A stretch of 64,000 nt of DNA, from positions 2,604,001-2,668,000 of the forward strand of contig NZ_BJOR01000001.1 of NCBI RefSeq assembly GCF_006540305.1, given 5' to 3'. The notes under the pieces are model-generated. The model ran no database searches, was not told where the DNA came from, and was given only the letters and a program-made list of their open reading frames with translations. This document shows positions 1 through 64,000 of this stretch, in pieces. The position numbers and the translations under genes were made by a program. This DNA comes from Streptomyces sp. 6-11-2 (lineage in GTDB: Bacteria; Actinomycetota; Actinomycetes; Streptomycetales; Streptomycetaceae). The first letter of the stretch is position 1. Each line of letters begins with the position of its first letter.

Positions 1-197
1 CCGAGGCGACCCGCGCCCGGCTGATCCAGGAGTACGAGGACGCCCTCCTCAACCCCTACGTCGCGGCCGAACGCGGCTACGTCGACGCGGTGATCAAGCC
101 CTCCGACACCCGCTCCCACCTCGTGCGCGGCCTGCGTCAGCTGCGCACCAAGCGGGAATCCCTGCCTCCGAAGAAGCACGGCAACATCCCCCTGTAA
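1..197 (+). CDS. pccB: Propionyl-CoA carboxylase beta subunit, 3' end only
   Basis: The last 64 codons of a carboxyltransferase gene run into the window from the left in the frame starting at base 3 and stop with TAA at 195-197. The visible residues include [18 protein letters not shown] and end KKHGNIPL, the conserved C-terminus of actinobacterial acyl-CoA carboxylase beta subunits. In the family this subunit moves carboxyl from carboxybiotin to propionyl- or acetyl-CoA. The epsilon gene follows 9 bp later and the biotinylated alpha subunit accA2 lies at 2846, so all parts of the complex are close together. The N-terminal part and start codon are outside the window. Confidence 0.93.
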
Positions 198-206
198 GGA
201 GCCGCT

Positions 207-413
207 GTGATCAAGGTCGTACGAGGCAATCCGACCCCGGAGGAGCTCGCCGCCGCCCTGGCGGTGGTCCGGGCCCGCGCCGCGGCGGCAGCCACCACGC
301 CGTCCGGCGCGCCGGCCCCCCGAGACTCCTGGTCCGACCCGTCCCGCATCGCCGCCCGGCACGTCCCTCTTCCGAGCCCGACGGCCTGGTCGCGCACCTA
401 CTGGCCCGGCTGA
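207..413 (+). CDS. pccE: Acyl-CoA carboxylase epsilon subunit
   Basis: A 68-residue protein starts at GTG 207, with an AAGGA ribosome site overlapping the stop of the beta-subunit gene. It has the epsilon-subunit pattern: an N-terminal MIKVVRGNPTPEELAA, an Ala-rich helix, and a C-terminal WSRTYWPG. In Streptomyces this small subunit joins the beta hexamer and raises activity of the AccA2-PccB complex. The 9-bp gap indicates translation from the same message as the beta subunit. The match of both ends and the gene position make the call secure. Confidence 0.93.
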   Translation: MIKVVRGNPTPEELAAALAVVRARAAAAATTPSGAPAPRDSWSDPSRIAARHVPLPSPTAWSRTYWPG

Positions 414-439
414 TCGGCCGCCGCCGGCCGCCCAGGGCG

Positions 440-770
440 CTCTGCCCACCCGCCCGCCCGACTCGGCGGGGTTCAGGCGACCGTCCCCCGGAGCCCCGCC
501 CCAGACCCCTGCGGGGCTCCGCCCCTGCACCCCTGCCGGGGCTCCGCCCCGGGCGCTCGGCCCACCATCCCGCCCGACTCAGCAGGGCTCAGGCGACCGT
601 CCCCTGGGGCTCCGCCCCACACCCCCGGCGGGGCTCCGCCCCTGCACCCCGCCGAGGCTCCGCCCCGGCGCTCGGCCCACCCCGCCTGCCCAACTCGGTA
701 GGGCTCAAGTGACCGCCTCCTGGGGCCCCCGCCCCAGACCCCTGGGCTCCGCCCCTGCGTCACGGCGTCC
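440..770. repeat. 116-bp tandem repeat, about 2.8 copies, rich in GGGGCTCCGCCCC
   Basis: The 721-bp gap between the epsilon subunit and the small membrane protein holds no gene. Landmark ACTC[AG]G motifs recur at 461, 577 and 693, an exact spacing of 116 bp. Each unit reads CTCGGCCCACC, then CAGGCGACCGTC, then two GGGGCTCCGCCCC hairpin-like blocks. Copy three decays after about 770. Long reading frames here on both strands are by-products of the composition. The rest of the gap (770-1080) is GC-rich, with no clear structure. Confidence 0.8.
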
Positions 771-1083
771 CGGCTGGGATCCGCCCCCGTGTCTCGGCTG
801 GGCTGCGCCCCCCTGCCCCGGCGGGGGCCCTCCGTGCCTCCCTGTGTGCCCGGGCACGGCTCCGCTCCTGGGATCTGGCCGTATCCCGGGCCTGTCCGCC
901 CGCCCTCCGGCCGCTGTGCCACTCAGGAGGGCCCTCAGCCGCCCTGCCACGGCCGTGGGGCCGATGCCGGTGTGGCCGCTTCGGGACCGTGGCCCGGGGG
1001 CGGGCCTGCGGCCGTCAGGGGCGGTTCAGTCCTTGCGGCGGCGCCCCCGGCCCGCCCGCGCGAGCGCCCGGTGGGAGGCAAGT

Positions 1084-1099
1084 TGAGTACGCGTACTCA
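1084..1099. promoter_or_regulatory. Perfect 16-bp palindrome TGAGTACGCGTACTCA
   Basis: The sequence TGAGTACGCGTACTCA equals its own reverse complement and lies 36 bp upstream of the ATG at 1135. It differs from the CTACGCGCGTAG nucleoside operators elsewhere in the window. Position and symmetry suggest an operator or promoter element for the small membrane protein gene and perhaps maf. The protein that binds it cannot be told from the sequence. Confidence 0.5.
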
Positions 1100-1134
1100 G
1101 GCGCGCGGTGTGGTCGCGGTCGCACGATCGGAGG

Positions 1135-1263
1135 ATGCTGTGGTCCGATCCCGAGAACGAGCCGCCGAAGGAACTGCGTGACACGCAGGACATGTTGCGG
1201 CGTCTGGGCGTTCTCATGGCACTGGCCATGGTGCTGGCGATGTTCGTGATCGGCGTGAGGTGA
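1135..1263 (+). CDS. Small single-pass membrane protein, 42 aa
   Basis: A 42-residue open frame starts at ATG 1135 and ends at TGA 1261-1263. The first half is charged ([20 protein letters not shown]); the second half is one hydrophobic segment, [18 protein letters not shown]. Its place between the epsilon subunit and maf is the conserved Streptomyces order. I recall very similar 42-aa proteins named morphogenic membrane protein (MmpA/MmpB type), but I am not certain of that name. The GGAGG at 1130-1134 abuts the ATG with no spacing, so initiation may be unusual; an in-frame GTG at 1108 would add nine residues. Confidence 0.7.
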
Positions 1264-1295
1264 GCCGGAAGAGCCGCCGCCGATACGCTGACCGT

Positions 1296-1916
1296 ATGAC
1301 AGACCAGCCGCGCCGCCGACTCGTGCTCGCCTCCCAGTCCCCCGCCCGGCTCGGGCTGCTCCGGCAGGCCGGACTCGACCCGGAGGTCATCGTCAGCGGC
1401 GTCGACGAGGACGCGGTCACCGCGCCCACCCCCGCAGAACTGGCACTCGCGCTCGCCGAGGCGAAGGCCTCCGTGGTGGCGGCCCGGCCGGAGGTCCGGG
1501 GCGCACTGGTGATCGGCTGCGACTCTGTGCTCGACCTGGACGGCCACGCCCTGGGCAAGCCCGCCGACGCCGAGGAGGCCACCGCCCGCTGGAAGGCGAT
1601 GCGCGGCCGGGCCGGCACCCTCCAGACCGGGCACTGCGTCTGGGACACGGTGAGCGGCCGGCACGCCTCGGCCACCGCCTCCACCGTGGTCCGCTTCGGC
1701 GAGCCGTCGGACGAGGAGATCGCCGCGTACGTCGCCTCGGGCGAGCCGCTGTACGTGGCCGGCGCCTTCACCCTGGACGGCCGCTCGGCGCCGTTCATCG
1801 ACGGCATCGACGGCGACCACGGCAACGTCATCGGCATCAGCCTGCCCCTGGTCCGCCGTCTGCTGGCCGAACTCGGCGTGGGTATCACCGAGTTGTGGGC
1901 GCCGACCGAGGACTGA
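1296..1916 (+). CDS. maf: Maf-family nucleotide pyrophosphatase
   Basis: This 206-residue protein begins [18 protein letters not shown]; the LASxSPxR motif is the Maf nucleotide-binding signature. The inner motifs [13 protein letters not shown] and GKP also fit the family. Maf proteins hydrolyse non-canonical or canonical nucleoside triphosphates to monophosphates and have been tied to septation. The ATG at 1296 is preferred over the in-frame GTG at 1260, which would overlap the preceding gene; no ribosome site is obvious, and a TACGCT at about 1285 could drive a leaderless or short-leader message. The stop abuts the stop of the convergent gene at 1917. Confidence 0.9.
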
Positions 1917-2480
1917 TCAGGGAGTGCGGGCCTCGGCCGGAGGGGTGAGAGGTCCGGGCGCCTCGCTCCCGTGACCCGTCTCGCCCCCGTGACGCGCATC
2001 GCCCGCAGGCCCGGGAGTGTTCTCGGCCCCGGGACCGCCCGCGTCCCGGGGGCCGCCCGGCACCTCACCGGCCGGTCCCTCCTCGCGGTCGTACGTCATC
2101 AGCAGCAGCACGATGAGCCCGAGCACCAGCACCATGAACAGGAACGCCCGCCAGCCCACCAGCCCCCAGGCGAACGCGCCCAGCAGCCCGTGCACCACGG
2201 CCGCGCTGATCAGCAGGACGCGTCCGAGGCCGGCCGGGCGGCGGCCCCGTACCGCCACGAGCAGGGCGACCAGCCCGCACAGGGCGAAGTAGAGACCGAA
2301 GACCAGACCGCCGGCCTTCGACGAGTTCGCCATCACGTTCGGATCCAGGCCGGCCAGGGACATCCTCTGCCGGTGCACGACCTCGCCGAGGAACCAGTTC
2401 AGCGCCACCACGCCCAACGCCTCGGCGAAGAGCACGACCGCCACCACCCACGCCACCGGTCTACGCACCACCGGCCCCAC
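1917..2480 (-). CDS. Integral membrane protein, four predicted helices
   Basis: A 187-residue protein with four hydrophobic stretches: WVVAVVLFAEALGVVALNWF, GGLVFGLYFALCGLVALLVA, VLLISAAVVHGLLGAFAWG and AFLFMVLVLGLIVLLLMTY. A Pro/Gly-rich tail of about 50 residues after the last helix is probably cytoplasmic and disordered. It is found beside maf and accA2 in other Streptomyces. No catalytic motif is visible and the function is unknown. Its stop codon directly abuts the stop of maf, a tight convergent pair with no room for a separate terminator. Confidence 0.75.
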   Translation of the reverse strand: MGPVVRRPVAWVVAVVLFAEALGVVALNWFLGEVVHRQRMSLAGLDPNVMANSSKAGGLVFGLYFALCGLVALLVAVRGRRPAGLGRVLLISAAVVHGLLGAFAWGLVGWRAFLFMVLVLGLIVLLLMTYDREEGPAGEVPGGPRDAGGPGAENTPGPAGDARHGGETGHGSEAPGPLTPPAEARTP

Positions 2481-2845
2481 CCACTTCCGACTGCCGCTCC
2501 GTCCGGAGCCCTGTTACCGCGAGTACCACCGAGACATCGTGAACGTTACTAACGGGTAAACCCGGGGACAAGGGTTCTGTCACCGGCAAAGAATCGTTGG
2601 GCCATTCGTAGGGACTCCACAAAGAAACGAAGTGCGTCGCAGCACGCCCTCACAGAGACCTTGGCCACATGGGAGGGCTAGGGTTTTCCGGAGGAGTCCT
2701 GCGTACAGCGATGCGACAAGGGATTTCGCAGGTCGAGCGCGCCTCGAATCACGCTCCGTGTGGGCAAGCTCACCATCGGGGACGGGTCGAAGTGCCGTGT
2801 CGGCAGTCCCTAAACTCGGCTTGTTTCAAGGAGGGAGCCTCAATC
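2481..2845. other. Divergent promoter region upstream of accA2
   Basis: This 365-bp gap separates the leftward membrane protein from rightward accA2. It is less GC-rich than its flanks around 2530-2640. It contains an odd-centred inverted repeat CGTTA-C-TAACG at 2544-2554, of the kind TetR-type proteins use, but the case for an operator is weak. An open frame running back to 2669 in phase with accA2 lacks family similarity and is treated as leader. AAGGAGGGA at 2828-2836 is the accA2 ribosome site. Confidence 0.45.
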
Positions 2846-4621
2846 GTGCGCAAGGTGCTCATCGCCAACCGTGGCGAAATCGCTGTCCGCGTTGCCCGGG
2901 CCTGCCGGGACGCCGGTATCGCGAGCGTGGCCGTCTACGCCGACCCGGACCGGGACGCTCTGCATGTCCGCGCCGCGGATGAGGCGTTCGCCCTGGGCGG
3001 TGACACCCCGGCCACCAGCTACCTGGACATCGACAAGGTACTGAAGGCCGCGAAGGAGTCCGGCGCGGACGCGATCCACCCCGGGTACGGCTTCCTCTCG
3101 GAGAACGCCGACTTCGCCCAGGCCGTACTGGACGCGGACCTGGTCTGGATCGGCCCGCCGCCGCAGGCCATCCGCGACCTGGGCGACAAGGTCGCGGCCC
3201 GGCACATCGCCCAGCGCGCCGGCGCGCCGCTGGTGGCCGGCACCCCCGACCCCGTCTCCGGTGCCGAGGAGGTCGTGGCCTTCGCCGAGGAGCACGGCCT
3301 GCCGATCGCCATCAAGGCCGCCTTCGGCGGCGGCGGGCGCGGCCTGAAGGTCGCCCGCACCCTGGACGAGGTCCCCGAGCTGTACGAGTCCGCGGTGCGC
3401 GAGGCGGTGGCCGCCTTCGGCCGCGGCGAGTGCTTCGTCGAGCGCTACCTGGACCGGCCGCGGCACGTGGAGACTCAGTGCCTGGCCGACCAGCACGGCA
3501 ACGTGGTCGTCGTCTCCACCCGTGACTGCTCCCTCCAGCGCCGCCACCAGAAGCTGGTCGAGGAGGCCCCGGCGCCGTTCCTGTCCGACGAGCAGGTCGC
3601 CGAGCTGTACCGCGCCTCCAAGGCGATCCTGTCGGAGGCCGGCTACGTCGGCGCCGGCACCTGTGAGTTCCTGGTCGGCCAGGACGGCACGATCTCCTTC
3701 CTGGAGGTCAACACCCGCCTCCAGGTCGAGCACCCGGTCACCGAAGAGGTCGCCGGCATCGACCTGGTCCGCGAGATGTTCCGCATCGCCGACGGCGAGG
3801 AACTCGGCTACGACGACCCGCCGCTGCGCGGCCACTCCTTCGAGTTCCGCATCAACGGCGAGGACCCGGGCCGGGGCTTCCTGCCCGCCCCCGGCACCGT
3901 GACGAACTTCGCCCCGCCGTCCGGCCCCGGCGTCCGCCTGGACGCGGGCGTCGAGTCCGGCAGCGTCATCGGCCCGGCCTGGGACTCCCTGCTGGCCAAG
4001 CTGATCGTGACCGGCCGCACCCGCAAGGAGGCCCTCCAGCGGGCCGCCCGTGCCCTGGAGGAGTTCCAGGTCGAGGGCATGGCCACCGCGATCCCCTTCC
4101 ACCGCGCGGTGGTCACCGACCCGGCGTTCGCCCCCGAACTGACCGGCTCCACCGACCCGTTCACGGTCCACACCCGCTGGATCGAGACCGAGTTCGTCAA
4201 CGAGATCAAGCCCTTCACCGCCACCGCCGACAGCGCGGAGGGGGACGAGGAGACGGGCCGCGAGACCGTCGTCGTCGAGGTCGGCGGCAAGCGCCTGGAG
4301 GTCTCCCTGCCCACCTCGCTGGGCATGTCCCTGGCCCGCACCGGCCTCGCCGCGGGCGCCAAGCCCAAGCGCCGCGCCGCGAAGAAGTCCGGCCCCGTCG
4401 CCTCCGGCGACACCCTCGCCTCCCCGATGCAGGGCACCATCGTCAAGGTCGCCGTCGAGGAGGGCCAGGAGGTCAAGGAGGGCGACCTGGTCGTCGTCCT
4501 GGAGGCCATGAAGATGGAGCAGCCTCTCAACGCCCACCGGAGCGGCACCATCAAGGGCCTGTCGGCCGACGTCGGCGCCTCCATCACCTCCGGCGCCGTC
4601 ATCTGCGAGATCAAGGACTGA
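2846..4621 (+). CDS. accA2: Acetyl/propionyl-CoA carboxylase alpha subunit (biotin carboxylase plus BCCP)
   Basis: The 591-residue protein starts at GTG 2846 ([20 protein letters not shown]), 9 bp after a strong AAGGAGGGA. Residues 1-450 are a biotin carboxylase with the ATP-grasp glycine loop GGGGRGLK and the active-site region [18 protein letters not shown] linker of low complexity leads to a biotinyl domain with EAMKMEQP; the biotin lysine is at about 556. The protein carboxylates its own biotin with ATP and bicarbonate and is shared in Streptomyces by acetyl- and propionyl-CoA carboxylases. Its PccB and epsilon partners lie 2.4 kb upstream. A bidirectional hairpin follows at 4646. Confidence 0.95.
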
Positions 4622-4645
4622 TCCCCCGGAGCACCCGCACCCACA

Positions 4646-4683
4646 GGCGCCCGGCGAGCCGCGAGAGCGGCCCGCCGGGCGCC
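4646..4683. terminator. Bidirectional hairpin between accA2 and the DeoR gene
   Basis: GGCGCCCGGCGAGCCGC pairs with GCGGCCCGCCGGGCGCC across a GAGA loop, with one A/C mismatch in the stem. It lies 25 bp after the accA2 stop and about 95 bp beyond the stop of the convergent regulator, with no U-run, as is usual in Streptomyces. Confidence 0.75.
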
Positions 4684-4694
4684 GTGCTTTCCGC

Positions 4695-4760
4695 AGGACG
4701 GCCGGAAGCCCTTCCCGAGGACGGCCGGAAGTCCTCCCCAAGGACGGTCCGAAAGTCCCG
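4695..4760. repeat. Three tandem copies of a 23-bp unit
   Basis: AGGACGG[CT]C[CG]GAA[AG] followed by a C-rich spacer recurs at 4695, 4718 and 4741, an exact 23-bp period. The first two copies are nearly identical and the third has diverged. The repeat lies between the terminator and the DeoR stop codon; no role is evident. Confidence 0.65.
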
Positions 4761-4778
4761 AGGCCGGTCCGGAGGCCT

Positions 4779-5738
4779 TCATCGCCTCCGGAGGTCCGCC
4801 ACCCGCGCGGCCGGGCGTTCCGTGCCGTTCGGCTGTTCCCCGCCCAGGGACGCCGGGCGGAGGTTCGCGCTCGGCGGCTGGGTGCGGCGGGGACCCGGGA
4901 GCGGGACCTCACGGCGACGGTCGCGGGGCGGGGGCTGGTCCGCCACCGGGTTTCCCGTCGCGCCGGCCACGGCGATCTGGACGCCCTGGTCGGCGAGGGC
5001 CTGGAGCTCGGTGGCCGCGCGGTCGTCGTGGGCCGGGGGCTCGTCCGTCACCAGGCGGGTGATGAGATCGGTCGGGACGGTCTGGAACATCGTGTCCGTA
5101 CCGAGCTTGGTGTGGTCGGCGAGGACCACCACCTCCGCGGCGGCCTGGACCAGGGCCCGGTCGACGGACGCCGACAGCATGTTGGAGGTGGACAGGCCTC
5201 GTTCGGCCGTCAGCCCGCTCCCCGACAGGAAGGCCTTGGACACCCGCAGCCCGTGCAGCGACTGCTCCGCCCCCGACCCGACGAGCGCGTAGTTGGAGCC
5301 GCGCAGCGTGCCGCCGGTCATCACGACCTCCACGCGGTTGGCATGGGCCAACGCCTGGGCGACCAGCAGGGAGTTGGTGACGACGGTCAGGCCGGGAACC
5401 CGGGCGAGCCGGCGGGCGAGTTCCTGAGTGGTGGTACCCGCGCCCACGACGATCGCCTCGCCCTCTTCGACGAGGCTCGCGGCGAGGTCGGCGATGGCCG
5501 TCTTCTCCGCGGTCGCGAGATGCGACTTCTGCGGGAAGCCGGACTCCCGGGTGAACCCACCCGGGAGTACCGCACCGCCGTGCCGGCGGTCGAGGAGTCC
5601 TTCGGCCTCCAGCGCCCGCACGTCCCGCCGTACGGTCACTTCGGAGGTCTGGACGACGCGGGCGAGTTCACGGAGCGACACGGCACCGTTCGCTCGCACC
5701 ATTTCGAGGATCAATTGGCGACGTTCAGCAGCGAACAC
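4779..5738 (-). CDS. DeoR-family transcriptional regulator
   Basis: The 319-residue protein starts MFAAERRQLILEMVRANG and has the DeoR N-terminal winged helix-turn-helix (residues 1-57, VSLRELARVVQTSEVTVRRD). A DeoR C-terminal sugar-phosphate sensor domain follows, with motifs VGAGTTTQELA and VLADHTKLG. In this family phosphorylated sugars usually release the repressor from DNA. An extra Pro/Arg-rich tail of about 55 residues after GVQIAVAGATG is not part of the domain. The target is unknown. Its own upstream region lacks the CTACGCGCGTAG operator found at nucleoside genes here, so it is not an obvious controller of that set. Confidence 0.88.
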   Translation of the reverse strand: MFAAERRQLILEMVRANGAVSLRELARVVQTSEVTVRRDVRALEAEGLLDRRHGGAVLPGGFTRESGFPQKSHLATAEKTAIADLAASLVEEGEAIVVGAGTTTQELARRLARVPGLTVVTNSLLVAQALAHANRVEVVMTGGTLRGSNYALVGSGAEQSLHGLRVSKAFLSGSGLTAERGLSTSNMLSASVDRALVQAAAEVVVLADHTKLGTDTMFQTVPTDLITRLVTDEPPAHDDRAATELQALADQGVQIAVAGATGNPVADQPPPRDRRREVPLPGPRRTQPPSANLRPASLGGEQPNGTERPAARVADLRRR

Positions 5739-5912
5739 GAAACTGACAGTAACCCCAGCGACCGTCTGCTTTCAGCAGTTTGCGCCGAATAGCAGAAGTT
5801 GTTCGCAGGGCAGGGTGCGAAGTGGTATAGGGCCTGGTCCCCCTGCCCGTGCCACCGGCATGGTCCGCAACTCCCCGTGACCGGCGGGGAGTCGGCCCGG
5901 ACGCCGGACCCG

Positions 5913-6080
5913 CCTGGGGTGTTTCGTTTGGATCAGGCCGGATCAGGGAGCGGGGTCTGGTGCCGTGCATCGCAAGGCGGAGGAGGGCGGCAGGGCGGAG
6001 CCCTGCCAACCGACGACAACGCGGCGAGGAGCGGTGCCAGGGCCCGCGAGCCCGGCATGATTCAAACGAAAGACCCTAGG
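5913..6080. mobile_element. MITE-like element with 24-bp imperfect terminal inverted repeats
   Basis: The left end CCTGGGGTGTTTCGTTTGGA at 5913 and on to 5936 matches the reverse complement of 6057-6080 (CCTAGGGTCTTTCGTTTGAA) at 20 of 24 positions. About 120 bp of non-coding sequence lies between, with GCAAGGCGGAGGAGGGCGG and an inner hairpin GGCAGGGC...GCCCTGCC. I recall very similar 150-160-bp repeats scattered through Streptomyces chromosomes. The right end contains the stop codon of the quinone reductase gene (TAG, 6076-6078). There is no reading frame for a transposase; mobility would depend on one elsewhere. The rest of the gap to 5739 shows only low-complexity sequence and the DeoR promoter. 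Confidence 0.75.
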
Positions 6081-7548
6081 CCTCGGCCGTCGCCTTGCGC
6101 GTGTGCAACTGCCGTGCCACCTCCGCGATCGACCCCGACAGCGAGGGGTACACGGTGAAGGCGTTCGCGATCTGTTCGACCGTCAGGTTGTTGTCGACGG
6201 CGATCGAGATGGGGTGGATCAGTTCCGAGGCGCGCGGGGCGACGACCACGCCGCCGACCACGATCCCCGTGCCCGGACGGCAGAAGATCTTGACGAAGCC
6301 GTCCCGGATGCCCTGCATCTTGGCGCGCGGGTTGCGCAGCAGCGGCAGCTTCACGCAGCGGGCGTCGATCTTGCCGGCGTCCACGTCGGCCTGGGTGTAG
6401 CCGACGGTGGCGATCTCGGGGTCGGTGAAGACGTTGGAGGAGACCGTCTTCAGGTTCAGCGGGGCCACCGCGTCGCCCAGGAAGTGGTACATCGCGATGC
6501 GTCCCTGCATCGCCGCCACCGACGCCAGCGCGAAGACTCCGGTCACGTCGCCGGCCGCGTACACGCCCGGAGCCGTCGTCCTCGACACCTTGTCGGTCCA
6601 GATGTGACCGGACTCGCGCAGTTTGACGCCGGCCTCCTCCAGGCCGAGCCCGGCGCTGTTGGGGATGGCGCCGACGGCCATCAGGCAGTGGCTGCCCGTG
6701 ATGACCCGGCCGTCCGCCAGCGTCACCTCCACACGGTCCCCGACCCGCTTGGCCGCGGCGGCCCGCGAGCGCGCCATGACGTTCATGCCGCGGCGGCGGA
6801 AGACGTCCTCCAGGACCGCGGCCGCGTCCGGGTCCTCACCCGGCAGCACGCGGTCGCGGGAGGACACCAGCGTGACCTTCGAGCCGAGTGCCTGGTAGGC
6901 GCCGGCGAACTCGGCACCGGTGACGCCCGAGCCGACCACGATGAGTTCCTCGGGCAGCTCGGTGAGGTCGTAGACCTGGGTCCAGTTGAGGATCCGCTCG
7001 CCGTCCGGCTGGGCGTCGGGCAGCTCGCGCGGGTGGCCGCCGGTCGCGATCAGCACGGCGTCCGCGGTGAGCCTCTCCTCGCTTCCGTCGGCGGCCCTGA
7101 CGACGACCGTGCGCGACCCGTCGAGCGCCTGCATGCCCTCCAGCCGGCCGTGCCCGCGCACGACCCGGGCGCCGGCCCGCGTCACGGAGGCGGTGATGTC
7201 GTGGGACTGGGCGAGCGCCAGCCGCTTCACCCGGCGGTTGACCTTCCCCAGGTCGACGCCCACCACCCGGCCGGCCTGGTCCGCCGGGAGATCCTGGGCG
7301 GGGCCGCCGTCGGAGGAGGTGTCGGCGACGATGATCCCCAGTTCCTCGTACGAGGAGTCGAAGGTGGTCATCACCTCGGCCGTAGCGATAAGGGTCTTCG
7401 ACGGCACGCAGTCGGTCAGCACCGACGCTCCGCCCAGACCGTCGCAGTCGACGACGGTCACCTCCGCGCCGAGCTGCGCCGCCACCAGCGCCGCTTCGTA
7501 GCCGCCGGGTCCACCACCGATGATCACGATCCGAGTCACGTACTCCAT
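6076..7548 (-). CDS. lpdA: NAD(P)H:quinone dehydrogenase, flavoprotein disulfide reductase family
   Basis: The 490-residue protein begins MEYVTRIVIIGGGPGGYEAA, an FAD-binding dinucleotide fold. A second GxGxxG (VVGSGVTGAEFAGAYQALGS) near residue 185 binds NAD(P)H, and YAAGDVTG at about 340 is the second FAD motif. The redox-active CxxxxC of true lipoamide dehydrogenases is replaced by ASVLTDCVPSK, as in mycobacterial LpdA, which reduces quinones instead of lipoamide. The ORF could also start at GTG 7539. The C-terminal dimerisation domain is complete. The TAG stop sits inside the terminal repeat of the adjacent MITE-like element. Confidence 0.88.
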   Translation of the reverse strand: MEYVTRIVIIGGGPGGYEAALVAAQLGAEVTVVDCDGLGGASVLTDCVPSKTLIATAEVMTTFDSSYEELGIIVADTSSDGGPAQDLPADQAGRVVGVDLGKVNRRVKRLALAQSHDITASVTRAGARVVRGHGRLEGMQALDGSRTVVVRAADGSEERLTADAVLIATGGHPRELPDAQPDGERILNWTQVYDLTELPEELIVVGSGVTGAEFAGAYQALGSKVTLVSSRDRVLPGEDPDAAAVLEDVFRRRGMNVMARSRAAAAKRVGDRVEVTLADGRVITGSHCLMAVGAIPNSAGLGLEEAGVKLRESGHIWTDKVSRTTAPGVYAAGDVTGVFALASVAAMQGRIAMYHFLGDAVAPLNLKTVSSNVFTDPEIATVGYTQADVDAGKIDARCVKLPLLRNPRAKMQGIRDGFVKIFCRPGTGIVVGGVVVAPRASELIHPISIAVDNNLTVEQIANAFTVYPSLSGSIAEVARQLHTRKATAEA

Positions 7549-7654
7549 TGTCCCGCACCGTTCAAGGTGCTACGGCCCCGGGGCGTCGACGCGGTGCTCT
7601 CCCGTTGCGCCTGGGACCCGTGAGGCGGGTGCGCGGCTGCCGTACGCTCGACGC

Positions 7655-8092
7655 ATGTCGCTCTATGCCGCATACGCCGGCAATCTCGACGCGGGGCTGA
7701 TGTCCAGCCGCGCCCCGCACTCGCCGTTGCGTGCCACGGGCTGGCTGAACGGCTGGCGGCTGACCTTCGGCGGCGAGCAGGTGGGCTGGGAGGGCGCGCT
7801 CGCGACCCTGGTCGAGGATCCGATCTCCCAGGTCTTCGTGGCCCTCTACGACATCGCCCCGATGGACGAGGACGTCCTGGACCGCTGGGTGGGGGTGGGC
7901 ATGGACGTCTACCGGCGCGCACGTGTGCGCATCCACACCCTGGACGGCGAGGAACCGGCCTGGGTCTACGTCCTCAACGCCTACGAGGGCGGTCTCCCCT
8001 CCGCCCGCTACCTCGGCGAGATCGCGGACGCGGCGGAGTCGGCGGGGGCACCCCACGACTATGTGATGGAGCTGCGGAAGCGGCCGTGCTGA
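7655..8092 (+). CDS. Gamma-glutamylcyclotransferase-fold protein
   Basis: The 145-residue protein starts at ATG 7655 with MSLYAAYAGNLDAGLMSSRA, which fits the YGSN-like nucleotide/substrate loop of the gamma-glutamylcyclotransferase (AIG2/BtrG) fold. The central stretch VFVALYDIAPMDEDVLDRW and the late AWVYV strand also fit. Members convert gamma-glutamyl amines to 5-oxoproline or act in related side reactions; the substrate here is unknown. A TACGCT -10 box at 7643-7648 lies so near the start that the message may be leaderless. The gene is transcribed toward purine nucleoside phosphorylase, with 146 bp and a separate operator between. Confidence 0.8.
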   Translation: MSLYAAYAGNLDAGLMSSRAPHSPLRATGWLNGWRLTFGGEQVGWEGALATLVEDPISQVFVALYDIAPMDEDVLDRWVGVGMDVYRRARVRIHTLDGEEPAWVYVLNAYEGGLPSARYLGEIADAAESAGAPHDYVMELRKRPC

Positions 8093-8201
8093 GCGGCGCG
8101 GGGCTCCCGAAGGCCTGAGCGAAAGCCCGTGCGGGCCCCTCCGGCGCCACCCCTCGCCGGAAACGACAAGACAACGATCGCATTGCCGTGACCACTGACA
8201 T

Positions 8202-8213
8202 CTACGCGCGTAG
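8202..8213. promoter_or_regulatory. Nucleoside-gene operator CTACGCGCGTAG upstream of PNP
   Basis: A perfect 12-bp palindrome CTACGCGCGTAG ends 25 bp before the PNP start and covers the position expected for a -35 box relative to the TACGCT at 8226-8231. One of six copies in the window, all at nucleoside genes; such a position fits repression. Confidence 0.75.
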
Positions 8214-8238
8214 GCGAATACCGGCTACGCTCATCCGC

Positions 8239-9063
8239 GTGAACGCATCTCTTCTTCCGGACGACATCCAGGGCGATCCGTACGCCGCCGCCGACGCCGC
8301 CGCCGCGCGCCTGCGCGAACTCACCGGTGCCGAGTCCCACGACGTCGCCCTCGTGATGGGGTCCGGCTGGGCACCGGCCGTCGACGCCCTGGGGGCCCCC
8401 GACGCCGAGTTCCAGGTCACCGAGCTGCCCGGATTCCCGCCGCCCGCGGTGGAGGGCCACGGCGGCAAGATCCGCTCGTACGCCATCGGGGACAGGCGCG
8501 CGCTGGTGTTCCTGGGCCGCACCCACTACTACGAGGGCCGGGGCGTGGCCGCCGTGGCCCACGGTGTGCGCACCGCCGTCTCGGCCGGCTGCAAGACGAT
8601 CGTGCTCACCAACGGCTGCGGCGGTCTGCGCGAGGGCATGCGCCCCGGCCAGCCGGTGCTGATCAGCGACCACCTCAACCTGACGGCGACCTCGCCGATC
8701 GTCGGCGCCAACTTCGTCGACCTCACCGACCTGTACTCGCCGCGCCTGCGCGCCCTGTGCAAGGAGGTCGACCCCACCCTCGAGGAGGGCGTCTACGCCC
8801 AGTTCCCCGGCCCGCACTACGAGACGCCGGCGGAGATCCGCATGGCCCGCACCATCGGCGCGGACCTGGTCGGCATGTCCACCGTCCTGGAGGCGATCGC
8901 CGCCCGCGAGGCGGGCGCGGAGGTCCTCGGCATCTCCCTGGTGACCAACCTCGCCGCGGGCATGACCGGCGAGCCCCTCAACCACGAGGAGGTCCTCCAG
9001 GCGGGCCGCGACAGCGCCACCCGCATGGGATCCCTGCTCACCCAGGTGCTGGGCCGCCTGTAG
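8239..9063 (+). CDS. Purine nucleoside phosphorylase
   Basis: The 274-residue enzyme starts at GTG 8239 ([20 protein letters not shown]). It has the trimeric PNP signatures: [13 protein letters not shown] (phosphate loop), [27 protein letters not shown] and [16 protein letters not shown], then VTNLAAG with the purine-contacting Asn. It splits purine (deoxy)ribonucleosides with phosphate into base and (deoxy)ribose-1-phosphate in the cytoplasm. A TACGCT -10 box ends 7 bp before the GTG, which suggests a leaderless transcript. A CTACGCGCGTAG operator overlaps the promoter. The mutase downstream could use its sugar-1-phosphate product. The in-frame start at 8188 would place the operator inside the gene and is rejected. 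Confidence 0.93.
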
Positions 9064-9092
9064 ACCCCGGCACACCGCGGCACGCCGAACGC

Positions 9093-9123
9093 CCGGCGGC
9101 ACCCGTGAAGGGGGAGCCGCCGG
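9093..9123 (+). terminator. Hairpin after purine nucleoside phosphorylase
   Basis: CCGGCGGC-A-CCC pairs with GGG-GGA-GCCGCCGG around a short GTGAA-containing loop, 29 bp after the PNP stop. The rest of the 284-bp gap to the mutase holds no other recognisable element. Confidence 0.6.
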
Positions 9124-9347
9124 ACCGCGGAAGGGGCCGTGGGGTGCGCCGGCGGCCCCTGCCGCGCACTTCGGCTCCGCCCGGCGCTCTCCGCCCGGCA
9201 CGGACCCGGAACTCCGGGCAGTACGCTCGCGCGCGGCGGCCGGAGGCGCCCCACGGCCCCGCCCCCAACGCATCCCAGGTGCCCCGGCACCCACCCGCCG
9301 GAGGCAGACGGCCCAGGCCGACAAACTCACGAGAGGCTGACCCCAAC

Positions 9348-11003
9348 GTGCACGACGACCTCATCGCACGGGCCAAGGCGTGGCTGGCCGAGGACCCCGA
9401 CGCCGACACCCGGGACGAACTCGCCCGGCTCCTCGAAGCCCCGACCGCCGAGAACACCGAGGAGCTGACGGCCCGCTTCGCCGGCACGCTCCAGTTCGGC
9501 ACCGCCGGCCTGCGCGGCGAACTCGGCGCCGGGCCCATGCGCATGAACCGCTCCGTCGTCATCCGCGCCGCCGCAGGCCTCGCCGCGTACCTGAAGAAGA
9601 ACGGGGCCGCCCACGGGGACGAGAACGCCGGCCTCGTCGTCATCGGCTACGACGCCCGGCACAAGTCCGCCGACTTCGCCCGCGACACCGCCGCCGTCAT
9701 GACGGGCGCCGGACTGCGCGCCGCCGTGCTCCCCCGCCCCCTCCCCACCCCGGTCCTCGCCTTCGCCATCAGGCACCTCGGCGCGGTCGCCGGTGTGGAG
9801 GTCACCGCCAGCCACAACCCGCCCCGCGACAACGGCTACAAGGTCTACCTGGGCGACGGCTCCCAGATCGTGCCCCCGGCGGACGCCGGAATCGCCGCCG
9901 AGATCGACGCGATCACCACGCTCACCGCGGTGCCCCGCCCGGACTCCGGCTGGGACATCCTCGACGACTCCGTCCTGGAGGCCTACCTGGCCCGTACGGA
10001 CGCGGTCCTCGCCCCCGGCTCGCCGCGCACGGCCCGCACCATCTACACGGCGATGCACGGCGTCGGCAAGGACACCCTCCTCGCCGCGTTCGCCCGGGCC
10101 GGCTTCCCGGCCCCGGACCTGGTCGCCGAGCAGGCCGAGCCGGACCCGGACTTCCCGACCGTCGCCTTCCCCAACCCGGAGGAGCCCGGCGCGATGGACC
10201 TGGCGTTCGCCCGGGCCCGCGCGACCGGCCCCGATCTGATCATCGCCAACGACCCCGACGCCGACCGCTGCGCGGTGGCCGTCGGGCACGGCACCGACTG
10301 GCGCATGCTGCGCGGCGACGAGGTGGGCGCCCTGCTCGCCGCCCACCTGGTCTCCCGTGGCGTGACCGGCACCTTCGCGGAGTCGATCGTCTCCTCCTCC
10401 CTCCTCGGACGCATCGCCGGGAAGGCGGGCCTGCCCCACGAGGAGACGCTCACCGGCTTCAAGTGGATCGCCCGCGTGGAGGGTCTGCGCTACGGCTACG
10501 AGGAGGCCCTCGGCTACTGCGTCGACCCCGACGGCGTGCGCGACAAGGACGGCATCACCGCCGCCCTCCTGATCACCGAACTGGCGTCCCGGCTCAAGGA
10601 GGAGGGCCGCACCCTGCTGGACCTCCTGGACGACCTCGCCGTCGAGCACGGCCTGCACGCCACCGACCAGCTCTCGGTCCGCGTCAAGGATCTCTCGCTG
10701 ATCGCCGACGCGATGCGGCGCCTGCGCGAGCAGCCCCCGACCGCGCTCGCGGGCCTGCCGGTCACCCGTTCCGAGGACCTCACCCGGGGCACGGACCGGC
10801 TGCCGCCCACGGACGGCCTGCGCTACACCCTCGACGGCGCCCGCGTCATCGTCCGCCCCAGCGGCACGGAGCCCAAGCTGAAGTGCTACCTGGAGGTCGT
10901 GATCCCGGTCGGCACCCACGCCGACCTCCCGGCGGCCCGTGGCAGGGCCGACGCCCTGCTGGCGTCGATCAAGCGGGACCTGTCGGCGGCGGCGGGCATC
11001 TGA
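9348..11003 (+). CDS. Phosphohexomutase/phosphopentomutase of the alpha-D-phosphohexomutase superfamily (PGM2-like)
   Basis: The 551-residue protein starts at GTG 9348 after GAGAGG. It has the four superfamily landmarks: phosphoserine loop TASHNPPRDNGYKVY, metal loop NDPDADR, sugar loop EEALGY and phosphate loop RPSGTEPKLK. The length and the inner motif GTAGLRGELGAGPMRMN are typical of the long PGM2/PMM type. Annotation pipelines usually call it phosphomannomutase. Human PGM2 in the same subfamily is mainly a phosphopentomutase, and here the gene lies between PNP and deoC, so converting (deoxy)ribose-1-phosphate to the 5-phosphate is the more likely job; this is inference from context. Confidence 0.88.
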   Translation: MHDDLIARAKAWLAEDPDADTRDELARLLEAPTAENTEELTARFAGTLQFGTAGLRGELGAGPMRMNRSVVIRAAAGLAAYLKKNGAAHGDENAGLVVIGYDARHKSADFARDTAAVMTGAGLRAAVLPRPLPTPVLAFAIRHLGAVAGVEVTASHNPPRDNGYKVYLGDGSQIVPPADAGIAAEIDAITTLTAVPRPDSGWDILDDSVLEAYLARTDAVLAPGSPRTARTIYTAMHGVGKDTLLAAFARAGFPAPDLVAEQAEPDPDFPTVAFPNPEEPGAMDLAFARARATGPDLIIANDPDADRCAVAVGHGTDWRMLRGDEVGALLAAHLVSRGVTGTFAESIVSSSLLGRIAGKAGLPHEETLTGFKWIARVEGLRYGYEEALGYCVDPDGVRDKDGITAALLITELASRLKEEGRTLLDLLDDLAVEHGLHATDQLSVRVKDLSLIADAMRRLREQPPTALAGLPVTRSEDLTRGTDRLPPTDGLRYTLDGARVIVRPSGTEPKLKCYLEVVIPVGTHADLPAARGRADALLASIKRDLSAAAGI

Positions 11004-11021
11004 CCCGTACGAAGACCGAAC

Positions 11022-11068
11022 CGGAACGGAACGGGTGCCCTCACTCGGAGGGCACCCGTTCCGTTCCG
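11022..11068. terminator. Perfect 21-bp hairpin between mutase and PH-domain gene
   Basis: CGGAACGGAACGGGTGCCCTC at 11022-11042 is followed by ACTCG and its exact reverse complement at 11048-11068. It lies between two convergent genes and should stop transcription from both sides. Confidence 0.9.
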
Positions 11069-11101
11069 AAGGTCACGCGATGTGACGCCGCCGCGCCCGC
11101 G

Positions 11102-11770
11102 TCACCCCACCGCGATCAGAACCGCCAGCACCACCGCACCGGCCAGCGCCGGACCCACGATCTCGTACGCCCAGCGGACCGTCACCTCACCCTGGGCGGA
11201 CTCGGCGTGCTCGCGGGCCTCCTGGACCTCGCGCAGGTCGTTCATGAACTGGTCGGTGTCCGTCCGGATGGGATCGCGGTCCGCAGCGGTGTCACCGGCG
11301 CCGCCGGCACTGGTGCCACCCGTCGCGCGTGCGGTCGCGACGGTGGCCCGCGCCTGCCGGCGGGCGGCCCGCTTGCGCGCCCGCAGCGACACGGGCAGCG
11401 CCCACAGCTGGTACTTGGTGCCCGCCTTGTCGAACACCTCGTTGGAGTAGCCGGAGCGCAGGCCGGAGACCTGCCCCCAGGGCAGCACGATCACGCGGAA
11501 GGGGTTGCGGACGCGCAGCCGGTCGGCGTTGGCGTACACGGCGGGCCGCACGGTGAAGGCGACCACGAGCGGCACCGCGAGGATCATCCCGGCGAGCGCC
11601 AGCCACGGGGTGCGGCCCTGGCCGGTGACCAGCGCGTCGACGCCCAGCCACAGGATGATGGCGAGCAGCAGGACACCGCCCGCGATGCCCGCGGACGACC
11701 GGTGGACCCGGTCCTGGAACTCGGAGGCGGAGGGCTGCGGCGCGGGGGGTTCGTGCTCGGGCGTCGTCAT
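11102..11770 (-). CDS. Membrane protein with bacterial PH domain
   Basis: A 222-residue protein with two hydrophobic helices near the N-terminus (GIAGGVLLLAIILWLGVDAL and WLALAGMILAVPLVVAFTV), then a short beta-rich segment, VYANADRLRVRNPFRVIVLP, characteristic of the bacterial PH domain family found in actinobacterial membrane proteins. A basic Arg/Ala-rich stretch and a last C-terminal hydrophobic helix (EIVGPALAGAVVLAVLIAV) follow. Function is unknown. It faces the mutase gene across a strong shared terminator and is divergent from deoC. Confidence 0.75.
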   Translation of the reverse strand: MTTPEHEPPAPQPSASEFQDRVHRSSAGIAGGVLLLAIILWLGVDALVTGQGRTPWLALAGMILAVPLVVAFTVRPAVYANADRLRVRNPFRVIVLPWGQVSGLRSGYSNEVFDKAGTKYQLWALPVSLRARKRAARRQARATVATARATGGTSAGGAGDTAADRDPIRTDTDQFMNDLREVQEAREHAESAQGEVTVRWAYEIVGPALAGAVVLAVLIAVG

Positions 11771-11899
11771 GGCCCCGATTGTGCCCGACGTCCGTGGGTG
11801 CCCTCATCCGCGGTGCGGGAGCGCGGATGAGGGCACGGAGACCAGCACCCGGCGGAATATGGCCGGAGGCACAATCTGGACTCAAGGGGTGTACAGCCG

Positions 11900-11911
11900 C
11901 TACGCGCGTAG
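11900..11911. promoter_or_regulatory. Nucleoside-gene operator CTACGCGCGTAG upstream of deoC
   Basis: A perfect CTACGCGCGTAG ends one base before a TATGCT -10 box (11913-11918). It therefore lies between -35 and -10 of the likely deoC promoter, where a bound protein would block RNA polymerase. Confidence 0.78.
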
Positions 11912-11924
11912 ATATGCTCGCCTG

Positions 11925-12881
11925 GTGACCATGCCCACCACTGCACCCCCTCTCGCTGACGTCACCGCGTCCGACAGCACGCTGCGCCGCTTCCTGCACG
12001 GGCTGCCCGGCGTCGACGCGGTCGGCCTGGAGGCGCGCGCCGCCTCGCTCGGCACCCGTTCCATCAAGACCACCGCGAAGGCGTACGCGATCGACCTCGC
12101 CATCTCGATGGTCGACCTGACGACGCTGGAAGGCGCGGACACCCCGGGCAAGGTCCGGGCGCTCGGCGCCAAGGCGGTCCACCCCGACCCGACGGACCGT
12201 ACGGCCCCCGCCACGGCCGCGGTCTGCGTGTACCCCGACATGGTGGCCACCGCGAAGGAGGCCGTGGCCGGCTCGGCCGTGAAGGTCGCCTCGGTCGCCA
12301 CCGCCTTCCCGGCCGGCCGGGCGCCGCTGGACATCAAGCTGGCGGACGTGCGCGCGGCGGTCGCCGCGGGCGCCGACGAGATCGACATGGTCATCGACCG
12401 CGGGGCGTTCCTCGCCGGCAAGTACCTCAAGGTGTACGACGAGATCGCCGCCGTGAAGGAGGCCTGCGGTTCGAGCGCCCGCCTGAAGGTCATCTTCGAG
12501 ACCGGCGAGCTGTCGACGTACGACAACATCCGCCGCGCGAGCTGGCTCGGCATGCTGGCGGGCGCCGACTTCATCAAGACCTCCACCGGCAAGGTCGCCG
12601 TCAACGCCACCCCGGCCAACACGCTGCTCATGCTGGAGGCCGTCCGTGACTTCCGGGCGCAGACCGGCGTGCAGGTGGGCGTGAAGCCGGCCGGCGGCAT
12701 CCGCACCTCCAAGGACGCGATCAAGTTCCTGGTCCTGGTCAACGAGACCGCCGGCGGGGACTGGCTGGACAACCACTGGTTCCGCTTCGGCGCCTCCTCG
12801 CTCCTGAACGACCTGCTGATGCAGCGCCAGAAGCTGGCCACCGGCCGCTACTCCGGCCCCGACTACGTGACGGTGGACTGA
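11925..12881 (+). CDS. deoC: Deoxyribose-phosphate aldolase
   Basis: The enzyme is about 318 residues, with starts possible at GTG 11925 or ATG 11931. The TATGCT -10 box predicts transcription from about 11925, favouring a leaderless message at the GTG. Both key lysine motifs of class I DERA are present: ADFIKTSTGK with the Schiff-base lysine, and KPAGGIRT. It cleaves 2-deoxyribose-5-phosphate to glyceraldehyde-3-phosphate and acetaldehyde. A perfect nucleoside operator sits at 11900. Two aldehyde dehydrogenase genes follow with a 5-bp gap, well placed to oxidise the acetaldehyde formed. Confidence 0.95.
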   Translation: MTMPTTAPPLADVTASDSTLRRFLHGLPGVDAVGLEARAASLGTRSIKTTAKAYAIDLAISMVDLTTLEGADTPGKVRALGAKAVHPDPTDRTAPATAAVCVYPDMVATAKEAVAGSAVKVASVATAFPAGRAPLDIKLADVRAAVAAGADEIDMVIDRGAFLAGKYLKVYDEIAAVKEACGSSARLKVIFETGELSTYDNIRRASWLGMLAGADFIKTSTGKVAVNATPANTLLMLEAVRDFRAQTGVQVGVKPAGGIRTSKDAIKFLVLVNETAGGDWLDNHWFRFGASSLLNDLLMQRQKLATGRYSGPDYVTVD

Positions 12882-12886
12882 GCCCC

Positions 12887-14338
12887 ATGAACACGGAAAA
12901 CCCGCTTTCCCCCTTCGCCTACGCACCGGCTCCCGAGTCCCGGTCGGTCGTCGACATCGCGCCGTCCTACGGCCTGTTCGTCGACGGCGAGTTCACCGAG
13001 GCCGCCGACGGCAAGGTCTTCAAGACGGTCTCCCCCAGCACGGAGGAGGTGCTGTCCGAGGTCGCCCAGGCCGGCGAGGCGGACGTGGACCGCGCGGTCA
13101 AGGCGGCCCGCAAGGCCTTCGTGAAGTGGTCGGCGCTGCCCGGCTCCGAGCGCGCCAAGTACCTGTTCCGCATCGCCCGCATCGTCCAGGAGCGCAGCCG
13201 TGAGCTGGCGGTCCTGGAGACGCTGGACAACGGCAAGCCGATCCGGGAGACCAGGGACGCGGACCTGCCCCTGGTGGCCGCGCACTTCTTCTACTACGCC
13301 GGCTGGGCGGACAAGCTCGGCCACGCGGGCTTCGGACCGTCCCCGAAGCCGCTGGGTGTGGCCGGCCAGGTCATCCCGTGGAACTTCCCGCTGCTGATGC
13401 TGGCGTGGAAGATCGCCCCGGCGCTGGCGACCGGCAACACGGTCGTGCTCAAGCCCGCCGAGACCACCCCGCTCTCCGCGCTGTTCTTCGCGGACATCTG
13501 CCGCCAGGCGGGCCTGCCGAAGGGTGTCGTCAACATCCTTCCCGGCTACGGCGACGCGGGCGCCGCGCTGGTGGCGCACCCGGACGTGAACAAGGTCGCC
13601 TTCACCGGCTCCACGGCCGTCGGCAAGGCGATCGCGCGCACGGTCGCGGGCACGGACAAGAAGCTCACCCTCGAACTGGGCGGCAAGGGCGCCAACATCG
13701 TCTTCGACGACGCGCCGATCGACCAGGCCGTCGAGGGCATCGTGAACGGCATCTTCTTCAACCAGGGACAGGTCTGCTGCGCGGGCTCGCGCCTGCTGGT
13801 GCAGGAGTCGATCCACGACGAGCTGCTGGACTCCCTCAAGCGCAGGCTCTCCACCCTGCGTCTGGGCGATCCGCTCGACAAGAACACCGACATCGGCGCG
13901 ATCAACTCCGCCGAGCAGCTGGCCCGGATCACCACGCTCGCCGACCAGGGCGAGGCGGAGGGCGCCGAGCGCTGGTCGCCCGCCTGCGAACTGCCCGAGA
14001 GCGGCTACTGGTTCGCCCCGACGCTGTTCACCGGTGTCACCCAGGCGCACACCATCGCCCGTGACGAGATCTTCGGCCCGGTGCTCTCCGTCCTCACCTT
14101 CCGCACCCCGGACGAGGCCGTCGCCAAGGCCAACAACACCCCGTACGGGCTCTCGGCGGGCATCTGGACGGAGAAGGGTTCCCGGATCCTGGCGGTGGCG
14201 AGCAGGCTGCGCGCCGGTGTCGTCTGGTCCAACACGTTCAACAAGTTCGATCCGACCTCGCCGTTCGGCGGCTACAAGGAGTCGGGCTTCGGCCGCGAGG
14301 GCGGCCGGCACGGCCTGGAGGCGTACCTCGATGTCTGA
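12887..14338 (+). CDS. Aldehyde dehydrogenase, full length
   Basis: The 483-residue protein begins MNTENPLSPFAYAPAPE. It has the NAD-fold motif FTGSTAVGKAI, the general-base region LELGGKGANIVF, and the catalytic cysteine in GQVCCAGSRLLV near residue 300; the C-terminal FGGYKESGFGREGG is intact. It should oxidise an aldehyde to an acid using NAD(P)+. The start codon is 5 bp after the deoC stop and so lies in the same operon, which makes acetaldehyde from deoxyribose breakdown the likely substrate (inference). Its last 8 bases overlap the next gene. Confidence 0.92.
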   Translation: MNTENPLSPFAYAPAPESRSVVDIAPSYGLFVDGEFTEAADGKVFKTVSPSTEEVLSEVAQAGEADVDRAVKAARKAFVKWSALPGSERAKYLFRIARIVQERSRELAVLETLDNGKPIRETRDADLPLVAAHFFYYAGWADKLGHAGFGPSPKPLGVAGQVIPWNFPLLMLAWKIAPALATGNTVVLKPAETTPLSALFFADICRQAGLPKGVVNILPGYGDAGAALVAHPDVNKVAFTGSTAVGKAIARTVAGTDKKLTLELGGKGANIVFDDAPIDQAVEGIVNGIFFNQGQVCCAGSRLLVQESIHDELLDSLKRRLSTLRLGDPLDKNTDIGAINSAEQLARITTLADQGEAEGAERWSPACELPESGYWFAPTLFTGVTQAHTIARDEIFGPVLSVLTFRTPDEAVAKANNTPYGLSAGIWTEKGSRILAVASRLRAGVVWSNTFNKFDPTSPFGGYKESGFGREGGRHGLEAYLDV

Positions 14339-15248
14339 GAAGTCCGAGAAGTCTGGGGCGACGACCGAACCGCGGCTTTCGGTCCTCAAGACCTACAAGC
14401 TGTACGTGGGCGGCAAGTTCCCGCGTTCCGAGAGCGGCCGGGTGTACGAGGTGAGCGACTCCAAGGGCAACTGGCTGGCGAACGCACCGCGGTCGTCCCG
14501 CAAGGACGCCCGTGACGCGGTCGTCGCCGCGCGCAAGGCGTTCGGCGCGTGGTCCGGCGCGACCGCGTACAACCGGGGCCAGATCCTCTACCGCGTCGCG
14601 GAGATGCTGGAGGGCCGCCGCGAGCAGTTCGTCCGCGAGGTCGCCGAGGCCGAGGGCCTGTCCAAGGTCAAGGCGGCCGCGCAGGTCGACGCGGCGATCG
14701 ACCGCTGGGTCTGGTACGCGGGCTGGACCGACAAGATCGCCCAGGTGGTGGGCGGCGGCAACCCGGTCGCGGGCCCGTACTTCAACCTCTCCTCCCCCGA
14801 GCCGACGGGCGTGGTGACCGTCCTGGCCCCGCAGGAGTCGTCGTTCCTGGGCCTGGTCTCGGTGATCGCCCCGGTGATCGCGACAGGCAACACGGCGGTG
14901 GTGGTCGCGAGCGAGAAGCACCCGCTCCCCGCGCTCTCCCTCGGCGAGGTGCTGGCCACCTCCGACCTGCCGGGCGGTGTCGTGAACGTCCTGTCCGGCG
15001 GTACGGCGGAGATCGCCACGCCGCTCGCCGCACACCAGGACGTCAACGCGATCGACCTCGCGGGCGCCGGCGCCGAGCTGGCGAAGGAGCTGGAGGTCGC
15101 GGCCGCGGACAACCTCAAGCGCGTCCTTCGTCCACAGCCTGTGGATTACTTCGCGACGCCGGGCATCGACCGCATGACGGCCTTCCTGGAGACCAAGACG
15201 GTCTGGCACCCGACGGGCTCGCTGGGCGCCTCCGGCTCGTCGTACTGA
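14331..15248 (+). CDS. Half-length aldehyde dehydrogenase-like protein
   Basis: The 305-residue protein starts at ATG 14331 inside the end of the previous gene, so translation is coupled. It aligns with the N-terminal coenzyme-binding part of aldehyde dehydrogenases (YKLYVGGKFPRSESG, VVTVLAPQESSFLGLVS). It ends before the catalytic Cys-Glu domain, with a tail TKTVWHPTGSLGASGSSY resembling the family C-terminus. The reading frame is clean and uninterrupted, so it looks maintained rather than decayed. It probably cannot catalyse oxidation alone; it may partner the full-length enzyme or have a structural role (inference). Confidence 0.85.
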   Translation: MSEKSEKSGATTEPRLSVLKTYKLYVGGKFPRSESGRVYEVSDSKGNWLANAPRSSRKDARDAVVAARKAFGAWSGATAYNRGQILYRVAEMLEGRREQFVREVAEAEGLSKVKAAAQVDAAIDRWVWYAGWTDKIAQVVGGGNPVAGPYFNLSSPEPTGVVTVLAPQESSFLGLVSVIAPVIATGNTAVVVASEKHPLPALSLGEVLATSDLPGGVVNVLSGGTAEIATPLAAHQDVNAIDLAGAGAELAKELEVAAADNLKRVLRPQPVDYFATPGIDRMTAFLETKTVWHPTGSLGASGSSY

Positions 15249-15286
15249 GCCGCCCGGGGCGCCGCACCGCGGCGGCCTGCACAGAC

Positions 15287-15328
15287 GAGAGCCGCGTCTC
15301 CCCTCCGTCCGGGGGAGGCGCGGCTCTC
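15287..15328. terminator. Bidirectional hairpin after the aldehyde dehydrogenase pair
   Basis: GAGAGCCGCGTCTCCCC pairs with GGGGAGGCGCGGCTCTC, with a single G-T wobble, across an 8-base loop. It lies between the end of the deoC operon and the convergent secreted-protein gene. Confidence 0.85.
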
Positions 15329-15340
15329 CGCGTGCGCGCG

Positions 15341-15739
15341 TCAGCGCACCGACCCGAGCACCTGCCCGACGACCGGCACGGCACCCACCGACGGGGCCTG
15401 GGCCACCGGTCCCGTGAGCATCTTCGAACCGACCGGGCGGAAGTCGGCGAGCTGGGTGCCCACGCCGTTGTCGAGCGGGTCGACGCCGGTGCCCGCGAGG
15501 GGGTTGGGCTTGAGGGCCGTGACCGTTCCGGTGGTGTGGCCGACGGTGCCGGTCAGTGCCTGCACGCCCGTCTGCGGGTCGGCCCTGCCGAGGGAGCCGA
15601 GCAGGCGGCCCTCGCCCCCGCCCGGGAGGATGTCCGCCGAGGCCGTTGTCGCGCCCACACCCAGGGCGGCCCCGGCGGTCGCCACGGCGACCAGGACGCG
15701 CCGGGCGGTGGAGCGGGGGGAGGACGCGTGTCGAGCCAT
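15341..15739 (-). CDS. Small secreted protein of unknown function
   Basis: A 132-residue protein from ATG 15739, starting MARHASSPRSTARRVLVAVA. A twin-basic start, an Ala/Gly/Val hydrophobic core and ATTASA before DILPG form a normal signal peptide cut near residue 35. The mature part is low in charge, with repeats of valine, glycine and proline (LTGTVGHTTGTVTAL). It resembles the small secreted proteins at 22369 in style only. No enzyme motif is visible. Longer in-frame starts up to 15889 lack a signal peptide at the N-terminus and are rejected. Confidence 0.72.
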   Translation of the reverse strand: MARHASSPRSTARRVLVAVATAGAALGVGATTASADILPGGGEGRLLGSLGRADPQTGVQALTGTVGHTTGTVTALKPNPLAGTGVDPLDNGVGTQLADFRPVGSKMLTGPVAQAPSVGAVPVVGQVLGSVR

Positions 15740-15867
15740 GACTGGTGCCGCCTTACGGATGCGGTGGGTAACGGGAACAGCGCACAGGGTAGTTGAGACG
15801 TAACCCACGTTCCAAAGCCGACCCGCGGGGTCGGCAGGCGGGCCACCATGCGTCAAACTGGTGTTCC

Positions 15868-16503
15868 GTGAGCCTTCATCCCCCGTCACCCGCCCGTGTC
15901 GTGCTGCTGTGCGGCCCCTCGGGCTCGGGCAAGTCCCTGGTAGCCGCCCGCTCCGGACTGCCCGTGCTGCGCCTCGACGACTTCTACAAGGAGGCCGGTG
16001 ACCCGACCCTGCCGCTCGTGGCGGGGAGTTCGGACATCGACTGGGACCACCCCGGCTCGTGGGACGCGGACGTCGCGGTCGCGGCGATCAGCCGGCTGTG
16101 CGCGACGGGCACCACGGACGTGCCGGTGTACGACATCTCGCTGAGCGCCCGCACTGGTGAGGACACGCTGCACATCGGCCGCACCCCGCTGTTCATCGCG
16201 GAGGGCGTCTTCGCCGCCGAGATCGTGGGGCGCTGCCGGGAACTCGGTGTCCTGGCCGACGCGCTGTGCCTGAACCGCGGACCGGTCAGGACCTTCCGGC
16301 GGCGCTTCCTCCGGGACCTGAAGGAGGGCCGCAAGTCGGTCCCGTTCCTGCTGCGCCGGGGCTGGCGGCTGATGCGCGCCGAGCGGTCGATCGTGGCCCG
16401 TCAGGTCGCGCTGGGCGCCCACGCCTGCGCCCGGGACGAGGCCCTGGGCCGGCTGGCCGCCGCGGCGGCGGGTCGGCAGGCGCAGACACGGACGGCCGCG
16501 TAA
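15868..16503 (+). CDS. Uridine kinase-like P-loop ATPase
   Basis: The 211-residue protein starts at GTG 15868. A Walker A loop, GPSGSGKS, lies at residues 17-24. Then follow LPVLRLDDFYKEAGDPTLP and DIDWDHPGSWD, the pattern of uridine/cytidine kinase-like enzymes, in which the DDFY aspartate is catalytic. It probably phosphorylates a nucleoside or small related substrate. A uridine kinase would fit this nucleoside-rich region, but it carries no CTACGCGCGTAG operator, so co-regulation is not shown. A hairpin terminator follows at 16640. Confidence 0.8.
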   Translation: MSLHPPSPARVVLLCGPSGSGKSLVAARSGLPVLRLDDFYKEAGDPTLPLVAGSSDIDWDHPGSWDADVAVAAISRLCATGTTDVPVYDISLSARTGEDTLHIGRTPLFIAEGVFAAEIVGRCRELGVLADALCLNRGPVRTFRRRFLRDLKEGRKSVPFLLRRGWRLMRAERSIVARQVALGAHACARDEALGRLAAAAAGRQAQTRTAA

Positions 16504-16639
16504 CCGGCGTACGGCACAGGGGAGTACACACCTCGTACGCGCCTACGCGCCTTGTACGCGACCACGCGCGCCCCGTACGCCCCCGTCGTCGTACGTGCCT
16601 CGGAGCGCCTCTCTCGCGTCAAGGCGCCTGCGCACGCGA

Positions 16640-16680
16640 AAGCGGGACTGGACAGACCCCCCGGTCCTCCAGTCCCGCTT
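16640..16680. terminator. Hairpin after the uridine kinase-like gene
   Basis: AAGCGGGACTGGA at 16640-16652 pairs perfectly with TCCAGTCCCGCTT at 16668-16680. It lies in the convergent gap before sigQ and may serve both genes. Confidence 0.82.
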
Positions 16681-16685
16681 CCTTG

Positions 16686-16845
16686 GTGCTCCCCCACACT
16701 CCCCCGTGTTCCCCCGTGTCCCCAGGGGTTCCCCCGATCCCCCGATCCCCCGAGTCCCCGTTGTTCCCCCGGTTCCCCCGTCTTTTTCCCTCCCCCGTTG
16801 TTCCCCCCCGTTCTCCCCTTCCCCCGTTTCCCCCCGCTGCCCTTC
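16686..16845. repeat. C-rich low-complexity tract of CCCCCG(T/A)T-type units
   Basis: About 160 bp with almost no G or A on the plus strand consist of irregular TTCCCCCG/ATCCCCCG repeats. It starts just past the hairpin and ends next to the sigQ stop. On the sigQ message it would be a purine-rich 3' region of CGGGGGAA units. No gene is supported here. Confidence 0.75.
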
Positions 16846-16852
16846 GGTCGGC

Positions 16853-17629
16853 TCAGGCGACGAGCTCGCCGAAGGACTCCTCACGGTCACGGCCGATGCT
16901 GAGGACCTCGTCCTCGCGCAGCCGGCGCAGGGACCGCCAGATGCTGGACTTCACCGTGCCGACGCTTATGCCGAGGATGTCCGCGATCTCCGGGTCCGTA
17001 CGGCCCTCGTAGTAACGCAGGACCAGCATGGTGCGCTGGAGTTCGGGCAGCCGGGCCAGCGCCTGCCACAGGACCGTGCGCAGCTCGGTGCCGCGCATGG
17101 CGTCCGTGTCGCCGGGCGTCTCCGGCAGTTCCTCGGTCGGGTACTCGTTGAGCTTGCGGCGCCGCCAGGCGCTGATGTGCAGGTTGGTCATGGTGCGGCG
17201 GAGGTATCCGCCGACGGCCGCCTTGTCACTGATCCGGTCCCACGCCCGGTAGGTCGAGAACAGCGCGCTCTGCAGCAGGTCCTCGGCCTCGAAGCGGTCG
17301 CCGGTGAGGTGGTAGGCGGTTGCGTACAGGGAGGCGCGGCGCTCCTGGACGTAGGCGGTGAACGCCGCTTCGGCGTCCACGGTCTCCGACAGTGCGCGGC
17401 GCTCCCCCGGACCCTCCCCGTACGCGGTTCCCCCGTGTGTTTCCCCCGTGTGAGCGTCAACCACCGTCATGCGGGGCTGAGGCCCCTGCTGCGCATGCGC
17501 GGTGTGCTGACGCCCGGTGCCGCGAGCGCACCCCCGCCCGCTCACGGCACCGGACTTCTCCGAAGACCGGGCCACGTCGTGCAGACGCGTGACCACTGCG
17601 CTGTGGCTGGTGCTGTGCAGTGTGTTCAT
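16853..17629 (-). CDS. sigQ: ECF RNA polymerase sigma factor SigQ (SigE-family type)
   Basis: The 258-residue protein (start MNTLHSTSHSAVVTRLHDV) has sigma-70 region 2 at about 90-160 (HLTGDRFEAEDLLQSALFSTYRAW) and region 4 at about 190-245 (LPELQRTMLVLRYYEGRTDPEIADILGISVGTVKS). An 85-residue, low-similarity N-terminal extension comes first; ATG 17470 inside it could be an alternative start. It is divergent from afsQ1-afsQ2, the order known from S. coelicolor, where sigQ is a target of AfsQ1 and works with it in antibiotic control under nitrogen-related stress. A matching AfsQ1 site is in the shared promoter region. Confidence 0.92.
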   Translation of the reverse strand: MNTLHSTSHSAVVTRLHDVARSSEKSGAVSGRGCARGTGRQHTAHAQQGPQPRMTVVDAHTGETHGGTAYGEGPGERRALSETVDAEAAFTAYVQERRASLYATAYHLTGDRFEAEDLLQSALFSTYRAWDRISDKAAVGGYLRRTMTNLHISAWRRRKLNEYPTEELPETPGDTDAMRGTELRTVLWQALARLPELQRTMLVLRYYEGRTDPEIADILGISVGTVKSSIWRSLRRLREDEVLSIGRDREESFGELVA

Positions 17630-17725
17630 TCGCGCCCCCCGTCGTGGAGTTCCGGTGTTCCGTCCTGCTTCTTGCCCCGTGCCGAAAATCTTGCCGTGGC
17701 CACTTCATGGCCATGTCCGCCGACT

Positions 17726-17741
17726 GTCACAGACCTGTCAC
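17726..17741. promoter_or_regulatory. AfsQ1 binding site GTCAC-n6-GTCAC in the sigQ-afsQ1 gap
   Basis: GTCACAGACCTGTCAC at 17726-17741 is two direct GTCAC half-sites separated by 6 bp and fits the published AfsQ1 consensus GTnAC-n6-GTnAC. It lies 81 bp before afsQ1 and 96 bp before sigQ. Confidence 0.85.
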
Positions 17742-17822
17742 AGGGGTACGGAGGCCGTTACCGGGCGCAGGTCGCCGTACGGGTGTCGAAACACCGACCC
17801 GGCATGGGCCAGAATGAGGTTC

Positions 17823-18500
17823 GTGCCTTCCCTGTTGCTGATCGAGGACGACGACGCCATCCGAACGGCCCTGGAGCTCTCACTGACGCGCCAGGGACAC
17901 CGGGTGGCCACCGCTGCCAGCGGTGAGGACGGTCTGAAGCTGTTGCGCGAGCAGCGGCCGGACCTGATCGTGCTGGACGTGATGCTGCCCGGCATCGACG
18001 GGTTCGAGGTGTGCCGGCGCATCCGGCGCACGGACCAGCTGCCGATCATTCTGCTCACCGCGCGCAGCGACGACATCGACGTGGTGGTCGGGCTGGAGTC
18101 CGGAGCCGACGACTACGTGGTCAAACCCGTGCAGGGGCGGGTGCTGGACGCCCGGATCCGGGCCGTGCTGCGGCGCGGCGAGCGGGAGGCGAACGACTCG
18201 GCGACCTTCGGCAGCCTCGTCATCGACCGGGCGGCGATGACCGTGACGAAGAACGGCGAGGACCTCCAGCTGACCCCGACCGAGCTGAGACTGCTGCTGG
18301 AGCTGAGCCGCCGGCCCGGGCAGGCGCTGTCCCGGCAGCAGCTGCTGCGGCTGGTGTGGGAGCACGACTACCTCGGTGACTCGCGGCTGGTGGACGCCTG
18401 TGTGCAGCGGCTGCGGGCCAAGGTGGAGGACGTGCCCTCGTCCCCGACGCTGATCCGTACCGTGCGCGGCGTCGGTTACCGCCTGGACGCGCCTCAGTGA
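17823..18500 (+). CDS. afsQ1: Two-component response regulator AfsQ1
   Basis: The 225-residue OmpR/PhoB-type protein starts at GTG 17823 (VPSLLLIEDDDAIRTALEL). Its receiver domain has the acidic pocket EDDD, phospho-acceptor Asp52 in LDVMLPG, and the conserved Thr and Lys in LLTARSDD and YVVKPV. The C-terminal winged helix has LTPTELRLLLELSRRPG and IRTVRGVGYRLD. AfsQ1 activates antibiotic genes and nitrogen-related genes in S. coelicolor. The stop overlaps the AfsQ2 GTG by 4 bp. In-frame extension upstream to 17517 enters the promoter and is rejected. Confidence 0.96.
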   Translation: MPSLLLIEDDDAIRTALELSLTRQGHRVATAASGEDGLKLLREQRPDLIVLDVMLPGIDGFEVCRRIRRTDQLPIILLTARSDDIDVVVGLESGADDYVVKPVQGRVLDARIRAVLRRGEREANDSATFGSLVIDRAAMTVTKNGEDLQLTPTELRLLLELSRRPGQALSRQQLLRLVWEHDYLGDSRLVDACVQRLRAKVEDVPSSPTLIRTVRGVGYRLDAPQ

Positions 18501-20122
18501 CGGACGAGCGGGGCGGGCTCCGGGGCTGGGCCTCGGAGCGCAGGGGAACGTTGTCCCGGCTGCGGTTCACCAGTCTGCGCCTGCGGCTGGTCGTGGTCTT
18601 CGCACTGGTGGCGCTGACCGCGGCCGTGTCGGCGTCCGGGATCGCGTACTGGCTCAACCGCGAGGCGGTGCTGACCCGCGCCCAGGACGCGGCGCTGCGC
18701 GACTTCCAGCAGGAAGTGCAGAACCGCGCGGGCGCGCTGCCGGTGCACACCACGCAGGACCAACTCCAGCACACCGCCGGGCAGATGGCCGGCAGCAGCC
18801 AGCGCTTCAGCGTGCTGCTGGTCGGCCAGGACGCGAACGGCAGGACGCTGTACGGCAACTCCGGCGGGCTGAACGGCTTCTCGCTGGAGGACGTGCCCGC
18901 CTCGCTGCGCACCGCGGTGAACAGGCAGCAGCCGCTCTCCTCGGCCAACAAGGCGCCCTACCACCTGTACTGGCAGCGGATCGTCATGCACGGGACGCCG
19001 TACCTGGTGGCCGGCACACGGGTGATCGGCGGCGGCCCGACCGGCTACATGCTCAAGTCGCTGGAGCCGGAGGCCAAGGACCTCAACTCGCTGGCCTGGT
19101 CCCTGGGCATCGCCACCGCGCTGGCGCTCGTCGGTGCCGCTCTCCTCGCCCAGGCCGCCGCCACGACGGTGCTGAAGCCGGTGCACCGGCTGGGAGTCGC
19201 CGCGCGCCGGCTCGGCGAGGGCAAGCTCGACACCCGGCTGCGGGTGTCCGGAACCGACGAACTCGCCGACATGTCCCGCACGTTCAACAAGGCGGCCGAG
19301 GCGCTGGAGAAACGGGTCGCCGACATGGCCGCCCGCGACGAGGCGTCCCGCCGGTTCGTCGCGGACATGAGCCACGAGCTGCGCACGCCGCTGACCGCCA
19401 TCACCGCCGTGACGGAGGTGCTGGAGGAGGAGCTGGACTCCGAGAGCGGCGGCATCGACCCGATGATCGAGCCGGCGGTCCGGCTCGTCGTCAGCGAGAC
19501 CCGGCGGCTGAACGACCTGGTCGAGAACCTGATGGAGGTCACCCGCTTCGACGCGGGCACGGCCCGGCTGGTGCTGGACGACGTCGACATCGCCGACCAG
19601 ATCACCGCCTGCATCGACGCCCGCGCCTGGCTGGACGCCGTGGAACTGGACGCCGAGCGCGGCATCCACGCCCGGCTCGACCCGCGCCGCCTGGACGTCA
19701 TCCTCGCCAACCTCATCGGCAACGCGCTCAAGCACGGCGGCTCGCCCGTGCGGGTGTCGGTGCGCGAGTCGGCCGCGGAGGCGGAGCGGCCGGCCGAGAT
19801 CGTCATCCAGGTGCGCGACCACGGGCCGGGCATCCCCGAGGACGTCCTGCCGCACGTCTTCGACCGCTTCTACAAGGCGAGCGCGTCCCGGCCGCGCTCC
19901 GAGGGCAGCGGCCTCGGGCTGTCCATCGCCCTGAACAACGCGCACATCCACGGCGGCGGCATCACCGCGGCCAACTCGCCCGAGGGCGGAGCGGTGTTCA
20001 CGCTGCGGCTGCCGCAGGACGCCTCCGCGCTCGCCGAGGAGCGGTCCGAGGGTGACCGATACGAGGAGGACAGCGCGAACGGCACGAACGGCGCGAACGG
20101 CGGGAAGGGGGCCGCCCGATGA
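18497..20122 (+). CDS. afsQ2: Two-component sensor histidine kinase AfsQ2
   Basis: The 541-residue membrane kinase has a first helix near residue 35 (LVVVFALVALTAAVSASGIA) and a second at about 200 (SLGIATALALVGAALLAQAA), enclosing an extracytoplasmic sensor loop. A HAMP linker follows, then an H-box DMSHELRTPLTAI with the histidine at about 292. The ATP domain has N-box NLIGNALKHG, DHGPGIP, and GSGLGLSIA. It phosphorylates AfsQ1. The gene overlaps afsQ1 by 4 bp and the lipoprotein gene by 4 bp, giving a three-gene coupled operon. Confidence 0.95.
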   Translation: MTDERGGLRGWASERRGTLSRLRFTSLRLRLVVVFALVALTAAVSASGIAYWLNREAVLTRAQDAALRDFQQEVQNRAGALPVHTTQDQLQHTAGQMAGSSQRFSVLLVGQDANGRTLYGNSGGLNGFSLEDVPASLRTAVNRQQPLSSANKAPYHLYWQRIVMHGTPYLVAGTRVIGGGPTGYMLKSLEPEAKDLNSLAWSLGIATALALVGAALLAQAAATTVLKPVHRLGVAARRLGEGKLDTRLRVSGTDELADMSRTFNKAAEALEKRVADMAARDEASRRFVADMSHELRTPLTAITAVTEVLEEELDSESGGIDPMIEPAVRLVVSETRRLNDLVENLMEVTRFDAGTARLVLDDVDIADQITACIDARAWLDAVELDAERGIHARLDPRRLDVILANLIGNALKHGGSPVRVSVRESAAEAERPAEIVIQVRDHGPGIPEDVLPHVFDRFYKASASRPRSEGSGLGLSIALNNAHIHGGGITAANSPEGGAVFTLRLPQDASALAEERSEGDRYEEDSANGTNGANGGKGAAR

Positions 20123-20727
20123 ACGCACGCCGACTTCTGCCGGCGGCGCTGACCGCCCTGGGCCTGCTGCTCGCCGGGTGCGGGATCCGGCCCACCGAGG
20201 TGCCCACGGACTTCGGCGGCGCGCCCTCCCGTGTGCCCTGCTCGCTGTCCCAGCCCGACCTGACCATCCAGTCCTCGCGCGGCGTGCCCGTACAGGTCTT
20301 CCTGTTGTGCGGCTCGTCGCTGGTGACCGTCGACCGGACGGTACGGGTGCCGGAGGGCACCGCGGACGCGCGGCGGCGGGTGATCGTGGCCCAGGGGCTG
20401 CTCGACCAGCTCGCCGCGCCGCCGTCGACCGGCGAGAAGGCGGCCGGGTACACCACGCACGTCCCGGACGGCCTGAAGGCCGAAGGGCCGCGCCCCGGTG
20501 ACCCCGCCGACACGCTCCGGCTGAGCAGCGCGCCGGCCGGCCTCGCCCCGTACGCCCTCGCGCAGATCGTGTGCACGCTGTCCGACTCGGCCGCCGCCGA
20601 GGGGGACGGCTCCGTCGTCCTCGGCGGCCCGGACGACACGGCGCTGCGCCGCTACGAGTGCACCGGGGAACTCCGGTCCCGACCGGGCACCACCCTGCCA
20701 CCGTCGACCCAGGTGACCACGGGCTGA
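20119..20727 (+). CDS. Lipoprotein encoded in the afsQ operon
   Basis: The 202-residue protein begins MNARRLLPAALTALGLLLAG; the lipobox LLAGC places lipid-modified Cys at about 21. The rest is a soluble extracytoplasmic domain with PVQVFLLCGSSLVTVDRTV and a conserved-looking RRVIVAQGLLDQLAAPPS, resembling GerMN-type lipoprotein segments. Because ATG overlaps the afsQ2 stop by 4 bp, it is translated with the kinase and may help it sense the envelope (inference). The signal is unknown. Confidence 0.85.
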   Translation: MNARRLLPAALTALGLLLAGCGIRPTEVPTDFGGAPSRVPCSLSQPDLTIQSSRGVPVQVFLLCGSSLVTVDRTVRVPEGTADARRRVIVAQGLLDQLAAPPSTGEKAAGYTTHVPDGLKAEGPRPGDPADTLRLSSAPAGLAPYALAQIVCTLSDSAAAEGDGSVVLGGPDDTALRRYECTGELRSRPGTTLPPSTQVTTG

Positions 20728-20734
20728 CGCGGGG

Positions 20735-21250
20735 CGGCACACGGCTGCGGGCCACGGGTGTGCCGCTCGGTCGTGGCACACGGGCGCGGCACGGGGCCGT
20801 GGCCACACAGGCTTGGGCCAGGGCCGTGGCACACGGGTGGCGCACGGGCCTGACGCTGGGCCTGGCACACAGGTGCGGCGCATGGCTGTGACACAGGGCC
20901 ATGGCACGGGCGCGGCGCACGAGTGCGGCGCTCGGCTGTCGCACACGGGTGGCGCACGGGTGTGACACAGGACCGTGGCCACACAGGCGCGGCACAACAG
21001 GTTGGGCCCTGGGCCGTGACACCCGGACGCGGCACAGGGCCGTGGCGACCGGGCGTGGCGCACAGGCCCGATATGGGGCCGTGGCGACCGGGCGCGGCAC
21101 ACAGGCCCGATATGGGACCGTGACACACAAGCGCGGCACAAAGCCGTGACACACAGGTGCGGTGCACAGGTGTGCCGCGGGGGCGTGGCACACGGGTATG
21201 GCACAGGGCCATGACACACAGGCACGGCGCGCGAGTGTGGCGCAGCACTC
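20735..21250. repeat. Degenerate tandem repeats of GGCACACAGG-GCGGCACAGGGCCGTG type
   Basis: This 582-bp intergenic gap is filled with imperfect units built from CACACGGG/CACACAGG, GCGGCAC and GGGCCGTG. The best-kept part is two successive 38-bp units beginning GGGCCGTGGCGACCGGGCG and both ending CCCGATATG, at about 21039-21076 and 21077-21114, differing at only a few positions. Open frames on both strands reflect the repeat composition. There is no regular spacer-repeat structure of a CRISPR array. Function is unknown; it separates the afsQ operon from the VanZ gene. Confidence 0.75.
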
Positions 21251-21309
21251 ACCACGGAGTGTGCCGTCCGGCCGGAACCGATCGTGCCGGGGGCCGCGTC
21301 TTGGGTGGC

Positions 21310-21891
21310 GTGCAGCGTCAAGGCTCCATCCGCGGCAGCGCCGCGTTCCACGTCCGTGTGACAGGGGGTGTCCTCCTCGTCGCCCACCTCGCGCTCGTCG
21401 CCTGGCTCACGCTGCGTCCGCTGGACGTCCCCTGGGTGACGCCGCCCAATCTGCGTCCGCTCGCCACCGTCCGGGGCGACCTGGCGCTGGGCTGGCCCGA
21501 GGCGGCCCGGCGCATCGGCGAGGGCCTGGCGCTGCTCGCGCCGCTGGGCGTACTGCTGCCGATGACGCACGGCAGCCTTCACGTCTCTCCACTCGGGTCC
21601 CTGTTCCGCACGGTCGCCGCGGGCGCCCTGGTCTCGCTGGGCATCGCCCTGCTGCAGACCGGCGTACCGGGCCGGGTGGTGGACGTCGACACGCTCCTGC
21701 TGAACACCACGGGCGTGGCCCTCGCCCACCTCACGGTCGTGCCCGCGGGCCGCTCCCGTCTCCGCCGCGGGGCCGAGCGCCGGGACCGGCCGGCTCCGCG
21801 CCAGGAGGATCCGCCTCAGGGGCGCACCCCGACGATTCCCAGGGTCGGCCTCGCCCCGTGGAGCGACGCTCTGCCCCCTTCGTCTCCGTAA
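21310..21891 (+). CDS. VanZ-family membrane protein
   Basis: A 193-residue protein read from GTG 21310 (VQRQGSIRGSAAFHV); TTG 21301 is an alternative, and starts further up lie in repeat sequence. It has hydrophobic helices VTGGVLLVAHLALVAWLTLR, IGEGLALLAPLGVLLPM and AAGALVSLGIALLQTGVPG. The motif RVVDVDTLLLNTTGVALA matches the VanZ family signature (R..D..D...N..G). VanZ proteins have been linked to glycopeptide or lipopeptide tolerance, but most remain uncharacterised. A polar Arg/Pro tail of 45 residues follows. Confidence 0.82.
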   Translation: MQRQGSIRGSAAFHVRVTGGVLLVAHLALVAWLTLRPLDVPWVTPPNLRPLATVRGDLALGWPEAARRIGEGLALLAPLGVLLPMTHGSLHVSPLGSLFRTVAAGALVSLGIALLQTGVPGRVVDVDTLLLNTTGVALAHLTVVPAGRSRLRRGAERRDRPAPRQEDPPQGRTPTIPRVGLAPWSDALPPSSP

Positions 21892-21956
21892 CGTGGAAGA
21901 CGGACGGGGCAGCCGACGGGGCGGCCCCGCACCGACAGCTCACGAAGGAGTCGACC

Positions 21957-22157
21957 ATGACCGCCCTGGCCCGCCCGACCCACGGTCGCGTGCTCGGCGG
22001 AGTGTGCGCTGCGCTGGCTCGGCGCTTCGGCACCTCCGCGACGACGATGCGCGTGATCTTCCTGCTGTCCTGCCTGCTGCCGGGCCCGCAGTTCCTGGTC
22101 TACATCGCGCTGTGGATCCTGCTGCCCTCGGAGGAGACGGCCGGCAGCGCGTGGTGA
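21957..22157 (+). CDS. PspC-domain small membrane protein
   Basis: The 66-residue protein starts at ATG 21957, 6 bp after CGAAGGAG. The motif GRVLGGVCAALARRFG followed by ATTMRVIFLLSCLLPGPQFL and VYIALWILLPSEE is the complete PspC domain. In enteric bacteria PspC senses envelope stress; short Streptomyces versions are uncharacterised. An 8-bp tandem repeat starts nine bases after the stop codon. Confidence 0.88.
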   Translation: MTALARPTHGRVLGGVCAALARRFGTSATTMRVIFLLSCLLPGPQFLVYIALWILLPSEETAGSAW

Positions 22158-22166
22158 ACGCCGCGC

Positions 22167-22286
22167 ACGCGGTGACGCGGTGACGCGGTGACGCGGTGAC
22201 GCGGTGACGCGGTGACGCGGTGACGCGGTGACGCGGTGACGCGGTGACGCGGTGACGCGGTGACGCGGTGACGCGGTGACGCGGTG
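22167..22286. repeat. Fifteen perfect copies of the octamer ACGCGGTG
   Basis: From 22167 to 22286 the 8-bp unit ACGCGGTG is repeated 15 times without a mismatch. Because 8 is not a multiple of 3, long open frames on the minus strand read a repeating RHRVTASP peptide; these are not genes. The array lies between the PspC gene and a strong terminator. Perfect identity suggests recent slippage and probably variable copy number among strains. Confidence 0.95.
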
Positions 22287-22293
22287 AAACGAC

Positions 22294-22343
22294 GGCACGG
22301 CTGGGGCGCACCCTGGAACCAGGAGGCGCGCCCCAGCCGTGCC
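22294..22343. terminator. 16-bp perfect hairpin after the PspC gene
   Basis: GGCACGGCTGGGGCGC at 22294-22309 pairs exactly with GCGCCCCAGCCGTGCC at 22328-22343. It lies between convergent genes and probably serves both. Confidence 0.88.
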
Positions 22344-22368
22344 GTGTCCGGAGAGGGGAGCGGTCGGC

Positions 22369-22722
22369 TCAGCCCAGCGGCAGCCCGTTCAACGGCAGGC
22401 CGTGGGTGGGCAGGCCCTGCACCGGCAGTCCGCCGAGCAGACCGGCGACCGGCTTGGTCGGGCCGTTCTGGAGCAGGCCCTGGGTGGCCGGCTGCGCGGC
22501 CGCGAGACCCGACTGCACCGCGGGCCTGGCCTGGTTCAGCGCCTGGCCGGCCCCGGGCACCGACTTGGCGACGTTCTCCGTCGGGAGCGCCTTGCTGACG
22601 GTACCGAGCGCCTGGCCGGCGTCCGGAACGGCCGGCGCGGCGTTCGCGGCGCCCGCGCCGGCGGCGGCGAAGGCGGCCCCGAGGGCGGCGACACCGAGGG
22701 ACTTGACGGCAGACTGCTTCAT
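22369..22722 (-). CDS. Small secreted protein, low-complexity
   Basis: A 117-residue protein from ATG 22722: MKQSAVKSLGVAALGAAFAA with AGAANA before APAVPD is a clear signal peptide. The mature chain is rich in Ala, Gly, Pro, Leu and Gln (VPGAGQALNQARPAVQSGLA) and ends with repeated GLP steps (LPVQGLPTHGLPLNGLPLG). The function is unknown; it looks like other small secreted Streptomyces proteins. The longer in-frame start at 22905 lacks a signal peptide and runs into the adenosine deaminase gene. Confidence 0.75.
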   Translation of the reverse strand: MKQSAVKSLGVAALGAAFAAAGAGAANAAPAVPDAGQALGTVSKALPTENVAKSVPGAGQALNQARPAVQSGLAAAQPATQGLLQNGPTKPVAGLLGGLPVQGLPTHGLPLNGLPLG

Positions 22723-22850
22723 GAAAACGCGTCCTTGGGTGGAAGACAGGGAACTGAGCGGTCCACGACCGTAAACATGCCGAGCCGTCCGCCGCAAACA
22801 TCGAAATACGGACGGAATAAGCGCCCCGGACATGTTCCCGTATCTTCCGA

Positions 22851-24014
22851 TCAGCCTTCCAAGGTCGAGAAACCCCTGGTGGACGCTGTCTGCTGAAACA
22901 GCCATTCGGATTTCAGCGCCGCGTATCCGGGCTTGATCACGTCATTGATCATCGCCAGTCGTTCATCGAAAGGAATGAATGCTGATTTCATCGCATTGAC
23001 GGAGAACCACTGCATGTCGTCGAGTGTGTATCCGAATGCCTCGACCAGCTGCTCGAACTCCCGGCTCATGCTGGTGTGGGACATAAGACGGTTGTCCGTG
23101 TTGACCGTGGCCCGGAAGTGGAGCCGGCGCAGCAGTCCGATCGGATGCTCGGCGTACGAGGGCGCCGCCCCGGTCTGGAGGTTGGAACTCGGGCACAGCT
23201 CCAGCGGGATGCGCTTGTCACGGACGTAGGAGGCCAGCCGCCCCAGTTCGACCGTGCCGTCCTCGTGGACCTGGATGTCGTCGATGATGCGCACCCCGTG
23301 ACCCAGCCGGTCCGCGCCGCACCACTGCAGCGCCTGCCAGATCGACGGCAGCCCGAAGGCCTCGCCGGCGTGGATCGTGAAGTGGTTGTTCTCCCGCTTC
23401 AGGTACTCGAAGGCGTCCAGGTGCCGGGTGGGCGGGTAACCGGCCTCCGCGCCCGCGATGTCGAAGCCCACCACGCCCGAGTCCCGGTAGCGGTTGGCGA
23501 GTTCGGCGATCTCCAGGGAGCGGGCCGCGTGCCGCATCGCGGTCAGCAGGACGCCCACCCGGATCCGGTGACCGTTCTCCAGGGCGGTCCGCTCGCCCTC
23601 GCGGAAGCCCTCGTTGACGGCCTCGACGACCTCCTCCAGGCTCAGCCCGCCCTCCAGGTGCTGCTCGGGGGCGTAGCGCACCTCGGCGTAGACGACGCCG
23701 TCCTCGGCGAGGTCCTCGGCGCACTCGCGGGCGACCCGGACGAGGGCATCGCGGGTCTGCATCACGGCGACGGTGTGCGCGAACGTCTCCAAGTACCGTT
23801 CCAGCGAGCCGGAGTCGGCGGCCTCACGGAACCACAGGCCCAGCTTGTCCGGGTCGGTCTCGGGGAGCGGGGAGTAGCCCGACGCGCGGGCCAGGTCGAC
23901 GACGGTTCCGGGGCGGAGCCCGCCGTCGAGGTGATCGTGGAGCAGAACCTTGGGCGCCCGGCGGATCTGGTCCGAGCTCGGGGTGTTCCCCTGGTGGGCA
24001 GTCTGGCTCGTCAT
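22851..24014 (-). CDS. add: Adenosine deaminase
   Basis: The 387-residue enzyme starts at ATG 24014. Zinc and catalytic motifs are all present: [11 protein letters not shown] (two metal His), TIHAGEAFG (His and catalytic Glu), GHGVRI, and [11 protein letters not shown] with the metal Asp. It deaminates adenosine and deoxyadenosine to inosine and deoxyinosine, the substrate for the PNP at 8239. A perfect CTACGCGCGTAG operator lies 16 bp upstream of the start. The gene seems monocistronic, with the small secreted protein downstream having its own promoter space. Confidence 0.95.
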
Positions 24015-24030
24015 TTCCGCACTTTAACTC

Positions 24031-24042
24031 CTACGCGCGTAG
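24031..24042. promoter_or_regulatory. Nucleoside-gene operator CTACGCGCGTAG upstream of adenosine deaminase
   Basis: A perfect 12-bp palindrome CTACGCGCGTAG lies 16 bp before the adenosine deaminase ATG, near the expected transcription start on the minus strand. The divergent hydrolase at 24128 is 85 bp away and may or may not share it. Confidence 0.78.
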
Positions 24043-24127
24043 ATCATCGCGTGTACACATCCGTCGATATGTAACGGTGACCGCCCGGGCGGGTGGCGTA
24101 CACCGGTGCTTCTGACACTGTTCTGTC

Positions 24128-24889
24128 ATGTCACACCAAGCGACGCCGGTTCGCACGGCCCGGCTGGGGAGGACGGTCGGCCCGGAGCCGGCGGCGGTGG
24201 GCGGAGCGGTGCTGCTGCTCCCGGGCGGCCAGGAGGTCTCCACCCGCAGACCCTCGCCGGTGCTGGCGGCCGCCTCGGTGCGCGCGCTGGGGCGCCGGCT
24301 GGCCCGCGCGGGGCGCGAGGAGGGCCTGGCCGTGCACGTGGTGCACTACCGCTACCGCGGCTGGAACGGAGCCGAGGCACATCCGGCCCGCGACGCCGCC
24401 TGGGCCGTCGAGGAGGTCGTCCGGTGCTACGGGGACGTGCCGGTCTGCCTGGCCGGTCTCGACATGGGCGGCCGGGCCGCGCTGCACGCCGCCGGGCACG
24501 AGACCGTCAACTCCGTGGTGGCCATCGCCCCTTCGCTGCCCGAGGCCGACGTGGCCGCCTCGCCCGAACCGGTCAGGCAGCTCGCCGGGCGCCGGGTGCT
24601 GATCGTGCACGGCACGAACGACGAACGGACCGATCCCGAGCTGTCCTTCCGGTTCGCCGAGCGGGCGAAGAAGGCGAACCGGGACGTGTGCCGGTTCGAA
24701 GTCCACGCCGACGGACACGGGTTGCGTCAGTACCGGGACGAAGTCCTCGCGCTCACCACCGACTTCGTCATGGGGTCGCTGTTCGGGCGGGTGTTCTCGC
24801 GGCCGGTGCAGGACGCGCTGGCGGCTCCGCCACCGCTGGGTCTGCGGATGCCGCTGGCGGCCGGGTTCGGGAAGACGCTGCGGCGGTAG
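24128..24889 (+). CDS. Alpha/beta hydrolase with Asp at the nucleophile position
   Basis: A 253-residue protein starting MSHQATPVRTARLGRTVGPE. The fold is marked by GGAVLLLPGGQEVS, then VVHYRYRGWNG, the nucleophile elbow CLAGLDMGGRAAL, the acid strand RRVLIVHGTNDERTDPE and the histidine loop HADGHGLRQY. The elbow has Asp where most esterases have Ser, as in dehalogenases and epoxide hydrolases. It could be a true Asp nucleophile or a changed enzyme. It is transcribed divergently from adenosine deaminase; substrate unknown. Confidence 0.8.
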   Translation: MSHQATPVRTARLGRTVGPEPAAVGGAVLLLPGGQEVSTRRPSPVLAAASVRALGRRLARAGREEGLAVHVVHYRYRGWNGAEAHPARDAAWAVEEVVRCYGDVPVCLAGLDMGGRAALHAAGHETVNSVVAIAPSLPEADVAASPEPVRQLAGRRVLIVHGTNDERTDPELSFRFAERAKKANRDVCRFEVHADGHGLRQYRDEVLALTTDFVMGSLFGRVFSRPVQDALAAPPPLGLRMPLAAGFGKTLRR

Positions 24890-24901
24890 GGCCGCCCGCC
24901 G

Positions 24902-25855
24902 TCAGGTGGGGAGCAGATTGCCGCGCTTGGCGAGCAGGAACTTCTTGAAGGCCGCCACCGGCGGGGTGTCCGGGTGGCCCTCCAGCCAGGCCACGCCGAT
25001 CTCCCGTACCGCGCGCGGGGCCGTCACCGTCAGCTCGACGACTCCCGGGCGGGGGAAGGCCGGCGGGGGCAGCAGGGCGACCCCGAGGCCCGCGGCGACC
25101 AGGCCGCGCAGGGTCTCGGCCTCCTCGCCCTCGAAGGCGACGCGCGGCTTGAAGCCGGCCTCCCGGCACAGGGCGTCGGTGATGCGGCGCAGGCCGTAGC
25201 CGGGTTCCAGGGTCACGAAGGACTCCTCGGCGGCCTCGGTCAGGCGGATGCGGCGCCGGGCGGCGAGCCGGTGGTCGGCGGGGACGACCAGACGCAGCTT
25301 CTGCTCGTCGAGACGGCGGGCGACCAGGTCGGGGGCGTCCGGCACGGGGGACGTCAGGCAGAGGTCGAGCTCGCCCGCCCGCAGCCCCTCCAGCATGGCC
25401 TCGCCGTAGTTCTGCACCAGGCTGAAGCGAACGCGGGGATGGTCGGCCCGGAAGGCGTGGATGAGGCCGGGCACGGTCTCGGCGCCCATGGTGTGCAGGA
25501 AGCCGAAGGCGACCTTGCCGGTGGCCGGGTCGGCGTCGGCGCGCACCTCCTCGGCGGCGCGCTCGATCTCGGCGAGGGCGCGTTGCACGGAGGCGAGGAA
25601 GGTACGGCCGGCGGGGGTCAGGGAGACCGTGCGGCCCCGGCGGGCGAAGAGGTCGACGCCGAGGTCCTGCTCCAGCCGGACCATGGCCCGCGAGAGCGTC
25701 GACTGCGGGACCTGCATCTCCTGCGCGGCCCGGGTGACGTGCTCGGTGCGGGCCACGCCGGCGAAGTGCGCCAGGCGGGGCGCCAGCAACGCGACGATGT
25801 CTTCTGTGTCACCGGTCTGTGACAGACGCGGCTGCGACCTCGGCTGATGCACCAT
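24902..25855 (-). CDS. LysR-family transcriptional regulator
   Basis: A 317-residue protein from ATG 25855 (MVHQPRSQPRLSQ); a start at 25882 would add nine residues. The LysR helix-turn-helix is at about 35-95 (HVTRAAQEMQVPQSTLSRAM with GVDLFARRGRTVSLTPAG). The substrate-binding domain follows (KVAFGFLHTMGAETVPGLI). It is divergent from an MFS exporter gene, the usual arrangement in which a LysR protein controls its neighbour. The ligand is unknown. Confidence 0.9.
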   Translation of the reverse strand: MVHQPRSQPRLSQTGDTEDIVALLAPRLAHFAGVARTEHVTRAAQEMQVPQSTLSRAMVRLEQDLGVDLFARRGRTVSLTPAGRTFLASVQRALAEIERAAEEVRADADPATGKVAFGFLHTMGAETVPGLIHAFRADHPRVRFSLVQNYGEAMLEGLRAGELDLCLTSPVPDAPDLVARRLDEQKLRLVVPADHRLAARRRIRLTEAAEESFVTLEPGYGLRRITDALCREAGFKPRVAFEGEEAETLRGLVAAGLGVALLPPPAFPRPGVVELTVTAPRAVREIGVAWLEGHPDTPPVAAFKKFLLAKRGNLLPT

Positions 25856-25918
25856 GGGAACGATTATGCCGAGTCCGTGCATTGGACGGATGAGTGCCCG
25901 GCTTTCTACGGTCGCCGT

Positions 25919-27193
25919 ATGACTCCCGCCGATACCGGGGCGCTCACCACCGTGGGCGCCGTCGCCTCAGTCCCCGACTCCGACTCCCGCATGGCCCCGG
26001 GCGGCCCCGGCTACCGCCGGATGAGCCTCGCCCTCTTCCTCGCGGGTGTCGCCACCTTCGCGCTGCTGTACTCCACACAGGCCCTGCTGCCGCTGATCTC
26101 CGGCGAGTTCCACGTGGCGGCGAGCGACGCGAGCTGGACGGTGGCCGCCGCGACGGGCGGCCTGGCGCTGTTCGTGCTCCCGGCGAGCGCGCTGTCGGAG
26201 CGTTTCGGGCGGCGTACGGTCATGACGGCCTCGCTGGCGGTCGCGGTGGTCGTCGGGCTGCTGGTGCCGTTCGCGCCGTCGCTGGGCTCGCTGGTGGTGC
26301 TGCGGGCACTCCAGGGCGCGGCCCTCGCGGGGCTGCCGGCCTCGGCGCAGGCGTATCTGGCGGAGGAGGTGCGGCCCCGGGCCCTGGTCACGGCGATCGG
26401 CCTGTTCGTGGCCGGCAACAGCGTGGGCGGCATGAGCGGCCGGGTCATCACCGGCTGGGTGGCCCAGGAGTGGGGCTGGCGGGTGGCCGTCGGGGTGGTC
26501 GGGGTGATCGCGGTGGGCTGCGCGGTGGCCTTCCGCCTGCTGCTTCCGGCGCCGCAACACTTCAGGGTGGGCTCGCTGCGCCCCCGGGTGCTGGCGCGCT
26601 CGGTCCGCGACCACCTCGCCGATCCGCTGCTGCGCCGGCTGTACGCGATCGGCGCGCTGTTCATGACGGTGTTCGGCGGGGTCTACACGGTGATCGGCTA
26701 CCGCCTGACCGAGGCGCCGTTCTCCCTGCCGCAGGGCATCGTCGGCTCGATCTTCCTGGTGTACCTGGTGGGCACGGTGTCCGCGTCGACGGCGGGCCGG
26801 CTGGTGGGCCGGCTGGGCCGCAGGGGCGCCCTGTACCTGGCGGGCGCCACGACTGCGGCGGGTCTGCTGGTGTCCCTGCTGGACTCGGTCGCGCTGGTCC
26901 TGCTGGGCCTGGTCCTGATCACCGCGGGCTTCTTCGCCGGTCACGCGGTCGCCTCCTCGGCGGTCAGCCGGACGGCCACGCACGGCCGTGCCCAGGCCTC
27001 GGCGCTCTACCAGTCCGCCTACTACGTCGGCTCCAGTGCGGGCAGCACGGTGGGCGCCGTGGCCTTCCACGCGCAGGGCTGGTCGGGAACCGTCGAGGTC
27101 GGACTGTTGGCCGTCCTGGGCGTCGTGGCGATCACGGCGCTCGGCTCGCGGGCGGCGAGGGTCGCGGCGCGGCGGGAGCCGGTGCCCGCGTAG
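25919..27193 (+). CDS. MFS transporter (drug/solute exporter type)
   Basis: A 424-residue protein from ATG 25919. About twelve hydrophobic helices are visible, with motif A SERFGRRTVMTASL in loop 2-3, VLRALQGAALAGLPASAQAY in helices 4-5, and a second-half copy RLVGRLGRRGALYL. A polar N-terminus of 30 residues precedes helix 1. The pattern resembles YnfM-like exporters, often regulated by divergent LysR proteins such as the one here. Substrate unknown. Confidence 0.88.
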   Translation: MTPADTGALTTVGAVASVPDSDSRMAPGGPGYRRMSLALFLAGVATFALLYSTQALLPLISGEFHVAASDASWTVAAATGGLALFVLPASALSERFGRRTVMTASLAVAVVVGLLVPFAPSLGSLVVLRALQGAALAGLPASAQAYLAEEVRPRALVTAIGLFVAGNSVGGMSGRVITGWVAQEWGWRVAVGVVGVIAVGCAVAFRLLLPAPQHFRVGSLRPRVLARSVRDHLADPLLRRLYAIGALFMTVFGGVYTVIGYRLTEAPFSLPQGIVGSIFLVYLVGTVSASTAGRLVGRLGRRGALYLAGATTAAGLLVSLLDSVALVLLGLVLITAGFFAGHAVASSAVSRTATHGRAQASALYQSAYYVGSSAGSTVGAVAFHAQGWSGTVEVGLLAVLGVVAITALGSRAARVAARREPVPA

Positions 27194-27377
27194 CCGCGCC
27201 GGCCCCCTCGCCGCAGGGCCGTCCGGGACGCCCTCGCGCGGGCCGCGGGCCCGTGGATGCCCTCCGACCTGCCGTCTCTCCTGCTCCAAGGGCCGTTGTC
27301 AGTGGGCTGCGGTAGCTTCCGAAGTGCTGGGCGTGACGACGCGCACCGGACGGGACGGCCACAGGGGCGGGTGGACG

Positions 27378-28394
27378 ATGGGAAACGGCACGACGGCGAC
27401 GGCGGAGCTCGACGAGCGGCTGGAGGGGTACCGGGTCGAGCTGACGGGTTACTGCTACCGCATGCTCGGTTCGTCCTTCGAGGCGGAGGACGCGGTCCAG
27501 GACACCCTCGTGCGTGCCTGGCGGAGCTACGACAAGTTCGAGGGGCGCTCCAGCCTGCGCTCGTGGCTCTACCGCATCGCGACGAACGTCTGCCTGGACA
27601 TGCTGGCGGCGGGCAGCAAGCGGGCCCGGCCGATGGACCTGACCGAGTCCACGCCGCTGGCCCGCGCGGCGCTGTCGCCGCGCCCGGACCACACATGGCT
27701 GGAGCCGGTGCCGGACGCCCGTGTGCTGCCGGCGGTCGAGGACCCGGCGGAGGCGGCCGTCACCAAGGAGTCGGTGCGGCTCGCCTTCATGGCCGCGTTG
27801 CAGCGGCTGCCGCCCAAGCAGCGGGCCGTGCTGATCCTGCGAGAGGTGCTGGCCTGGCGGGCGAGCGAGGTCGCCGAGCTGCTGGGCACATCGGTCGCGT
27901 CGGTCAACAGCGCCCTCCAGCGGGCGCGCGCCACGCTCGCCGAGCGGGGCGACAAGGCCGCCGAGGCGGCGGTGTCCGACCCGCTGGACGAGGCCCAGCA
28001 ACGGCTCCTGGAACGCTATGTGAAGGCGTTCGAGGGGTACGACATGGCGGAGCTGACCGCGCTGCTGCACGAGGACGCGGTGATGACGATGCCGCCGTTC
28101 GACCTGTGGCTGACGGGCGCGTCGGACATCACGGGCTTCATGACGACGCTGGGCGCGGCCTGCGCGGGCTCCCGGCTGCTGCCGGTGCGGGCCAACGGGC
28201 TGCCGGGCTTCGCCCAGTACAAGCCGGACCCGGAGAAGGGCGGCTTCACCCCGTGGGCGGTGCAGGTCCTGGAGACGTCAGAGGGCCGGATCACCGGGTT
28301 CCACTGCTTCCTCGACACCCAGCGGTGGTTCCCGTTGTTCGGGTTGCCGCTCCATCTCGAAGGAGAGGCCGACCAGGCGGAGGAGGGCGTCTAG
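27378..28394 (+). CDS. ECF-type sigma-70 factor with C-terminal SnoaL-like domain
   Basis: The 338-residue protein starts MGNGTTATAELDERLEGYRV at ATG 27378. Region 2 (CYRMLGSSFEAEDAVQDTLVRAW) and region 4 (LPPKQRAVLILREVLAWRASEVAELLGTS) lie in the first 200 residues. A fold of the SnoaL/NTF2 type fills the rest (LLERYVKAFEGYDMAELTAL, FHCFLDTQRWFPLFG), the layout of the ECF group with a fused C-terminal regulatory domain. Such factors usually work without a classical anti-sigma factor. The last 117 bases overlap the convergent STAS gene. Confidence 0.9.
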   Translation: MGNGTTATAELDERLEGYRVELTGYCYRMLGSSFEAEDAVQDTLVRAWRSYDKFEGRSSLRSWLYRIATNVCLDMLAAGSKRARPMDLTESTPLARAALSPRPDHTWLEPVPDARVLPAVEDPAEAAVTKESVRLAFMAALQRLPPKQRAVLILREVLAWRASEVAELLGTSVASVNSALQRARATLAERGDKAAEAAVSDPLDEAQQRLLERYVKAFEGYDMAELTALLHEDAVMTMPPFDLWLTGASDITGFMTTLGAACAGSRLLPVRANGLPGFAQYKPDPEKGGFTPWAVQVLETSEGRITGFHCFLDTQRWFPLFGLPLHLEGEADQAEEGV

Positions 28395-28664
28395 CGCCGG
28401 GTCGGGGTCGCGCAGCCGTATGCGGCCGCCGGCTCGCCGGGCGGCGAGCTGGAGCCGCGCCAGCAGGTCGATCACGCCGAGTCCCGGCGGCCCGAGACCC
28501 CCGACGTCGCACACCACGACGTCGGCCCGGGTGTCCCCCAGCAGGGCCCGCACGTCCGCGCACAGCCCCGCCACCTCCTCCCGGGTGACGGGGCCGGCGA
28601 GCACGAGCACGGCAGGTGTCCTGGCATCCACGGTCTGTAGACCGTGCGGCCGAGCGCAACTCAT
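28278..28664 (-). CDS. STAS-domain protein (anti-sigma factor antagonist type)
   Basis: A 128-residue protein from ATG 28664 (MSCARPHGLQTVDARTPAV). The core VLVLAGPVTREEVAGLCADV, VVVCDVGGLGPPGLGVIDLL and ARLQLAARRAGGRIRLRDP has the STAS beta-alpha order. The serine usually phosphorylated in the DxS motif is replaced (DVGGLGPPGLG), so regulation by phosphorylation is doubtful. Its last 39 codons overlap the end of the sigma gene on the other strand, which is unusual; the end of the protein could be inflated if the true gene is shorter. It may act with the neighbouring sigma factor (inference). Confidence 0.72.
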   Translation of the reverse strand: MSCARPHGLQTVDARTPAVLVLAGPVTREEVAGLCADVRALLGDTRADVVVCDVGGLGPPGLGVIDLLARLQLAARRAGGRIRLRDPDPALDALLRLVGLSFEMERQPEQREPPLGVEEAVEPGDPAL

Positions 28665-28798
28665 CGCGTGCCGGGGGCCGCGGGCCCGCCGGAGATCACA
28701 TTGACCCGCTCCCCGCCCTCCCCGGAGGGTGGCCGTATGTCCCACGGATCAGCACCGCCCTGGATATCCGACGACCTCCTGCCTGCGGAGGAGGCCGT

Positions 28799-29719
28799 GT
28801 GCGGGGGGTGCTGAGCGGGTTCGCGGTCATCGCGGTGGTGATCGGCGTCGGCTACGCGATCGGTCGCCGCGGCTCCCTCGGTGACCAGGGCCGCGAGGTG
28901 CTGACCAGGCTGGCCTTCCATGTGGCGTCCCCCGCCCTGTTGTTCACGACGCTCGCGCGGGCCGACCTGTCGGTGGTCTTCTCCAGCCGGCTGCTGGTGA
29001 CGGCGTTGAGCACGGCCGCGGCGGCGGGCGTCTTCGTGGCGTTCGGCGCGGTGCGGCGCTGGGGCGTGGGCCGCACCACGATCGGTGCGCTGTGTTCCAG
29101 CTACGTCAACTCCGGCAACCTCGGCATCCCGATCGCCGTGTACGTCCTGGGCGACGCGTCCCTGGTGGCCCCGGTCCTGCTGTTCCAGCAGATCATGGTC
29201 ACGCCCATCGCGCTGACGGTGCTGGACCTCTCCGGGCCGGACGGGAAGGGCTCCCTGTGGCGGCGCCTGCTCACTCCGCTGCGCAACCCGATCGCGGTGG
29301 GCTCCCTGAGCGGGGTCCTGGTCTCGGCGACCGGCCTGCGGGTGCCCGGCCCGGTGATGGACCCGATCACCCTGATCGGCAACATGTCCGTCCCGGCCGT
29401 CCTGCTGGCCTACGGCATCTCCCTGTGCGGCAGCGCGGCCCCCGGCCGCGGCCGCGACCGTCACCCGGTGCTGCTCGCGGTCGCCCTGAAGTCGGCGGGC
29501 CAGCCGTTGGCGGCCTGGGCCCTGGCGGCGGGCGTCTTCGGCCTGAGCGGGGCACCTCTGCTGGACGTCGTGGTGACCTCGGCCCTGCCCGCCGCACAGA
29601 ACCTGTTCACCTACGCGAGCCGCTACCGCGTCGGCGAGTCCCTGGCCCGCGAGTCCATCCTGCTGTCGACGATCCTGTCGGTGCCGGTGCTGGTGGTGGT
29701 GGCGGCACTGCTGGGGTGA
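28799..29719 (+). CDS. AEC-family (auxin efflux carrier-like) transporter
   Basis: A 306-residue membrane protein from GTG 28799 (VRGVLSGFAVIAVVIGVGYA). Ten hydrophobic segments fall in two sets of five. The family motif SSYVNSGNLGIPIAVYVLGD in the first half and TSALPAAQNLFTYASRY in the second, each near an unwound helix, mark an AEC transporter. Such permeases export or exchange organic anions; substrate unknown. Confidence 0.88.
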   Translation: MRGVLSGFAVIAVVIGVGYAIGRRGSLGDQGREVLTRLAFHVASPALLFTTLARADLSVVFSSRLLVTALSTAAAAGVFVAFGAVRRWGVGRTTIGALCSSYVNSGNLGIPIAVYVLGDASLVAPVLLFQQIMVTPIALTVLDLSGPDGKGSLWRRLLTPLRNPIAVGSLSGVLVSATGLRVPGPVMDPITLIGNMSVPAVLLAYGISLCGSAAPGRGRDRHPVLLAVALKSAGQPLAAWALAAGVFGLSGAPLLDVVVTSALPAAQNLFTYASRYRVGESLARESILLSTILSVPVLVVVAALLG

Positions 29720-29722
29720 CCA

Positions 29723-30307
29723 TCAGCCGCAGGGGAACACGCCGGTGTCGAGAATCAGTTTGAACGGCTCGGGGAGCTTCAGCTCCTCGCCGTACTCGAC
29801 TGATGCGAGTACCCGATACGTGCCCTTCTGCGGCTCGCCATAGAGCGTCGCCGTGGGACGACCCGACTGGCACGGATCCAGAGAAGGTAGAACGGCACGC
29901 ACCACGGCATAACCGTGGGCTTTCTTGATGCGGTCGTGATTGGCGTTGCTCCGCCACGTGACCTCGACAACCAGTTCCGCCTCGCCGACATGCACCCGCC
30001 TTCCGCGGCGCAGGGCGCCCCTGGGCACCACGCACAGGTCAGGGACGAACAGGCCGCCCGTCTCCGGGCACGTCAGCCCGAGCGTCTGGTGGACGCCCCA
30101 GTCGCAGTTGGGCGGAAGCGCGCCGTACAGGCGTTCGTGAAGCAGTTCAGCGGTGTCGTTGTGCTCTTCGGACGGCGGAGGTGACACGGTGATGATCCCC
30201 TCGATGATCTCCACCTTGCTGCCCTCAGGCCACTCCATCTCCTCCCAGAACCGGACGAGGTCGTCCCAGCCCTGCTCGGGATCATGGCTGACGGTGAGTG
30301 CGCTCAT
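29723..30307 (-). CDS. Uma2-family PD-(D/E)XK nuclease-fold protein
   Basis: The 194-residue protein has the Uma2/DUF820 pattern: YEIIEG-like KVEIIEGIITVSPPPSEEHN, catalytic VPDLCVVP and VVEVTWRSN, then DRIKKAHGYA. After YA most relatives continue VPFYLLIDP; here the frame gives VRAVLPSLDP, whereas VPFYLL appears one frame over at the same place (about 29881-29902). Two compensating indels can explain this, leaving both ends in frame. The family is abundant in Streptomyces and its function is unsettled. The protein may be altered in its core. Confidence 0.82.
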   Translation of the reverse strand: MSALTVSHDPEQGWDDLVRFWEEMEWPEGSKVEIIEGIITVSPPPSEEHNDTAELLHERLYGALPPNCDWGVHQTLGLTCPETGGLFVPDLCVVPRGALRRGRRVHVGEAELVVEVTWRSNANHDRIKKAHGYAVVRAVLPSLDPCQSGRPTATLYGEPQKGTYRVLASVEYGEELKLPEPFKLILDTGVFPCG

Positions 30308-30346
30308 GGCGGTCTCCTATCGGGGCGTCACCGATCCCAGCATGCC

Positions 30347-30380
30347 GAACGGGACCGGTGGAGGTCCACCGATCCCGTTC
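30347..30380 (-). terminator. Hairpin after thymidine phosphorylase
   Basis: GAACGGGACCGGTGGA pairs with TCCACCGATCCCGTTC with one mismatch. It lies 23 bp beyond the thymidine phosphorylase stop, ending the leftward nucleoside operon. Confidence 0.75.
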
Positions 30381-30402
30381 ACCCGGAAGAGGAAAGTGCA
30401 GG

Positions 30403-31686
30403 TCAGGCGATACGTTCCAGCACCACCGGCGAGGCGGTGAAGTCCGTGCCGGGCGCCGCGATGTCGTACGAGCCCTCGACCGACTGGAGCGCGTACTCGA
30501 AGCGCTCGGGGGTGTCGGTGTGAAGGGTCAGCAGGGGCTGGCCCTCCGTCACCCGGTCGCCGGGCTTGGCGTGCAGCTCGACGCCCGCGGCCGCCTGGAC
30601 CGGGTCCTCCTTGCGGGCGCGGCCGGCGCCCAGGCGCCAGGCGGCGACGCCGATGCCGTAGGCGTCGAGGCGGGTCAGGACGCCCGAGGAGGGGGCCGTG
30701 ATCACGTGCTGTTCCCTGGAGGTGGGCAGGGGGGCGTCGGGGTCGCCGCCCTGGGCCGCGATCATGCGACGCCAGACGTCCATCGCGGAGCCGTCGGCCA
30801 GGGCCTTCGCCGGGTCGGCGTCCTTCAGGCCGGCCGCGTCCAGCATCTCGCGCGCCAGGGCCAGGGTCAGTTCGACCACGTCCGCGGGGCCGCCGCCGGC
30901 CAGGACCTCGACCGACTCGCGGACCTCCAGCGCGTTGCCCGCCGTCAGGCCGAGCGGGGTCGACATGTCGGTCAGGAGCGCGACCGTCCGCACGCCGTGG
31001 TCGGTACCCAGACCGACCATCGTGGAGGCCAGCTCACGAGCGTCGTCGAGCGTCTTCATGAAGGCGCCGGTGCCCACCTTCACGTCGAGGACCAGCGAGC
31101 CCGTGCCCTCGGCGATCTTCTTGGACATGATCGAGGAGGCGATCAGCGGGATCGCCTCGACCGTGCCGGTCACGTCGCGCAGGGCGTACAGCTTCTTGTC
31201 CGCGGGGGCCAGACCGTCGCCGGCCGCGCAGATCACCGCGCCGACGCCGTCCAGTACGGACAGCATCTCCTCGTTGGACAGCAGCGCCCGCCAGCCGGGG
31301 ATCGACTCCAGCTTGTCCAGCGTGCCGCCGGTGTGGCCGAGGCCGCGGCCCGACAGCTGCGGGACGGCCGCGCCGCAGGCCGCTACCAGCGGGGCCAGCG
31401 GCAGCGTGATCTTGTCACCGACGCCGCCCGTCGAGTGCTTGTCGGCGGTGGGGCGGGACAGGGAGGAGAAGTCCATGCGCTCGCCGGAGGCGATCATCGC
31501 CGCGGTCCAGCGGGCGATCTCCTCGCGGTTCATGCCGTTGAGGAGGATGGCCATCGCGAGCGCGGACATCTGCTCGTCGGCGACCTCCCCGCGGGTGTAC
31601 GCGTCGATCACCCAGTCGATCTGCTCGCCGCTGAGCTCGCCGCGGTCCCGCTTGGTGCGGATGACGGAGATGGCGTCCATGGCCAT
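30403..31686 (-). CDS. deoA: Thymidine (pyrimidine-nucleoside) phosphorylase
   Basis: A 427-residue enzyme from ATG 31686 (MAMDAISVIRTKRDRGELSG) behind GGAAGGAA. Signature motifs are DKHSTGGVGDK (phosphate), SGRGLGHTGGTLDKLESIPG, and the substrate region LYALRDVTGTVEAIPLIASS. It splits thymidine or other pyrimidine nucleosides to base and sugar-1-phosphate. It is the last gene of the ABC transporter-cytidine deaminase operon, which starts at the operator at 36165. The deoxyribose-1-phosphate product feeds the mutase and DeoC encoded at 9-13 kb. Confidence 0.94.
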   Translation of the reverse strand: MAMDAISVIRTKRDRGELSGEQIDWVIDAYTRGEVADEQMSALAMAILLNGMNREEIARWTAAMIASGERMDFSSLSRPTADKHSTGGVGDKITLPLAPLVAACGAAVPQLSGRGLGHTGGTLDKLESIPGWRALLSNEEMLSVLDGVGAVICAAGDGLAPADKKLYALRDVTGTVEAIPLIASSIMSKKIAEGTGSLVLDVKVGTGAFMKTLDDARELASTMVGLGTDHGVRTVALLTDMSTPLGLTAGNALEVRESVEVLAGGGPADVVELTLALAREMLDAAGLKDADPAKALADGSAMDVWRRMIAAQGGDPDAPLPTSREQHVITAPSSGVLTRLDAYGIGVAAWRLGAGRARKEDPVQAAAGVELHAKPGDRVTEGQPLLTLHTDTPERFEYALQSVEGSYDIAAPGTDFTASPVVLERIA

Positions 31687-31764
31687 GGGGTTCGGTTCCT
31701 TCCGGGGTGCGAAGGGGGCGGGCGGCCCGCCTGGCCCCAAGGGGCTCAGGGGGCCGCCCGGGTG

Positions 31765-32166
31765 TTACTTGGTGAGGTGGTCCGGCCCGAAGGCCTGCGG
31801 CAGCATCTCGGACAGCGGCAGGATCCCCGCCGGGGTCTCCAGGATCAGGTCCGGCCCGCCGAACTCGTACAGCAGCTGGCGGCAGCGCCCGCACGGGACG
31901 AGGATCTCGCCCCTGCCGTCCACGCACGTGAAGTGCGTCAGCCGGCCGCCCCCGGTGTTCGCGAGCTGCGAGACCAGTCCGCACTCGGCGCACAGGCCGA
32001 GTCCGTAGGAGGCGTTCTCGACGTTGCAGCCGGTGACGATCCGGCCGTCGTCGGCCAGGGCGGCGGCACCGACCGGGTAGTTCGAGTAGGGGACGTACGC
32101 ACGGGTCATCGCCGCGCGCGCCTCCTGCCGCAGCGTCTCCCAGTCGACCGTCGCGTCCGAGCTCAC
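31765..32166 (-). CDS. cdd: Cytidine deaminase
   Basis: A 133-residue enzyme from GTG 32166, overlapping the permease stop by 4 bp (GTGA). Zinc motifs are CAECG (with catalytic Glu) and PCGRCRQ; the nucleoside-binding GCNVENASYG precedes them. Three cysteines at the metal fit the small tetrameric type. It deaminates cytidine and deoxycytidine to uridine and deoxyuridine, which thymidine phosphorylase can then split. The overlap shows it is translated with the nucleoside transporter. Confidence 0.94.
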   Translation of the reverse strand: MSSDATVDWETLRQEARAAMTRAYVPYSNYPVGAAALADDGRIVTGCNVENASYGLGLCAECGLVSQLANTGGGRLTHFTCVDGRGEILVPCGRCRQLLYEFGGPDLILETPAGILPLSEMLPQAFGPDHLTK

Positions 32167-33425
32167 TTGCCCTGTCCCTTCCGGTACGGCTGACCGTCCG
32201 CCTTCGGCATCCGCAGGTGCTGTGCCGACAGCGACAGCACCAGCAGGGTGACGATGTACGGCGTGGCGGTCACGACCTGCTTGGGCACCTCGTGGGTGCC
32301 GAGGTACCAGGCGAACATCCCCGCCGAGACGACGGCGGTGATGACGGCGGGCACCAGCTTCTTCTTCCACACCAGGTATGCCGCGCCGAACACCAGCAGG
32401 ATCGCAAGCAGCAGGATCAGCGCGTGCACGTTGGTCGTGCCGCCGCGCAGGTTCAGGCTGTCGGTGTAGCCGAACAGGCCGGCGCCGAGGGCGAGGCCGC
32501 CCGGCATCCAGTTGCCGAAGATCATCGCGGCGAGACCGATGTATCCGCGGCCGGCGGTCTGGCCGTCGAGGTAGACGTTCGAGGCCACGATGGACAGGAA
32601 GGCGCCGCCCAGGCCGGCGAAGCCGCCGGAGATGATCACGGCGATGTACTTGTACTTGTAGACGTTGACGCCGAGCGACTCGGCGGCCACCGGGTTCTCG
32701 CCGCAGGAGCGCAGGCGCAGCCCGAAGGCGGTGCGCCACAGCACCCACCAGGACAGCGGCACGAGGGCGATCGCGATGACGGTCAGCGGCGACAGGTTGG
32801 TGATCAGACCGCCGAGCAGGCCGGCGATGTCGGAGACCAGGAACCAGTGCTTGGTGTTGAGTGTGTCCAGCCAGCCGGACAGGCCCGGTATGTCGAAGGT
32901 GCCGAGCGAGTCGATCGGCGGGGACTGCTTCGAGGAGCCCTGGGGGACGTGCTCGAAGGTGAACTTCGACAGGTAGCGGGTGGTGCCGAGGGCCAGGATG
33001 TTGATCGCCACACCGGAGACGATGTGGTTGACGTTGAAGGTCACCGTGGCGATGGCGTGCAGGACGGCGCCGAGCGCGCCGCCGATGATGCCGAAGACGA
33101 TGCCGACCCAGGGGCCCCACTGGTAGCCGGCCCAGGCGCCGAACCAGGTGCCGAGGATCATCATGCCCTCGAGGCCGATGTTGACGACGCCGGACCGCTC
33201 GGCCCACAGACCGCCGAGGCCGGCGAGGCCGATCGGGACGGCCAGGCGCAGCGCGGTGGACATCTGGCCGGTCGAGGTGATGCCGTGCGCGCCGGTGACG
33301 AGCCGGACGACCGAGGTCAGTACCAGCACGCCCGCGATGATCAGCAGGAGCACCGGAAGGGAGACACGGCGGCTGCCCTTGCCGGGCTGCTTGGCCTGGG
33401 GCTTGGCGATGGTCGCGGTGGACAT
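32163..33425 (-). CDS. Nucleoside ABC transporter permease, second subunit (NupC-like)
   Basis: A 420-residue permease from ATG 33425 (MSTATIAKPQAKQPGKGSRR). Hydrophobic helices are spread over the length; the region LRLAVPIGLAGLGGLWAERS followed by GVVNIGLEGMMILG is the conserved motif of the BMP-type (branched-chain/RbsC-like) permease family. A loop of 50 residues with low hydrophobicity (FEHVPQGSSKQSPPIDSL) is unusual but clean. The start overlaps the stop of the upstream permease by one base. It forms a channel with that permease and the ATPase for nucleoside import. Confidence 0.9.
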   Translation of the reverse strand: MSTATIAKPQAKQPGKGSRRVSLPVLLLIIAGVLVLTSVVRLVTGAHGITSTGQMSTALRLAVPIGLAGLGGLWAERSGVVNIGLEGMMILGTWFGAWAGYQWGPWVGIVFGIIGGALGAVLHAIATVTFNVNHIVSGVAINILALGTTRYLSKFTFEHVPQGSSKQSPPIDSLGTFDIPGLSGWLDTLNTKHWFLVSDIAGLLGGLITNLSPLTVIAIALVPLSWWVLWRTAFGLRLRSCGENPVAAESLGVNVYKYKYIAVIISGGFAGLGGAFLSIVASNVYLDGQTAGRGYIGLAAMIFGNWMPGGLALGAGLFGYTDSLNLRGGTTNVHALILLLAILLVFGAAYLVWKKKLVPAVITAVVSAGMFAWYLGTHEVPKQVVTATPYIVTLLVLSLSAQHLRMPKADGQPYRKGQGK

Positions 33426-34552
33426 CAGGCCGCCACCTCCTTCTTCTGGACGTTGTTCTGGGCGGCGGCCGCGGCGAGCTCGGCGCCGACCTGCTTCTGC
33501 TGGCGGCGCAGACCCCACTGGCGTACGGCCTCGTAGGAGATGACGACCGCGAAGACGATCAGGCCCTGCATGATGGTGGCGATCTCCTTCTCGTACGCCA
33601 CGGGGGTGGCGTAGTCGAGGGCGGGAGAGGCCTTGTCGAGGAAGGCGATCAGGAGGGCGGCGAAGGCGATGCCGATCGGGTTGTTGCGGCCGAGCAGGGC
33701 GATCGTGATGCCGGTGAAGCCGAGGCCGGTCGGGAAGCTCAGGCTGTAGGTGTGGGCGTCGCCGAGCAGCAGCGGCAGGCCGGACAGGCCCGCGACCGCG
33801 CCGGAGATCAGCATGGCGGTGAGCACCATCTTCTTGGCGTCCACACCGGAGGCCGCGGCGGCGCTCTCGGACTCGCCGGTGGCGCGCAGGTCGAAGCCGA
33901 AGCGGGTGCGGTTGAGCACGATCCAGTAGACGACGCCCATGGCGACGGCGAGGAAGACCAGGCCGTAGATCTGGCCGACGTCGGAGCCGAGGTCGATGCC
34001 CGAGACCCAGCCGGACTCCTTCATGGTGCCGGTCGTCATGTTGTTGCCGACCTGCACACCCCAGACGTCCTTCAGGGTGAGGTAGCCGATGAGGCTGGTG
34101 GCGATGGCGTTGAGCATGATCGTGGCGACGACTTCGCTCACGCCCCGGGTGACCTTCAGCATGCCCGCGACGCCGGCCCAGAGGGCGCCGGTGAGCATGC
34201 CGACGAGCAGCAGCGTCGGTATCTGGAGGAAGGACGGCAGCGCCAGGTGCGCGCCGACGACGGCGGTCATCATCGCGGCGAGCCGGTACTGGCCGTCGAC
34301 GCCGATGTTGAACAGGTTCATGCGGAAGCCGACCGCCACCGCGAGCGCCGCCAGGTAGTACATCGACGCCTGGTTGATGATCAGCACCTGGACGTCGGAG
34401 AACGACGCCTGCTCGAGCATCAGCGTGTACGGCTCGATCGGGCTCTTGCCCGAGGCGATCAGCACGACCGAGGTCAGCAGGATCGCCGCGACGAGCGCGA
34501 TGACCGGGCCGGCCACCGCGAGGAGCACCCGCTCCTTGTCGAACTTCTTCAT
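33425..34552 (-). CDS. Nucleoside ABC transporter permease, first subunit (NupB-like)
   Basis: A 375-residue permease starting MKKFDKERVLLAVAGPVIALVA. About ten membrane helices are visible; AVAVGFRMNLFNIGVDGQYRLAA is the family motif near the first third, and GFTGITIALLGRNNPIGIA resembles the EAA-like coupling loop. It overlaps the ATPase gene by 4 bp (ATGA). Order ATPase-permease-permease matches the Lactococcus NupABC and Streptococcus RnsBCD nucleoside importers. Confidence 0.92.
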   Translation of the reverse strand: MKKFDKERVLLAVAGPVIALVAAILLTSVVLIASGKSPIEPYTLMLEQASFSDVQVLIINQASMYYLAALAVAVGFRMNLFNIGVDGQYRLAAMMTAVVGAHLALPSFLQIPTLLLVGMLTGALWAGVAGMLKVTRGVSEVVATIMLNAIATSLIGYLTLKDVWGVQVGNNMTTGTMKESGWVSGIDLGSDVGQIYGLVFLAVAMGVVYWIVLNRTRFGFDLRATGESESAAAASGVDAKKMVLTAMLISGAVAGLSGLPLLLGDAHTYSLSFPTGLGFTGITIALLGRNNPIGIAFAALLIAFLDKASPALDYATPVAYEKEIATIMQGLIVFAVVISYEAVRQWGLRRQQKQVGAELAAAAAQNNVQKKEVAA

Positions 34553-36135
34553 CGGGCCTCGTCCTCCGGACCGGCGGTGGTTTCGGTGTGTTCCAGGTGG
34601 CCGGACGCGGCGCCCGTCATGGCCGAGCCCAGCTCCTCGGGGGTGATGGTGGCCGGGTCGGCGTCGGCGACCAGCCGGCCGTTGTAGATCACCCGCAGGG
34701 TGTCGGACAGACCGATCAGCTCATCCAGGTCGGCGGAGATCAGCAGTACGGCCAGACCCTCGCGGCGGGCGTCCCGGATGTGGTCCCAGATCGCGGCCTG
34801 CGCGCCGACGTCCACACCGCGGGTGGGGTGGGCGGCGATGAGGAACTTGGGGCTGTGGCTCATCTCACGGCCGACGATCAGCTTCTGCTGGTTGCCGCCG
34901 GACAGGGAGGCGGCGGTGACGTCGATGCCGGGGGTGCGGACGTCGTACTCCTCGACGATCCGTCGGGTGTCCTCCTGGGCGCCCTTGGGGTCGAGCCAGA
35001 AGCCCTTGGCGTTGGGGCGCTCGGTGACGTGGCCGAGGATGCGGTTCTCCCACAGCGGGGCCTCCAGCAGGAGCCCGTGCCGGTGGCGGTCCTCGGGGAT
35101 GTAGCCGACGCCGGACTCCCGGCGCCTGCGGGTGGGCCAGGAGGTGACGTCCTCGCCGAGGAGGGCGATCGTGCCCGTGTCGGCCTGCTTGAGGCCGATG
35201 AGGGCTTCGATGAGCTCGCTCTGGCCGTTGCCCTCGACGCCCGCGAGGCCGAGGACCTCGCCGGCGTGGATGGTGAAGCTGATGTCGTCGAGGACGGCCC
35301 GGCCGCCCTCGGCCTCCAGCCGCAGCTTGTCGACGGTGAGGACGGGGCGGTCGGTGACCGTGGACTCGGCGGTCTCCGGAGTGGGCAGTTCGCTGCCGAC
35401 CATCATCTCGGCGAGCTGGCGCGAGGTGATCTCGGCGGGGACGGCCGTGCCCACGGTGGTGCCGCGGCGGATGACGGTGATGTCGTCCGCGACCGACAGG
35501 ACCTCGCCCAGCTTGTGGGAGATGAAGATGACGGACAGGCCCTCGGCCTTCAGCTCGCGCAGGTTGTCGAAGAGCGCGTCGACCTCCTGCGGGACGAGCA
35601 CGGCGGTCGGCTCGTCGAGGATGAGGGTGCGGGCGCCGCGGTAGAGGACCTTGAGGATCTCCACGCGCTGGCGGTCGGCGACACCGAGGTTCTCGACCAG
35701 GGCGTCCGGGCGGACGCCGAGGCCGTAGCGGTCGGAGATCTCCTTGATCCTCCTGCGGGCGCCGCCGCCGATGCCGTACAGCTTCTCGCTGCCGAGGACG
35801 ACGTTCTCGAGCACGGTCAGGTTGTCGGCCAGCATGAAGTGCTGGTGGACCATGCCGATGCCGCGGGCGATGGCGTCGGCGGGGCTGCCGAAGCTCACCT
35901 GCTCGCCGTCGACCGCGATGGTGCCCTCGTCCGGCTTCTGCATGCCGTAGAGGATCTTCATCAGGGTGGACTTGCCGGCACCGTTCTCGCCGACGAGGGC
36001 GTGTACGGTTCCCTTACGGACCGTCAGGTGGATGTCGTGGTTGGCCACGACTCCGGGGAACCGTTTGGTGATGCCCGCGAGCTCTACCGCGATGGTCGGC
36101 TGGGCGGTGAGCGGAGGGCTGCTGGACGCGTCGAT
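34549..36135 (-). CDS. Nucleoside ABC transporter ATPase, tandem domains (NupA-like); likely ATC start
   Basis: The protein has two nucleotide-binding domains: Walker A GENGAGKST with LSVIFISHKLGE, then a second with VEGNGQSE and signature LSGGNQQKL, as in RbsA-type ATPases. The first ATG/GTG/TTG/CTG in frame is GTG 36048, but starting there would delete strand 1 and the aromatic A-loop residue of ITKRFPGVVANHDI. The frame is open from a stop at 36187-36189 and has no standard start before 36048. An AAGGAG at 36143-36148 is spaced 7 bp from ATC 36133-36135, giving IDASSSPPLTAQPTIAVELA, so ATC is the likely start (528 aa). A CTACGCGCGTAG operator lies 29 bp further up. Confidence 0.88.
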   Translation of the reverse strand: MDASSSPPLTAQPTIAVELAGITKRFPGVVANHDIHLTVRKGTVHALVGENGAGKSTLMKILYGMQKPDEGTIAVDGEQVSFGSPADAIARGIGMVHQHFMLADNLTVLENVVLGSEKLYGIGGGARRRIKEISDRYGLGVRPDALVENLGVADRQRVEILKVLYRGARTLILDEPTAVLVPQEVDALFDNLRELKAEGLSVIFISHKLGEVLSVADDITVIRRGTTVGTAVPAEITSRQLAEMMVGSELPTPETAESTVTDRPVLTVDKLRLEAEGGRAVLDDISFTIHAGEVLGLAGVEGNGQSELIEALIGLKQADTGTIALLGEDVTSWPTRRRRESGVGYIPEDRHRHGLLLEAPLWENRILGHVTERPNAKGFWLDPKGAQEDTRRIVEEYDVRTPGIDVTAASLSGGNQQKLIVGREMSHSPKFLIAAHPTRGVDVGAQAAIWDHIRDARREGLAVLLISADLDELIGLSDTLRVIYNGRLVADADPATITPEELGSAMTGAASGHLEHTETTAGPEDEAR

Positions 36136-36164
36136 GGCGACTCTCCTTGGGGAAAGGGGCCGCT

Positions 36165-36176
36165 CTACGCGCGTAG
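36165..36176. promoter_or_regulatory. Nucleoside-gene operator CTACGCGCGTAG before the ABC transporter operon
   Basis: A perfect CTACGCGCGTAG lies between a TATTTAAA -10-like box (about 36185-36193, minus strand) and the AAGGAG ribosome site. Position just downstream of the likely promoter fits a repressor roadblock controlling ATPase, permeases, cdd and deoA together. Confidence 0.8.
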
Positions 36177-36252
36177 CGCCCCTGCTTTAAATAGTGCCCG
36201 GACCTGATCGACCTTGATTTGTCCTCGATCCGTTCCGAGCATTCTGCCGCGT

Positions 36253-36292
36253 GAACGGGGTGGGAGTCGCTGTGCGCTTCCACACCCCGTTC
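36253..36292 (-). terminator. Hairpin after the first BMP lipoprotein gene
   Basis: GAACGGGGTG at 36253-36262 pairs with CACCCCGTTC at 36283-36292, with a second inner GGGAG/CTTCC partial pairing. It separates the lipoprotein gene from the transporter operon, which thus has its own promoter. Confidence 0.7.
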
Positions 36293-36359
36293 CGCCGCCG
36301 TGACACTGCCGCCGCAGCGTCGTTCAGGCCATCCCTAAGACAGGCCCGCAACCGTTCGG

Positions 36360-37409
36360 TCAGGAGTCCTTGACCGTGATCGAGCCGCTCTTGATGCCTT
36401 CCTCGGCCTTCTTGATCGCGGCCTGGAGGGCGGCGTTGTCCTTGAAGACGGGGTTGGAGTCGGAGAGGCTCACACCGCCGGTCGCCAGGCTGGCGCGGAC
36501 CTCGCCGGTCTGGGGCTTGCCGTCCTTGACCGACTTGGCCAGGTTGAAGACGGCACCGGAGACGTCCTTCATGGCCGAGGTGAGGATCGAGTCCTTGTAC
36601 TTGGCCAGCGCGTCCTGCTTGTACTGGTCGGAGTCGACGCCGATCGCCCAGATCTTGTGCTCGGAGGCGGCCTTGATCACACCCTGGCCGGACAGGCCCG
36701 CGGCGGCGTAGACGACGTCGGCACCGGCGTCGATCTGGCCGTTGGCGGCGTTCTCACCCTTGTCCGGGCTGGAGAAACCGCCCTCCGCGGCCGTCTGGGT
36801 CAGGTACTGCGACTTGACCGTGACGCCCTTCTTGGTGTCCGCGACGCCCTGCTTGAAGCCCGCCTCGAACTTGTGGATCAGCGGAACGTCCACGCCGCCG
36901 ATGAAGCCGACGGTGTTCGTCTTGGTCGTCTTGGCGGCGGCGACACCGGCCAGGTAGGAGGCCTGCTCCTCGTGGAAGACCAGGTCCGTGACGTTGCTCG
37001 CCTTGATCTGGTTGTCGTCGACGATGCCGAAGGTGGTCTTCGGGAACTTGGCGGCGGCCGCCTTGACGGCCGGCGCGTAGGCGAAGCCGACGCCGATCAC
37101 CGGGTTGTAGCCCTGCTTGGCGAGAGTCTCCAGGCGCTGTACCTTGTCCGCGTCCGACTCGCCGTCCTGCGGCTCGACGGCCGTGCTCTTGTAGCCGAAC
37201 TCCTGGTCGGCCTGGTCCAGGCCGGCCGTGGCGGCGTCGTTGAAGGACTGGTCGCCCTTGCCGCCGACGTCGTAGGCGAGGGCGAGGCCCAGGTTCTTGT
37301 CGCCGCCACCGGCCGACGTGCTGGACGAACTGCTGCCACATGCGGAAACAGTGACGGCGAGAGCTGCGGTTGCGACACTTGCAACCGCTATACGGGACAC
37401 CCGGCGCAT
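36360..37409 (-). CDS. BMP-family nucleoside-binding lipoprotein 1
   Basis: A 349-residue protein from ATG 37409 (MRRVSRIAVASVATAALAVT), 9 bp after AAGGAG. The lipobox VSAC puts the lipid Cys at about 24. The mature domain is of the PnrA/BmpA purine-nucleoside-binding type: LALAYDVGGKGDQSFNDAA, VGFIGGVDVPLIHKFEAGF and HKIWAIGVDSDQY. It delivers nucleosides to the ABC permeases encoded just downstream. It has its own operator variant at 37465 and a terminator, so it is a separate transcription unit. In-frame starts up to 37574 lie before the promoter region and are rejected. Confidence 0.92.
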   Translation of the reverse strand: MRRVSRIAVASVATAALAVTVSACGSSSSSTSAGGGDKNLGLALAYDVGGKGDQSFNDAATAGLDQADQEFGYKSTAVEPQDGESDADKVQRLETLAKQGYNPVIGVGFAYAPAVKAAAAKFPKTTFGIVDDNQIKASNVTDLVFHEEQASYLAGVAAAKTTKTNTVGFIGGVDVPLIHKFEAGFKQGVADTKKGVTVKSQYLTQTAAEGGFSSPDKGENAANGQIDAGADVVYAAAGLSGQGVIKAASEHKIWAIGVDSDQYKQDALAKYKDSILTSAMKDVSGAVFNLAKSVKDGKPQTGEVRASLATGGVSLSDSNPVFKDNAALQAAIKKAEEGIKSGSITVKDS

Positions 37410-37464
37410 GGAACGAGACTCCTTCGTGCAAGCGCCCATACCAGGCGCTGGTTCCGCCGCAGCG

Positions 37465-37476
37465 TAACGCGCGTAG
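37465..37476. promoter_or_regulatory. Nucleoside-gene operator variant before BMP lipoprotein 1
   Basis: TAACGCGCGTAG (CTACGCGCGTTA on the gene strand) differs from the perfect palindrome at two positions, both in one half-site. It lies 56 bp upstream of the ATG. The same variant recurs before the second BMP gene. Confidence 0.72.
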
Positions 37477-37647
37477 ACATGGCGGAAAACCCCTCCTTGC
37501 CAGAGTGTTATCCGACCGTTTTGATCCTTCGGTGCCGCTCTGGCCCTGCGCGGGTGTCCGCCGGAGACGCCCACCGGCCCGTGGCAAGGCAGGTCGAGGT
37601 CCCGCCGTCGCGGCCGGCCCGCCCGGCGCTCGCGGACACCGTGACGC

Positions 37648-37684
37648 GGATAGGCCCCGGACCTGTACGGTCCGGGGCCTATCC
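37648..37684. terminator. 16-bp hairpin after BMP lipoprotein 2
   Basis: GGATAGGCCCCGGACC at 37648-37663 pairs with GGTCCGGGGCCTATCC at 37669-37684 across a 5-base loop. It ends transcription of the 37712 gene before the next BMP promoter. Confidence 0.88.
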
Positions 37685-37711
37685 ATCAGCGCTTCGGGCC
37701 TGGCGGCGCGG

Positions 37712-38806
37712 TCACTCGGTGTTGACGGTGACCTTGCCGTCGATGATGTCCTGCTTGGCCTTGTCGACGGCGGCGACGACGTCCTTCATGGCCTTGTACT
37801 TCGGGTTGGAGTCGGCGAAGCCCACACCGCCCGACTTCAGGTCGCCGCGCACCTCGCCGGAGAGCGGCTTGCCGTCGACGACGGACTTGGTCAGCTCGTA
37901 GACCGCGCCGCCGACGTTCTTCAGGGCCGAGCCGAGGATCCAGTCCTTGTACTTGGACAGGGAGCTCTGCGCGTACTGGTCGGAGTCGACACCGATCGCC
38001 CACACCTTGTGCGCGGCGGCGGCCTTGATGACGCCCTGACCGGACAGGCCGGCCGCGTGGTAGATGACGTCGGCGCCGGCGTCGATCTGACCGTTGGCGG
38101 CGCTCTCACCCTTGTCGGGGCTGGAGAAACCGCCCTCCTGCGGGGTCTGCGTCAGGTACTGCTTCTCGATCTTGATCTTCGGGTTGACCGACTTGGCACC
38201 CTGGACGAACCCTGCCTCGAACTTGTGGATCAGCGGGATGTCCACACCGCCGATGAAGCCGACGTGGTTCTTCTTGGTGGTCTTGGCCGCCGCGACACCC
38301 GCCAGGTACGAGGCCTGCTCCTCGTGGAAGACCATGTCGGCGACGTTGTCGGCCTTGACGGTCTCGTCATCGATGATGCCGAAGGTCGTCTTCGGGAACT
38401 TGGCCGCGGCCTCCTTGACCGCCGGGCCGTACACGAAGCCGACCCCGATGATCGGGTTGTAGCCGGCCTTGGCGAGCTGTTCGAGGCGCTGCACCTTGTC
38501 CGCGTCGGACTCGTTGTCGTTCGGATCGACGTCCCGGCCGCCGATCTTGAACTCGCTCTCGGCCTTCTGGAAACCGGAGAACGCGGCGTCGTTGAAGGAC
38601 TGGTCGCCCTTGCCGCCGATGTCGTACGCCAGACCGATGCCCTTGCCCGAGTACGTGCCGGAGCCGCCGGTCGAGCTGCTGTCGGCCTTGTCGGAGCCGC
38701 CGGCCGAATCGCTGCTGGACTTGCCGCACCCGGCGGCCGCGAGCGCGATGACCGCTACGGTCACCGCGGCTTGGGAGAATCTCGACCTCGATGAGTTCAG
38801 ACGCAC
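37712..38806 (-). CDS. BMP-family nucleoside-binding lipoprotein 2
   Basis: A 364-residue paralogue of the previous gene, read from GTG 38806 (VRLNSSRSRFSQAAVTVAVI) with lipobox LAAAGC at about residue 27 and a Ser/Gly linker. It shares GVIKAAAAHKVWAIGVDSDQ, VGFIGGVDIPLIHKFEAGF and LAYDIGGKGDQSFNDAAF. The two proteins clearly arose by duplication and may differ in nucleoside preference. This copy has its own operator variant at 38890 and its own terminator. No second set of permease genes is present, so both probably feed the single ABC transporter. Confidence 0.92.
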   Translation of the reverse strand: MRLNSSRSRFSQAAVTVAVIALAAAGCGKSSSDSAGGSDKADSSSTGGSGTYSGKGIGLAYDIGGKGDQSFNDAAFSGFQKAESEFKIGGRDVDPNDNESDADKVQRLEQLAKAGYNPIIGVGFVYGPAVKEAAAKFPKTTFGIIDDETVKADNVADMVFHEEQASYLAGVAAAKTTKKNHVGFIGGVDIPLIHKFEAGFVQGAKSVNPKIKIEKQYLTQTPQEGGFSSPDKGESAANGQIDAGADVIYHAAGLSGQGVIKAAAAHKVWAIGVDSDQYAQSSLSKYKDWILGSALKNVGGAVYELTKSVVDGKPLSGEVRGDLKSGGVGFADSNPKYKAMKDVVAAVDKAKQDIIDGKVTVNTE

Positions 38807-38889
38807 AGCAAGCACCCCTTCTTGCCCACGGCACCGTCGCCGGCCCGTTTTGCCCATGTGCCGCCTCTGGTGGCGATTCCGGCGCACAG

Positions 38890-38901
38890 TAACGCGCGTA
38901 G
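38890..38901. promoter_or_regulatory. Nucleoside-gene operator variant before BMP lipoprotein 2
   Basis: TAACGCGCGTAG at 38890-38901 is the same two-mismatch version seen before BMP lipoprotein 1, 84 bp upstream of the GTG at 38806. Confidence 0.72.
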
Positions 38902-39042
38902 AGGCGGAGGGAAACGGGGTTTATCCCGGCCGTTACCGAACCGTGCCGACAGCGGACGACCTTCGCGTGCCCGGCGGTCGCGGACGGGTGACACGGACCG
39001 GAGGGCGGGGCGCCGGCCGGGCGCCCCGCCCTCCGGCCGGGA

Positions 39043-40278
39043 TCAGCGCGTCGGATGCAGCAGTGCGGCGGCGGTGAACAGCTCCACGCCCACCCTGATG
39101 GCGGCCTCGTCGGCGTCGAAGTCCCCCTGGTGCAGGTCGCGCACGGTCCGCTCACCCGGGGTGCGCACCCCGAGCCGGGCCATCGCGCCGGGCACGTGCT
39201 CCAGGTACCAGGAGAAGTCCTCGCCGCCGAGGCTCTGCTCGGTGTCCTCCACGTTGGCGGCGCCGCGCCGGGCGACCATGGCGTCGCGCAGCAGTTCGGT
39301 CACCACCGGTTCGTTGACGACCGGCGGCACCCCGCGCACGTAGTTGATCTCGGACTTGGCCTTGTGCAGGTTGGCGACCTCGTCGATCGCGGCGACCACG
39401 ATGTCGGGTGCCTGCCGCCAGGCGTTGATGTCCAGGCAGCGGACCGTCCCGGCGAGCTCGGCGTGCTGCGGGACCACGTTCGGGGCGTGCCCGGACTCGA
39501 TCCGCCCCCAGGTCACGGCGAGCCCGGCACGGGTGTCGACCCGCCGGCCGACGAGCGCGGGCACGTCGGTGACGACCCGGGCGACGGCGGTGACGAGGTC
39601 CGTCGTCAGATGCGGTCGTGCGGTGTGCCCGCCGGGACCGTCCAGCGAGACCTCCAGCCGGTCGCAGGCGGAGGTGATGGGGCCCTGGCGCAGTCCGATC
39701 CGGCCGGCGTCGACCCGGGGGTCGCAGTGCACGGCGACGATCCGGCCCACTCCTTCCAGCGCGCCGCTCTTGATGACCTCGGCGGCGCCGCCGGGCAGCA
39801 CCTCCTCGGCGGGCTGGAAGATCAGCCGCACGGGTCGCGGCAGCAGCCCCTGCCGGTGCAGGTCCGCGAGGACCAGTCCGGCGCCGAGGACGACGGCGGT
39901 GTGCACGTCGTGTCCGCAGGCGTGCGCGCGGTCGGGCACGGTGGAGCGGTACGGGCTCTCGCTCTTGGTGTCGGGGATGGGCAAAGCGTCGATGTCGGCG
40001 CGCAGGGCGAGCACGGCCGGCCCCCCGCCTCCGGGGTCGCCGCCGATGTCGCAGACGAGACCGGTCCCGGTCGGGAGCACCCGCGGCGCGAGCCCGGCCT
40101 TCTCCAGCCGCTCCTTGATCGCGGCGGTGGTACGGAACTCCTGGTTGCCGAGCTCGGGGTGCATGTGCAGGTCGCGCCGGAAGGCGACGAGCTCGGCGTA
40201 CAGCGCCTCCGGCAGCATGCCGGGAAGGGCGTCCGCCGTGGCATCAGCGGGGAGATCGGCCTCGGACTCTGGGGACAT
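39043..40278 (-). CDS. M20-family amidohydrolase/peptidase
   Basis: A 411-residue enzyme from ATG 40278 (MSPESEADLPADATADALPG), 6-14 bp after GAGGGTGAAG; GTG 40290 is an alternative. The M20D motifs are complete: RRDLHMHPELGNQEF, ALRADIDALPI, ACGHDVHTAVVLGAG (metal His, Asp), FQPAEEVLPGGA (catalytic Glu) and GGEDFSWYLE. It removes an acyl or amino-acid part from an amide, as in hippurate or indole-acetyl-amino acid hydrolases. It is not linked by an operator to the nucleoside genes, although it is next to them. Confidence 0.9.
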   Translation of the reverse strand: MSPESEADLPADATADALPGMLPEALYAELVAFRRDLHMHPELGNQEFRTTAAIKERLEKAGLAPRVLPTGTGLVCDIGGDPGGGGPAVLALRADIDALPIPDTKSESPYRSTVPDRAHACGHDVHTAVVLGAGLVLADLHRQGLLPRPVRLIFQPAEEVLPGGAAEVIKSGALEGVGRIVAVHCDPRVDAGRIGLRQGPITSACDRLEVSLDGPGGHTARPHLTTDLVTAVARVVTDVPALVGRRVDTRAGLAVTWGRIESGHAPNVVPQHAELAGTVRCLDINAWRQAPDIVVAAIDEVANLHKAKSEINYVRGVPPVVNEPVVTELLRDAMVARRGAANVEDTEQSLGGEDFSWYLEHVPGAMARLGVRTPGERTVRDLHQGDFDADEAAIRVGVELFTAAALLHPTR

Positions 40279-40619
40279 CAGTTGCTTCACCCTCTGAAGG
40301 GTAGGACGCCGGGGTGGTCAACTGACCCTAGATCAACAAAAGTTCAACCCGTTAGGGGCAGAAAAGGTGGCCGCCCGGCGCATACGTATCGGCTGGGATG
40401 GGTAAACTCGCCCGCCATCGCCGGCCGAGCGGATCACGGAGCCCCGGGAGAGTGGTGTGCATCACACCCCTGGCACCCCGCCCCATTTGTTCGTTTCTCC
40501 AGGCATACCACGTCGCACCGGAACCACGCCCGAGATGTTCACCTGCCGGACGTCATCCGGACCCGTCCCGCCCCCGCCGGGACTCCCCGGGGCCGCCCGC
40601 GGAAGTCCCGGCGGAGCGC
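40279..40619. other. Intergenic region between glycopolymer operon and amidohydrolase
   Basis: No gene is supported in these 341 bp. The AT-richer part at 40310-40365 probably contains the leftward amidohydrolase promoter. An inverted repeat GGTGTG-CAT-CACACC at 40454-40468 is a possible operator or weak hairpin at the end of the leftward glycopolymer operon. No strong terminator hairpin was found. Confidence 0.4.
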
Positions 40620-41717
40620 TCAGCCGGCCTGGGCCGTACGGGCGAGGCGGTGCACGTCCCGGGCGGTGCCCGTCACCCCGGACAGGAAGCCCTGGGCCCG
40701 GGGGGAGGCGTGCGCCGTCAGCCAGCTCGGGTCGATGTCGCAGACGGTGACGCGTACCTCGGTGCCGGCCAGGGCGAGCGGCAGGGTGTGGACGACGGTG
40801 GAGGGGAAGCTGAGGACCGTGCGGCCGATCGGGCCGCGGCGGGCGATCAGTTCCAGGGGGAGCTCGGGGCGGACGATCTGCAGGCCCGTCTCCACGGCCA
40901 GCCGGTGCAGCTTCTCGGCACTCTCGCGCCGGTGGGCGAAGTAGCGCCTCGCCCCGTGCGTCCTGGCCAGTGCCCGTACGGCGTCCACGTACCGGTCGCC
41001 GTCGACGACACCCGTCTCCACCAGTGACGTGCCGACCAGGTCGGCGCTCGTGGTGACACTCGGCGGGCCGAAGCGCTCACGGGTCCAGGCGAAGCGGTTC
41101 GCGGTGACGGTCACACCCCGCGGGGCCTCGTCGATCGGCATGGACGAGAACACCTCCACCCGGCGCTCCCCGCCAGGAGTGAGCCGGCGCCGGGCGGCGG
41201 CCGACACCGGGCCGAGGACGAGGTCCCGGGGGCCGCGGCGGCCGCCCTTGCGGTGCCAGCGCACCAGCCGCTCCCCGCGGGCGAGCTGGCCGACGAACTC
41301 CATCGTCGCCGTGCCGTCGTCCACTACCACGAGGTCCCGCGCCTTGGTGATCGTCAGCAGCAGCTGCACATACCGTGAGAACGGGTCCCCCATCACGACC
41401 CGCTCGGCCCGCCGGAGCGGCCCGGCCAGACCACCGATGGTCCGCAGCGGCGCCCCGGCCCCGCCCCGCGCCTCCTCCCACCGCACCTCGTGACCCTCGT
41501 CGCGGGCCAGCTGGGCCATCCGCCGCAGCTGACCGCGGCTCATCGGATCGGTCGGCGACAGCACGACGAGGGTGATCCCGGACTCCGGGCGGGCGCCGGG
41601 AGCGGTCCCGCCCGGATCGGGGGCGCCGTCGGCGGTGTGGCCGCGGACGTGAGCCCATTCCAGCACGTTCAGCAGTTGTACCGGGCTCTCGACGAAGGCG
41701 AGGGTGTGGGGGCTCAT
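40620..41717 (-). CDS. Sialyltransferase-like GT-B glycosyltransferase (GT52/polysialyltransferase type)
   Basis: A 365-residue protein from ATG 41717 (MSPHTLAFVESPVQLLNVLE), the usual N-terminus of bacterial sialyltransferases of the GT52/GT38 sort. It has the (D/E)(D/E)G motif in LVVVDDGTATMEF, a histidine motif ARRYFAHRRESAEKL in place of HP, and a Ser/Thr motif LSFPSTVVHTL. Such enzymes transfer a nonulosonic acid from its CMP form. It is last in a four-gene leftward operon with NeuB and CMP-transferase genes, 34 bp after NeuB. Exact linkage formed is unknown. Confidence 0.75.
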   Translation of the reverse strand: MSPHTLAFVESPVQLLNVLEWAHVRGHTADGAPDPGGTAPGARPESGITLVVLSPTDPMSRGQLRRMAQLARDEGHEVRWEEARGGAGAPLRTIGGLAGPLRRAERVVMGDPFSRYVQLLLTITKARDLVVVDDGTATMEFVGQLARGERLVRWHRKGGRRGPRDLVLGPVSAAARRRLTPGGERRVEVFSSMPIDEAPRGVTVTANRFAWTRERFGPPSVTTSADLVGTSLVETGVVDGDRYVDAVRALARTHGARRYFAHRRESAEKLHRLAVETGLQIVRPELPLELIARRGPIGRTVLSFPSTVVHTLPLALAGTEVRVTVCDIDPSWLTAHASPRAQGFLSGVTGTARDVHRLARTAQAG

Positions 41718-41751
41718 CGGCGCGGGACCGTCCGTGTTAAGGGGCTGGGGC

Positions 41752-42690
41752 TCACACCGAGACCGGCTCGCCCGCCGCCGCGGCGATCTCCGCCTCGGCG
41801 ACGACGCCGGTGACACGGCGCAGCTTCTTCATCGGGCCGCGCTCGGAGTCGTAGACCTTCTTCACCCCGTCGCCGAGGGAGGCCTCGATCGTGCGGATGT
41901 CGCGGACCAGGCGCTGCAGGCCCTGCGGCTCGACGGAGGCGGCCTGGTCGGAGCCCCACATGGCGCGGTCCAGGGTGATGTGGCGCTCGACGAAGACGGC
42001 GCCCAGGGCGACCGCGGCCAGCGTGGTCTGCAGGCCCGTCTCGTGGCCGGAGTAGCCGATCGGGACGTTCGGGTACTCCTTCTCCAGGGTGTTGATCACG
42101 CGCAGGTTCAGCTCCTCGGCCTTCGCCGGGTACGTCGACGTGGCGTGGCACAGCAGGATGTTGTCCGAGCCCAGCACCTCCACCGCGTGGCGTATCTGCT
42201 TGGGCGTGGACATGCCGGTGGAGAGGATGATCGTGCGGCCCGTGGCGCGCAGGGCGCGCAGCAGCTCGTCGTCCGTCAGGGAGGCGGAGGCCACCTTGTG
42301 GGCGGGCACGTCGAACTTCTCCAGGAAGGCGACGGCCTCGGTGTCCCACGGGGAGGCGAACCAGTCGATGTTCTTGCTCTTGCAGTACTCGTCGATCTGG
42401 CGGTACTCGTCCTCACCGAACTCCACGCGGTGGCGGTAGTCGATGTAGGTCATCCGGCCCCAGGGGGTGTCGCGCTCGATGTCCCACTGGTCGCGCGGGG
42501 TGCAGATCTCGGGCGTGCGCTTCTGGAACTTCACGGCGTCGCAGCCGGCCTCGGCGGCCGCGTCGATCAGCTTGAAGGCGTTCTCGATGTCGCCGTTGTG
42601 GTTGATGCCGATCTCACCGGTGACGTAGACCGGGCGGCCGGGGCCGGCCTCGCGCGAACCGAAGGTGCGGATGCGGGAGTTGGTGCTCAT
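41752..42690 (-). CDS. neuB: NeuB-family nonulosonic (sialic/Kdn) acid synthase, without SAF domain
   Basis: A 312-residue TIM-barrel enzyme, start MSTNSRIRTFGSREAGPGRP. Motifs are VTGEIGINHNGD, DAVKFQKRTPE, WFASPWDTEAVAFLEKF, ILSTGMSTPKQI, LLCHATSTYPAK and IGYSGHETG, then VFVERHITLDRAMWGSDQAAS. It condenses phosphoenolpyruvate with a six-carbon sugar to give a nine-carbon acid. The usual C-terminal SAF/antifreeze-like domain (residues beyond about 290 in NeuB) is absent: the protein ends soon after the barrel. Known Streptomyces walls contain poly-Kdn teichulosonic acid, so Kdn or Kdn-9-phosphate is the likely product. Confidence 0.9.
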   Translation of the reverse strand: MSTNSRIRTFGSREAGPGRPVYVTGEIGINHNGDIENAFKLIDAAAEAGCDAVKFQKRTPEICTPRDQWDIERDTPWGRMTYIDYRHRVEFGEDEYRQIDEYCKSKNIDWFASPWDTEAVAFLEKFDVPAHKVASASLTDDELLRALRATGRTIILSTGMSTPKQIRHAVEVLGSDNILLCHATSTYPAKAEELNLRVINTLEKEYPNVPIGYSGHETGLQTTLAAVALGAVFVERHITLDRAMWGSDQAASVEPQGLQRLVRDIRTIEASLGDGVKKVYDSERGPMKKLRRVTGVVAEAEIAAAAGEPVSV

Positions 42691-42704
42691 GACAGGAGTC
42701 GTCC

Positions 42705-43991
42705 TTACTTGGTGAGGGAATCGAGAGAGGGGCCGAGGATCCAGCTGGCGATCTCTCGGATCGCGCCGTCGCCGCCTGGGACGGTGGTGACCGCGCGTGC
42801 GGCGCCGCGTACGACGTCGTGGGCGCTCGCGACCGCCACGGGCCAGCCCACGAGGGAGAAGCACGGGAGGTCGTTGACGTCGTTGCCGACGTAGAGCACG
42901 CGCTCGGGCGCGATGCCCTGCTCCTCGCACCACTGCTTCAGCGCGAGGTCCTTGCGGTCGATGCCGTGCAGCACCGGGAGCCTGAGCTTCCGGGCGCGGG
43001 CGGCGACGACCGGGTTCTGTTCCGTGGACAGGATCAGCATCCTCAGGCCACTGTCGCGCAGCGCCGCGATGCCGAGGCCGTCCCCGCGGTGCACGGAGAC
43101 GAACTCCCGTCCGTCGGAGTCGATCAGCACCCTGTCGTCGGTCTGGGTGCCGTCGAAGTCGAGTACGACCGCGTCCACGTCGGCGGCGGTGGGCAGGGCC
43201 CCCGGCCGGTCGGCGTCGAACAGCGGTGCCAGCGCGCGCGCCCGCGCCAGGTCGTGCGGGTCGTCGATTTCCAGCACCCGCGCCGGGTCGGTGCGGACGA
43301 GCTCCGTACGCCCGAAGAAGCGGTGCCGGTGCGTGCGGAACCCGGACGCCGCCATGGCGTAGGCGGCGCCGGTCTCCAGCAGGTCCTGGGGGCGGTCCTG
43401 GCGGCGCGGGCGGAAGGACTTGTCGTGGTTGACGCCGTAACCGCCCTCGGTGGCCGCGGACTCGGCGGCGGCCGCGTCCGACGGTGCGCCGGCGGCCACC
43501 GGGTCGTCCGCGGCGTCCCGCCACACGAAGCCGTGGAACGGCGCCACGGTCACCGCGGTGTCGGCGCCGTCCTCGACGACCGCGCCCGCGACCCCGTCGA
43601 CGTCCTCGCTCCGCAGGAACGGGCTGGTGCACTGCACGAGCAGCACCACGTCCACCGGGGCGCCGTGCAGTGCCTCGTGCGCGTCCATGGCGTGCAGCAC
43701 GGCGGCCTCGGAGGTGGCGGTGTCACCGGCGATGGCGGCCGGCCGCAGCACCACCTCGGCGCCGGCCTGGCGGGCGGCGGCCGCGATGGCCTGGTCGTCG
43801 GTGGAGACCACCACGTCGGTCACCAGCCGGGCCGCCCGGCACTCGCGCACGGCACGGGCGACCAGCGGGACGCCGCCGACGGGGGCGAGGTTCTTCGCGG
43901 GGACGCCCTTGGAGCCGCCGCGCGCGGGTATCACCGCGAGCACGCGGCGCGCCGTGGCGCCGGATCCCGCGTCCGGGTGGGCGTCGGTCAT
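42705..43991 (-). CDS. Fused CMP-nonulosonate cytidylyltransferase and HAD phosphatase
   Basis: A 428-residue protein from ATG 43991, 9 bp after AAGGAG. Residues 15-270 are a CMP-sialic acid synthetase with the P-loop-like VLAVIPARGGSKGVPAKNLA and LLVQCTSPFLRSEDVDGV. Residues 280-428 are a HAD phosphatase of the KdsC type (VVLDFDGTQTDD, ILSTEQNPVVAARARKL, YVGNDVNDLPCFSLVG). One polypeptide can thus remove the 9-phosphate and activate the acid as CMP-sugar (inference from family). It lies between the DUF6716 and neuB genes in one operon with gaps of 32 and 14 bp. Confidence 0.9.
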   Translation of the reverse strand: MTDAHPDAGSGATARRVLAVIPARGGSKGVPAKNLAPVGGVPLVARAVRECRAARLVTDVVVSTDDQAIAAAARQAGAEVVLRPAAIAGDTATSEAAVLHAMDAHEALHGAPVDVVLLVQCTSPFLRSEDVDGVAGAVVEDGADTAVTVAPFHGFVWRDAADDPVAAGAPSDAAAAESAATEGGYGVNHDKSFRPRRQDRPQDLLETGAAYAMAASGFRTHRHRFFGRTELVRTDPARVLEIDDPHDLARARALAPLFDADRPGALPTAADVDAVVLDFDGTQTDDRVLIDSDGREFVSVHRGDGLGIAALRDSGLRMLILSTEQNPVVAARARKLRLPVLHGIDRKDLALKQWCEEQGIAPERVLYVGNDVNDLPCFSLVGWPVAVASAHDVVRGAARAVTTVPGGDGAIREIASWILGPSLDSLTK

Positions 43992-44023
43992 GGGCTGCAC
44001 TCCTTGGTGTGGGACGCGGTCGC

Positions 44024-45364
44024 TCACAGCTCCCCCATCCGCCGGATCACGGGCGCCACGCGCTGCACGCCGTGGCGGTAGGCGCCGCGGGCGGCATGGC
44101 GGAAGATCCGGCGTACGGGGCCGGGCGACCGGTCGGCGGCGGGCGCGCCCGGCAGCGGGCTGCCGTCGGGGGCGAGGTGGTGGCGGGCGAGGACGCCGGG
44201 CAGATAGCCGGGGGCCGTGACGGGGGTGTAGTAGGGCTTCAGCGGCGGGAGTTCACCGGCGGCGAGCAGTTCGTCGACGCGTAGGCGGGCCCTGTCGAAG
44301 GCGGCCTCGTACGAGCCTCCGGTGGCGACGCCCTGGCGGGCCACCCACCACGGGTCCGGTTCGGGCTCGTGGCCGTCGTCGAGCTGGTCCCAGGAGGCCA
44401 GGCAGCCGGAGCCCACGAAGTGGTGGTTGCCGAGCGCCTCCCGCACCCCGAGGTCGGTCAGGACGACGGTGGGGATGCGCCGGTGCAGGGACTCCAGCGC
44501 GGCCGTGGAACTCACCGTGACCAGCAGGTCGGTGCGGTCCAGGACCTCGCCCATGTTCCCGTACACCAGGCGGAGGTTGGCGGGCAGGTCCTTGCGCTCG
44601 GCCAGCTTCTGGTACGGCAGTTCCTCGATGTGCGTGGTGTGCTCGCCCGGCTTGGAGCGGAGCTTGAGCAGCACCTCGCGCCCGGGGTGCCGGCGGGCGT
44701 GCCGGATCAGCCGGTCCAGCAGGTAGGCGCGGTCCCCGCGGCTCTGCGGCACGGAGGGCTGCGCGGCGAAGACGACCGTGTAGGGGTCGTCCTCCGTCCG
44801 GTCCGGGGTGTGCACGGCGCCGCCGAGGAACGGCAGCGCCACCTCGGTCACCGACGACGCGTCGGCGCCCACTCCCTCGTACACGGCCCGGAAACGGTCC
44901 GCGTCCTGGCGGGAGTTGGCGAGGACGAGGTCGGCGCCGTGCCGCAGCAGCAGACCGTCGGTGAGCTTCTCGTAGACGACGCCGACGTAGCCGGTGACGA
45001 CCACGGGCCGCTCGGTGCGCCCCTGCCAGACGTGGGCCAGTCCGTGCAGCATGGCCTGGACGCCGCCGCCGACGAGGGCGAGCACGAGGACGTCGTACGG
45101 CTCCTGCGCCATCTCGCGCAGGAACTCGGCGGCGGTGACCTCGCTCAGACGGTCCGCGCGGACGCCGACCTCCTCGAGCTGGCGGGGGGTGGGGGTGGCA
45201 CGGCCCCGCAGCAGGTAGCCGTCGAGCCGGATGTCCGGTTCACCCGAGTCGGGGGAAGCACCGGCGGAAACCAAACGGTTCGCCGTGAGGGCACCCCATT
45301 TCCACCGGGTGTCGGAATCCGCGAGAACGGCGACTCGCCGGGACTTCTTCGCACTGGCTGGCAC
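44024..45364 (-). CDS. DUF6716-type putative glycosyltransferase
   Basis: A 446-residue protein, start MPASAKKSRRVAVLADSDTR. It looks like a GT-B fold: an N-terminal Rossmann half to about 190 and a C-terminal half with VLLKLRSKPGEHTTHIEELP, YGNMGEVLDRTDLLVTVSST and AALESLHRRIPTVVLTDLG, where the SST is probably a donor-binding loop. First gene of the leftward sugar operon. It probably adds a sugar to the wall polymer or its linkage unit (inference). The shared upstream gap of 198 bp also drives the rightward GT2 gene. Confidence 0.78.
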   Translation of the reverse strand: MPASAKKSRRVAVLADSDTRWKWGALTANRLVSAGASPDSGEPDIRLDGYLLRGRATPTPRQLEEVGVRADRLSEVTAAEFLREMAQEPYDVLVLALVGGGVQAMLHGLAHVWQGRTERPVVVTGYVGVVYEKLTDGLLLRHGADLVLANSRQDADRFRAVYEGVGADASSVTEVALPFLGGAVHTPDRTEDDPYTVVFAAQPSVPQSRGDRAYLLDRLIRHARRHPGREVLLKLRSKPGEHTTHIEELPYQKLAERKDLPANLRLVYGNMGEVLDRTDLLVTVSSTAALESLHRRIPTVVLTDLGVREALGNHHFVGSGCLASWDQLDDGHEPEPDPWWVARQGVATGGSYEAAFDRARLRVDELLAAGELPPLKPYYTPVTAPGYLPGVLARHHLAPDGSPLPGAPAADRSPGPVRRIFRHAARGAYRHGVQRVAPVIRRMGEL

Positions 45365-45562
45365 GTCGAAGACCGTAGGAAGGCTTTTCTAGGTTCCACC
45401 CAACCCGAACACAACAAACAGTTAACAGCACATCGCCGAATGGCGAATCAGGCCGCCGGCGGCCTGGAAAAAGGGCTGGTTCACTGCGTCGCCACGCGCC
45501 GTTCACCCAGGCTCAAGCTGACGGTAAAGGCGGGGGCGGGACCGTTTCCTAACCTCGCCTGC

Positions 45563-46540
45563 GTGGTCAAGCTCTCCGTCATCGTGCCGTTCTACAACGT
45601 CCGGCAATACGCGTCCGACGCCTTGAAGAGCCTGCGCGCGAACGCCCGCGAGGACTTCGAATTCATTCTCGTCGACGACTGCTCGCGCGACGAGACACCG
45701 GACATGCTCGCGCGCGCGGAGCGCGAGCTGCCGGGGGCGGTGTACGTCAGACACGAGAAGAACGGCGGGCTGGCGACCGCGCGCAACACCGGGATCGACA
45801 CGGCGCGCGGCGAGTACCTGACCTTCCTGGACGGCGACGACTGGCTGGCCCCCGGCTACTACCCGCGGCTGCTCGCCGCGATCGAGGAGCTGGGCTGCGA
45901 CTTCGTCCGCACCGACCATGTGCAGTGCACCGGGCGGGCGCGCACGATCCGGCGTGTCCCGCACGGCCGGCGGGGCGAGGTGATGGACCCGCGGCAGGCG
46001 ATCCTGCCCGCCGAACGCACCACCTCCGTCGACTACCCCTACGCCTGGGCGGGTGTCTACCACCGCCGGCTGGTCGACCGGGGGCTGCTGCACTTCACCG
46101 ACGGTCTGCGCACGGCCGAGGACCGGCCGTGGATCTGGCGGCTGCACCGGGAGGCGGAGTCGTTCGCCGTGGTGGGTCTGCTGGGCGTCTTCTACCGGCG
46201 CGGGGTGGCCGGTTCCCTCACGCAGATCGGCGATGTGCGCCAACTCGACTTCATCCGCGCCTTCGACCAGGTGATCGAGGAGACCGCGGCCGACCCCGAG
46301 GCCGGCCGGCTGCTGCCGAAGGCGGTACGCACCTACTGCGCGATCATCGCCCACCACCTGTCGGAGATCGACAAGTTCGAACCGACGGTGGCCAGGCAGC
46401 TGCGGGCCATGAGCGCGGCGGCGATCAAGCGGATGCCCCAGGAGCTGCTCACCGACGTCCTCGACACCATGGACCTGAACCGTTCCTCCAGGCTGCGTCG
46501 GCTGCGCCGCCGGGTTCCCGCAGCGAAGGCGGCCTCCTGA
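45563..46540 (+). CDS. Family 2 glycosyltransferase, copy 1
   Basis: A 325-residue protein from GTG 45563 (VVKLSVIVPFYNVRQYASDA). The GT-A fold has FILVDDCSRDETPD, NGGLATARNTGIDTARGEYL and the metal DxD motif FLDGDDWL, then AEDRPWIWRLHREAESF. A TAACCT -10 box ends about 7 bp before the GTG and suggests a leaderless message. It is followed with a one-base overlap by a polysialyltransferase-family gene; the same pair recurs at 51696-54017. Its role is likely to be sugar addition to the teichulosonic acid chain or linker. Confidence 0.9.
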   Translation: MVKLSVIVPFYNVRQYASDALKSLRANAREDFEFILVDDCSRDETPDMLARAERELPGAVYVRHEKNGGLATARNTGIDTARGEYLTFLDGDDWLAPGYYPRLLAAIEELGCDFVRTDHVQCTGRARTIRRVPHGRRGEVMDPRQAILPAERTTSVDYPYAWAGVYHRRLVDRGLLHFTDGLRTAEDRPWIWRLHREAESFAVVGLLGVFYRRGVAGSLTQIGDVRQLDFIRAFDQVIEETAADPEAGRLLPKAVRTYCAIIAHHLSEIDKFEPTVARQLRAMSAAAIKRMPQELLTDVLDTMDLNRSSRLRRLRRRVPAAKAAS

Positions 46541-47892
46541 TGCCCCGCACCACCCAGATCTTCTGCGCCTCGACGCTGTACGGTGCCGCCACCCTGGCCG
46601 CCGCGATCGAGTCCGGCTGCTTCCCCGAGGCGGACCGCCGGCTGCTCCTGGTGTGCAACAACGCGGCGACGCCGGAGATCACCCCGGCCGTCGACGAGAT
46701 GCCGGGCTTCGCACCGCTGCGCGACCACTTCGACGGCGTCCTGTCCTGGAACGAGGCGATCCGCCCCTTCCACCCCGGGGCCTGGTCACCGCGCCCCGAC
46801 GACCTCCCGATGTTCGAGCGTTACCTGCGGCTGCTGTGGGGCCTGGGCGACGACCGCGTGGCCCTGGTGATGGAGTCCCTCCAGGTCAACCCGGCCCTGG
46901 CCATCGCCCAGTCGTTCGCCGAGGCGCCCATCGATGTCTACGCCGACGGGCTGATGAGCTACGGCCCCACGCGCAACAAGATCGACCCGCTGGTCGGCAC
47001 GCGGGTGCGGCGGCTGCTCCACCTGGACCTGGTCCCCGGTCTGACCCCGCTGCTGCTGACCGAGTTCGACGTGCCCGCGCAGGCCCTGCCGACCGATGCG
47101 TTCATGACGGTGCTGAGCCGGATCGGCGACGCCGTGCCGCAGCTTCCGCCGCTGCCCGAGCGTGCCGCCGTACTGCTCGGCCAGTACCTGTCCGCGCTCG
47201 GCATCCTCTCCGCCGAGGAGGAGGAAAAGCTGCACGTGCGGATGTTGCGCGGCGCGGTCGCCCGCGGGCACCGCTCGGTCGTCTTCAAGCCGCACCCGGC
47301 CGCTCCGGCCCGCTGCAGCCGAGCGCTGGAGGCCGAGGCGGAACGGCTCGGCGCGGACCTCACCGTCCTGGACCTGCCCGTCCTCGCGGAGGTGCTGTTC
47401 GAGAAGACCCGGCCCGCGCTGGTGGCCGGATGCTTCTCGACCGCGCTGTTCACCGCCTCCGCCTTCCACGGCCTGCCGGTCGCCCGCGTCGGGACCGGTC
47501 CGGTGCTGGAGCGCCTGACGCCCTACCAGAACAGCAACCGCGTGCCCGTCGTCCTGGCCGACGCGCTGCTGCCGGACCTGGAGGACGGGCAGGGCGAAGG
47601 GAAGGAGGACGGGCAGGAGGATGCCGTCGCCGCCGACATGCTGACCGGGCTGGTCACCGCCGTCGGATTCACCATGCAGCCGCAGATCCACCCGGGTCTG
47701 CGCCCGGCAGCGGAACGCTTCCTCTCCCAGCACTTCGGACCGCGCACCCAGCGCTACTTCAAGCGCCGCCGGCTCACCTCGCTGGGCCTGCCGGGCGGCA
47801 TCCCGGAGCGGCTGGCGTTCCTCCCCCGCAGCGCCACGGCGCGCCGGATGGTGCGGCGGGCGCGGGCGCTGAAGAACGCCGTACGGGGCTGA
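46540..47892 (+). CDS. Polysialyltransferase-family glycosyltransferase, copy 1
   Basis: A 450-residue protein (start MPRTTQIFCASTLYGAATLA, ATG overlapping the GT2 stop). It has the family catalytic motifs: (D/E)DG as VYADGLMSYGPT near residue 140, HP in VVFKPHPAAPA near 250, and the Ser/Thr motif VAGCFSTALFTASA near 310. In alpha-2,8-polysialyltransferases these residues make the GT-B active site using CMP-sialic acid. It is the best candidate for Kdn/sialic polymerisation or chain extension. Paralogous to the gene at 52665. Confidence 0.88.
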   Translation: MPRTTQIFCASTLYGAATLAAAIESGCFPEADRRLLLVCNNAATPEITPAVDEMPGFAPLRDHFDGVLSWNEAIRPFHPGAWSPRPDDLPMFERYLRLLWGLGDDRVALVMESLQVNPALAIAQSFAEAPIDVYADGLMSYGPTRNKIDPLVGTRVRRLLHLDLVPGLTPLLLTEFDVPAQALPTDAFMTVLSRIGDAVPQLPPLPERAAVLLGQYLSALGILSAEEEEKLHVRMLRGAVARGHRSVVFKPHPAAPARCSRALEAEAERLGADLTVLDLPVLAEVLFEKTRPALVAGCFSTALFTASAFHGLPVARVGTGPVLERLTPYQNSNRVPVVLADALLPDLEDGQGEGKEDGQEDAVAADMLTGLVTAVGFTMQPQIHPGLRPAAERFLSQHFGPRTQRYFKRRRLTSLGLPGGIPERLAFLPRSATARRMVRRARALKNAVRG

Positions 47893-48105
47893 GGACCCGA
47901 GCGCCGCCCGCACCGGACGGCGCCTCCGGATCATGGCCCTGCCACGGGTACGGCGGCCTGCCGGCGGACACCCCGGTCCTCGCCGGGCGACGTCGTCCGG
48001 TCGGCCGCCGAACCGGGACTCTTTACCCGCCGTCCACTGGGAAGACACCAGGGAACCGTCGTACTGGGGCACGATGCGTCCCTCGATCGGAGGACGGTGG
48101 AACGC

Positions 48106-49359
48106 ATGACGAACCCCCTGGCGGGATTGTTCAAGGCACGGCAGAAGGAGGCCGCCAGGCTGGAACTGTTCGCCCGGAGCATGCGCCTGTGCGGCGAGTA
48201 CCTCGCGGCACAGAGCGAGACGTCTCCCCGGCACGCCCGCCTCAGCCGGGCGATCGGCACCTTCGCCACCTCGCTCGACACGCCGTCGGCCGATCCCTTC
48301 GACTCCCTGCTCAAGGTCGGCGAGCGCGCCCTGGAGGCCGGCGGGGACAGCGGACTGGCCCTCGCCCTGGGCGTGGCTGAGACGTCGACCCGGATCCGGC
48401 AGCGGTCCAGGGGAGCCTGGCGGCTGCACGGCCTGGCCCTCGACGGGCTCGGCCGTGAGGCAGAGGCACTGGAATGCTACGAGCGCCACCTCACGCTGGT
48501 GCAGGACAACGGCGCAGCAAAGGAGGTCGTCCGCAGGATCGACACCCTGCGGCGGCAGCGGGCGTGCCTGGAAGAGGCCGACGCGCTCTTCCCCCGGGCC
48601 GGCTCCCCGCTGCGCGACCTGCTCGGACAGCCCTCCGCGGTCACGGCCCCGGCGTTCGCCGCCTTCGTACAGGCGCGGGTGGCCGAGCACAGCGCCGGGG
48701 ACCCGGCGGTGCGGCGCCTGCTGAAGCTGTACGGGACGTACCGGCGGCTGGTCGAGCGGCCCGCGCTGTCCGACCCGCTGCTCGGCGGGAGCACCCCGAT
48801 CGGCGTCGGCGGGCTGCGCGGACTGATCGAGGGGCGGACGGTGTGCCTGGTCTCGGGTGCCGACGACGCGGCCGGGAGCGCGTCGGGCGCCGAGACCGAC
48901 GGCTACGACCTGGTGGTGCGCTGCGACTCGTTCGGGGTCCGCGCGGAGGGCACCGGCGAGCGCGCCGATCTGCACGCCGTCTCGTTGCGGGGCGAGACCC
49001 CGTGGAACGGACCCGCCTGGACGCAGCCGGCCGGCATCCGGCTGGTGTTCGGCTCCCCGGCCGCACAATGGCGCCGCGCCACGCGGCAGCGGCTCGTGCC
49101 CGGAGCGCAGGAGCACATCGGTGACGCGTCCCTGCGCGCGCCCCTGACCGACCCGGCGCTGATCGGCGAGGGCGACTGGGAACCGGCGACCACCACCGCC
49201 TTCACCGTCCTGCGGCTCCTGGACTTCCTGGATGTCAGCCCCCGCCTGGACCTCATCGGCTTCGGCCTGCCCGGCCGGCTGCGGCCGAGGGAAGCCGAGT
49301 GGGTCATGGACCGCGCGACACACGTCGACAACAGCAAGATGAGGATCGCCCTGCGATGA
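48106..49359 (+). CDS. TPR-like protein with GT29-sialyltransferase-like C-terminal domain
   Basis: A 417-residue protein from ATG 48106 (GTG 48097 is closer to GGAGG but spaced only 3 bp). Residues 1-200 are helical with TPR-like segments (AWRLHGLALDGLGREAEALE). Residues 245-417 read GLIEGRTVCLVSGADDA, YDLVVRCDSFGV, ERADLHAVSLRG, then PATTTAFTVLRLLDFL, LDLIGFGLPG and RATHVDNSKMRIAL. This order resembles the L, S and VS sialylmotifs of GT29 enzymes. Identification rests on motif reading, not a search. It overlaps the next gene by 4 bp. Confidence 0.65.
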   Translation: MTNPLAGLFKARQKEAARLELFARSMRLCGEYLAAQSETSPRHARLSRAIGTFATSLDTPSADPFDSLLKVGERALEAGGDSGLALALGVAETSTRIRQRSRGAWRLHGLALDGLGREAEALECYERHLTLVQDNGAAKEVVRRIDTLRRQRACLEEADALFPRAGSPLRDLLGQPSAVTAPAFAAFVQARVAEHSAGDPAVRRLLKLYGTYRRLVERPALSDPLLGGSTPIGVGGLRGLIEGRTVCLVSGADDAAGSASGAETDGYDLVVRCDSFGVRAEGTGERADLHAVSLRGETPWNGPAWTQPAGIRLVFGSPAAQWRRATRQRLVPGAQEHIGDASLRAPLTDPALIGEGDWEPATTTAFTVLRLLDFLDVSPRLDLIGFGLPGRLRPREAEWVMDRATHVDNSKMRIALR

Positions 49360-51572
49360 CCCACTCCTTGGCGGACGACCGCAGCACCGTCACCGGCAGA
49401 CGCCGCATCGCTTTCGCCGTCCACGCCGACAGCGACCGCCTGCCCGCTCTGGCCACGCTGCTGCGCAGCCTGGTACTGACCAACCCTGGCGTGTGCGAGG
49501 ACTTCGTGGTCCTGCACGCGGAGCCGGCCGGCTCCTCGTTCGACGCCCTGCACCGCCTGCACCCGCGTGTCGTCACCCGCCGGGCGGAAAGCCGCGCGGA
49601 CCTCTTCCGGCTGGAGGGGTATGACACGGTCATCGCCCTCAGCCCGGACATGGTGGTGCTGGGGGACCTCGGTGAGCTGCTCAGGATGCGCCATGGTGTG
49701 GGCGCCGTCCAGCAGGCGCTGTACGACGGCGAGGGCGGGGAGCGGCACGCCGTCCTGCCCGGCGGCCTCCTGGTGATCCAGCGCACCGACGTGGACGACG
49801 CCCTGGCGGCCCGGCTCTCCGGCGACGGCGGTCCGGACCTCTCGTCGGCGGACGTCCTGGTTCCGGTGGACGCGCGGTACGACTTCCTCACCCACCGGCT
49901 CCCGGGCGACTCGCCGGTGCCCGCGAACGTCGCCGTCCTCCACTTCACCGGCCCCTCCGACGCGCCCGGGGACGGTCCGGCCGCCGAGGCGCGGCGCCGC
50001 TTCGAGATGAGCGACGAGGAGTTCCGGGCGGCCTACTGCGCCCTGCCCGGCGACAAACACGCCGGCCTTCTGGCGCACTGCGCGCCACCGCTGCTCGAGT
50101 CGCGTCCCTCCCTCGGTCTCGCCCGTACGGTGGCCGATGTGTACCGTCGGCAGGGCCGCTACGACGAGGCCGTCGACGTCCTCGCCCCGGTCGTGGGCGA
50201 CCGGCTGGACGCGCCCCGCTGCCAGGAGACGCTGGGCGTCTGCCTGATGGCGCTGTCGCGCTACGCCGAGGCCGAGGCGCATCTGCTCCTGGCGGCGGCC
50301 TCACCCGATGTCGCCCCGCGTGCCTTCGCCCAGCTCGCCCGCCTGGCATGGCTGTGCGGGCGGAAGGAGGACGCGCACGCGTACGCCCGCGAGGGCCTGG
50401 ACGCCGATCCCACCGACGCCGGTTGCCACAGCTGGTATGTGCGCACCCGCCCCGCGGGACCGGCACCGGAAGAGCCGGACGCCGCCGCGCACCAGCTGGC
50501 GCATGTCGCGCTGTTCGCCGAGGGCCAGGAGAACGCCGGGGACAAGGTCCTGCCCGAGGCCGTGCGCATGTGCTTCGACGCCGACACCGGCCCGCGCCGC
50601 TGGTACCAGCAGCCGGTGCACCGGCTGGTCGACGAAGCGGCACTGGAGCAGCTGAACGCCCGGCGCGGAGTGATCGTGGGCGGCGGCGGGCTCTTCCTCC
50701 CGGACACCTCCCCCAACGGCAACAGCCACTGGCAGTGGAACGTCCCGGACGAGCTCCTGGCGCGGATCACCACGCCTCTGGCGGTGTTCGCGGTCGGCTA
50801 CAACGTGTTCGACGGACAGCTCTACCGCCGGAGCCGGTTCGCCGAGAGCCTGCGGGTGCTCGTCGAACGGTCGGCGTTCTTCGGGCTGCGCAACCACGGC
50901 TCGATCGAGCGGGTCCGGGAGCTGCTCCCCGAGGAGCTGCGCGACCGGGTGCGCTACCAGCCCTGCCCGACCACCGTGGCGCGGTACCTCGCCCCGGGCC
51001 GGTTCGATCCAGCCGAGAGGTCCGAGACCGTCCTGGTCAACTGCGCCTACGACCGCGCGGGGCTGCGCTTCGGCAACGACTACGGCCACTTCCTCGCCCA
51101 GATGGCCACCGCGCTCCGGGAACTGCGGGACCGGGCCGATGTGCGGTACGCGGCCCACATGCCCGCCGACGAGAGGTTCGTGCACGACCTGCGCCGGGAG
51201 CACGGCCTCACGCTGCCCGTGGAGCAGCTCTACGACATGTCGAACGACGGCATCCGCGAGCTGTACGGCCGGTCGCGGCTGGTGATCGGCATGCGCGGGC
51301 ACGCGGGCATGATTCCCTTCGGCTGCGGCACCCCCATTCTCAGCCTCGTCTCCCACCCGAAGCTCGCCTATTTCCTGTCCGACATCGGACGCGAGGAATG
51401 GGGGCTGTCCGTGCACGACCGGGAACTCGGTTCCCGGCTCACGGAACGGGCCACGGCGATCCTCGACGACCACGCGACCGCCGTGGCGGAGGTGCACGAC
51501 GCGCAGAAGCTCCTGTGGGAAACGACCCGGTCGAACATCGACGAGCTCAGGAAAACCTTTGGTCAGGCGTAG
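49356..51572 (+). CDS. Three-domain fusion: GT8-like, TPR and polysaccharide pyruvyltransferase
   Basis: A 738-residue protein from ATG 49356. Residues 15-240 look like a GT8/GT-A domain (RIAFAVHADSDRLPALATLL, LFRLEGYDTVIALSPDMVVL, FLTHRLPGD). Residues 255-385 are TPR-like helices (ARTVADVYRRQGRYDEAVDV). Residues 395-735 are a polysaccharide pyruvyltransferase domain: EGQENAGDKVLPEAVR, GVIVGGGGLFLPD, FGLRNHGSIERVR, VIGMRGHAGMIPFGCGTPIL. The last domain would transfer a pyruvate ketal from phosphoenolpyruvate to a sugar. The GT8 metal motif appears as SPDMV, so activity is uncertain. No stop or frameshift is visible. Confidence 0.78.
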   Translation: MTHSLADDRSTVTGRRRIAFAVHADSDRLPALATLLRSLVLTNPGVCEDFVVLHAEPAGSSFDALHRLHPRVVTRRAESRADLFRLEGYDTVIALSPDMVVLGDLGELLRMRHGVGAVQQALYDGEGGERHAVLPGGLLVIQRTDVDDALAARLSGDGGPDLSSADVLVPVDARYDFLTHRLPGDSPVPANVAVLHFTGPSDAPGDGPAAEARRRFEMSDEEFRAAYCALPGDKHAGLLAHCAPPLLESRPSLGLARTVADVYRRQGRYDEAVDVLAPVVGDRLDAPRCQETLGVCLMALSRYAEAEAHLLLAAASPDVAPRAFAQLARLAWLCGRKEDAHAYAREGLDADPTDAGCHSWYVRTRPAGPAPEEPDAAAHQLAHVALFAEGQENAGDKVLPEAVRMCFDADTGPRRWYQQPVHRLVDEAALEQLNARRGVIVGGGGLFLPDTSPNGNSHWQWNVPDELLARITTPLAVFAVGYNVFDGQLYRRSRFAESLRVLVERSAFFGLRNHGSIERVRELLPEELRDRVRYQPCPTTVARYLAPGRFDPAERSETVLVNCAYDRAGLRFGNDYGHFLAQMATALRELRDRADVRYAAHMPADERFVHDLRREHGLTLPVEQLYDMSNDGIRELYGRSRLVIGMRGHAGMIPFGCGTPILSLVSHPKLAYFLSDIGREEWGLSVHDRELGSRLTERATAILDDHATAVAEVHDAQKLLWETTRSNIDELRKTFGQA

Positions 51573-51695
51573 AACATCGATCATTCACCGATGATTCGAA
51601 CATAATTCATCTCTCCATATCTCGGGCGACACTGCACCCGTCGGGAGCATCGTTAGCCTGTTCCAATCCCCAACCTTCGAGCGTGAGAGGCCTCT

Positions 51696-52661
51696 GTGCC
51701 GAAACTGTCCGTTGTCGTCCCCATGCACAATGTGGGAGCGTTCGCCGAGAGCACGCTGCGAAGCCTCGCCAACAATGCGAATCCCGATGTCGAGTTCCTG
51801 CTCGTGGACGACTGCTCCACGGACTCCACCCCCACGGTCATCGACCGCTGGGCGGAGAGCCGTCCGGGCGCCAAGGTGATCCGGCACGAGAAGAACATGG
51901 GCATAGCCCAGGCGCGCAACAGCGGTATCGACGCGGCGAGCGGTGAGTACATCACCTTCCTCGACGGCGACGACTGGTACGGGCCGGGTCACCTCGCCGA
52001 ACTGGTGCGCGCCATGGACGAACTGGGCTGCGACTTCGCCCGTACCGATCATGTCCAGGCCACGGGCATCGAGCGGGTGGTCCGGCGGCCCCCGGCCCCG
52101 GTGCGCAACCTCGTGATGGATCCGCGCGACGGAATAGCGCCGGCCGAATCGGAGACGATGGTCGACTACCCCTTCGTCTGGGCGGGGATCTACCGCCGGC
52201 ACCTCTTCGCCGACGGGGGCATGCGCTTCGCGACCGAACTCCGCACCGCCGAGGACCGGTTGTGGATCTGGCGCCTGCATCTGAAGGCCAGGACGTATGC
52301 CTCCCTCGGTGTGCACGGCGTGTTCTACCGGAGGGGCGTCGCGACCTCGCTCACCCAGATCAAGGACGCGCGTCAGCTGGACTTCATCCCGGCCTACGAC
52401 GCGCTGCTGCAGGATGTGCTGCAGGACTCGGAGACCGAGCGTTTCCTCCCCAAGGCCGTACGGACCTATTGCGCCATGATCGCCTTCCATATCGGCAAGG
52501 CGAACGAGTACGAGCCCTCGACGGCCCAGCGACTGCGGCGTGAGGCGAAAGCCGCACTCCACCGCATGCCCGAGCGAACGCTCGAGGAGACCCTCACCAC
52601 CATGGACAGCACTCGGAGCAGGTTGCTCAGCCGCCTGCGTGACGGGCGGAAGGCTGCCTGA
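51696..52661 (+). CDS. Family 2 glycosyltransferase, copy 2
   Basis: A 321-residue paralogue of the gene at 45563, start at GTG 51696 (MPKLSVVVPMHNVGAFAEST). It keeps LLVDDCSTDSTPTVIDRW, MGIAQARNSGID, FLDGDDWY and AEDRLWIWRLHLKA, and the late VFYRRGVATSLTQIKDARQL. A TTAGCCT box near 51652 may be the -10 of a separate promoter, as 123 bp separate it from the previous gene. The next gene begins 3 bp after its stop, as in copy 1. Confidence 0.9.
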   Translation: MPKLSVVVPMHNVGAFAESTLRSLANNANPDVEFLLVDDCSTDSTPTVIDRWAESRPGAKVIRHEKNMGIAQARNSGIDAASGEYITFLDGDDWYGPGHLAELVRAMDELGCDFARTDHVQATGIERVVRRPPAPVRNLVMDPRDGIAPAESETMVDYPFVWAGIYRRHLFADGGMRFATELRTAEDRLWIWRLHLKARTYASLGVHGVFYRRGVATSLTQIKDARQLDFIPAYDALLQDVLQDSETERFLPKAVRTYCAMIAFHIGKANEYEPSTAQRLRREAKAALHRMPERTLEETLTTMDSTRSRLLSRLRDGRKAA

Positions 52662-52664
52662 ACC

Positions 52665-54017
52665 ATGCCCCGAAAGACCCAGATCTTCCAGGTCTCGACC
52701 CTCTACGGAGCGGCCACTCTCGCCGCGGCGCTCGACGCGGGCCTGTTCGGACCGCGCCACGAGGCCCGGCGCGTCCTGCTGGTCTCCAACAACGCCGCCG
52801 TACCGGAGACGGCCCTGCGCCTCGACGAGATGCACGGCTACGCACGCATAGCCGGCCGCTTCGACTCGGTGGTCAGCTGGAACGAGGCGATCAGCCCCCA
52901 CCATCCCAGCGCCTGGGGTCCGCGGGGCAACGACACGGTGTTGTGGCAGCGGGCGCTCCGCCTCCTGTGGGGCATCGACGAGCGGGACCTGATCGAGCTC
53001 GCCGTCGAGTCGATCCAGGTCAACCCGGCCCAGGCCTTGGCGGCGATCTTCTCCGAGAGCGCCGTCCATGTGTACGCCGACGGCCTCATGAGCTACGGGC
53101 CGACCCGGGACAAGCTGCCGCTGACCCTCGCGCGCCGCATCCGGCGGCTGCTCCATCTCGACCTGATACCCGGTCTGAAGCCGATGCTGCTGTCCGAGTA
53201 CGGCGTCGAGCCCGAACTCGTCCCGGACGAGGCGTTCCGCGGCGTGCTCGACGAGATCTCCCGGGACGCGGCGGACGACCCGCGGCTGGCGCCCGTCCTG
53301 GAGGAGGCGCCGACGGCCGTGCTCCTCGGCCAGTATCTGGCGGCGATCAACATCCTGAGCGCGCAGGAGGAGGAGGACCTCCATGTCCGCATGCTCACCG
53401 GGGCCGTGCGCGCCGGGCACCGTTCCCTGGTCTTCAAGCCCCATCCGACGGCACCTGCCGACTACTCGACCGCGCTGAGCAAGGCGGCGGCGGACGCCGG
53501 CGTCCGGCTCACCGTGCTGGACGCGCCGCTGCTGGCCGAGACGCTGTACCACCACTGCCGTCCCGCACTCGTCGTCGGCTGTTTCTCGACGGCCATGATG
53601 ACCGCCTCCGCCTACTTCGACGTGCCCGTCGCACGGGTCGGGACCGCGCTGGTGACGCGGCGCCTCCAGCCCTACCCGAACAGCAACCGCGTGCCCCTGG
53701 CCGTGGTCGACCACCTGGTGCCCGATCTGGAGCGCGAGGAGACCCCGGCTCTCGTCGGCGCCGCCCCCGGGACCTTGTCACCGCTGGTCCGGGCGATCGG
53801 TTTCTGCATGCAGCCCAAGGCGTACCCGCAGCTGCGGGAGTCGACGGCGGACTGGCTGCGGAACCATCTGGCCGACAGCCCCGGTTACTACTTCCCCGAA
53901 CTGCGGCTGGCCGAGCTCGGCCTTCCCGGCAGCCACCCCCGGTCGCGCGCGAAGATCCAGGTGCGACGCGCGAAGCGCGTGGTGCGCAGGGCGGTGCGAC
54001 GCGGCGTGAGGCGATGA
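52665..54017 (+). CDS. Polysialyltransferase-family glycosyltransferase, copy 2
   Basis: A 450-residue paralogue of the gene at 46540 with identical length. The same motifs are kept: MPRKTQIFQVSTLYGAATLA, VYADGLMSYGPTRDKL, LVFKPHPTAPADYS and VVGCFSTAMMTASA. Divergence between the copies is spread throughout, which suggests old duplication and probably distinct acceptor specificity. A basic C-terminus (RRAKRVVRRAVRRGVRR) may aid membrane contact. Paired with GT2 copy 2. Confidence 0.88.
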   Translation: MPRKTQIFQVSTLYGAATLAAALDAGLFGPRHEARRVLLVSNNAAVPETALRLDEMHGYARIAGRFDSVVSWNEAISPHHPSAWGPRGNDTVLWQRALRLLWGIDERDLIELAVESIQVNPAQALAAIFSESAVHVYADGLMSYGPTRDKLPLTLARRIRRLLHLDLIPGLKPMLLSEYGVEPELVPDEAFRGVLDEISRDAADDPRLAPVLEEAPTAVLLGQYLAAINILSAQEEEDLHVRMLTGAVRAGHRSLVFKPHPTAPADYSTALSKAAADAGVRLTVLDAPLLAETLYHHCRPALVVGCFSTAMMTASAYFDVPVARVGTALVTRRLQPYPNSNRVPLAVVDHLVPDLEREETPALVGAAPGTLSPLVRAIGFCMQPKAYPQLRESTADWLRNHLADSPGYYFPELRLAELGLPGSHPRSRAKIQVRRAKRVVRRAVRRGVRR

Positions 54018-54132
54018 CGCGTGGGGCGGCCTGCGCGTTCATCCGTCCCGGACGGCCAACCGAGGCCCAGCAGCCACAGGGGAGCTACCAGCTCTTCAAC
54101 TCCCGTACACCGAGCAGTAAGAGAGTGACGCG

Positions 54133-55215
54133 GTGCCGAATGACATAGCCGTAGGCCTGCCGCAGCAGCGCAGCGCTCCGTCCGAACAGGCCGCCGCACC
54201 GCGGGAACACCGCTACGACATCGACCTGATGCGGCTGATCTGTTCCGCCACCGTGATGCTGGGGCATGTGGGCGCCCAGTTCATCCACGCCACCAACGAC
54301 AACCCGGCCAAGGGTTCAGGGTCGTACTGGGCGGGACACGTGGCGGAGGCGATCAATCCGTTCGCCGTTCCCATGTACTTCGCCATCGCCGGCTGGGCCG
54401 TGCTGGTCGGCGCGCCCCCGCGCGACAGCGCCCGGATGTGGCAGCGGATCGTCCGCAACACGGTTCCGCTCTTCGCCTGGACGGCGATCTATCTGGTCTG
54501 GGCCTGGCTGCGGGACCGCAACGACCGGCCCATGACCGAGCTGGCGACGGACTCCCTCTTCGGCTCGGTACGGCCCGCCTACCACCTGTGGTTCATGTAC
54601 AACTACATTCCGATCATCGTGCTGCTCGCCTTCGCGATGATGATCAGGGCGGGGAAGCGGCCCTGGGGGCTCGGAGCGGCACTGTTCGGCATCGCCGTCC
54701 TGCCGAGCGTGCTGACCACACTCGGGGAGGTCACGGATCACCGGATGCCGTCGGTGGCCTGGGGGTTCGGTACCTATTCGGTGGTGTACGCGGTCGGGGG
54801 CGCGATGCTGTTCGCCCTCCCCGCCGGCGTCGTACGGTGGCGCTGGCCGCTGTTCGTCCTGCTGCCACTCACCATGGCCGGGTGCCTCTGGTACAACACG
54901 CAGATCCACTATGTGATCCCCAACGCGCACCTGTTCGTCGGCGTCATGTGCGTCTGCGTGCTGCTCCTCATCAGCCGGGTCCGGATCCCCGAGAAGTGGC
55001 GGCCCCTGCTGCAGAAGCTGGCCGGTGCGGCGCTCGGCGCGTACATGGTCCATGTGCTGTTCCTCGAGGAGGTCGTCGCACCGCTGGTGTCGGCGGACCT
55101 GAGGGGACCGATGGCGGGGCTGCTTCTGGTCGGTCTGCTGATCACGATCCTGGCCCTCTCGTTCGCCGCCAGCCTGTTGTGGGGCAAGCTGAACCTGCGG
55201 CGGCTGCTCGGCTGA
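54133..55215 (+). CDS. Acyltransferase-3 (OafA-like) membrane O-acyltransferase
   Basis: A 360-residue membrane protein from GTG 54133. After a 27-residue polar leader comes HRYDIDLMRLICSATVMLGH, with the R/H pattern of acyltransferase-3 proteins, followed by about ten helices (AVPMYFAIAGWAVLVG, PAYHLWFMYNYIPIIVLLAF). A short C-terminal helix (GLLLVGLLITILALSFAAS) ends the protein. Members O-acetylate extracellular polysaccharides. Placement at the end of the polymer locus suggests acetylation of the wall glycopolymer (inference). Confidence 0.85.
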   Translation: MPNDIAVGLPQQRSAPSEQAAAPREHRYDIDLMRLICSATVMLGHVGAQFIHATNDNPAKGSGSYWAGHVAEAINPFAVPMYFAIAGWAVLVGAPPRDSARMWQRIVRNTVPLFAWTAIYLVWAWLRDRNDRPMTELATDSLFGSVRPAYHLWFMYNYIPIIVLLAFAMMIRAGKRPWGLGAALFGIAVLPSVLTTLGEVTDHRMPSVAWGFGTYSVVYAVGGAMLFALPAGVVRWRWPLFVLLPLTMAGCLWYNTQIHYVIPNAHLFVGVMCVCVLLLISRVRIPEKWRPLLQKLAGAALGAYMVHVLFLEEVVAPLVSADLRGPMAGLLLVGLLITILALSFAASLLWGKLNLRRLLG

Positions 55216-55260
55216 ACCCGGCCGGACACGACGGCGCAACAAGCCCCATGGGACAGAAGT

Positions 55261-55290
55261 GGGCCCCGGAACGGATCCGTTCCGGGGCCC
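55261..55290. terminator. Perfect 30-bp palindromic terminator
   Basis: GGGCCCCGGAACGGATCCGTTCCGGGGCCC, positions 55261-55290, is a perfect palindrome. It lies 45 bp after the acyltransferase stop and before a convergent LysE gene, so it closes the glycopolymer locus from both sides. Confidence 0.88.
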
Positions 55291-55337
55291 GTGCCGTCTG
55301 CGGTCCCCGAGGCGACCGGCGGCTGCCGGGCCGGTGA

Positions 55338-55991
55338 CTACACGCTCGCCAGCGACAGCTTCACCGCGAAGCCCAGGAACAGCACGCCCGCCGCGGAGGT
55401 CGCCGACGCCGACAGTCGCTTGCGGCGGCGGAAGGCGGCGGCCAGCTTCATGCCGCCGAATATCAGCGCGCTGAGGTAGAGGACGCTGGCGAACTGGAGG
55501 AAGGCGCCGAGGATGACGAAGGAGAGCGCCGGATAGGCATAGGCCGGGTCGACGAACTGCACGAAGAAGGCGATGACGAACAGGATCGCCTTGGGGTTGA
55601 CGAGGCTGACGACGAGAGCGCGGCGGAACGGCCGCTCGCCGGCGGCCACCGGAGCGGGGTCCTCCTCCCGCGCGGCCTTCTCCCGCCGGGCCCGCCACAT
55701 CCCCCAGCCGGTCCGCAGCATGCCGATCGCGATCCACGTCAGATATCCGGCGCCGGCGTACTTGACGATCCCGAACAGCACGGGGTTCGCCTTCAGCAGG
55801 GAGGCGGCCCCGGCCGCTCCCAGCGTCATGAGCACGGTGTCCCCGCACCAGACACCCGCGGCGGCGGTGTACCCGGCGCGTATCCCGCGCCGGGCGGCGA
55901 CGGACAGCACGTACAGCGAGTTGGGCCCGGGAAGCAGGACGATGAGGACGAGCCCTGCCAAGTAGGTGGGGAGATGGATGACTCCGAACAT
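55338..55991 (-). CDS. LysE/RhtB-family amino-acid exporter
   Basis: A 217-residue protein from ATG 55991 (MFGVIHLPTYLAGLVLIVLL). The motif LPGPNSLYVLSVAARRGIRAGYTAAAGVWCGD is the N-terminal LysE signature (GPN, then G...G). Six helices follow; LVVSLVNPKAILFVIAFFVQ is the second signature (NPK). It probably exports an amino acid such as leucine; the substrate is not settled. A short broken copy of this gene lies at 56820. Confidence 0.88.
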   Translation of the reverse strand: MFGVIHLPTYLAGLVLIVLLPGPNSLYVLSVAARRGIRAGYTAAAGVWCGDTVLMTLGAAGAASLLKANPVLFGIVKYAGAGYLTWIAIGMLRTGWGMWRARREKAAREEDPAPVAAGERPFRRALVVSLVNPKAILFVIAFFVQFVDPAYAYPALSFVILGAFLQFASVLYLSALIFGGMKLAAAFRRRKRLSASATSAAGVLFLGFAVKLSLASV

Positions 55992-56152
55992 GGCAAGGAG
56001 TGTCGCACGACGGTGCACCACCACTTCACCGGCGCCGCCATCGACCCGGCACGACTCGATGCCTGGCTCACCGGCAGATCACCCGCCCCCTTCGCGGCAC
56101 TCCGTCCCGCCGGACGAGATCCAGCGGGACGGATTCGCCGGCAGCGTCCGGA

Positions 56153-56818
56153 TCATCCGCCCGGGGCCCGTACGGCTTCCGGTCGGCGGATCGCCATGCC
56201 GAATGCCTTGCCCGTGAGGGGAAGGCCGTTCAGGCCCGGCTGGTGGGTCAGCACGGTGTCGCCGGTGCCGCCCATGGCATTCGTCCATGGCAGGGCGTGG
56301 ACGGCGCCGCGCTCCGCGGGACCGTACGGCATACCGATCCACAGGTGCGTACCGGTCGCGTTGAGGTGGCTGCCGACCCGCTGTGAGGCGCCGGGGGTGC
56401 CCGGCAGGCCGCGGGCGTTGCCCGCCTCGATCCAGTGGTCGGAGTCGCCGGGCGCTCCGAGAAGCGAGAAGGTCTGCACGATGCCGGCGTCGGTGGCCGT
56501 GCCGATGTCCTTGCCGGGCACGCCGACCGCCAGCAGCATGGTCGAGGCGGTGCCCACGGGGTTCGGTGCGGTGTTCGCGGCGGCCAGGGCGGTGCCGAAG
56601 TGGTCACCGGCCGCGGACGCGCCGTTGACGCCGGCGACACCCTGGGGGATCTGGGCCAGTTGGCTGACGGTGCCGGACGCGGTCACCCGGAGCGTGTGCA
56701 CCATGCCGGCCTCCGGGAAGGAGGTGGTGCCGACCCAGAGGGTCTCGCCCGGCGAGCCGAAGCCGTCGCCCGCCTCGGCCTTGTCCGGAACGAAGTCGAC
56801 GGGTCGGTCGCTGGGCAC
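56153..56818 (-). pseudogene. FG-GAP-repeat protein fragment, N-terminus missing
   Basis: About 220 codons encode repeats of the FG-GAP/integrin-alpha type (AEAGDGFGSPGETLWVGTTS, ASAAGDHFGTALAAAN, LLAVGVPGKDIG, WIGMPYGPAERGAVHALPW), as found in secreted Streptomyces proteins. No signal peptide and no complete first domain precede it: upstream on the same strand is a LysE fragment in another frame. It is best seen as the remaining C-terminal part of a larger gene. The neighbouring plus-strand frames from 55974 are overlapping shadows or remains. Confidence 0.65.
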
Positions 56819-56819
56819 T

Positions 56820-56913
56820 TGCCGGGGTCGGCTGCACCGCGAAGCCGAGGAAGAGGGCGCCGGCGGCCGCGGCGTATCCGGCCCGCACCCCGCGCCGGGC
56901 GGCGACTGGGAAG
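56820..56913 (-). pseudogene. Remnant of a LysE-type gene with internal deletion
   Basis: Read on the minus strand this stretch gives VAARRGVRAGYAAAAGALFL followed by GFAVQP. Its first part matches VAARRGIRAGYTAAAG of the intact LysE gene at 55338, and its second part matches that protein's C-terminal AAGVLFLGFAVKLS. The middle 160 residues are gone; the join is at the shared Ala-Ala-Gly. It looks like a duplicate that lost its core by recombination between short repeats. Confidence 0.6.
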
Positions 56914-56991
56914 GGGTGTCGCACGCGGATACCCGGGCGCGACGCTCCGGTTCCAGACCTCACCGAACGGAGGGCAGGGGCCGGTCAGGGG

Positions 56992-58572
56992 TCAGAACGC
57001 GTCGCTCGGCACGTAGTTGCCCCACACCTCCCGCAGCGCGTTGCACACCTCGCCCACCGTCGCCCGGGCCTTCAGCGCCTCCTTCATCGGGTACAGGACG
57101 TTGTCCTCGCCCTTCGCGGCCTTCTTCAGGGCGGACAGGGCCGTGTCGACGGCCGTCTGGTCGCGCTCGGCGCGCAGCTTGGCCAGCCGTTCGGCCTGCT
57201 GGGCCTCGATGGCGGGGTCGACGCGGAGCGGCTCGTACGGCTCCTCCTCGTCGAGTTCGAAGCGGTTGACGCCGACGACGACCCGCTCGCCCGAGTCGGT
57301 CTCCTGGGCGATGCGGTAGGCGCTGCGCTCGATCTCCTGCTTCTGGAAGCCGTGCTCGATCGCCGAGACCGCGCCCCCGAGGTCCTCGACCTTCCGCATC
57401 AGCGCGACGGTGGCCGCCTCGACGTCGTCCGTCATCTCCTCGATGACGTAGGAGCCGGCGAACGGGTCCACCGTCGCGGTCACGTCCGTCTCGTACGCCA
57501 GGACCTGCTGGGTGCGCAGGGCCAGGCGCGCGCTCTTGTCGGTGGGCAGCGCGATCGCCTCGTCGAAGGAGTTCGTGTGCAGCGACTGGGTGCCGCCCAG
57601 AACCGCCGCCAGGCCCTGGACGGCGACCCGGACCAGGTTCACCTCGGGCTGCTGCGCCGTCAGCTGGACACCCGCCGTCTGCGTGTGGAAGCGCAGCATC
57701 AGCGACTTGGGGTTCTTCGCGCCGAACTCCTCCTTCATCACACGCGCCCAGATCCGGCGGGCCGCGCGGAACTTGGCGACCTCCTCCAGGATCGTCGTAC
57801 GGGCGACGAAGAAGAACGACAGACGCGGGGCGAAGTCGTCGACGTCCATGCCGGCCGCGACCGCCGTGCGGACGTACTCGATGCCGTCGGCGAGGGTGAA
57901 CGCGATCTCCTGCGCGGGGGACGCGCCCGCCTCGGCCATGTGGTAGCCCGAGATGGAGATGGTGTTCCACTTGGGGATCTCGGCCTTGCAGTACTTGAAG
58001 ATGTCCGCGATCAGCCGCAGGGACGGCTTGGGCGGGAAGATGTACGTCCCGCGCGCGATGTACTCCTTCAGCACGTCGTTCTGGATCGTGCCCGTCAGCC
58101 GGCCGGCGCCGACCCCCTGCTCCTCCGCCACCAGTTGGTACAGCAGGAGCAGGAGCGCCGCCGGGGCGTTGATCGTCATCGACGTCGACACCTTGTCCAG
58201 CGGGATCCCGCCGAACAGCACCCGCATGTCGTCGATCGAGTCGATGGCCACGCCCACCTTGCCGACCTCGCCGTGCGCGATCGGCGCGTCGGAGTCGTGG
58301 CCCATCTGGGTGGGCAGGTCGAAGGCGACGGACAGGCCCATCGTGCCGTTGGCGATCAGCTGCTTGTAGCGGGCGTTGGACTCCACCGCCGTGCCGAATC
58401 CGGCGTACTGGCGCATGGTCCAGGGACGGCCCGTGTACATGGTGGGGTACACACCGCGGGTGAAGGGGTAGGCCCCCGGCTCGCCCAGCTTCTCGGCCGG
58501 GTCCCAGCCCTTCAGGGCGTCCGGCCCGTAGACCGGTTCGATGGGCAGCCCCGACTCCGACTCGCGCGCCAT
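56992..58572 (-). CDS. Acyl-CoA mutase large subunit (methylmalonyl-CoA mutase family, no B12 domain)
   Basis: A 526-residue protein starting [20 protein letters not shown]. The catalytic barrel motifs are present: [20 protein letters not shown] with the active Tyr, [36 protein letters not shown] and [13 protein letters not shown]. The C-terminal cobalamin domain of complete mutases (DxHxxG) is absent; the gene ends shortly after the barrel. Such subunits work with a separate small B12-binding protein, not seen in the window. Methylmalonyl-, isobutyryl- or ethylmalonyl-type substrates are possible; sequence inspection alone does not settle which. Confidence 0.88.
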
Positions 58573-58811
58573 GGTGTGTGCCTCCGCGTTTCCTTGTTAC
58601 TCGCCAGTTACTCGCCAGTACGGCCGACTCTCGCCACGGACTGTAGCGGCGGCCGTGCGCCGGGTGGAGTGCCCCACGCTGGGAGCTATCTCACAGCCCG
58701 AGGGGTCACTCTGTCTCCCCACCTTGCCCCCTGGTTCGCCGCCCGTCACGTCTGGGGAGACATTCCGGTGTACGGCCGGCGACGGACACCGGTGGGACAG
58801 CGGGGGGCGCC

Positions 58812-59654
58812 ATGCGTACCGGGGCAACGAGCAGAGCGATCGCCGCCGTGGCCGCGGCCACGGCACTGGCCGCCGTGTGCGGCTGCACGGTGCAGTCCCC
58901 GGGCCCGGACGGCCGGCCGCGCTCGCCGGTGCACATCGAGGTCCCGGAGACCGGGCCGCCCGGCGCCCGCACCAGCGCCCCCGGCGGCACGGGGCCGGCC
59001 CGGACCCCGGTCCGCACCACCGCCCGGGTCCTGTGGTCCCGCGGCGACAGCGGCCGTGACGTCCGGGAGCTCCAGGCCCGGCTGCGCCAGATCGGCTGGC
59101 TGTTCGACGGGCCCACCGGGTCCTACGACGACCTGACCGAACAGGCCGTCAAGGGCTTCCAGGGAAAGCGCGGGCTGCCGCGGACGGGGCGGACCGACAC
59201 GGTCACCTGGCAGCGCCTGCTGCGGATGACGCACGAGCCGGGCCGGTGGGAGCTGTATCTGATGGGCGGGCAGCCGGCCGGCCCGCCGGACGGGCGCTGC
59301 CTGACCGGCCGGGTGCTGTGCATCGACAAGACCAGCCGGACGCTGCGCTGGATGGTGGACGGGCGGACGCTGTCGACGATGGCGGTGCGGTTCGGGACGG
59401 AGTACACACCCACCCGCGAGGGTGTGTTCCAGGTCTATTGGAAGTCGCGACACCATGTGTCGACGCTCTACGACTCCCCCATGCCCTACGCGCTGTTCTT
59501 CAGCGGCGGCCAGGCCGTGCACTACTCCTACGACTTCGCGGCGCGCGGCTACGCGGGCGGCTCGCACGGGTGCGTCAACGTACGGGACGAGGCGGCGGTC
59601 TCACGGCTGTTCGCACAGGTGCGGGTCGGCGACAGGGTCGTCGTGCACTGGTGA
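58812..59654 (+). CDS. L,D-transpeptidase with peptidoglycan-binding domain, lipoprotein
   Basis: The 280-residue protein starts MRTGATSRAIAAVAAATALA and has a lipobox-like AAVCGC near residue 23. A PG-binding domain at about 75-140 (RGDSGRDVRELQARLRQIGW, YDDLTEQAVKGFQGKRGLP) precedes a YkuD domain ending HYSYDFAARGYAGGSHGCVN, with catalytic Cys in SHGCVN. It forms 3-3 crosslinks in peptidoglycan or attaches proteins to the wall. It is a lone transcription unit, with a promoter in the 239-bp gap behind it. Confidence 0.92.
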   Translation: MRTGATSRAIAAVAAATALAAVCGCTVQSPGPDGRPRSPVHIEVPETGPPGARTSAPGGTGPARTPVRTTARVLWSRGDSGRDVRELQARLRQIGWLFDGPTGSYDDLTEQAVKGFQGKRGLPRTGRTDTVTWQRLLRMTHEPGRWELYLMGGQPAGPPDGRCLTGRVLCIDKTSRTLRWMVDGRTLSTMAVRFGTEYTPTREGVFQVYWKSRHHVSTLYDSPMPYALFFSGGQAVHYSYDFAARGYAGGSHGCVNVRDEAAVSRLFAQVRVGDRVVVHW

Positions 59655-59902
59655 CGCGCGAGGCGTGGCGAGGCGGGAGGAAGAGGGAGGAGGACGGGGG
59701 CGCGGGCGGGACCGGGGGAACGTGTCCCGCCCGCGCCAAATGCACGAGCCGTGGATACGGGGGGAACCCCGGCTCTGTGCGGTGGCCGATGACCAGTCGG
59801 CTCACTCACTACTGCGCCACCCCCGCGGAAAACGTCACACCCCGCCGGGACAATTTTTCCCGGGGCACGAACTCGCAGGTCGGAGCAGCGGCAGGCGCGG
59901 GA

Positions 59903-61141
59903 TCACAGGGCGCTGTAGGTGGGCCCCGGCGACGACGCCGAGGGCGAGACCGGCTCTTTCGGGACCGACGAGGCGGAGCCCGGGAGCTGCGGGGCGAGGA
60001 CCGTGGGTGCGAGGCCCTTGCGGAGGCCGCGGCCGTCACCGTCGCCGCCTTGGTCGCCGCCTTGGTCGTCGCCCTGTTCGCCCTCGGCGCCCTTGTCGCC
60101 TTGGCCCTTCCCGCCGTCCTTGCCCTTCCCGCCGCCCTTGCCGTTCTGGCCGCCTTCGTTCTGGCCCTGGTCGTCGCCGCCCGTGTCACCGGAGCGGCCG
60201 TCGACCGCCTTCAGGACACCCTGGCAGTACGACCACACGCGCGCGGAGCCGCCGGCCGCTCCCTCCAGGTCGCGCCGGCGGTCGGAGTCCAGGGTCCTGC
60301 CGTCGCGCAGGTCACGGCAGGACGAGACCAGCCGGTTCCAGCGGTCGCCGGAATTGCCCTGTTCGTCGCCGGAGCCGGTGGCGGCGCCACGACCGGGGGC
60401 GGCGCTGCCCTCGCGCGGGGCGCTCCCGGTGTCGCCGTCGGTGGCGCCGGTCGTGGCGCCGCCGGACGTCGGAGTGCCCGGACCGCTGCCCGGGGTGCCG
60501 CCGGGCGAGGGCGACACCAGCGGGTGTTCCGGTGCCGCCGGGGCGGAGACGGAGGTGCCGGGGACCGGCTCGTCGCCGCGGAACGGCGTCGGCAGCACGC
60601 CGGTGGTGGCCGCCGCCGCGACCCCGCCGACCGCGCCCGCGGCGAGCGCGGCCGACACCGCGAGACGTACCGGCCGGCCCCGGCGCCGCGCCCCGGCGCG
60701 GCGGGCTCGCCCTCCCGTACGGCCACCCGCGTGCGTGCCGATCCGGACGAGCCCGACCTCGTCGGAGCGCGCGGAACGCGGACGGGAGTGTGCTCCGAGG
60801 GCCGCGCCGCGCGCGTCGGTCCCCTCCGCGGCACGCTCGTCGGCGCGTTGGACGCGCGCCTTGCGGAAAGCGGCCAGCGCGGTGGCCTCACCGGGCAGCG
60901 CGGCGTCGGCGGAGTCGTCCGGGTACACGGATGCGGCCGAGGAGGCGGGAGAAGCGGCCGCGTCCGGGAAGACCCGGGCGGCCTGAGGAGGCGGATACGA
61001 CTCGGCGGACAGGGCGCCGAGCGCCTTGGCGAGCCGTTCGGCCTGGTGACGGACGGTGATGTCGACGGTGTCCAGTGGCTCCCCGCGCAGCAAACGCTCC
61101 GCGGTGTCGCGGTCCAGCCACCTGTGCTGCTCCTCGGCCAT
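59903..61141 (-). CDS. Membrane protein coupled to an ECF sigma gene, possible anti-sigma factor
   Basis: A 412-residue protein from ATG 61141; its ATG overlaps the sigma stop. Residues 1-150 are cytoplasmic and start MAEEQHRWLDRDTAERLLRG. One membrane helix lies near 170-190 (PVRLAVSAALAAGAVGGVAA). The extracellular part is Pro/Thr/Gly-rich, includes RWNRLVSSCRDLRDGRTLDS and SARVWSYCQGVLKAV with two cysteines, and ends in Gly/Lys/Gln repeats. The layout resembles membrane anti-sigma factors, but no zinc-binding HxxxCxxC motif is seen. The anti-sigma role is inferred from its coupling to the sigma gene. Confidence 0.75.
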   Translation of the reverse strand: MAEEQHRWLDRDTAERLLRGEPLDTVDITVRHQAERLAKALGALSAESYPPPQAARVFPDAAASPASSAASVYPDDSADAALPGEATALAAFRKARVQRADERAAEGTDARGAALGAHSRPRSARSDEVGLVRIGTHAGGRTGGRARRAGARRRGRPVRLAVSAALAAGAVGGVAAAATTGVLPTPFRGDEPVPGTSVSAPAAPEHPLVSPSPGGTPGSGPGTPTSGGATTGATDGDTGSAPREGSAAPGRGAATGSGDEQGNSGDRWNRLVSSCRDLRDGRTLDSDRRRDLEGAAGGSARVWSYCQGVLKAVDGRSGDTGGDDQGQNEGGQNGKGGGKGKDGGKGQGDKGAEGEQGDDQGGDQGGDGDGRGLRKGLAPTVLAPQLPGSASSVPKEPVSPSASSPGPTYSAL

Positions 61142-61923
61142 CACATGTCCTTCTGCGTCCGGGCACGCATATGCGTCACACCGGCGGACGTCACCGCGTG
61201 GCCCCGCGGTGCGCGCGGAGGCGGCAGCGCGTCGAGCGCGTGAGGGGATTCCGGATCGTCGCCGAGGAGTTCCGCGAGCCGTTTCAGACCGCGGTGCGCG
61301 GCGGTGCGCACGGCACCGGGGCGCTTGCCGAGCGTCTCCGCCGCGGTCTTCGCGTCGAGGCCCACGACCACGCGCAGCACCACGGCCTCGGCCTGGTCCT
61401 GCGGGAGTTGGGCGATGAGCGAGAGGGTGCTGCCGGTGGCCAGGGCCTCCATGGCCTCGCCCGCGGTGTCGGACTCGCCGGCCCGGCCGGCCAGTTCCGT
61501 CTCGTCGCCGCCGATCGCGGGGCGGCGGCCACGCATGCGTATGTGGTCCAGAGCGCGGTTGCGGGCGATCCTGGCGGCCCAGCCGCGGAACCGGTCGGCG
61601 TCCCCGCTGAACCGTTCCAGATCGCGGGCTATCTGGAGCCACGCCTCGGACGCCACGTCCTCGGCGTCCGGCTCGCCGACCAGCGTGCGTATGTATCCCA
61701 GCAGCCGCGGGTGCACGGCACGGTACACAGTCCGGAACGCGGTCTCGTCCCCGTCCTGCGCCGCGAGCACCGCGGCGGTCAGCTCCGCGTCGTCCCCCAG
61801 CACCCGTGGTGCCCTTCCTTGCGACTGATTACCGGCACCGCTGTCGCGGACCGGGCTCTGGCCGTCGTGGTTCCTCAGTTGACGGCTGCGGTGTTCGAGG
61901 CGGCAGATCGTTGCGGTGGCCAT
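61141..61923 (-). CDS. ECF sigma factor (sigma-70 family)
   Basis: About 260 residues from ATG 61923 (MATATICRLEHRSRQLRNHD), though the true start may be further in, near the domain start GDDAELTAAVLAAQDGDE. Region 2 (YRAVHPRLLGYIRTLVGEPD with DVASEAWLQIARDLERF) and region 4 (LPQDQAEAVVLRVVVGLDAK with TLGKRPGAVRTAAHRG) are clear. Its stop overlaps the start of the membrane protein, a normal sigma/anti-sigma layout. A closely similar sigma gene lies next to it at 62134. Confidence 0.88.
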   Translation of the reverse strand: MATATICRLEHRSRQLRNHDGQSPVRDSGAGNQSQGRAPRVLGDDAELTAAVLAAQDGDETAFRTVYRAVHPRLLGYIRTLVGEPDAEDVASEAWLQIARDLERFSGDADRFRGWAARIARNRALDHIRMRGRRPAIGGDETELAGRAGESDTAGEAMEALATGSTLSLIAQLPQDQAEAVVLRVVVGLDAKTAAETLGKRPGAVRTAAHRGLKRLAELLGDDPESPHALDALPPPRAPRGHAVTSAGVTHMRARTQKDM

Positions 61924-62080
61924 GCCCGCCGCACCTCGGCGCGAAAGGCACGTTACGGCCTGAAACCGCCTGCCGTCCATGACCGTACAACGTGCAACCA
62001 ACCGGAGCCGGGGCGAGGTGTGACAGAAACCGCACCGTCGGCGCTGTAAGGAATACGGGCCGCGCGGCCCGTGCCGCGCG

Positions 62081-62122
62081 ACGGCCGGGGCCTCTCCTGT
62101 GGGGGGTGGCGGCCCCGGCCGT
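62081..62122 (-). terminator. Hairpin between the two ECF sigma genes
   Basis: ACGGCCGGGGCC at 62081-62092 pairs with GGCCCCGGCCGT at 62111-62122 across an 18-base loop. It lies just beyond the stop of the upstream sigma gene, so the two paralogues are separate transcription units. Confidence 0.75.
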
Positions 62123-62133
62123 TGCCTCGGTAC

Positions 62134-62859
62134 TCATCGCTCCGCCGCCCCGCCCCGGGCCTCCTCGTCGAGCTGCCGCGCCAGCCGTTTCAACCCCCGG
62201 TAGGCCGCGGTGCGCACCGCGCCCGGCCGTTTGCCGAGGACGCGCGCGGCGGCGGGGCCGTCGAGGCCGACGACGACCCGCAGCAGTACCGCCTCCGCCT
62301 GGTCGCGGGGCAGCCGGCGGACGAGGTCGAGAGCGCGCTCGGTGGTCATGGACTCCAAGGCCTGGTCATGGGTGCTGTACGGGCCGGGCAGCTCCAGGAC
62401 GTCCTGTTCCAGCGTGGCGGCCTGGGGCCGCACCCGCCGCCGGCGCAGATGGTCGAGCGCCCGGTGCCGGGCGATGGTCGCCGTCCAGCCGCGAAAGCCC
62501 GCCCCGTCGCCCCGGAACCGGCCGAGGTCCCGCGCGATCTCCAGCCAGGCCTCGGACGCCACGTCCTCGGCGTCGTCGCCGACGAGACCGCGCACGTACC
62601 CGAGCAGTCCGGGCTGCACCAACCGGTACGCGACGGCGAAGGCATCCTCGTCGCCTTCCTGGGCCCGCGCGACGGCCGCACCCAAGTCCCCGTCGTACGC
62701 CTGCGCGCGGCGGGGTTCCCCTCCCTGGCCCAAGAACTGTCCTCGTCCGTAGCGAGTCCCCAGACGTGCGCACCACCGACCGGCCGTGTCCACGCCCCCA
62801 CGGTCATCAGCGTCCGCTCCCACAGAAGTGTCACAGCTCGTCAGCGGCCCCACGGCCAC
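62134..62859 (-). CDS. ECF sigma factor, paralogue of the neighbouring one
   Basis: Up to 241 residues; the start is uncertain, and the conserved part begins near YDGDLGAAVARAQEGDEDAF. Region 2 (YRLVQPGLLGYVRGLVGDDA, DVASEAWLEIARDLGRF) and region 4 (LPRDQAEAVLLRVVVGLDGP, VLGKRPGAVRTAAYRG) are almost the same as those of the protein at 61141. No membrane partner is coupled to it. The pair arose by tandem duplication and may recognise related promoters. Confidence 0.88.
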   Translation of the reverse strand: MAVGPLTSCDTSVGADADDRGGVDTAGRWCARLGTRYGRGQFLGQGGEPRRAQAYDGDLGAAVARAQEGDEDAFAVAYRLVQPGLLGYVRGLVGDDAEDVASEAWLEIARDLGRFRGDGAGFRGWTATIARHRALDHLRRRRVRPQAATLEQDVLELPGPYSTHDQALESMTTERALDLVRRLPRDQAEAVLLRVVVGLDGPAAARVLGKRPGAVRTAAYRGLKRLARQLDEEARGGAAER

Positions 62860-62862
62860 GGC

Positions 62863-63273
62863 TCAGATCCGCTCGGTCCCCATCGCGTCCCGGCACAGCA
62901 GCCGCAGCGACCCCTGATCCGTGAAGCACCGCCCGGCCTCCTCGATGGGGTCCCACAGCCGTCCGTCCGCGGTGCGCACCCAGTGCTCACCGCCGCTCGC
63001 CCACCACTCGGCCCCGCCGCCATGACGGACGATCACCTCGCCGGCGTACGCGCCGAAGCCGCGCAGCACGCTCCGCACGGCCGCGTGCGGAGTGCCCTCG
63101 CGGCGTATCTCCTCGATCGTCCGGTCGACGCGCCACAGGCTCTGCACCGAGTAGTCCAGGCGCAGCCGGGCGCCCTCGCGCATCGCCGTCACGGTGTCCG
63201 CCGCCCACCGCACCGGTTTGGTGGCGGCCTGGGGCCTGCTCTGCTGATGAGTCGTCACATGCTGGGCTGTCAC
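62863..63273 (-). CDS. Hypothetical protein
   Basis: I do not recognise this family. The frame from GTG 63273 gives 136 residues (VTAQHVTTHQQSRPQAATKP); a longer frame reaches 63363. It is a soluble-looking mixed alpha/beta protein with YSVQSLWRVDRTIEEIRREG, GFGAYAGEVIVRHGG and EWWASGGEHWVRTADG, suggesting a small domain that binds a ligand or nucleic acid, but nothing more can be said. Its stop is 4 bp from the sigma start region, so they may share a transcript. Confidence 0.65.
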   Translation of the reverse strand: MTAQHVTTHQQSRPQAATKPVRWAADTVTAMREGARLRLDYSVQSLWRVDRTIEEIRREGTPHAAVRSVLRGFGAYAGEVIVRHGGGAEWWASGGEHWVRTADGRLWDPIEEAGRCFTDQGSLRLLCRDAMGTERI

Positions 63274-63423
63274 ATAGGGAAGAGCGCGATCCGCCCGTGG
63301 TTCGTCACCCGCGACCGCGACCTTGCCCACAACCGGCGCACGACCGACGCAGGACCACCGCACCGCACCCGCAGGACGCTCACAGATCTCCGCCGCGCGC
63401 CCGGCCCGTCCGGGGCCCCCGGC

Positions 63424-64000
63424 TCACACCCGGCCGCGGGCCCGGCGGGACACCACCGCCCGCAGGACGCGGCGCCCCTCCGTGGAGACCTCCAGGGCCT
63501 GGCGGAGTCCGGCCCGCCCGTGTCCGGCGACCAGCTCCAGGACGGTGATCTGCCGGCGCAGCTCACCGGCGACCAGCGGCGACATGCCCTCGACGGAGCC
63601 CGGAACGGGGTTCGCCCCGGCGCGGACGGAGTCGAGCGCCTCGGGGAGGGAGCCGTCGGAGGCGGCGTCCTCGGCCGGATCGAGGAGCCGGTGGATCTGG
63701 AGCGAGGCGACCGAGCAGGCGTCGGCCCACTGCCGTACCTCGGCCGCGGACCGGGCGGCCGGCGCGGCGATCAGCATCCGGCGGGCCAGCAGCGCGGCCT
63801 CGTCCCCGGCGTCCTCGGCGTCCCCCTCGCCCAGCGCGCCCAGCGCGCCGCGTGCCTGCTCCAGCCGCTCCGCCCAGTCGCCGTCCGAGGAATGGGCGGA
63901 GTCCTCGGCGAGGCTCCCCCACAGCGGCCGCAGGACCTCGTCGTCGCCGCCGAGCAGCGGCACACACCGATCCAAACAAGCCAGCCCGCTGGCGGCCAGT
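63424..64000 (-). CDS. Hypothetical helical protein, 5' end beyond the window
   Basis: The frame is open from the right edge (LAASGLACLDRCVPLLGG) to TGA at 63424. It is almost all alpha-helical and rich in Ala, Glu and Arg (RMLIAAPAARSAAEVRQWAD, PLVAGELRRQITVLELVAGH). The TTG at 63975 could be a start, but an in-frame continuation is more likely. No known motif was seen. Function unknown. Confidence 0.6.
   Translation of the reverse strand, partial: LAASGLACLDRCVPLLGGDDEVLRPLWGSLAEDSAHSSDGDWAERLEQARGALGALGEGDAEDAGDEAALLARRMLIAAPAARSAAEVRQWADACSVASLQIHRLLDPAEDAASDGSLPEALDSVRAGANPVPGSVEGMSPLVAGELRRQITVLELVAGHGRAGLRQALEVSTEGRRVLRAVVSRRARGRV

Follow-up and report, generated by a model that had tools for sequence, protein, structure and literature searches.

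Genes for the uptake and breakdown of nucleosides lie scattered over a stretch of 64,000 nucleotides in the genome of Streptomyces sp. 6-11-2 (hereafter the window), and the same short palindrome recurs in front of them. This raises the question of whether the palindrome is the operator of a common regulator, which genes it commands and which protein reads it. A preliminary description of the window had proposed that six such sites tie together its nucleoside uptake and salvage genes under one repressor. All six are present where it had placed them: the exact palindrome CTACGCGCGTAG at 8202, 11900, 24031 and 36165, and a one-sided form, TAACGCGCGTAG, at 37465 and 38890. The former is an even palindrome with a central CG and 12 constant bases.

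The first copy (8202..8213) covers the -35 region of the gene for a purine-nucleoside phosphorylase (PNP; 8239..9063, forward strand; TIGR01698 above cut-off), which has a GTG start at 8239, a -10 element TACGCT at 8226-8231 and probably a leaderless mRNA. The second (11900..11911) occupies the spacer between the -35 TGTACA and the -10 TATGCT of deoC, encoding deoxyribose-phosphate aldolase (11925..12881, forward strand; TIGR00126 above cut-off; start GTG 11925 or ATG 11931). On the reverse strand, the adenosine deaminase gene add (22851..24014; NF006847 above cut-off; PF00962) has its copy (24031..24042) directly upstream of a -10-like TAAAGT, just 5' of the ATG. A fourth copy (36165..36176) lies 3' of a -10-like TATTTA and 5' of the Shine-Dalgarno sequence of a reverse-strand operon encoding the ATPase of a nucleoside-type ABC transporter (34549..36135; PF00005), two permeases (32163..34552, ORFs 33425-34552 and 32163-33518; PF02653), the cytidine deaminase cdd (31765..32160; NF004064 above cut-off) and the thymidine phosphorylase deoA (30403..31740; NF004490 above cut-off). 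The one-sided sites (37465..37476 and 38890..38901) belong to two reverse-strand genes for BMP/PnrA-type substrate-binding lipoproteins (36360..37409 and 37712..38887; both PF02608), the second of which probably has its true start inside the ORF. The -35 and -10 elements were read by eye and are predicted rather than mapped; on this reading the promoter positions originally given for the PNP, deoC and ABC sites are borne out, and sites over the -35 region, in the spacer or at the transcript start fit repression. A T usually precedes the site at PNP, add, the BMP genes and the ribonuclease gene described below, and is not usual at deoC or the ABC operon.

As an observation on the ABC ATPase gene itself, its start is likely an ATC codon (36133-36135): no in-frame ATG, GTG or TTG lies 5' of the conserved N-terminal motif in the window, and ATC stands in start position behind the Shine-Dalgarno sequence in all 11 genomes compared, while for several genomes besides that of Streptomyces sp. 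6-11-2 a GTG farther downstream is a possible start.

The strength of the sequence signal depends on how strictly the word is matched. Exact CTACGCGCGTAG occurs four times in the whole 8,725,642-base genome, always inside 28 kb of the window, where base composition predicts about 0.007 copies for the window and 0.95 for the genome; TAACGCGCGTAG occurs twice genome-wide, each time at a BMP lipoprotein gene. In contrast, with up to two mismatches the window holds eight matches against a shuffle mean of 4.1, a count reached by 7 of 100 shuffles, and with at most one mismatch the genome holds 22, fewer than the reversed-letter control (30). Since loose matches do not rise above their controls, loose matching by itself is no proof; it is the exact copies that carry the signal, and gene function, placement and conservation that supply the proof. 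The remark that no other copies were noticed in the 64 kb holds for exact CTACGCGCGTAG and TAACGCGCGTAG and fails at two mismatches, where 16543 and 53964 join the six sites, and the concern that the motif might simply turn up at random is dispelled for exact copies and not for loose ones. A site of the BldD type was also considered and rejected: the BldD consensus is AC-N5-GT, and we read the half-sites here as spaced AC-N4-GT.

A genome scan of the kind that the preliminary description had called for, run with the exact word, detected CTACGCGCGTAG in all 61 Streptomyces genomes sampled, with 2-6 copies each against 0-3 for the reversed control. Across the class, 16 of 148 genomes contain it: every one of the 11 Streptomyces, and five among the other 137, in which the copies look accidental. 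Its predicted conservation upstream of orthologous genes was equally evident in 80 loci of Streptomyces and Kitasatospora, retrieved by similarity to a DeoR-family gene and hence independently of the site: PNP is preceded by the exact word in 80/80 (within 120 bases of the start in 78, with a longer leader in two), and 55 of the 56 deoC promoters reached contain it exactly, the last having one mismatch. In other genera of the Streptomycetaceae, 16 loci were examined; 14 extend to PNP, where the word is exact in 10, has one mismatch in three and two in one, and 12 extend to deoC, with six exact words and six single mismatches. A further set of 38 Streptomyces loci, one per genome, was fetched by the exact word with the window's own locus excluded; here 31 sites lie at PNP (15), the ABC operon (9) or add (7). 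The remaining seven comprise PNP (L095) and the gap between BMP and ABC genes (L101), both on cut contigs, purSQL (L169), a HAD-phosphatase gene (L104 and L165) and two positions within coding sequence (L102 and L107). In all nine ABC loci of this set the ABC promoter has the exact palindrome and the BMP site the one-sided TAAC form.

Further analysis showed that the operator is real and conserved, and that the regulon is wider than first claimed. The core ACGCGCGTAG has 27 distinct sites in the genome of Streptomyces sp. 6-11-2 (31 rows, four palindromes being listed doubly), and 13 of them, the window's six included, lie upstream of genes concerned with nucleic acids or nucleotides. Outside the window these encode two secreted 5'-nucleotidases (L111, L155), a secreted ribonuclease (L132; PF00545), an ExeM-type nuclease with two core sites (L125/L157), an LTD/ExeM-type nuclease (L128) and a secreted acid phosphatase (L158), functionally the weakest of the 13; several of the gene starts were placed by eye with the signal peptides as guide. 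A would-be fourteenth, the secreted GmrSD_C nuclease (L153), has its site inside its signal-peptide codons and was left uncounted, in line with the treatment of every other site within a gene. The other 14 of the 27 either lie at unrelated genes or are doubtful or lack an explanation. The reversed-letter control gave 14 sites. Ten genes start close to eight of these and none is of this kind, the surroundings of the other six being unannotated; were the 13 such sites distributed at random among all 41 (27+14), the chance of all falling on the real pattern would be about 1e-3. Single-mismatch sites number 18 in the same genome, and six of them, in a count made without an annotated control set, are at nucleic-acid or nucleotide genes: L111, L125 and L128 once more, a further LTD/ExeM-type nuclease (L115), a xanthine/uracil permease (L123) and purS (L120). 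A nucleobase permease also has a site in another genome (L250 in G003).

In three further Streptomyces, for which all core sites were retrieved and labelled by BLAST, such sites recur at the ribonuclease, the ExeM nuclease and BMP genes (3/3 each), at 5'-nucleotidase A (2/3) and at a DUF4429/SHOCT gene (3/3), along with many more at unrelated genes, for example those for a protease, a sulfatase and an oligopeptide permease. Over 30 genomes, 26 of the 30 ExeM nuclease loci have the exact core; of the remaining four, one lies at a contig end and three align only from residue 74-80 on, as do the two ExeM paralogues of Streptomyces sp. 6-11-2 itself. The 24 closest of 30 ribonuclease loci (67-100% identity) include 22 exact cores and two with one mismatch, and the six more distant ones (52-64% identity) have no core; at these ribonuclease and ExeM loci shuffled cores match exactly in 0.07-0.17%. 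Nearly all the nuclease sites read TGACGCGCGTAGA, a one-sided form, which implies that the asymmetry is itself conserved. Hence the nucleoside regulon cannot be regarded as a set confined to the window, having conserved sites also at nucleases, at nucleotide genes elsewhere and at purSQL.

Several other occurrences were set aside. The L121 site lies inside a c-di-AMP riboswitch, with L263 as its counterpart by gene homology; the sites in the rpoB leader lie in a leader that is conserved as a whole; those at L135, L102 and L153 encode part of a signal peptide, and that at L107 lies within coding sequence. A block upstream of the PNP site, GGAAACGACAAGACAACGATC, was considered as a second operator and dropped, as it is missing in both rows from other genera in a five-row alignment.

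The purSQL site bears on what the regulator might sense. In genome G118 the exact palindrome precedes purSQL, and in Streptomyces sp. 6-11-2 CTACTCGCGTAG stands at the same position in an otherwise conserved promoter, 14 bases upstream of a -10-like TAGTCT. The operator was thus seen at both purS promoters compared (2/2), purSQL being the only one of the pur genes covered. Its presence there makes a simple nucleoside or sugar-phosphate inducer less certain: a purely catabolic repressor at purSQL would be unexpected and a poor fit, while a regulator of purine supply would be expected at such a promoter.

Taken together, one and the same conserved operator precedes the import, deaminase, phosphorylase and deoC genes, as befits a nucleoside-catabolism regulon, and recurs at secreted enzymes and a purine operon. 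We consider it likely (probability a little below 0.8) that these sites are the operators of one repressor governing a Streptomycetaceae-wide regulon for nucleic-acid scavenging that includes purine supply. The operator, the gene set, the by-eye promoter geometry and the conservation are observed; that the action is repression and not activation, that a single protein exerts it, and what signal it obeys are what we infer from these sequences. The predicted repressor, bound over the -35 region, in the spacer or at the transcript start, would block RNA polymerase, and would leave its operators upon change of a nucleic-acid-derived signal. The proposed regulon would comprise the secreted ribonuclease, nucleases and 5'-nucleotidases, the BMP lipoproteins with the nucleoside ABC importer, the deaminases for adenosine and cytidine, PNP, thymidine phosphorylase and deoxyribose-phosphate aldolase, together with a nucleobase permease and purSQL. 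Of the original one-repressor claim, then, the single nucleoside-regulon operator is strongly supported, and the simple inducer has become less certain on account of purSQL.

Among the other explanations, a chance cluster of a GC-rich word could draw on the loose-match counts and on the accidental look of exact copies outside Streptomyces, but conservation at orthologous promoters and gene specificity refute it, leaving it a negligible probability. An activator or dual regulator at these sites is improbable: a position over the -35 region, as at PNP, can serve some activators, yet the deoC site in the spacer and the ABC site past the -10 box are where repressors usually sit. A rather doubtful but distinctly better candidate is a PurR-like repressor, LacI-type or otherwise, that would sense purine starvation and derepress purSQL together with the scavenging of external nucleic acids. 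The PurR regulons of Bacillus (PMC8789054) and E. coli (PMC4052901) place purine synthesis and purine uptake or salvage under one repressor. A role of this kind agrees with the nucleobase permeases at L123 and L250 and with the purSQL promoters, which carry the exact palindrome in G118 and CTACTCGCGTAG at the corresponding position in Streptomyces sp. 6-11-2. On the other hand, the roles of deoC, deoA and cdd are in the breakdown of pentoses and pyrimidines rather than in purine supply, the purine-synthesis side of the evidence consists of two purS promoters with purSQL alone among the pur genes, and, compared with the PurR regulons, nucleoside catabolism and secreted nucleases dominate here and the operator differs.

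As to the protein that reads the operator under the preferred scavenging-regulon reading, the preliminary description had held that no matching regulator adjoins any site; this overlooked a DeoR-family gene at 4779-5738 on the reverse strand (PF08220 and PF00455), 2.5 kb from the PNP site. E. coli DeoR is released by deoxyribose-5-phosphate or a similar sugar phosphate, and the repressor here could conceivably be this DeoR-family protein, released by deoxyribose-5-phosphate, ribose-5-phosphate or the like, although we think it unlikely. The gene was found in 61/61 Streptomycetaceae genomes; it neighbours PNP and its site in all 80 Streptomyces and Kitasatospora loci, which were fetched by this very gene, and lies in synteny with PNP in 14 of the 16 loci of other genera, the contigs of the other two ending early. 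The first 58 residues of the protein are identical in 17 of 19 loci and show one change in the other two, and its sole match to a solved structure is the E. coli deoxyribose operon repressor (7l6l, E 2.7e-8). However, the word is missing from the conserved promoter of the gene itself; for its nearest relatives from outside the family (58-69%), the fetched loci (L214-L222) contain neither PNP nor the word, and in the four of these checked with Pfam the adjoining genes are for sugar binding or transport, an arabinofuranosidase or an aldose epimerase; and it scores 75 against a cut-off of 244 with the curated DeoR model. The gene is presumably the orthologue of SCO4920, and possibly that of SdrA, a DeoR-family regulator of S. 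avermitilis. The title of the SdrA paper reportedly speaks of development and antibiotic production. Its reference entry, at least, reveals no link to nucleoside genes. We also count against this DeoR-family protein that SCO4920 is the centre of a co-expression module enriched in sigma factors, at least in the available part of its description (PMC3224704).

A LacI-type reader is only slightly less doubtful than this DeoR-family neighbour. According to the available part of PMC4052901, most LacI-family sites are even palindromes with a central CG, and the local nucleoside regulators AdeR, HpxR and UriR of that family share this feature and the association with nucleoside genes with the operator described here; set against this, their sites span 16-22 nucleotides where the constant part here has 12 bases, and no LacI gene turned up that carries the site. 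Another kind of protein altogether is close to an even bet. The search for a regulator gene with the site in its own promoter, which had been suggested with the original proposal, yielded no convincing case at up to one mismatch in the genome of Streptomyces sp. 6-11-2: a MarR gene near CTACGTGCGTAG (L117) and a TetR gene near CTACGCCCGTAG (L113) do not convince as autoregulated repressor genes. In 20 ABC-importer loci from other families there was neither a common adjacent regulator-like gene among the labelled ORFs nor a shared palindrome. An XRE gene lies beside the operator-bearing HAD-phosphatase gene in two genomes (L104 and L165; G024 and G106); this neighbourhood decides nothing because XRE relatives are many in Streptomyces (best 120 of 4178), and the gene is absent from the stretches of the Streptomyces sp. 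6-11-2 genome inspected, a small part of the whole.

In enterobacteria and vibrios, the CytR/DeoR regulons jointly repress nucleoside uptake, deaminases, phosphorylases and DeoC. The system described here unites the same gene set, but differs in its operator word, in having no regulator of proven kinship and in placing a secreted ribonuclease, nucleases, 5'-nucleotidases and purSQL under the operator as well. A literature search by title and the beginning of the abstract, with subscription papers mostly outside its scope, returned no description of this regulon or operator, and to our knowledge the regulation of secreted nucleases and purine genes in Streptomyces is not established. For a genus studied as intensely as Streptomyces, our analysis predicts an as yet unnamed master regulator and points to the DNA that could serve as bait for it. 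Secreted nucleases are connected in this gene set to the use of nucleosides and to purine supply; purine supply, according to the available part of a review (PMC6627660), also feeds guanosine-based signals that steer antibiotic production.

The one-sided sites are retained as such in orthologues, as TAAC...GTAG at the BMP lipoproteins and TGAC...GTAGA at the secreted nucleases. This leads us to the tentative proposal that one Streptomycetaceae regulator joins the digestion of external nucleic acids, the import and catabolism of nucleosides and the de novo synthesis of purines, with an operator affinity code in which perfect palindromes would mark the intracellular catabolic genes and one-sided sites the BMP and nuclease genes. 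Under such a code the scouting enzymes and binding proteins would be the first to escape repression.

The operator also lies in the promoter of the purSQL genes, matching at 11 of 12 positions in the Streptomyces sp. 6-11-2 genome itself (purS locus L120, 1471-1482), where CTACGAG adjoins it, and at all 12 in another genome, G118 (L169, 1501-1512). Beyond purine biosynthesis genes, the exact palindrome precedes a HAD-phosphatase gene in two species (L104 and L165, position 1501 in each), and in both of these loci a small gene for an XRE-type regulator adjoins the phosphatase gene. The core site is found upstream of a DUF4429/SHOCT gene in all four Streptomyces examined (L152, L232, L266 and L284), and CAACGCGCGTAG lies upstream of a gene for a small cysteine-rich protein in two species (L124, 1533; L256, 1501). 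The promoter region of the DeoR gene (5739-5880) is long and strongly conserved and is devoid of the palindrome; the GTG start codon at its end is probably leaderless.

The ABC ATPase gene has an apparent ATC start codon (36133-36135, minus strand) preceded by a good Shine-Dalgarno sequence. Comparison of the window with ten other loci (L083, L087, L098, L099, L100, L106, L108, L166, L173 and L271) showed ATC at this codon in 11/11 genomes, which suggests that a rare start codon has been retained across them.

The stretch at 16853-20122, between deoC and add, encodes an ECF sigma factor along with a two-component system; these resemble SigQ and AfsQ1/AfsQ2. Outside Streptomycetaceae, inspection by eye of BMP upstream regions (L194-L212) revealed an ATAACGG- or GTAACAG-like element common to many of them, possibly the site of another regulator.
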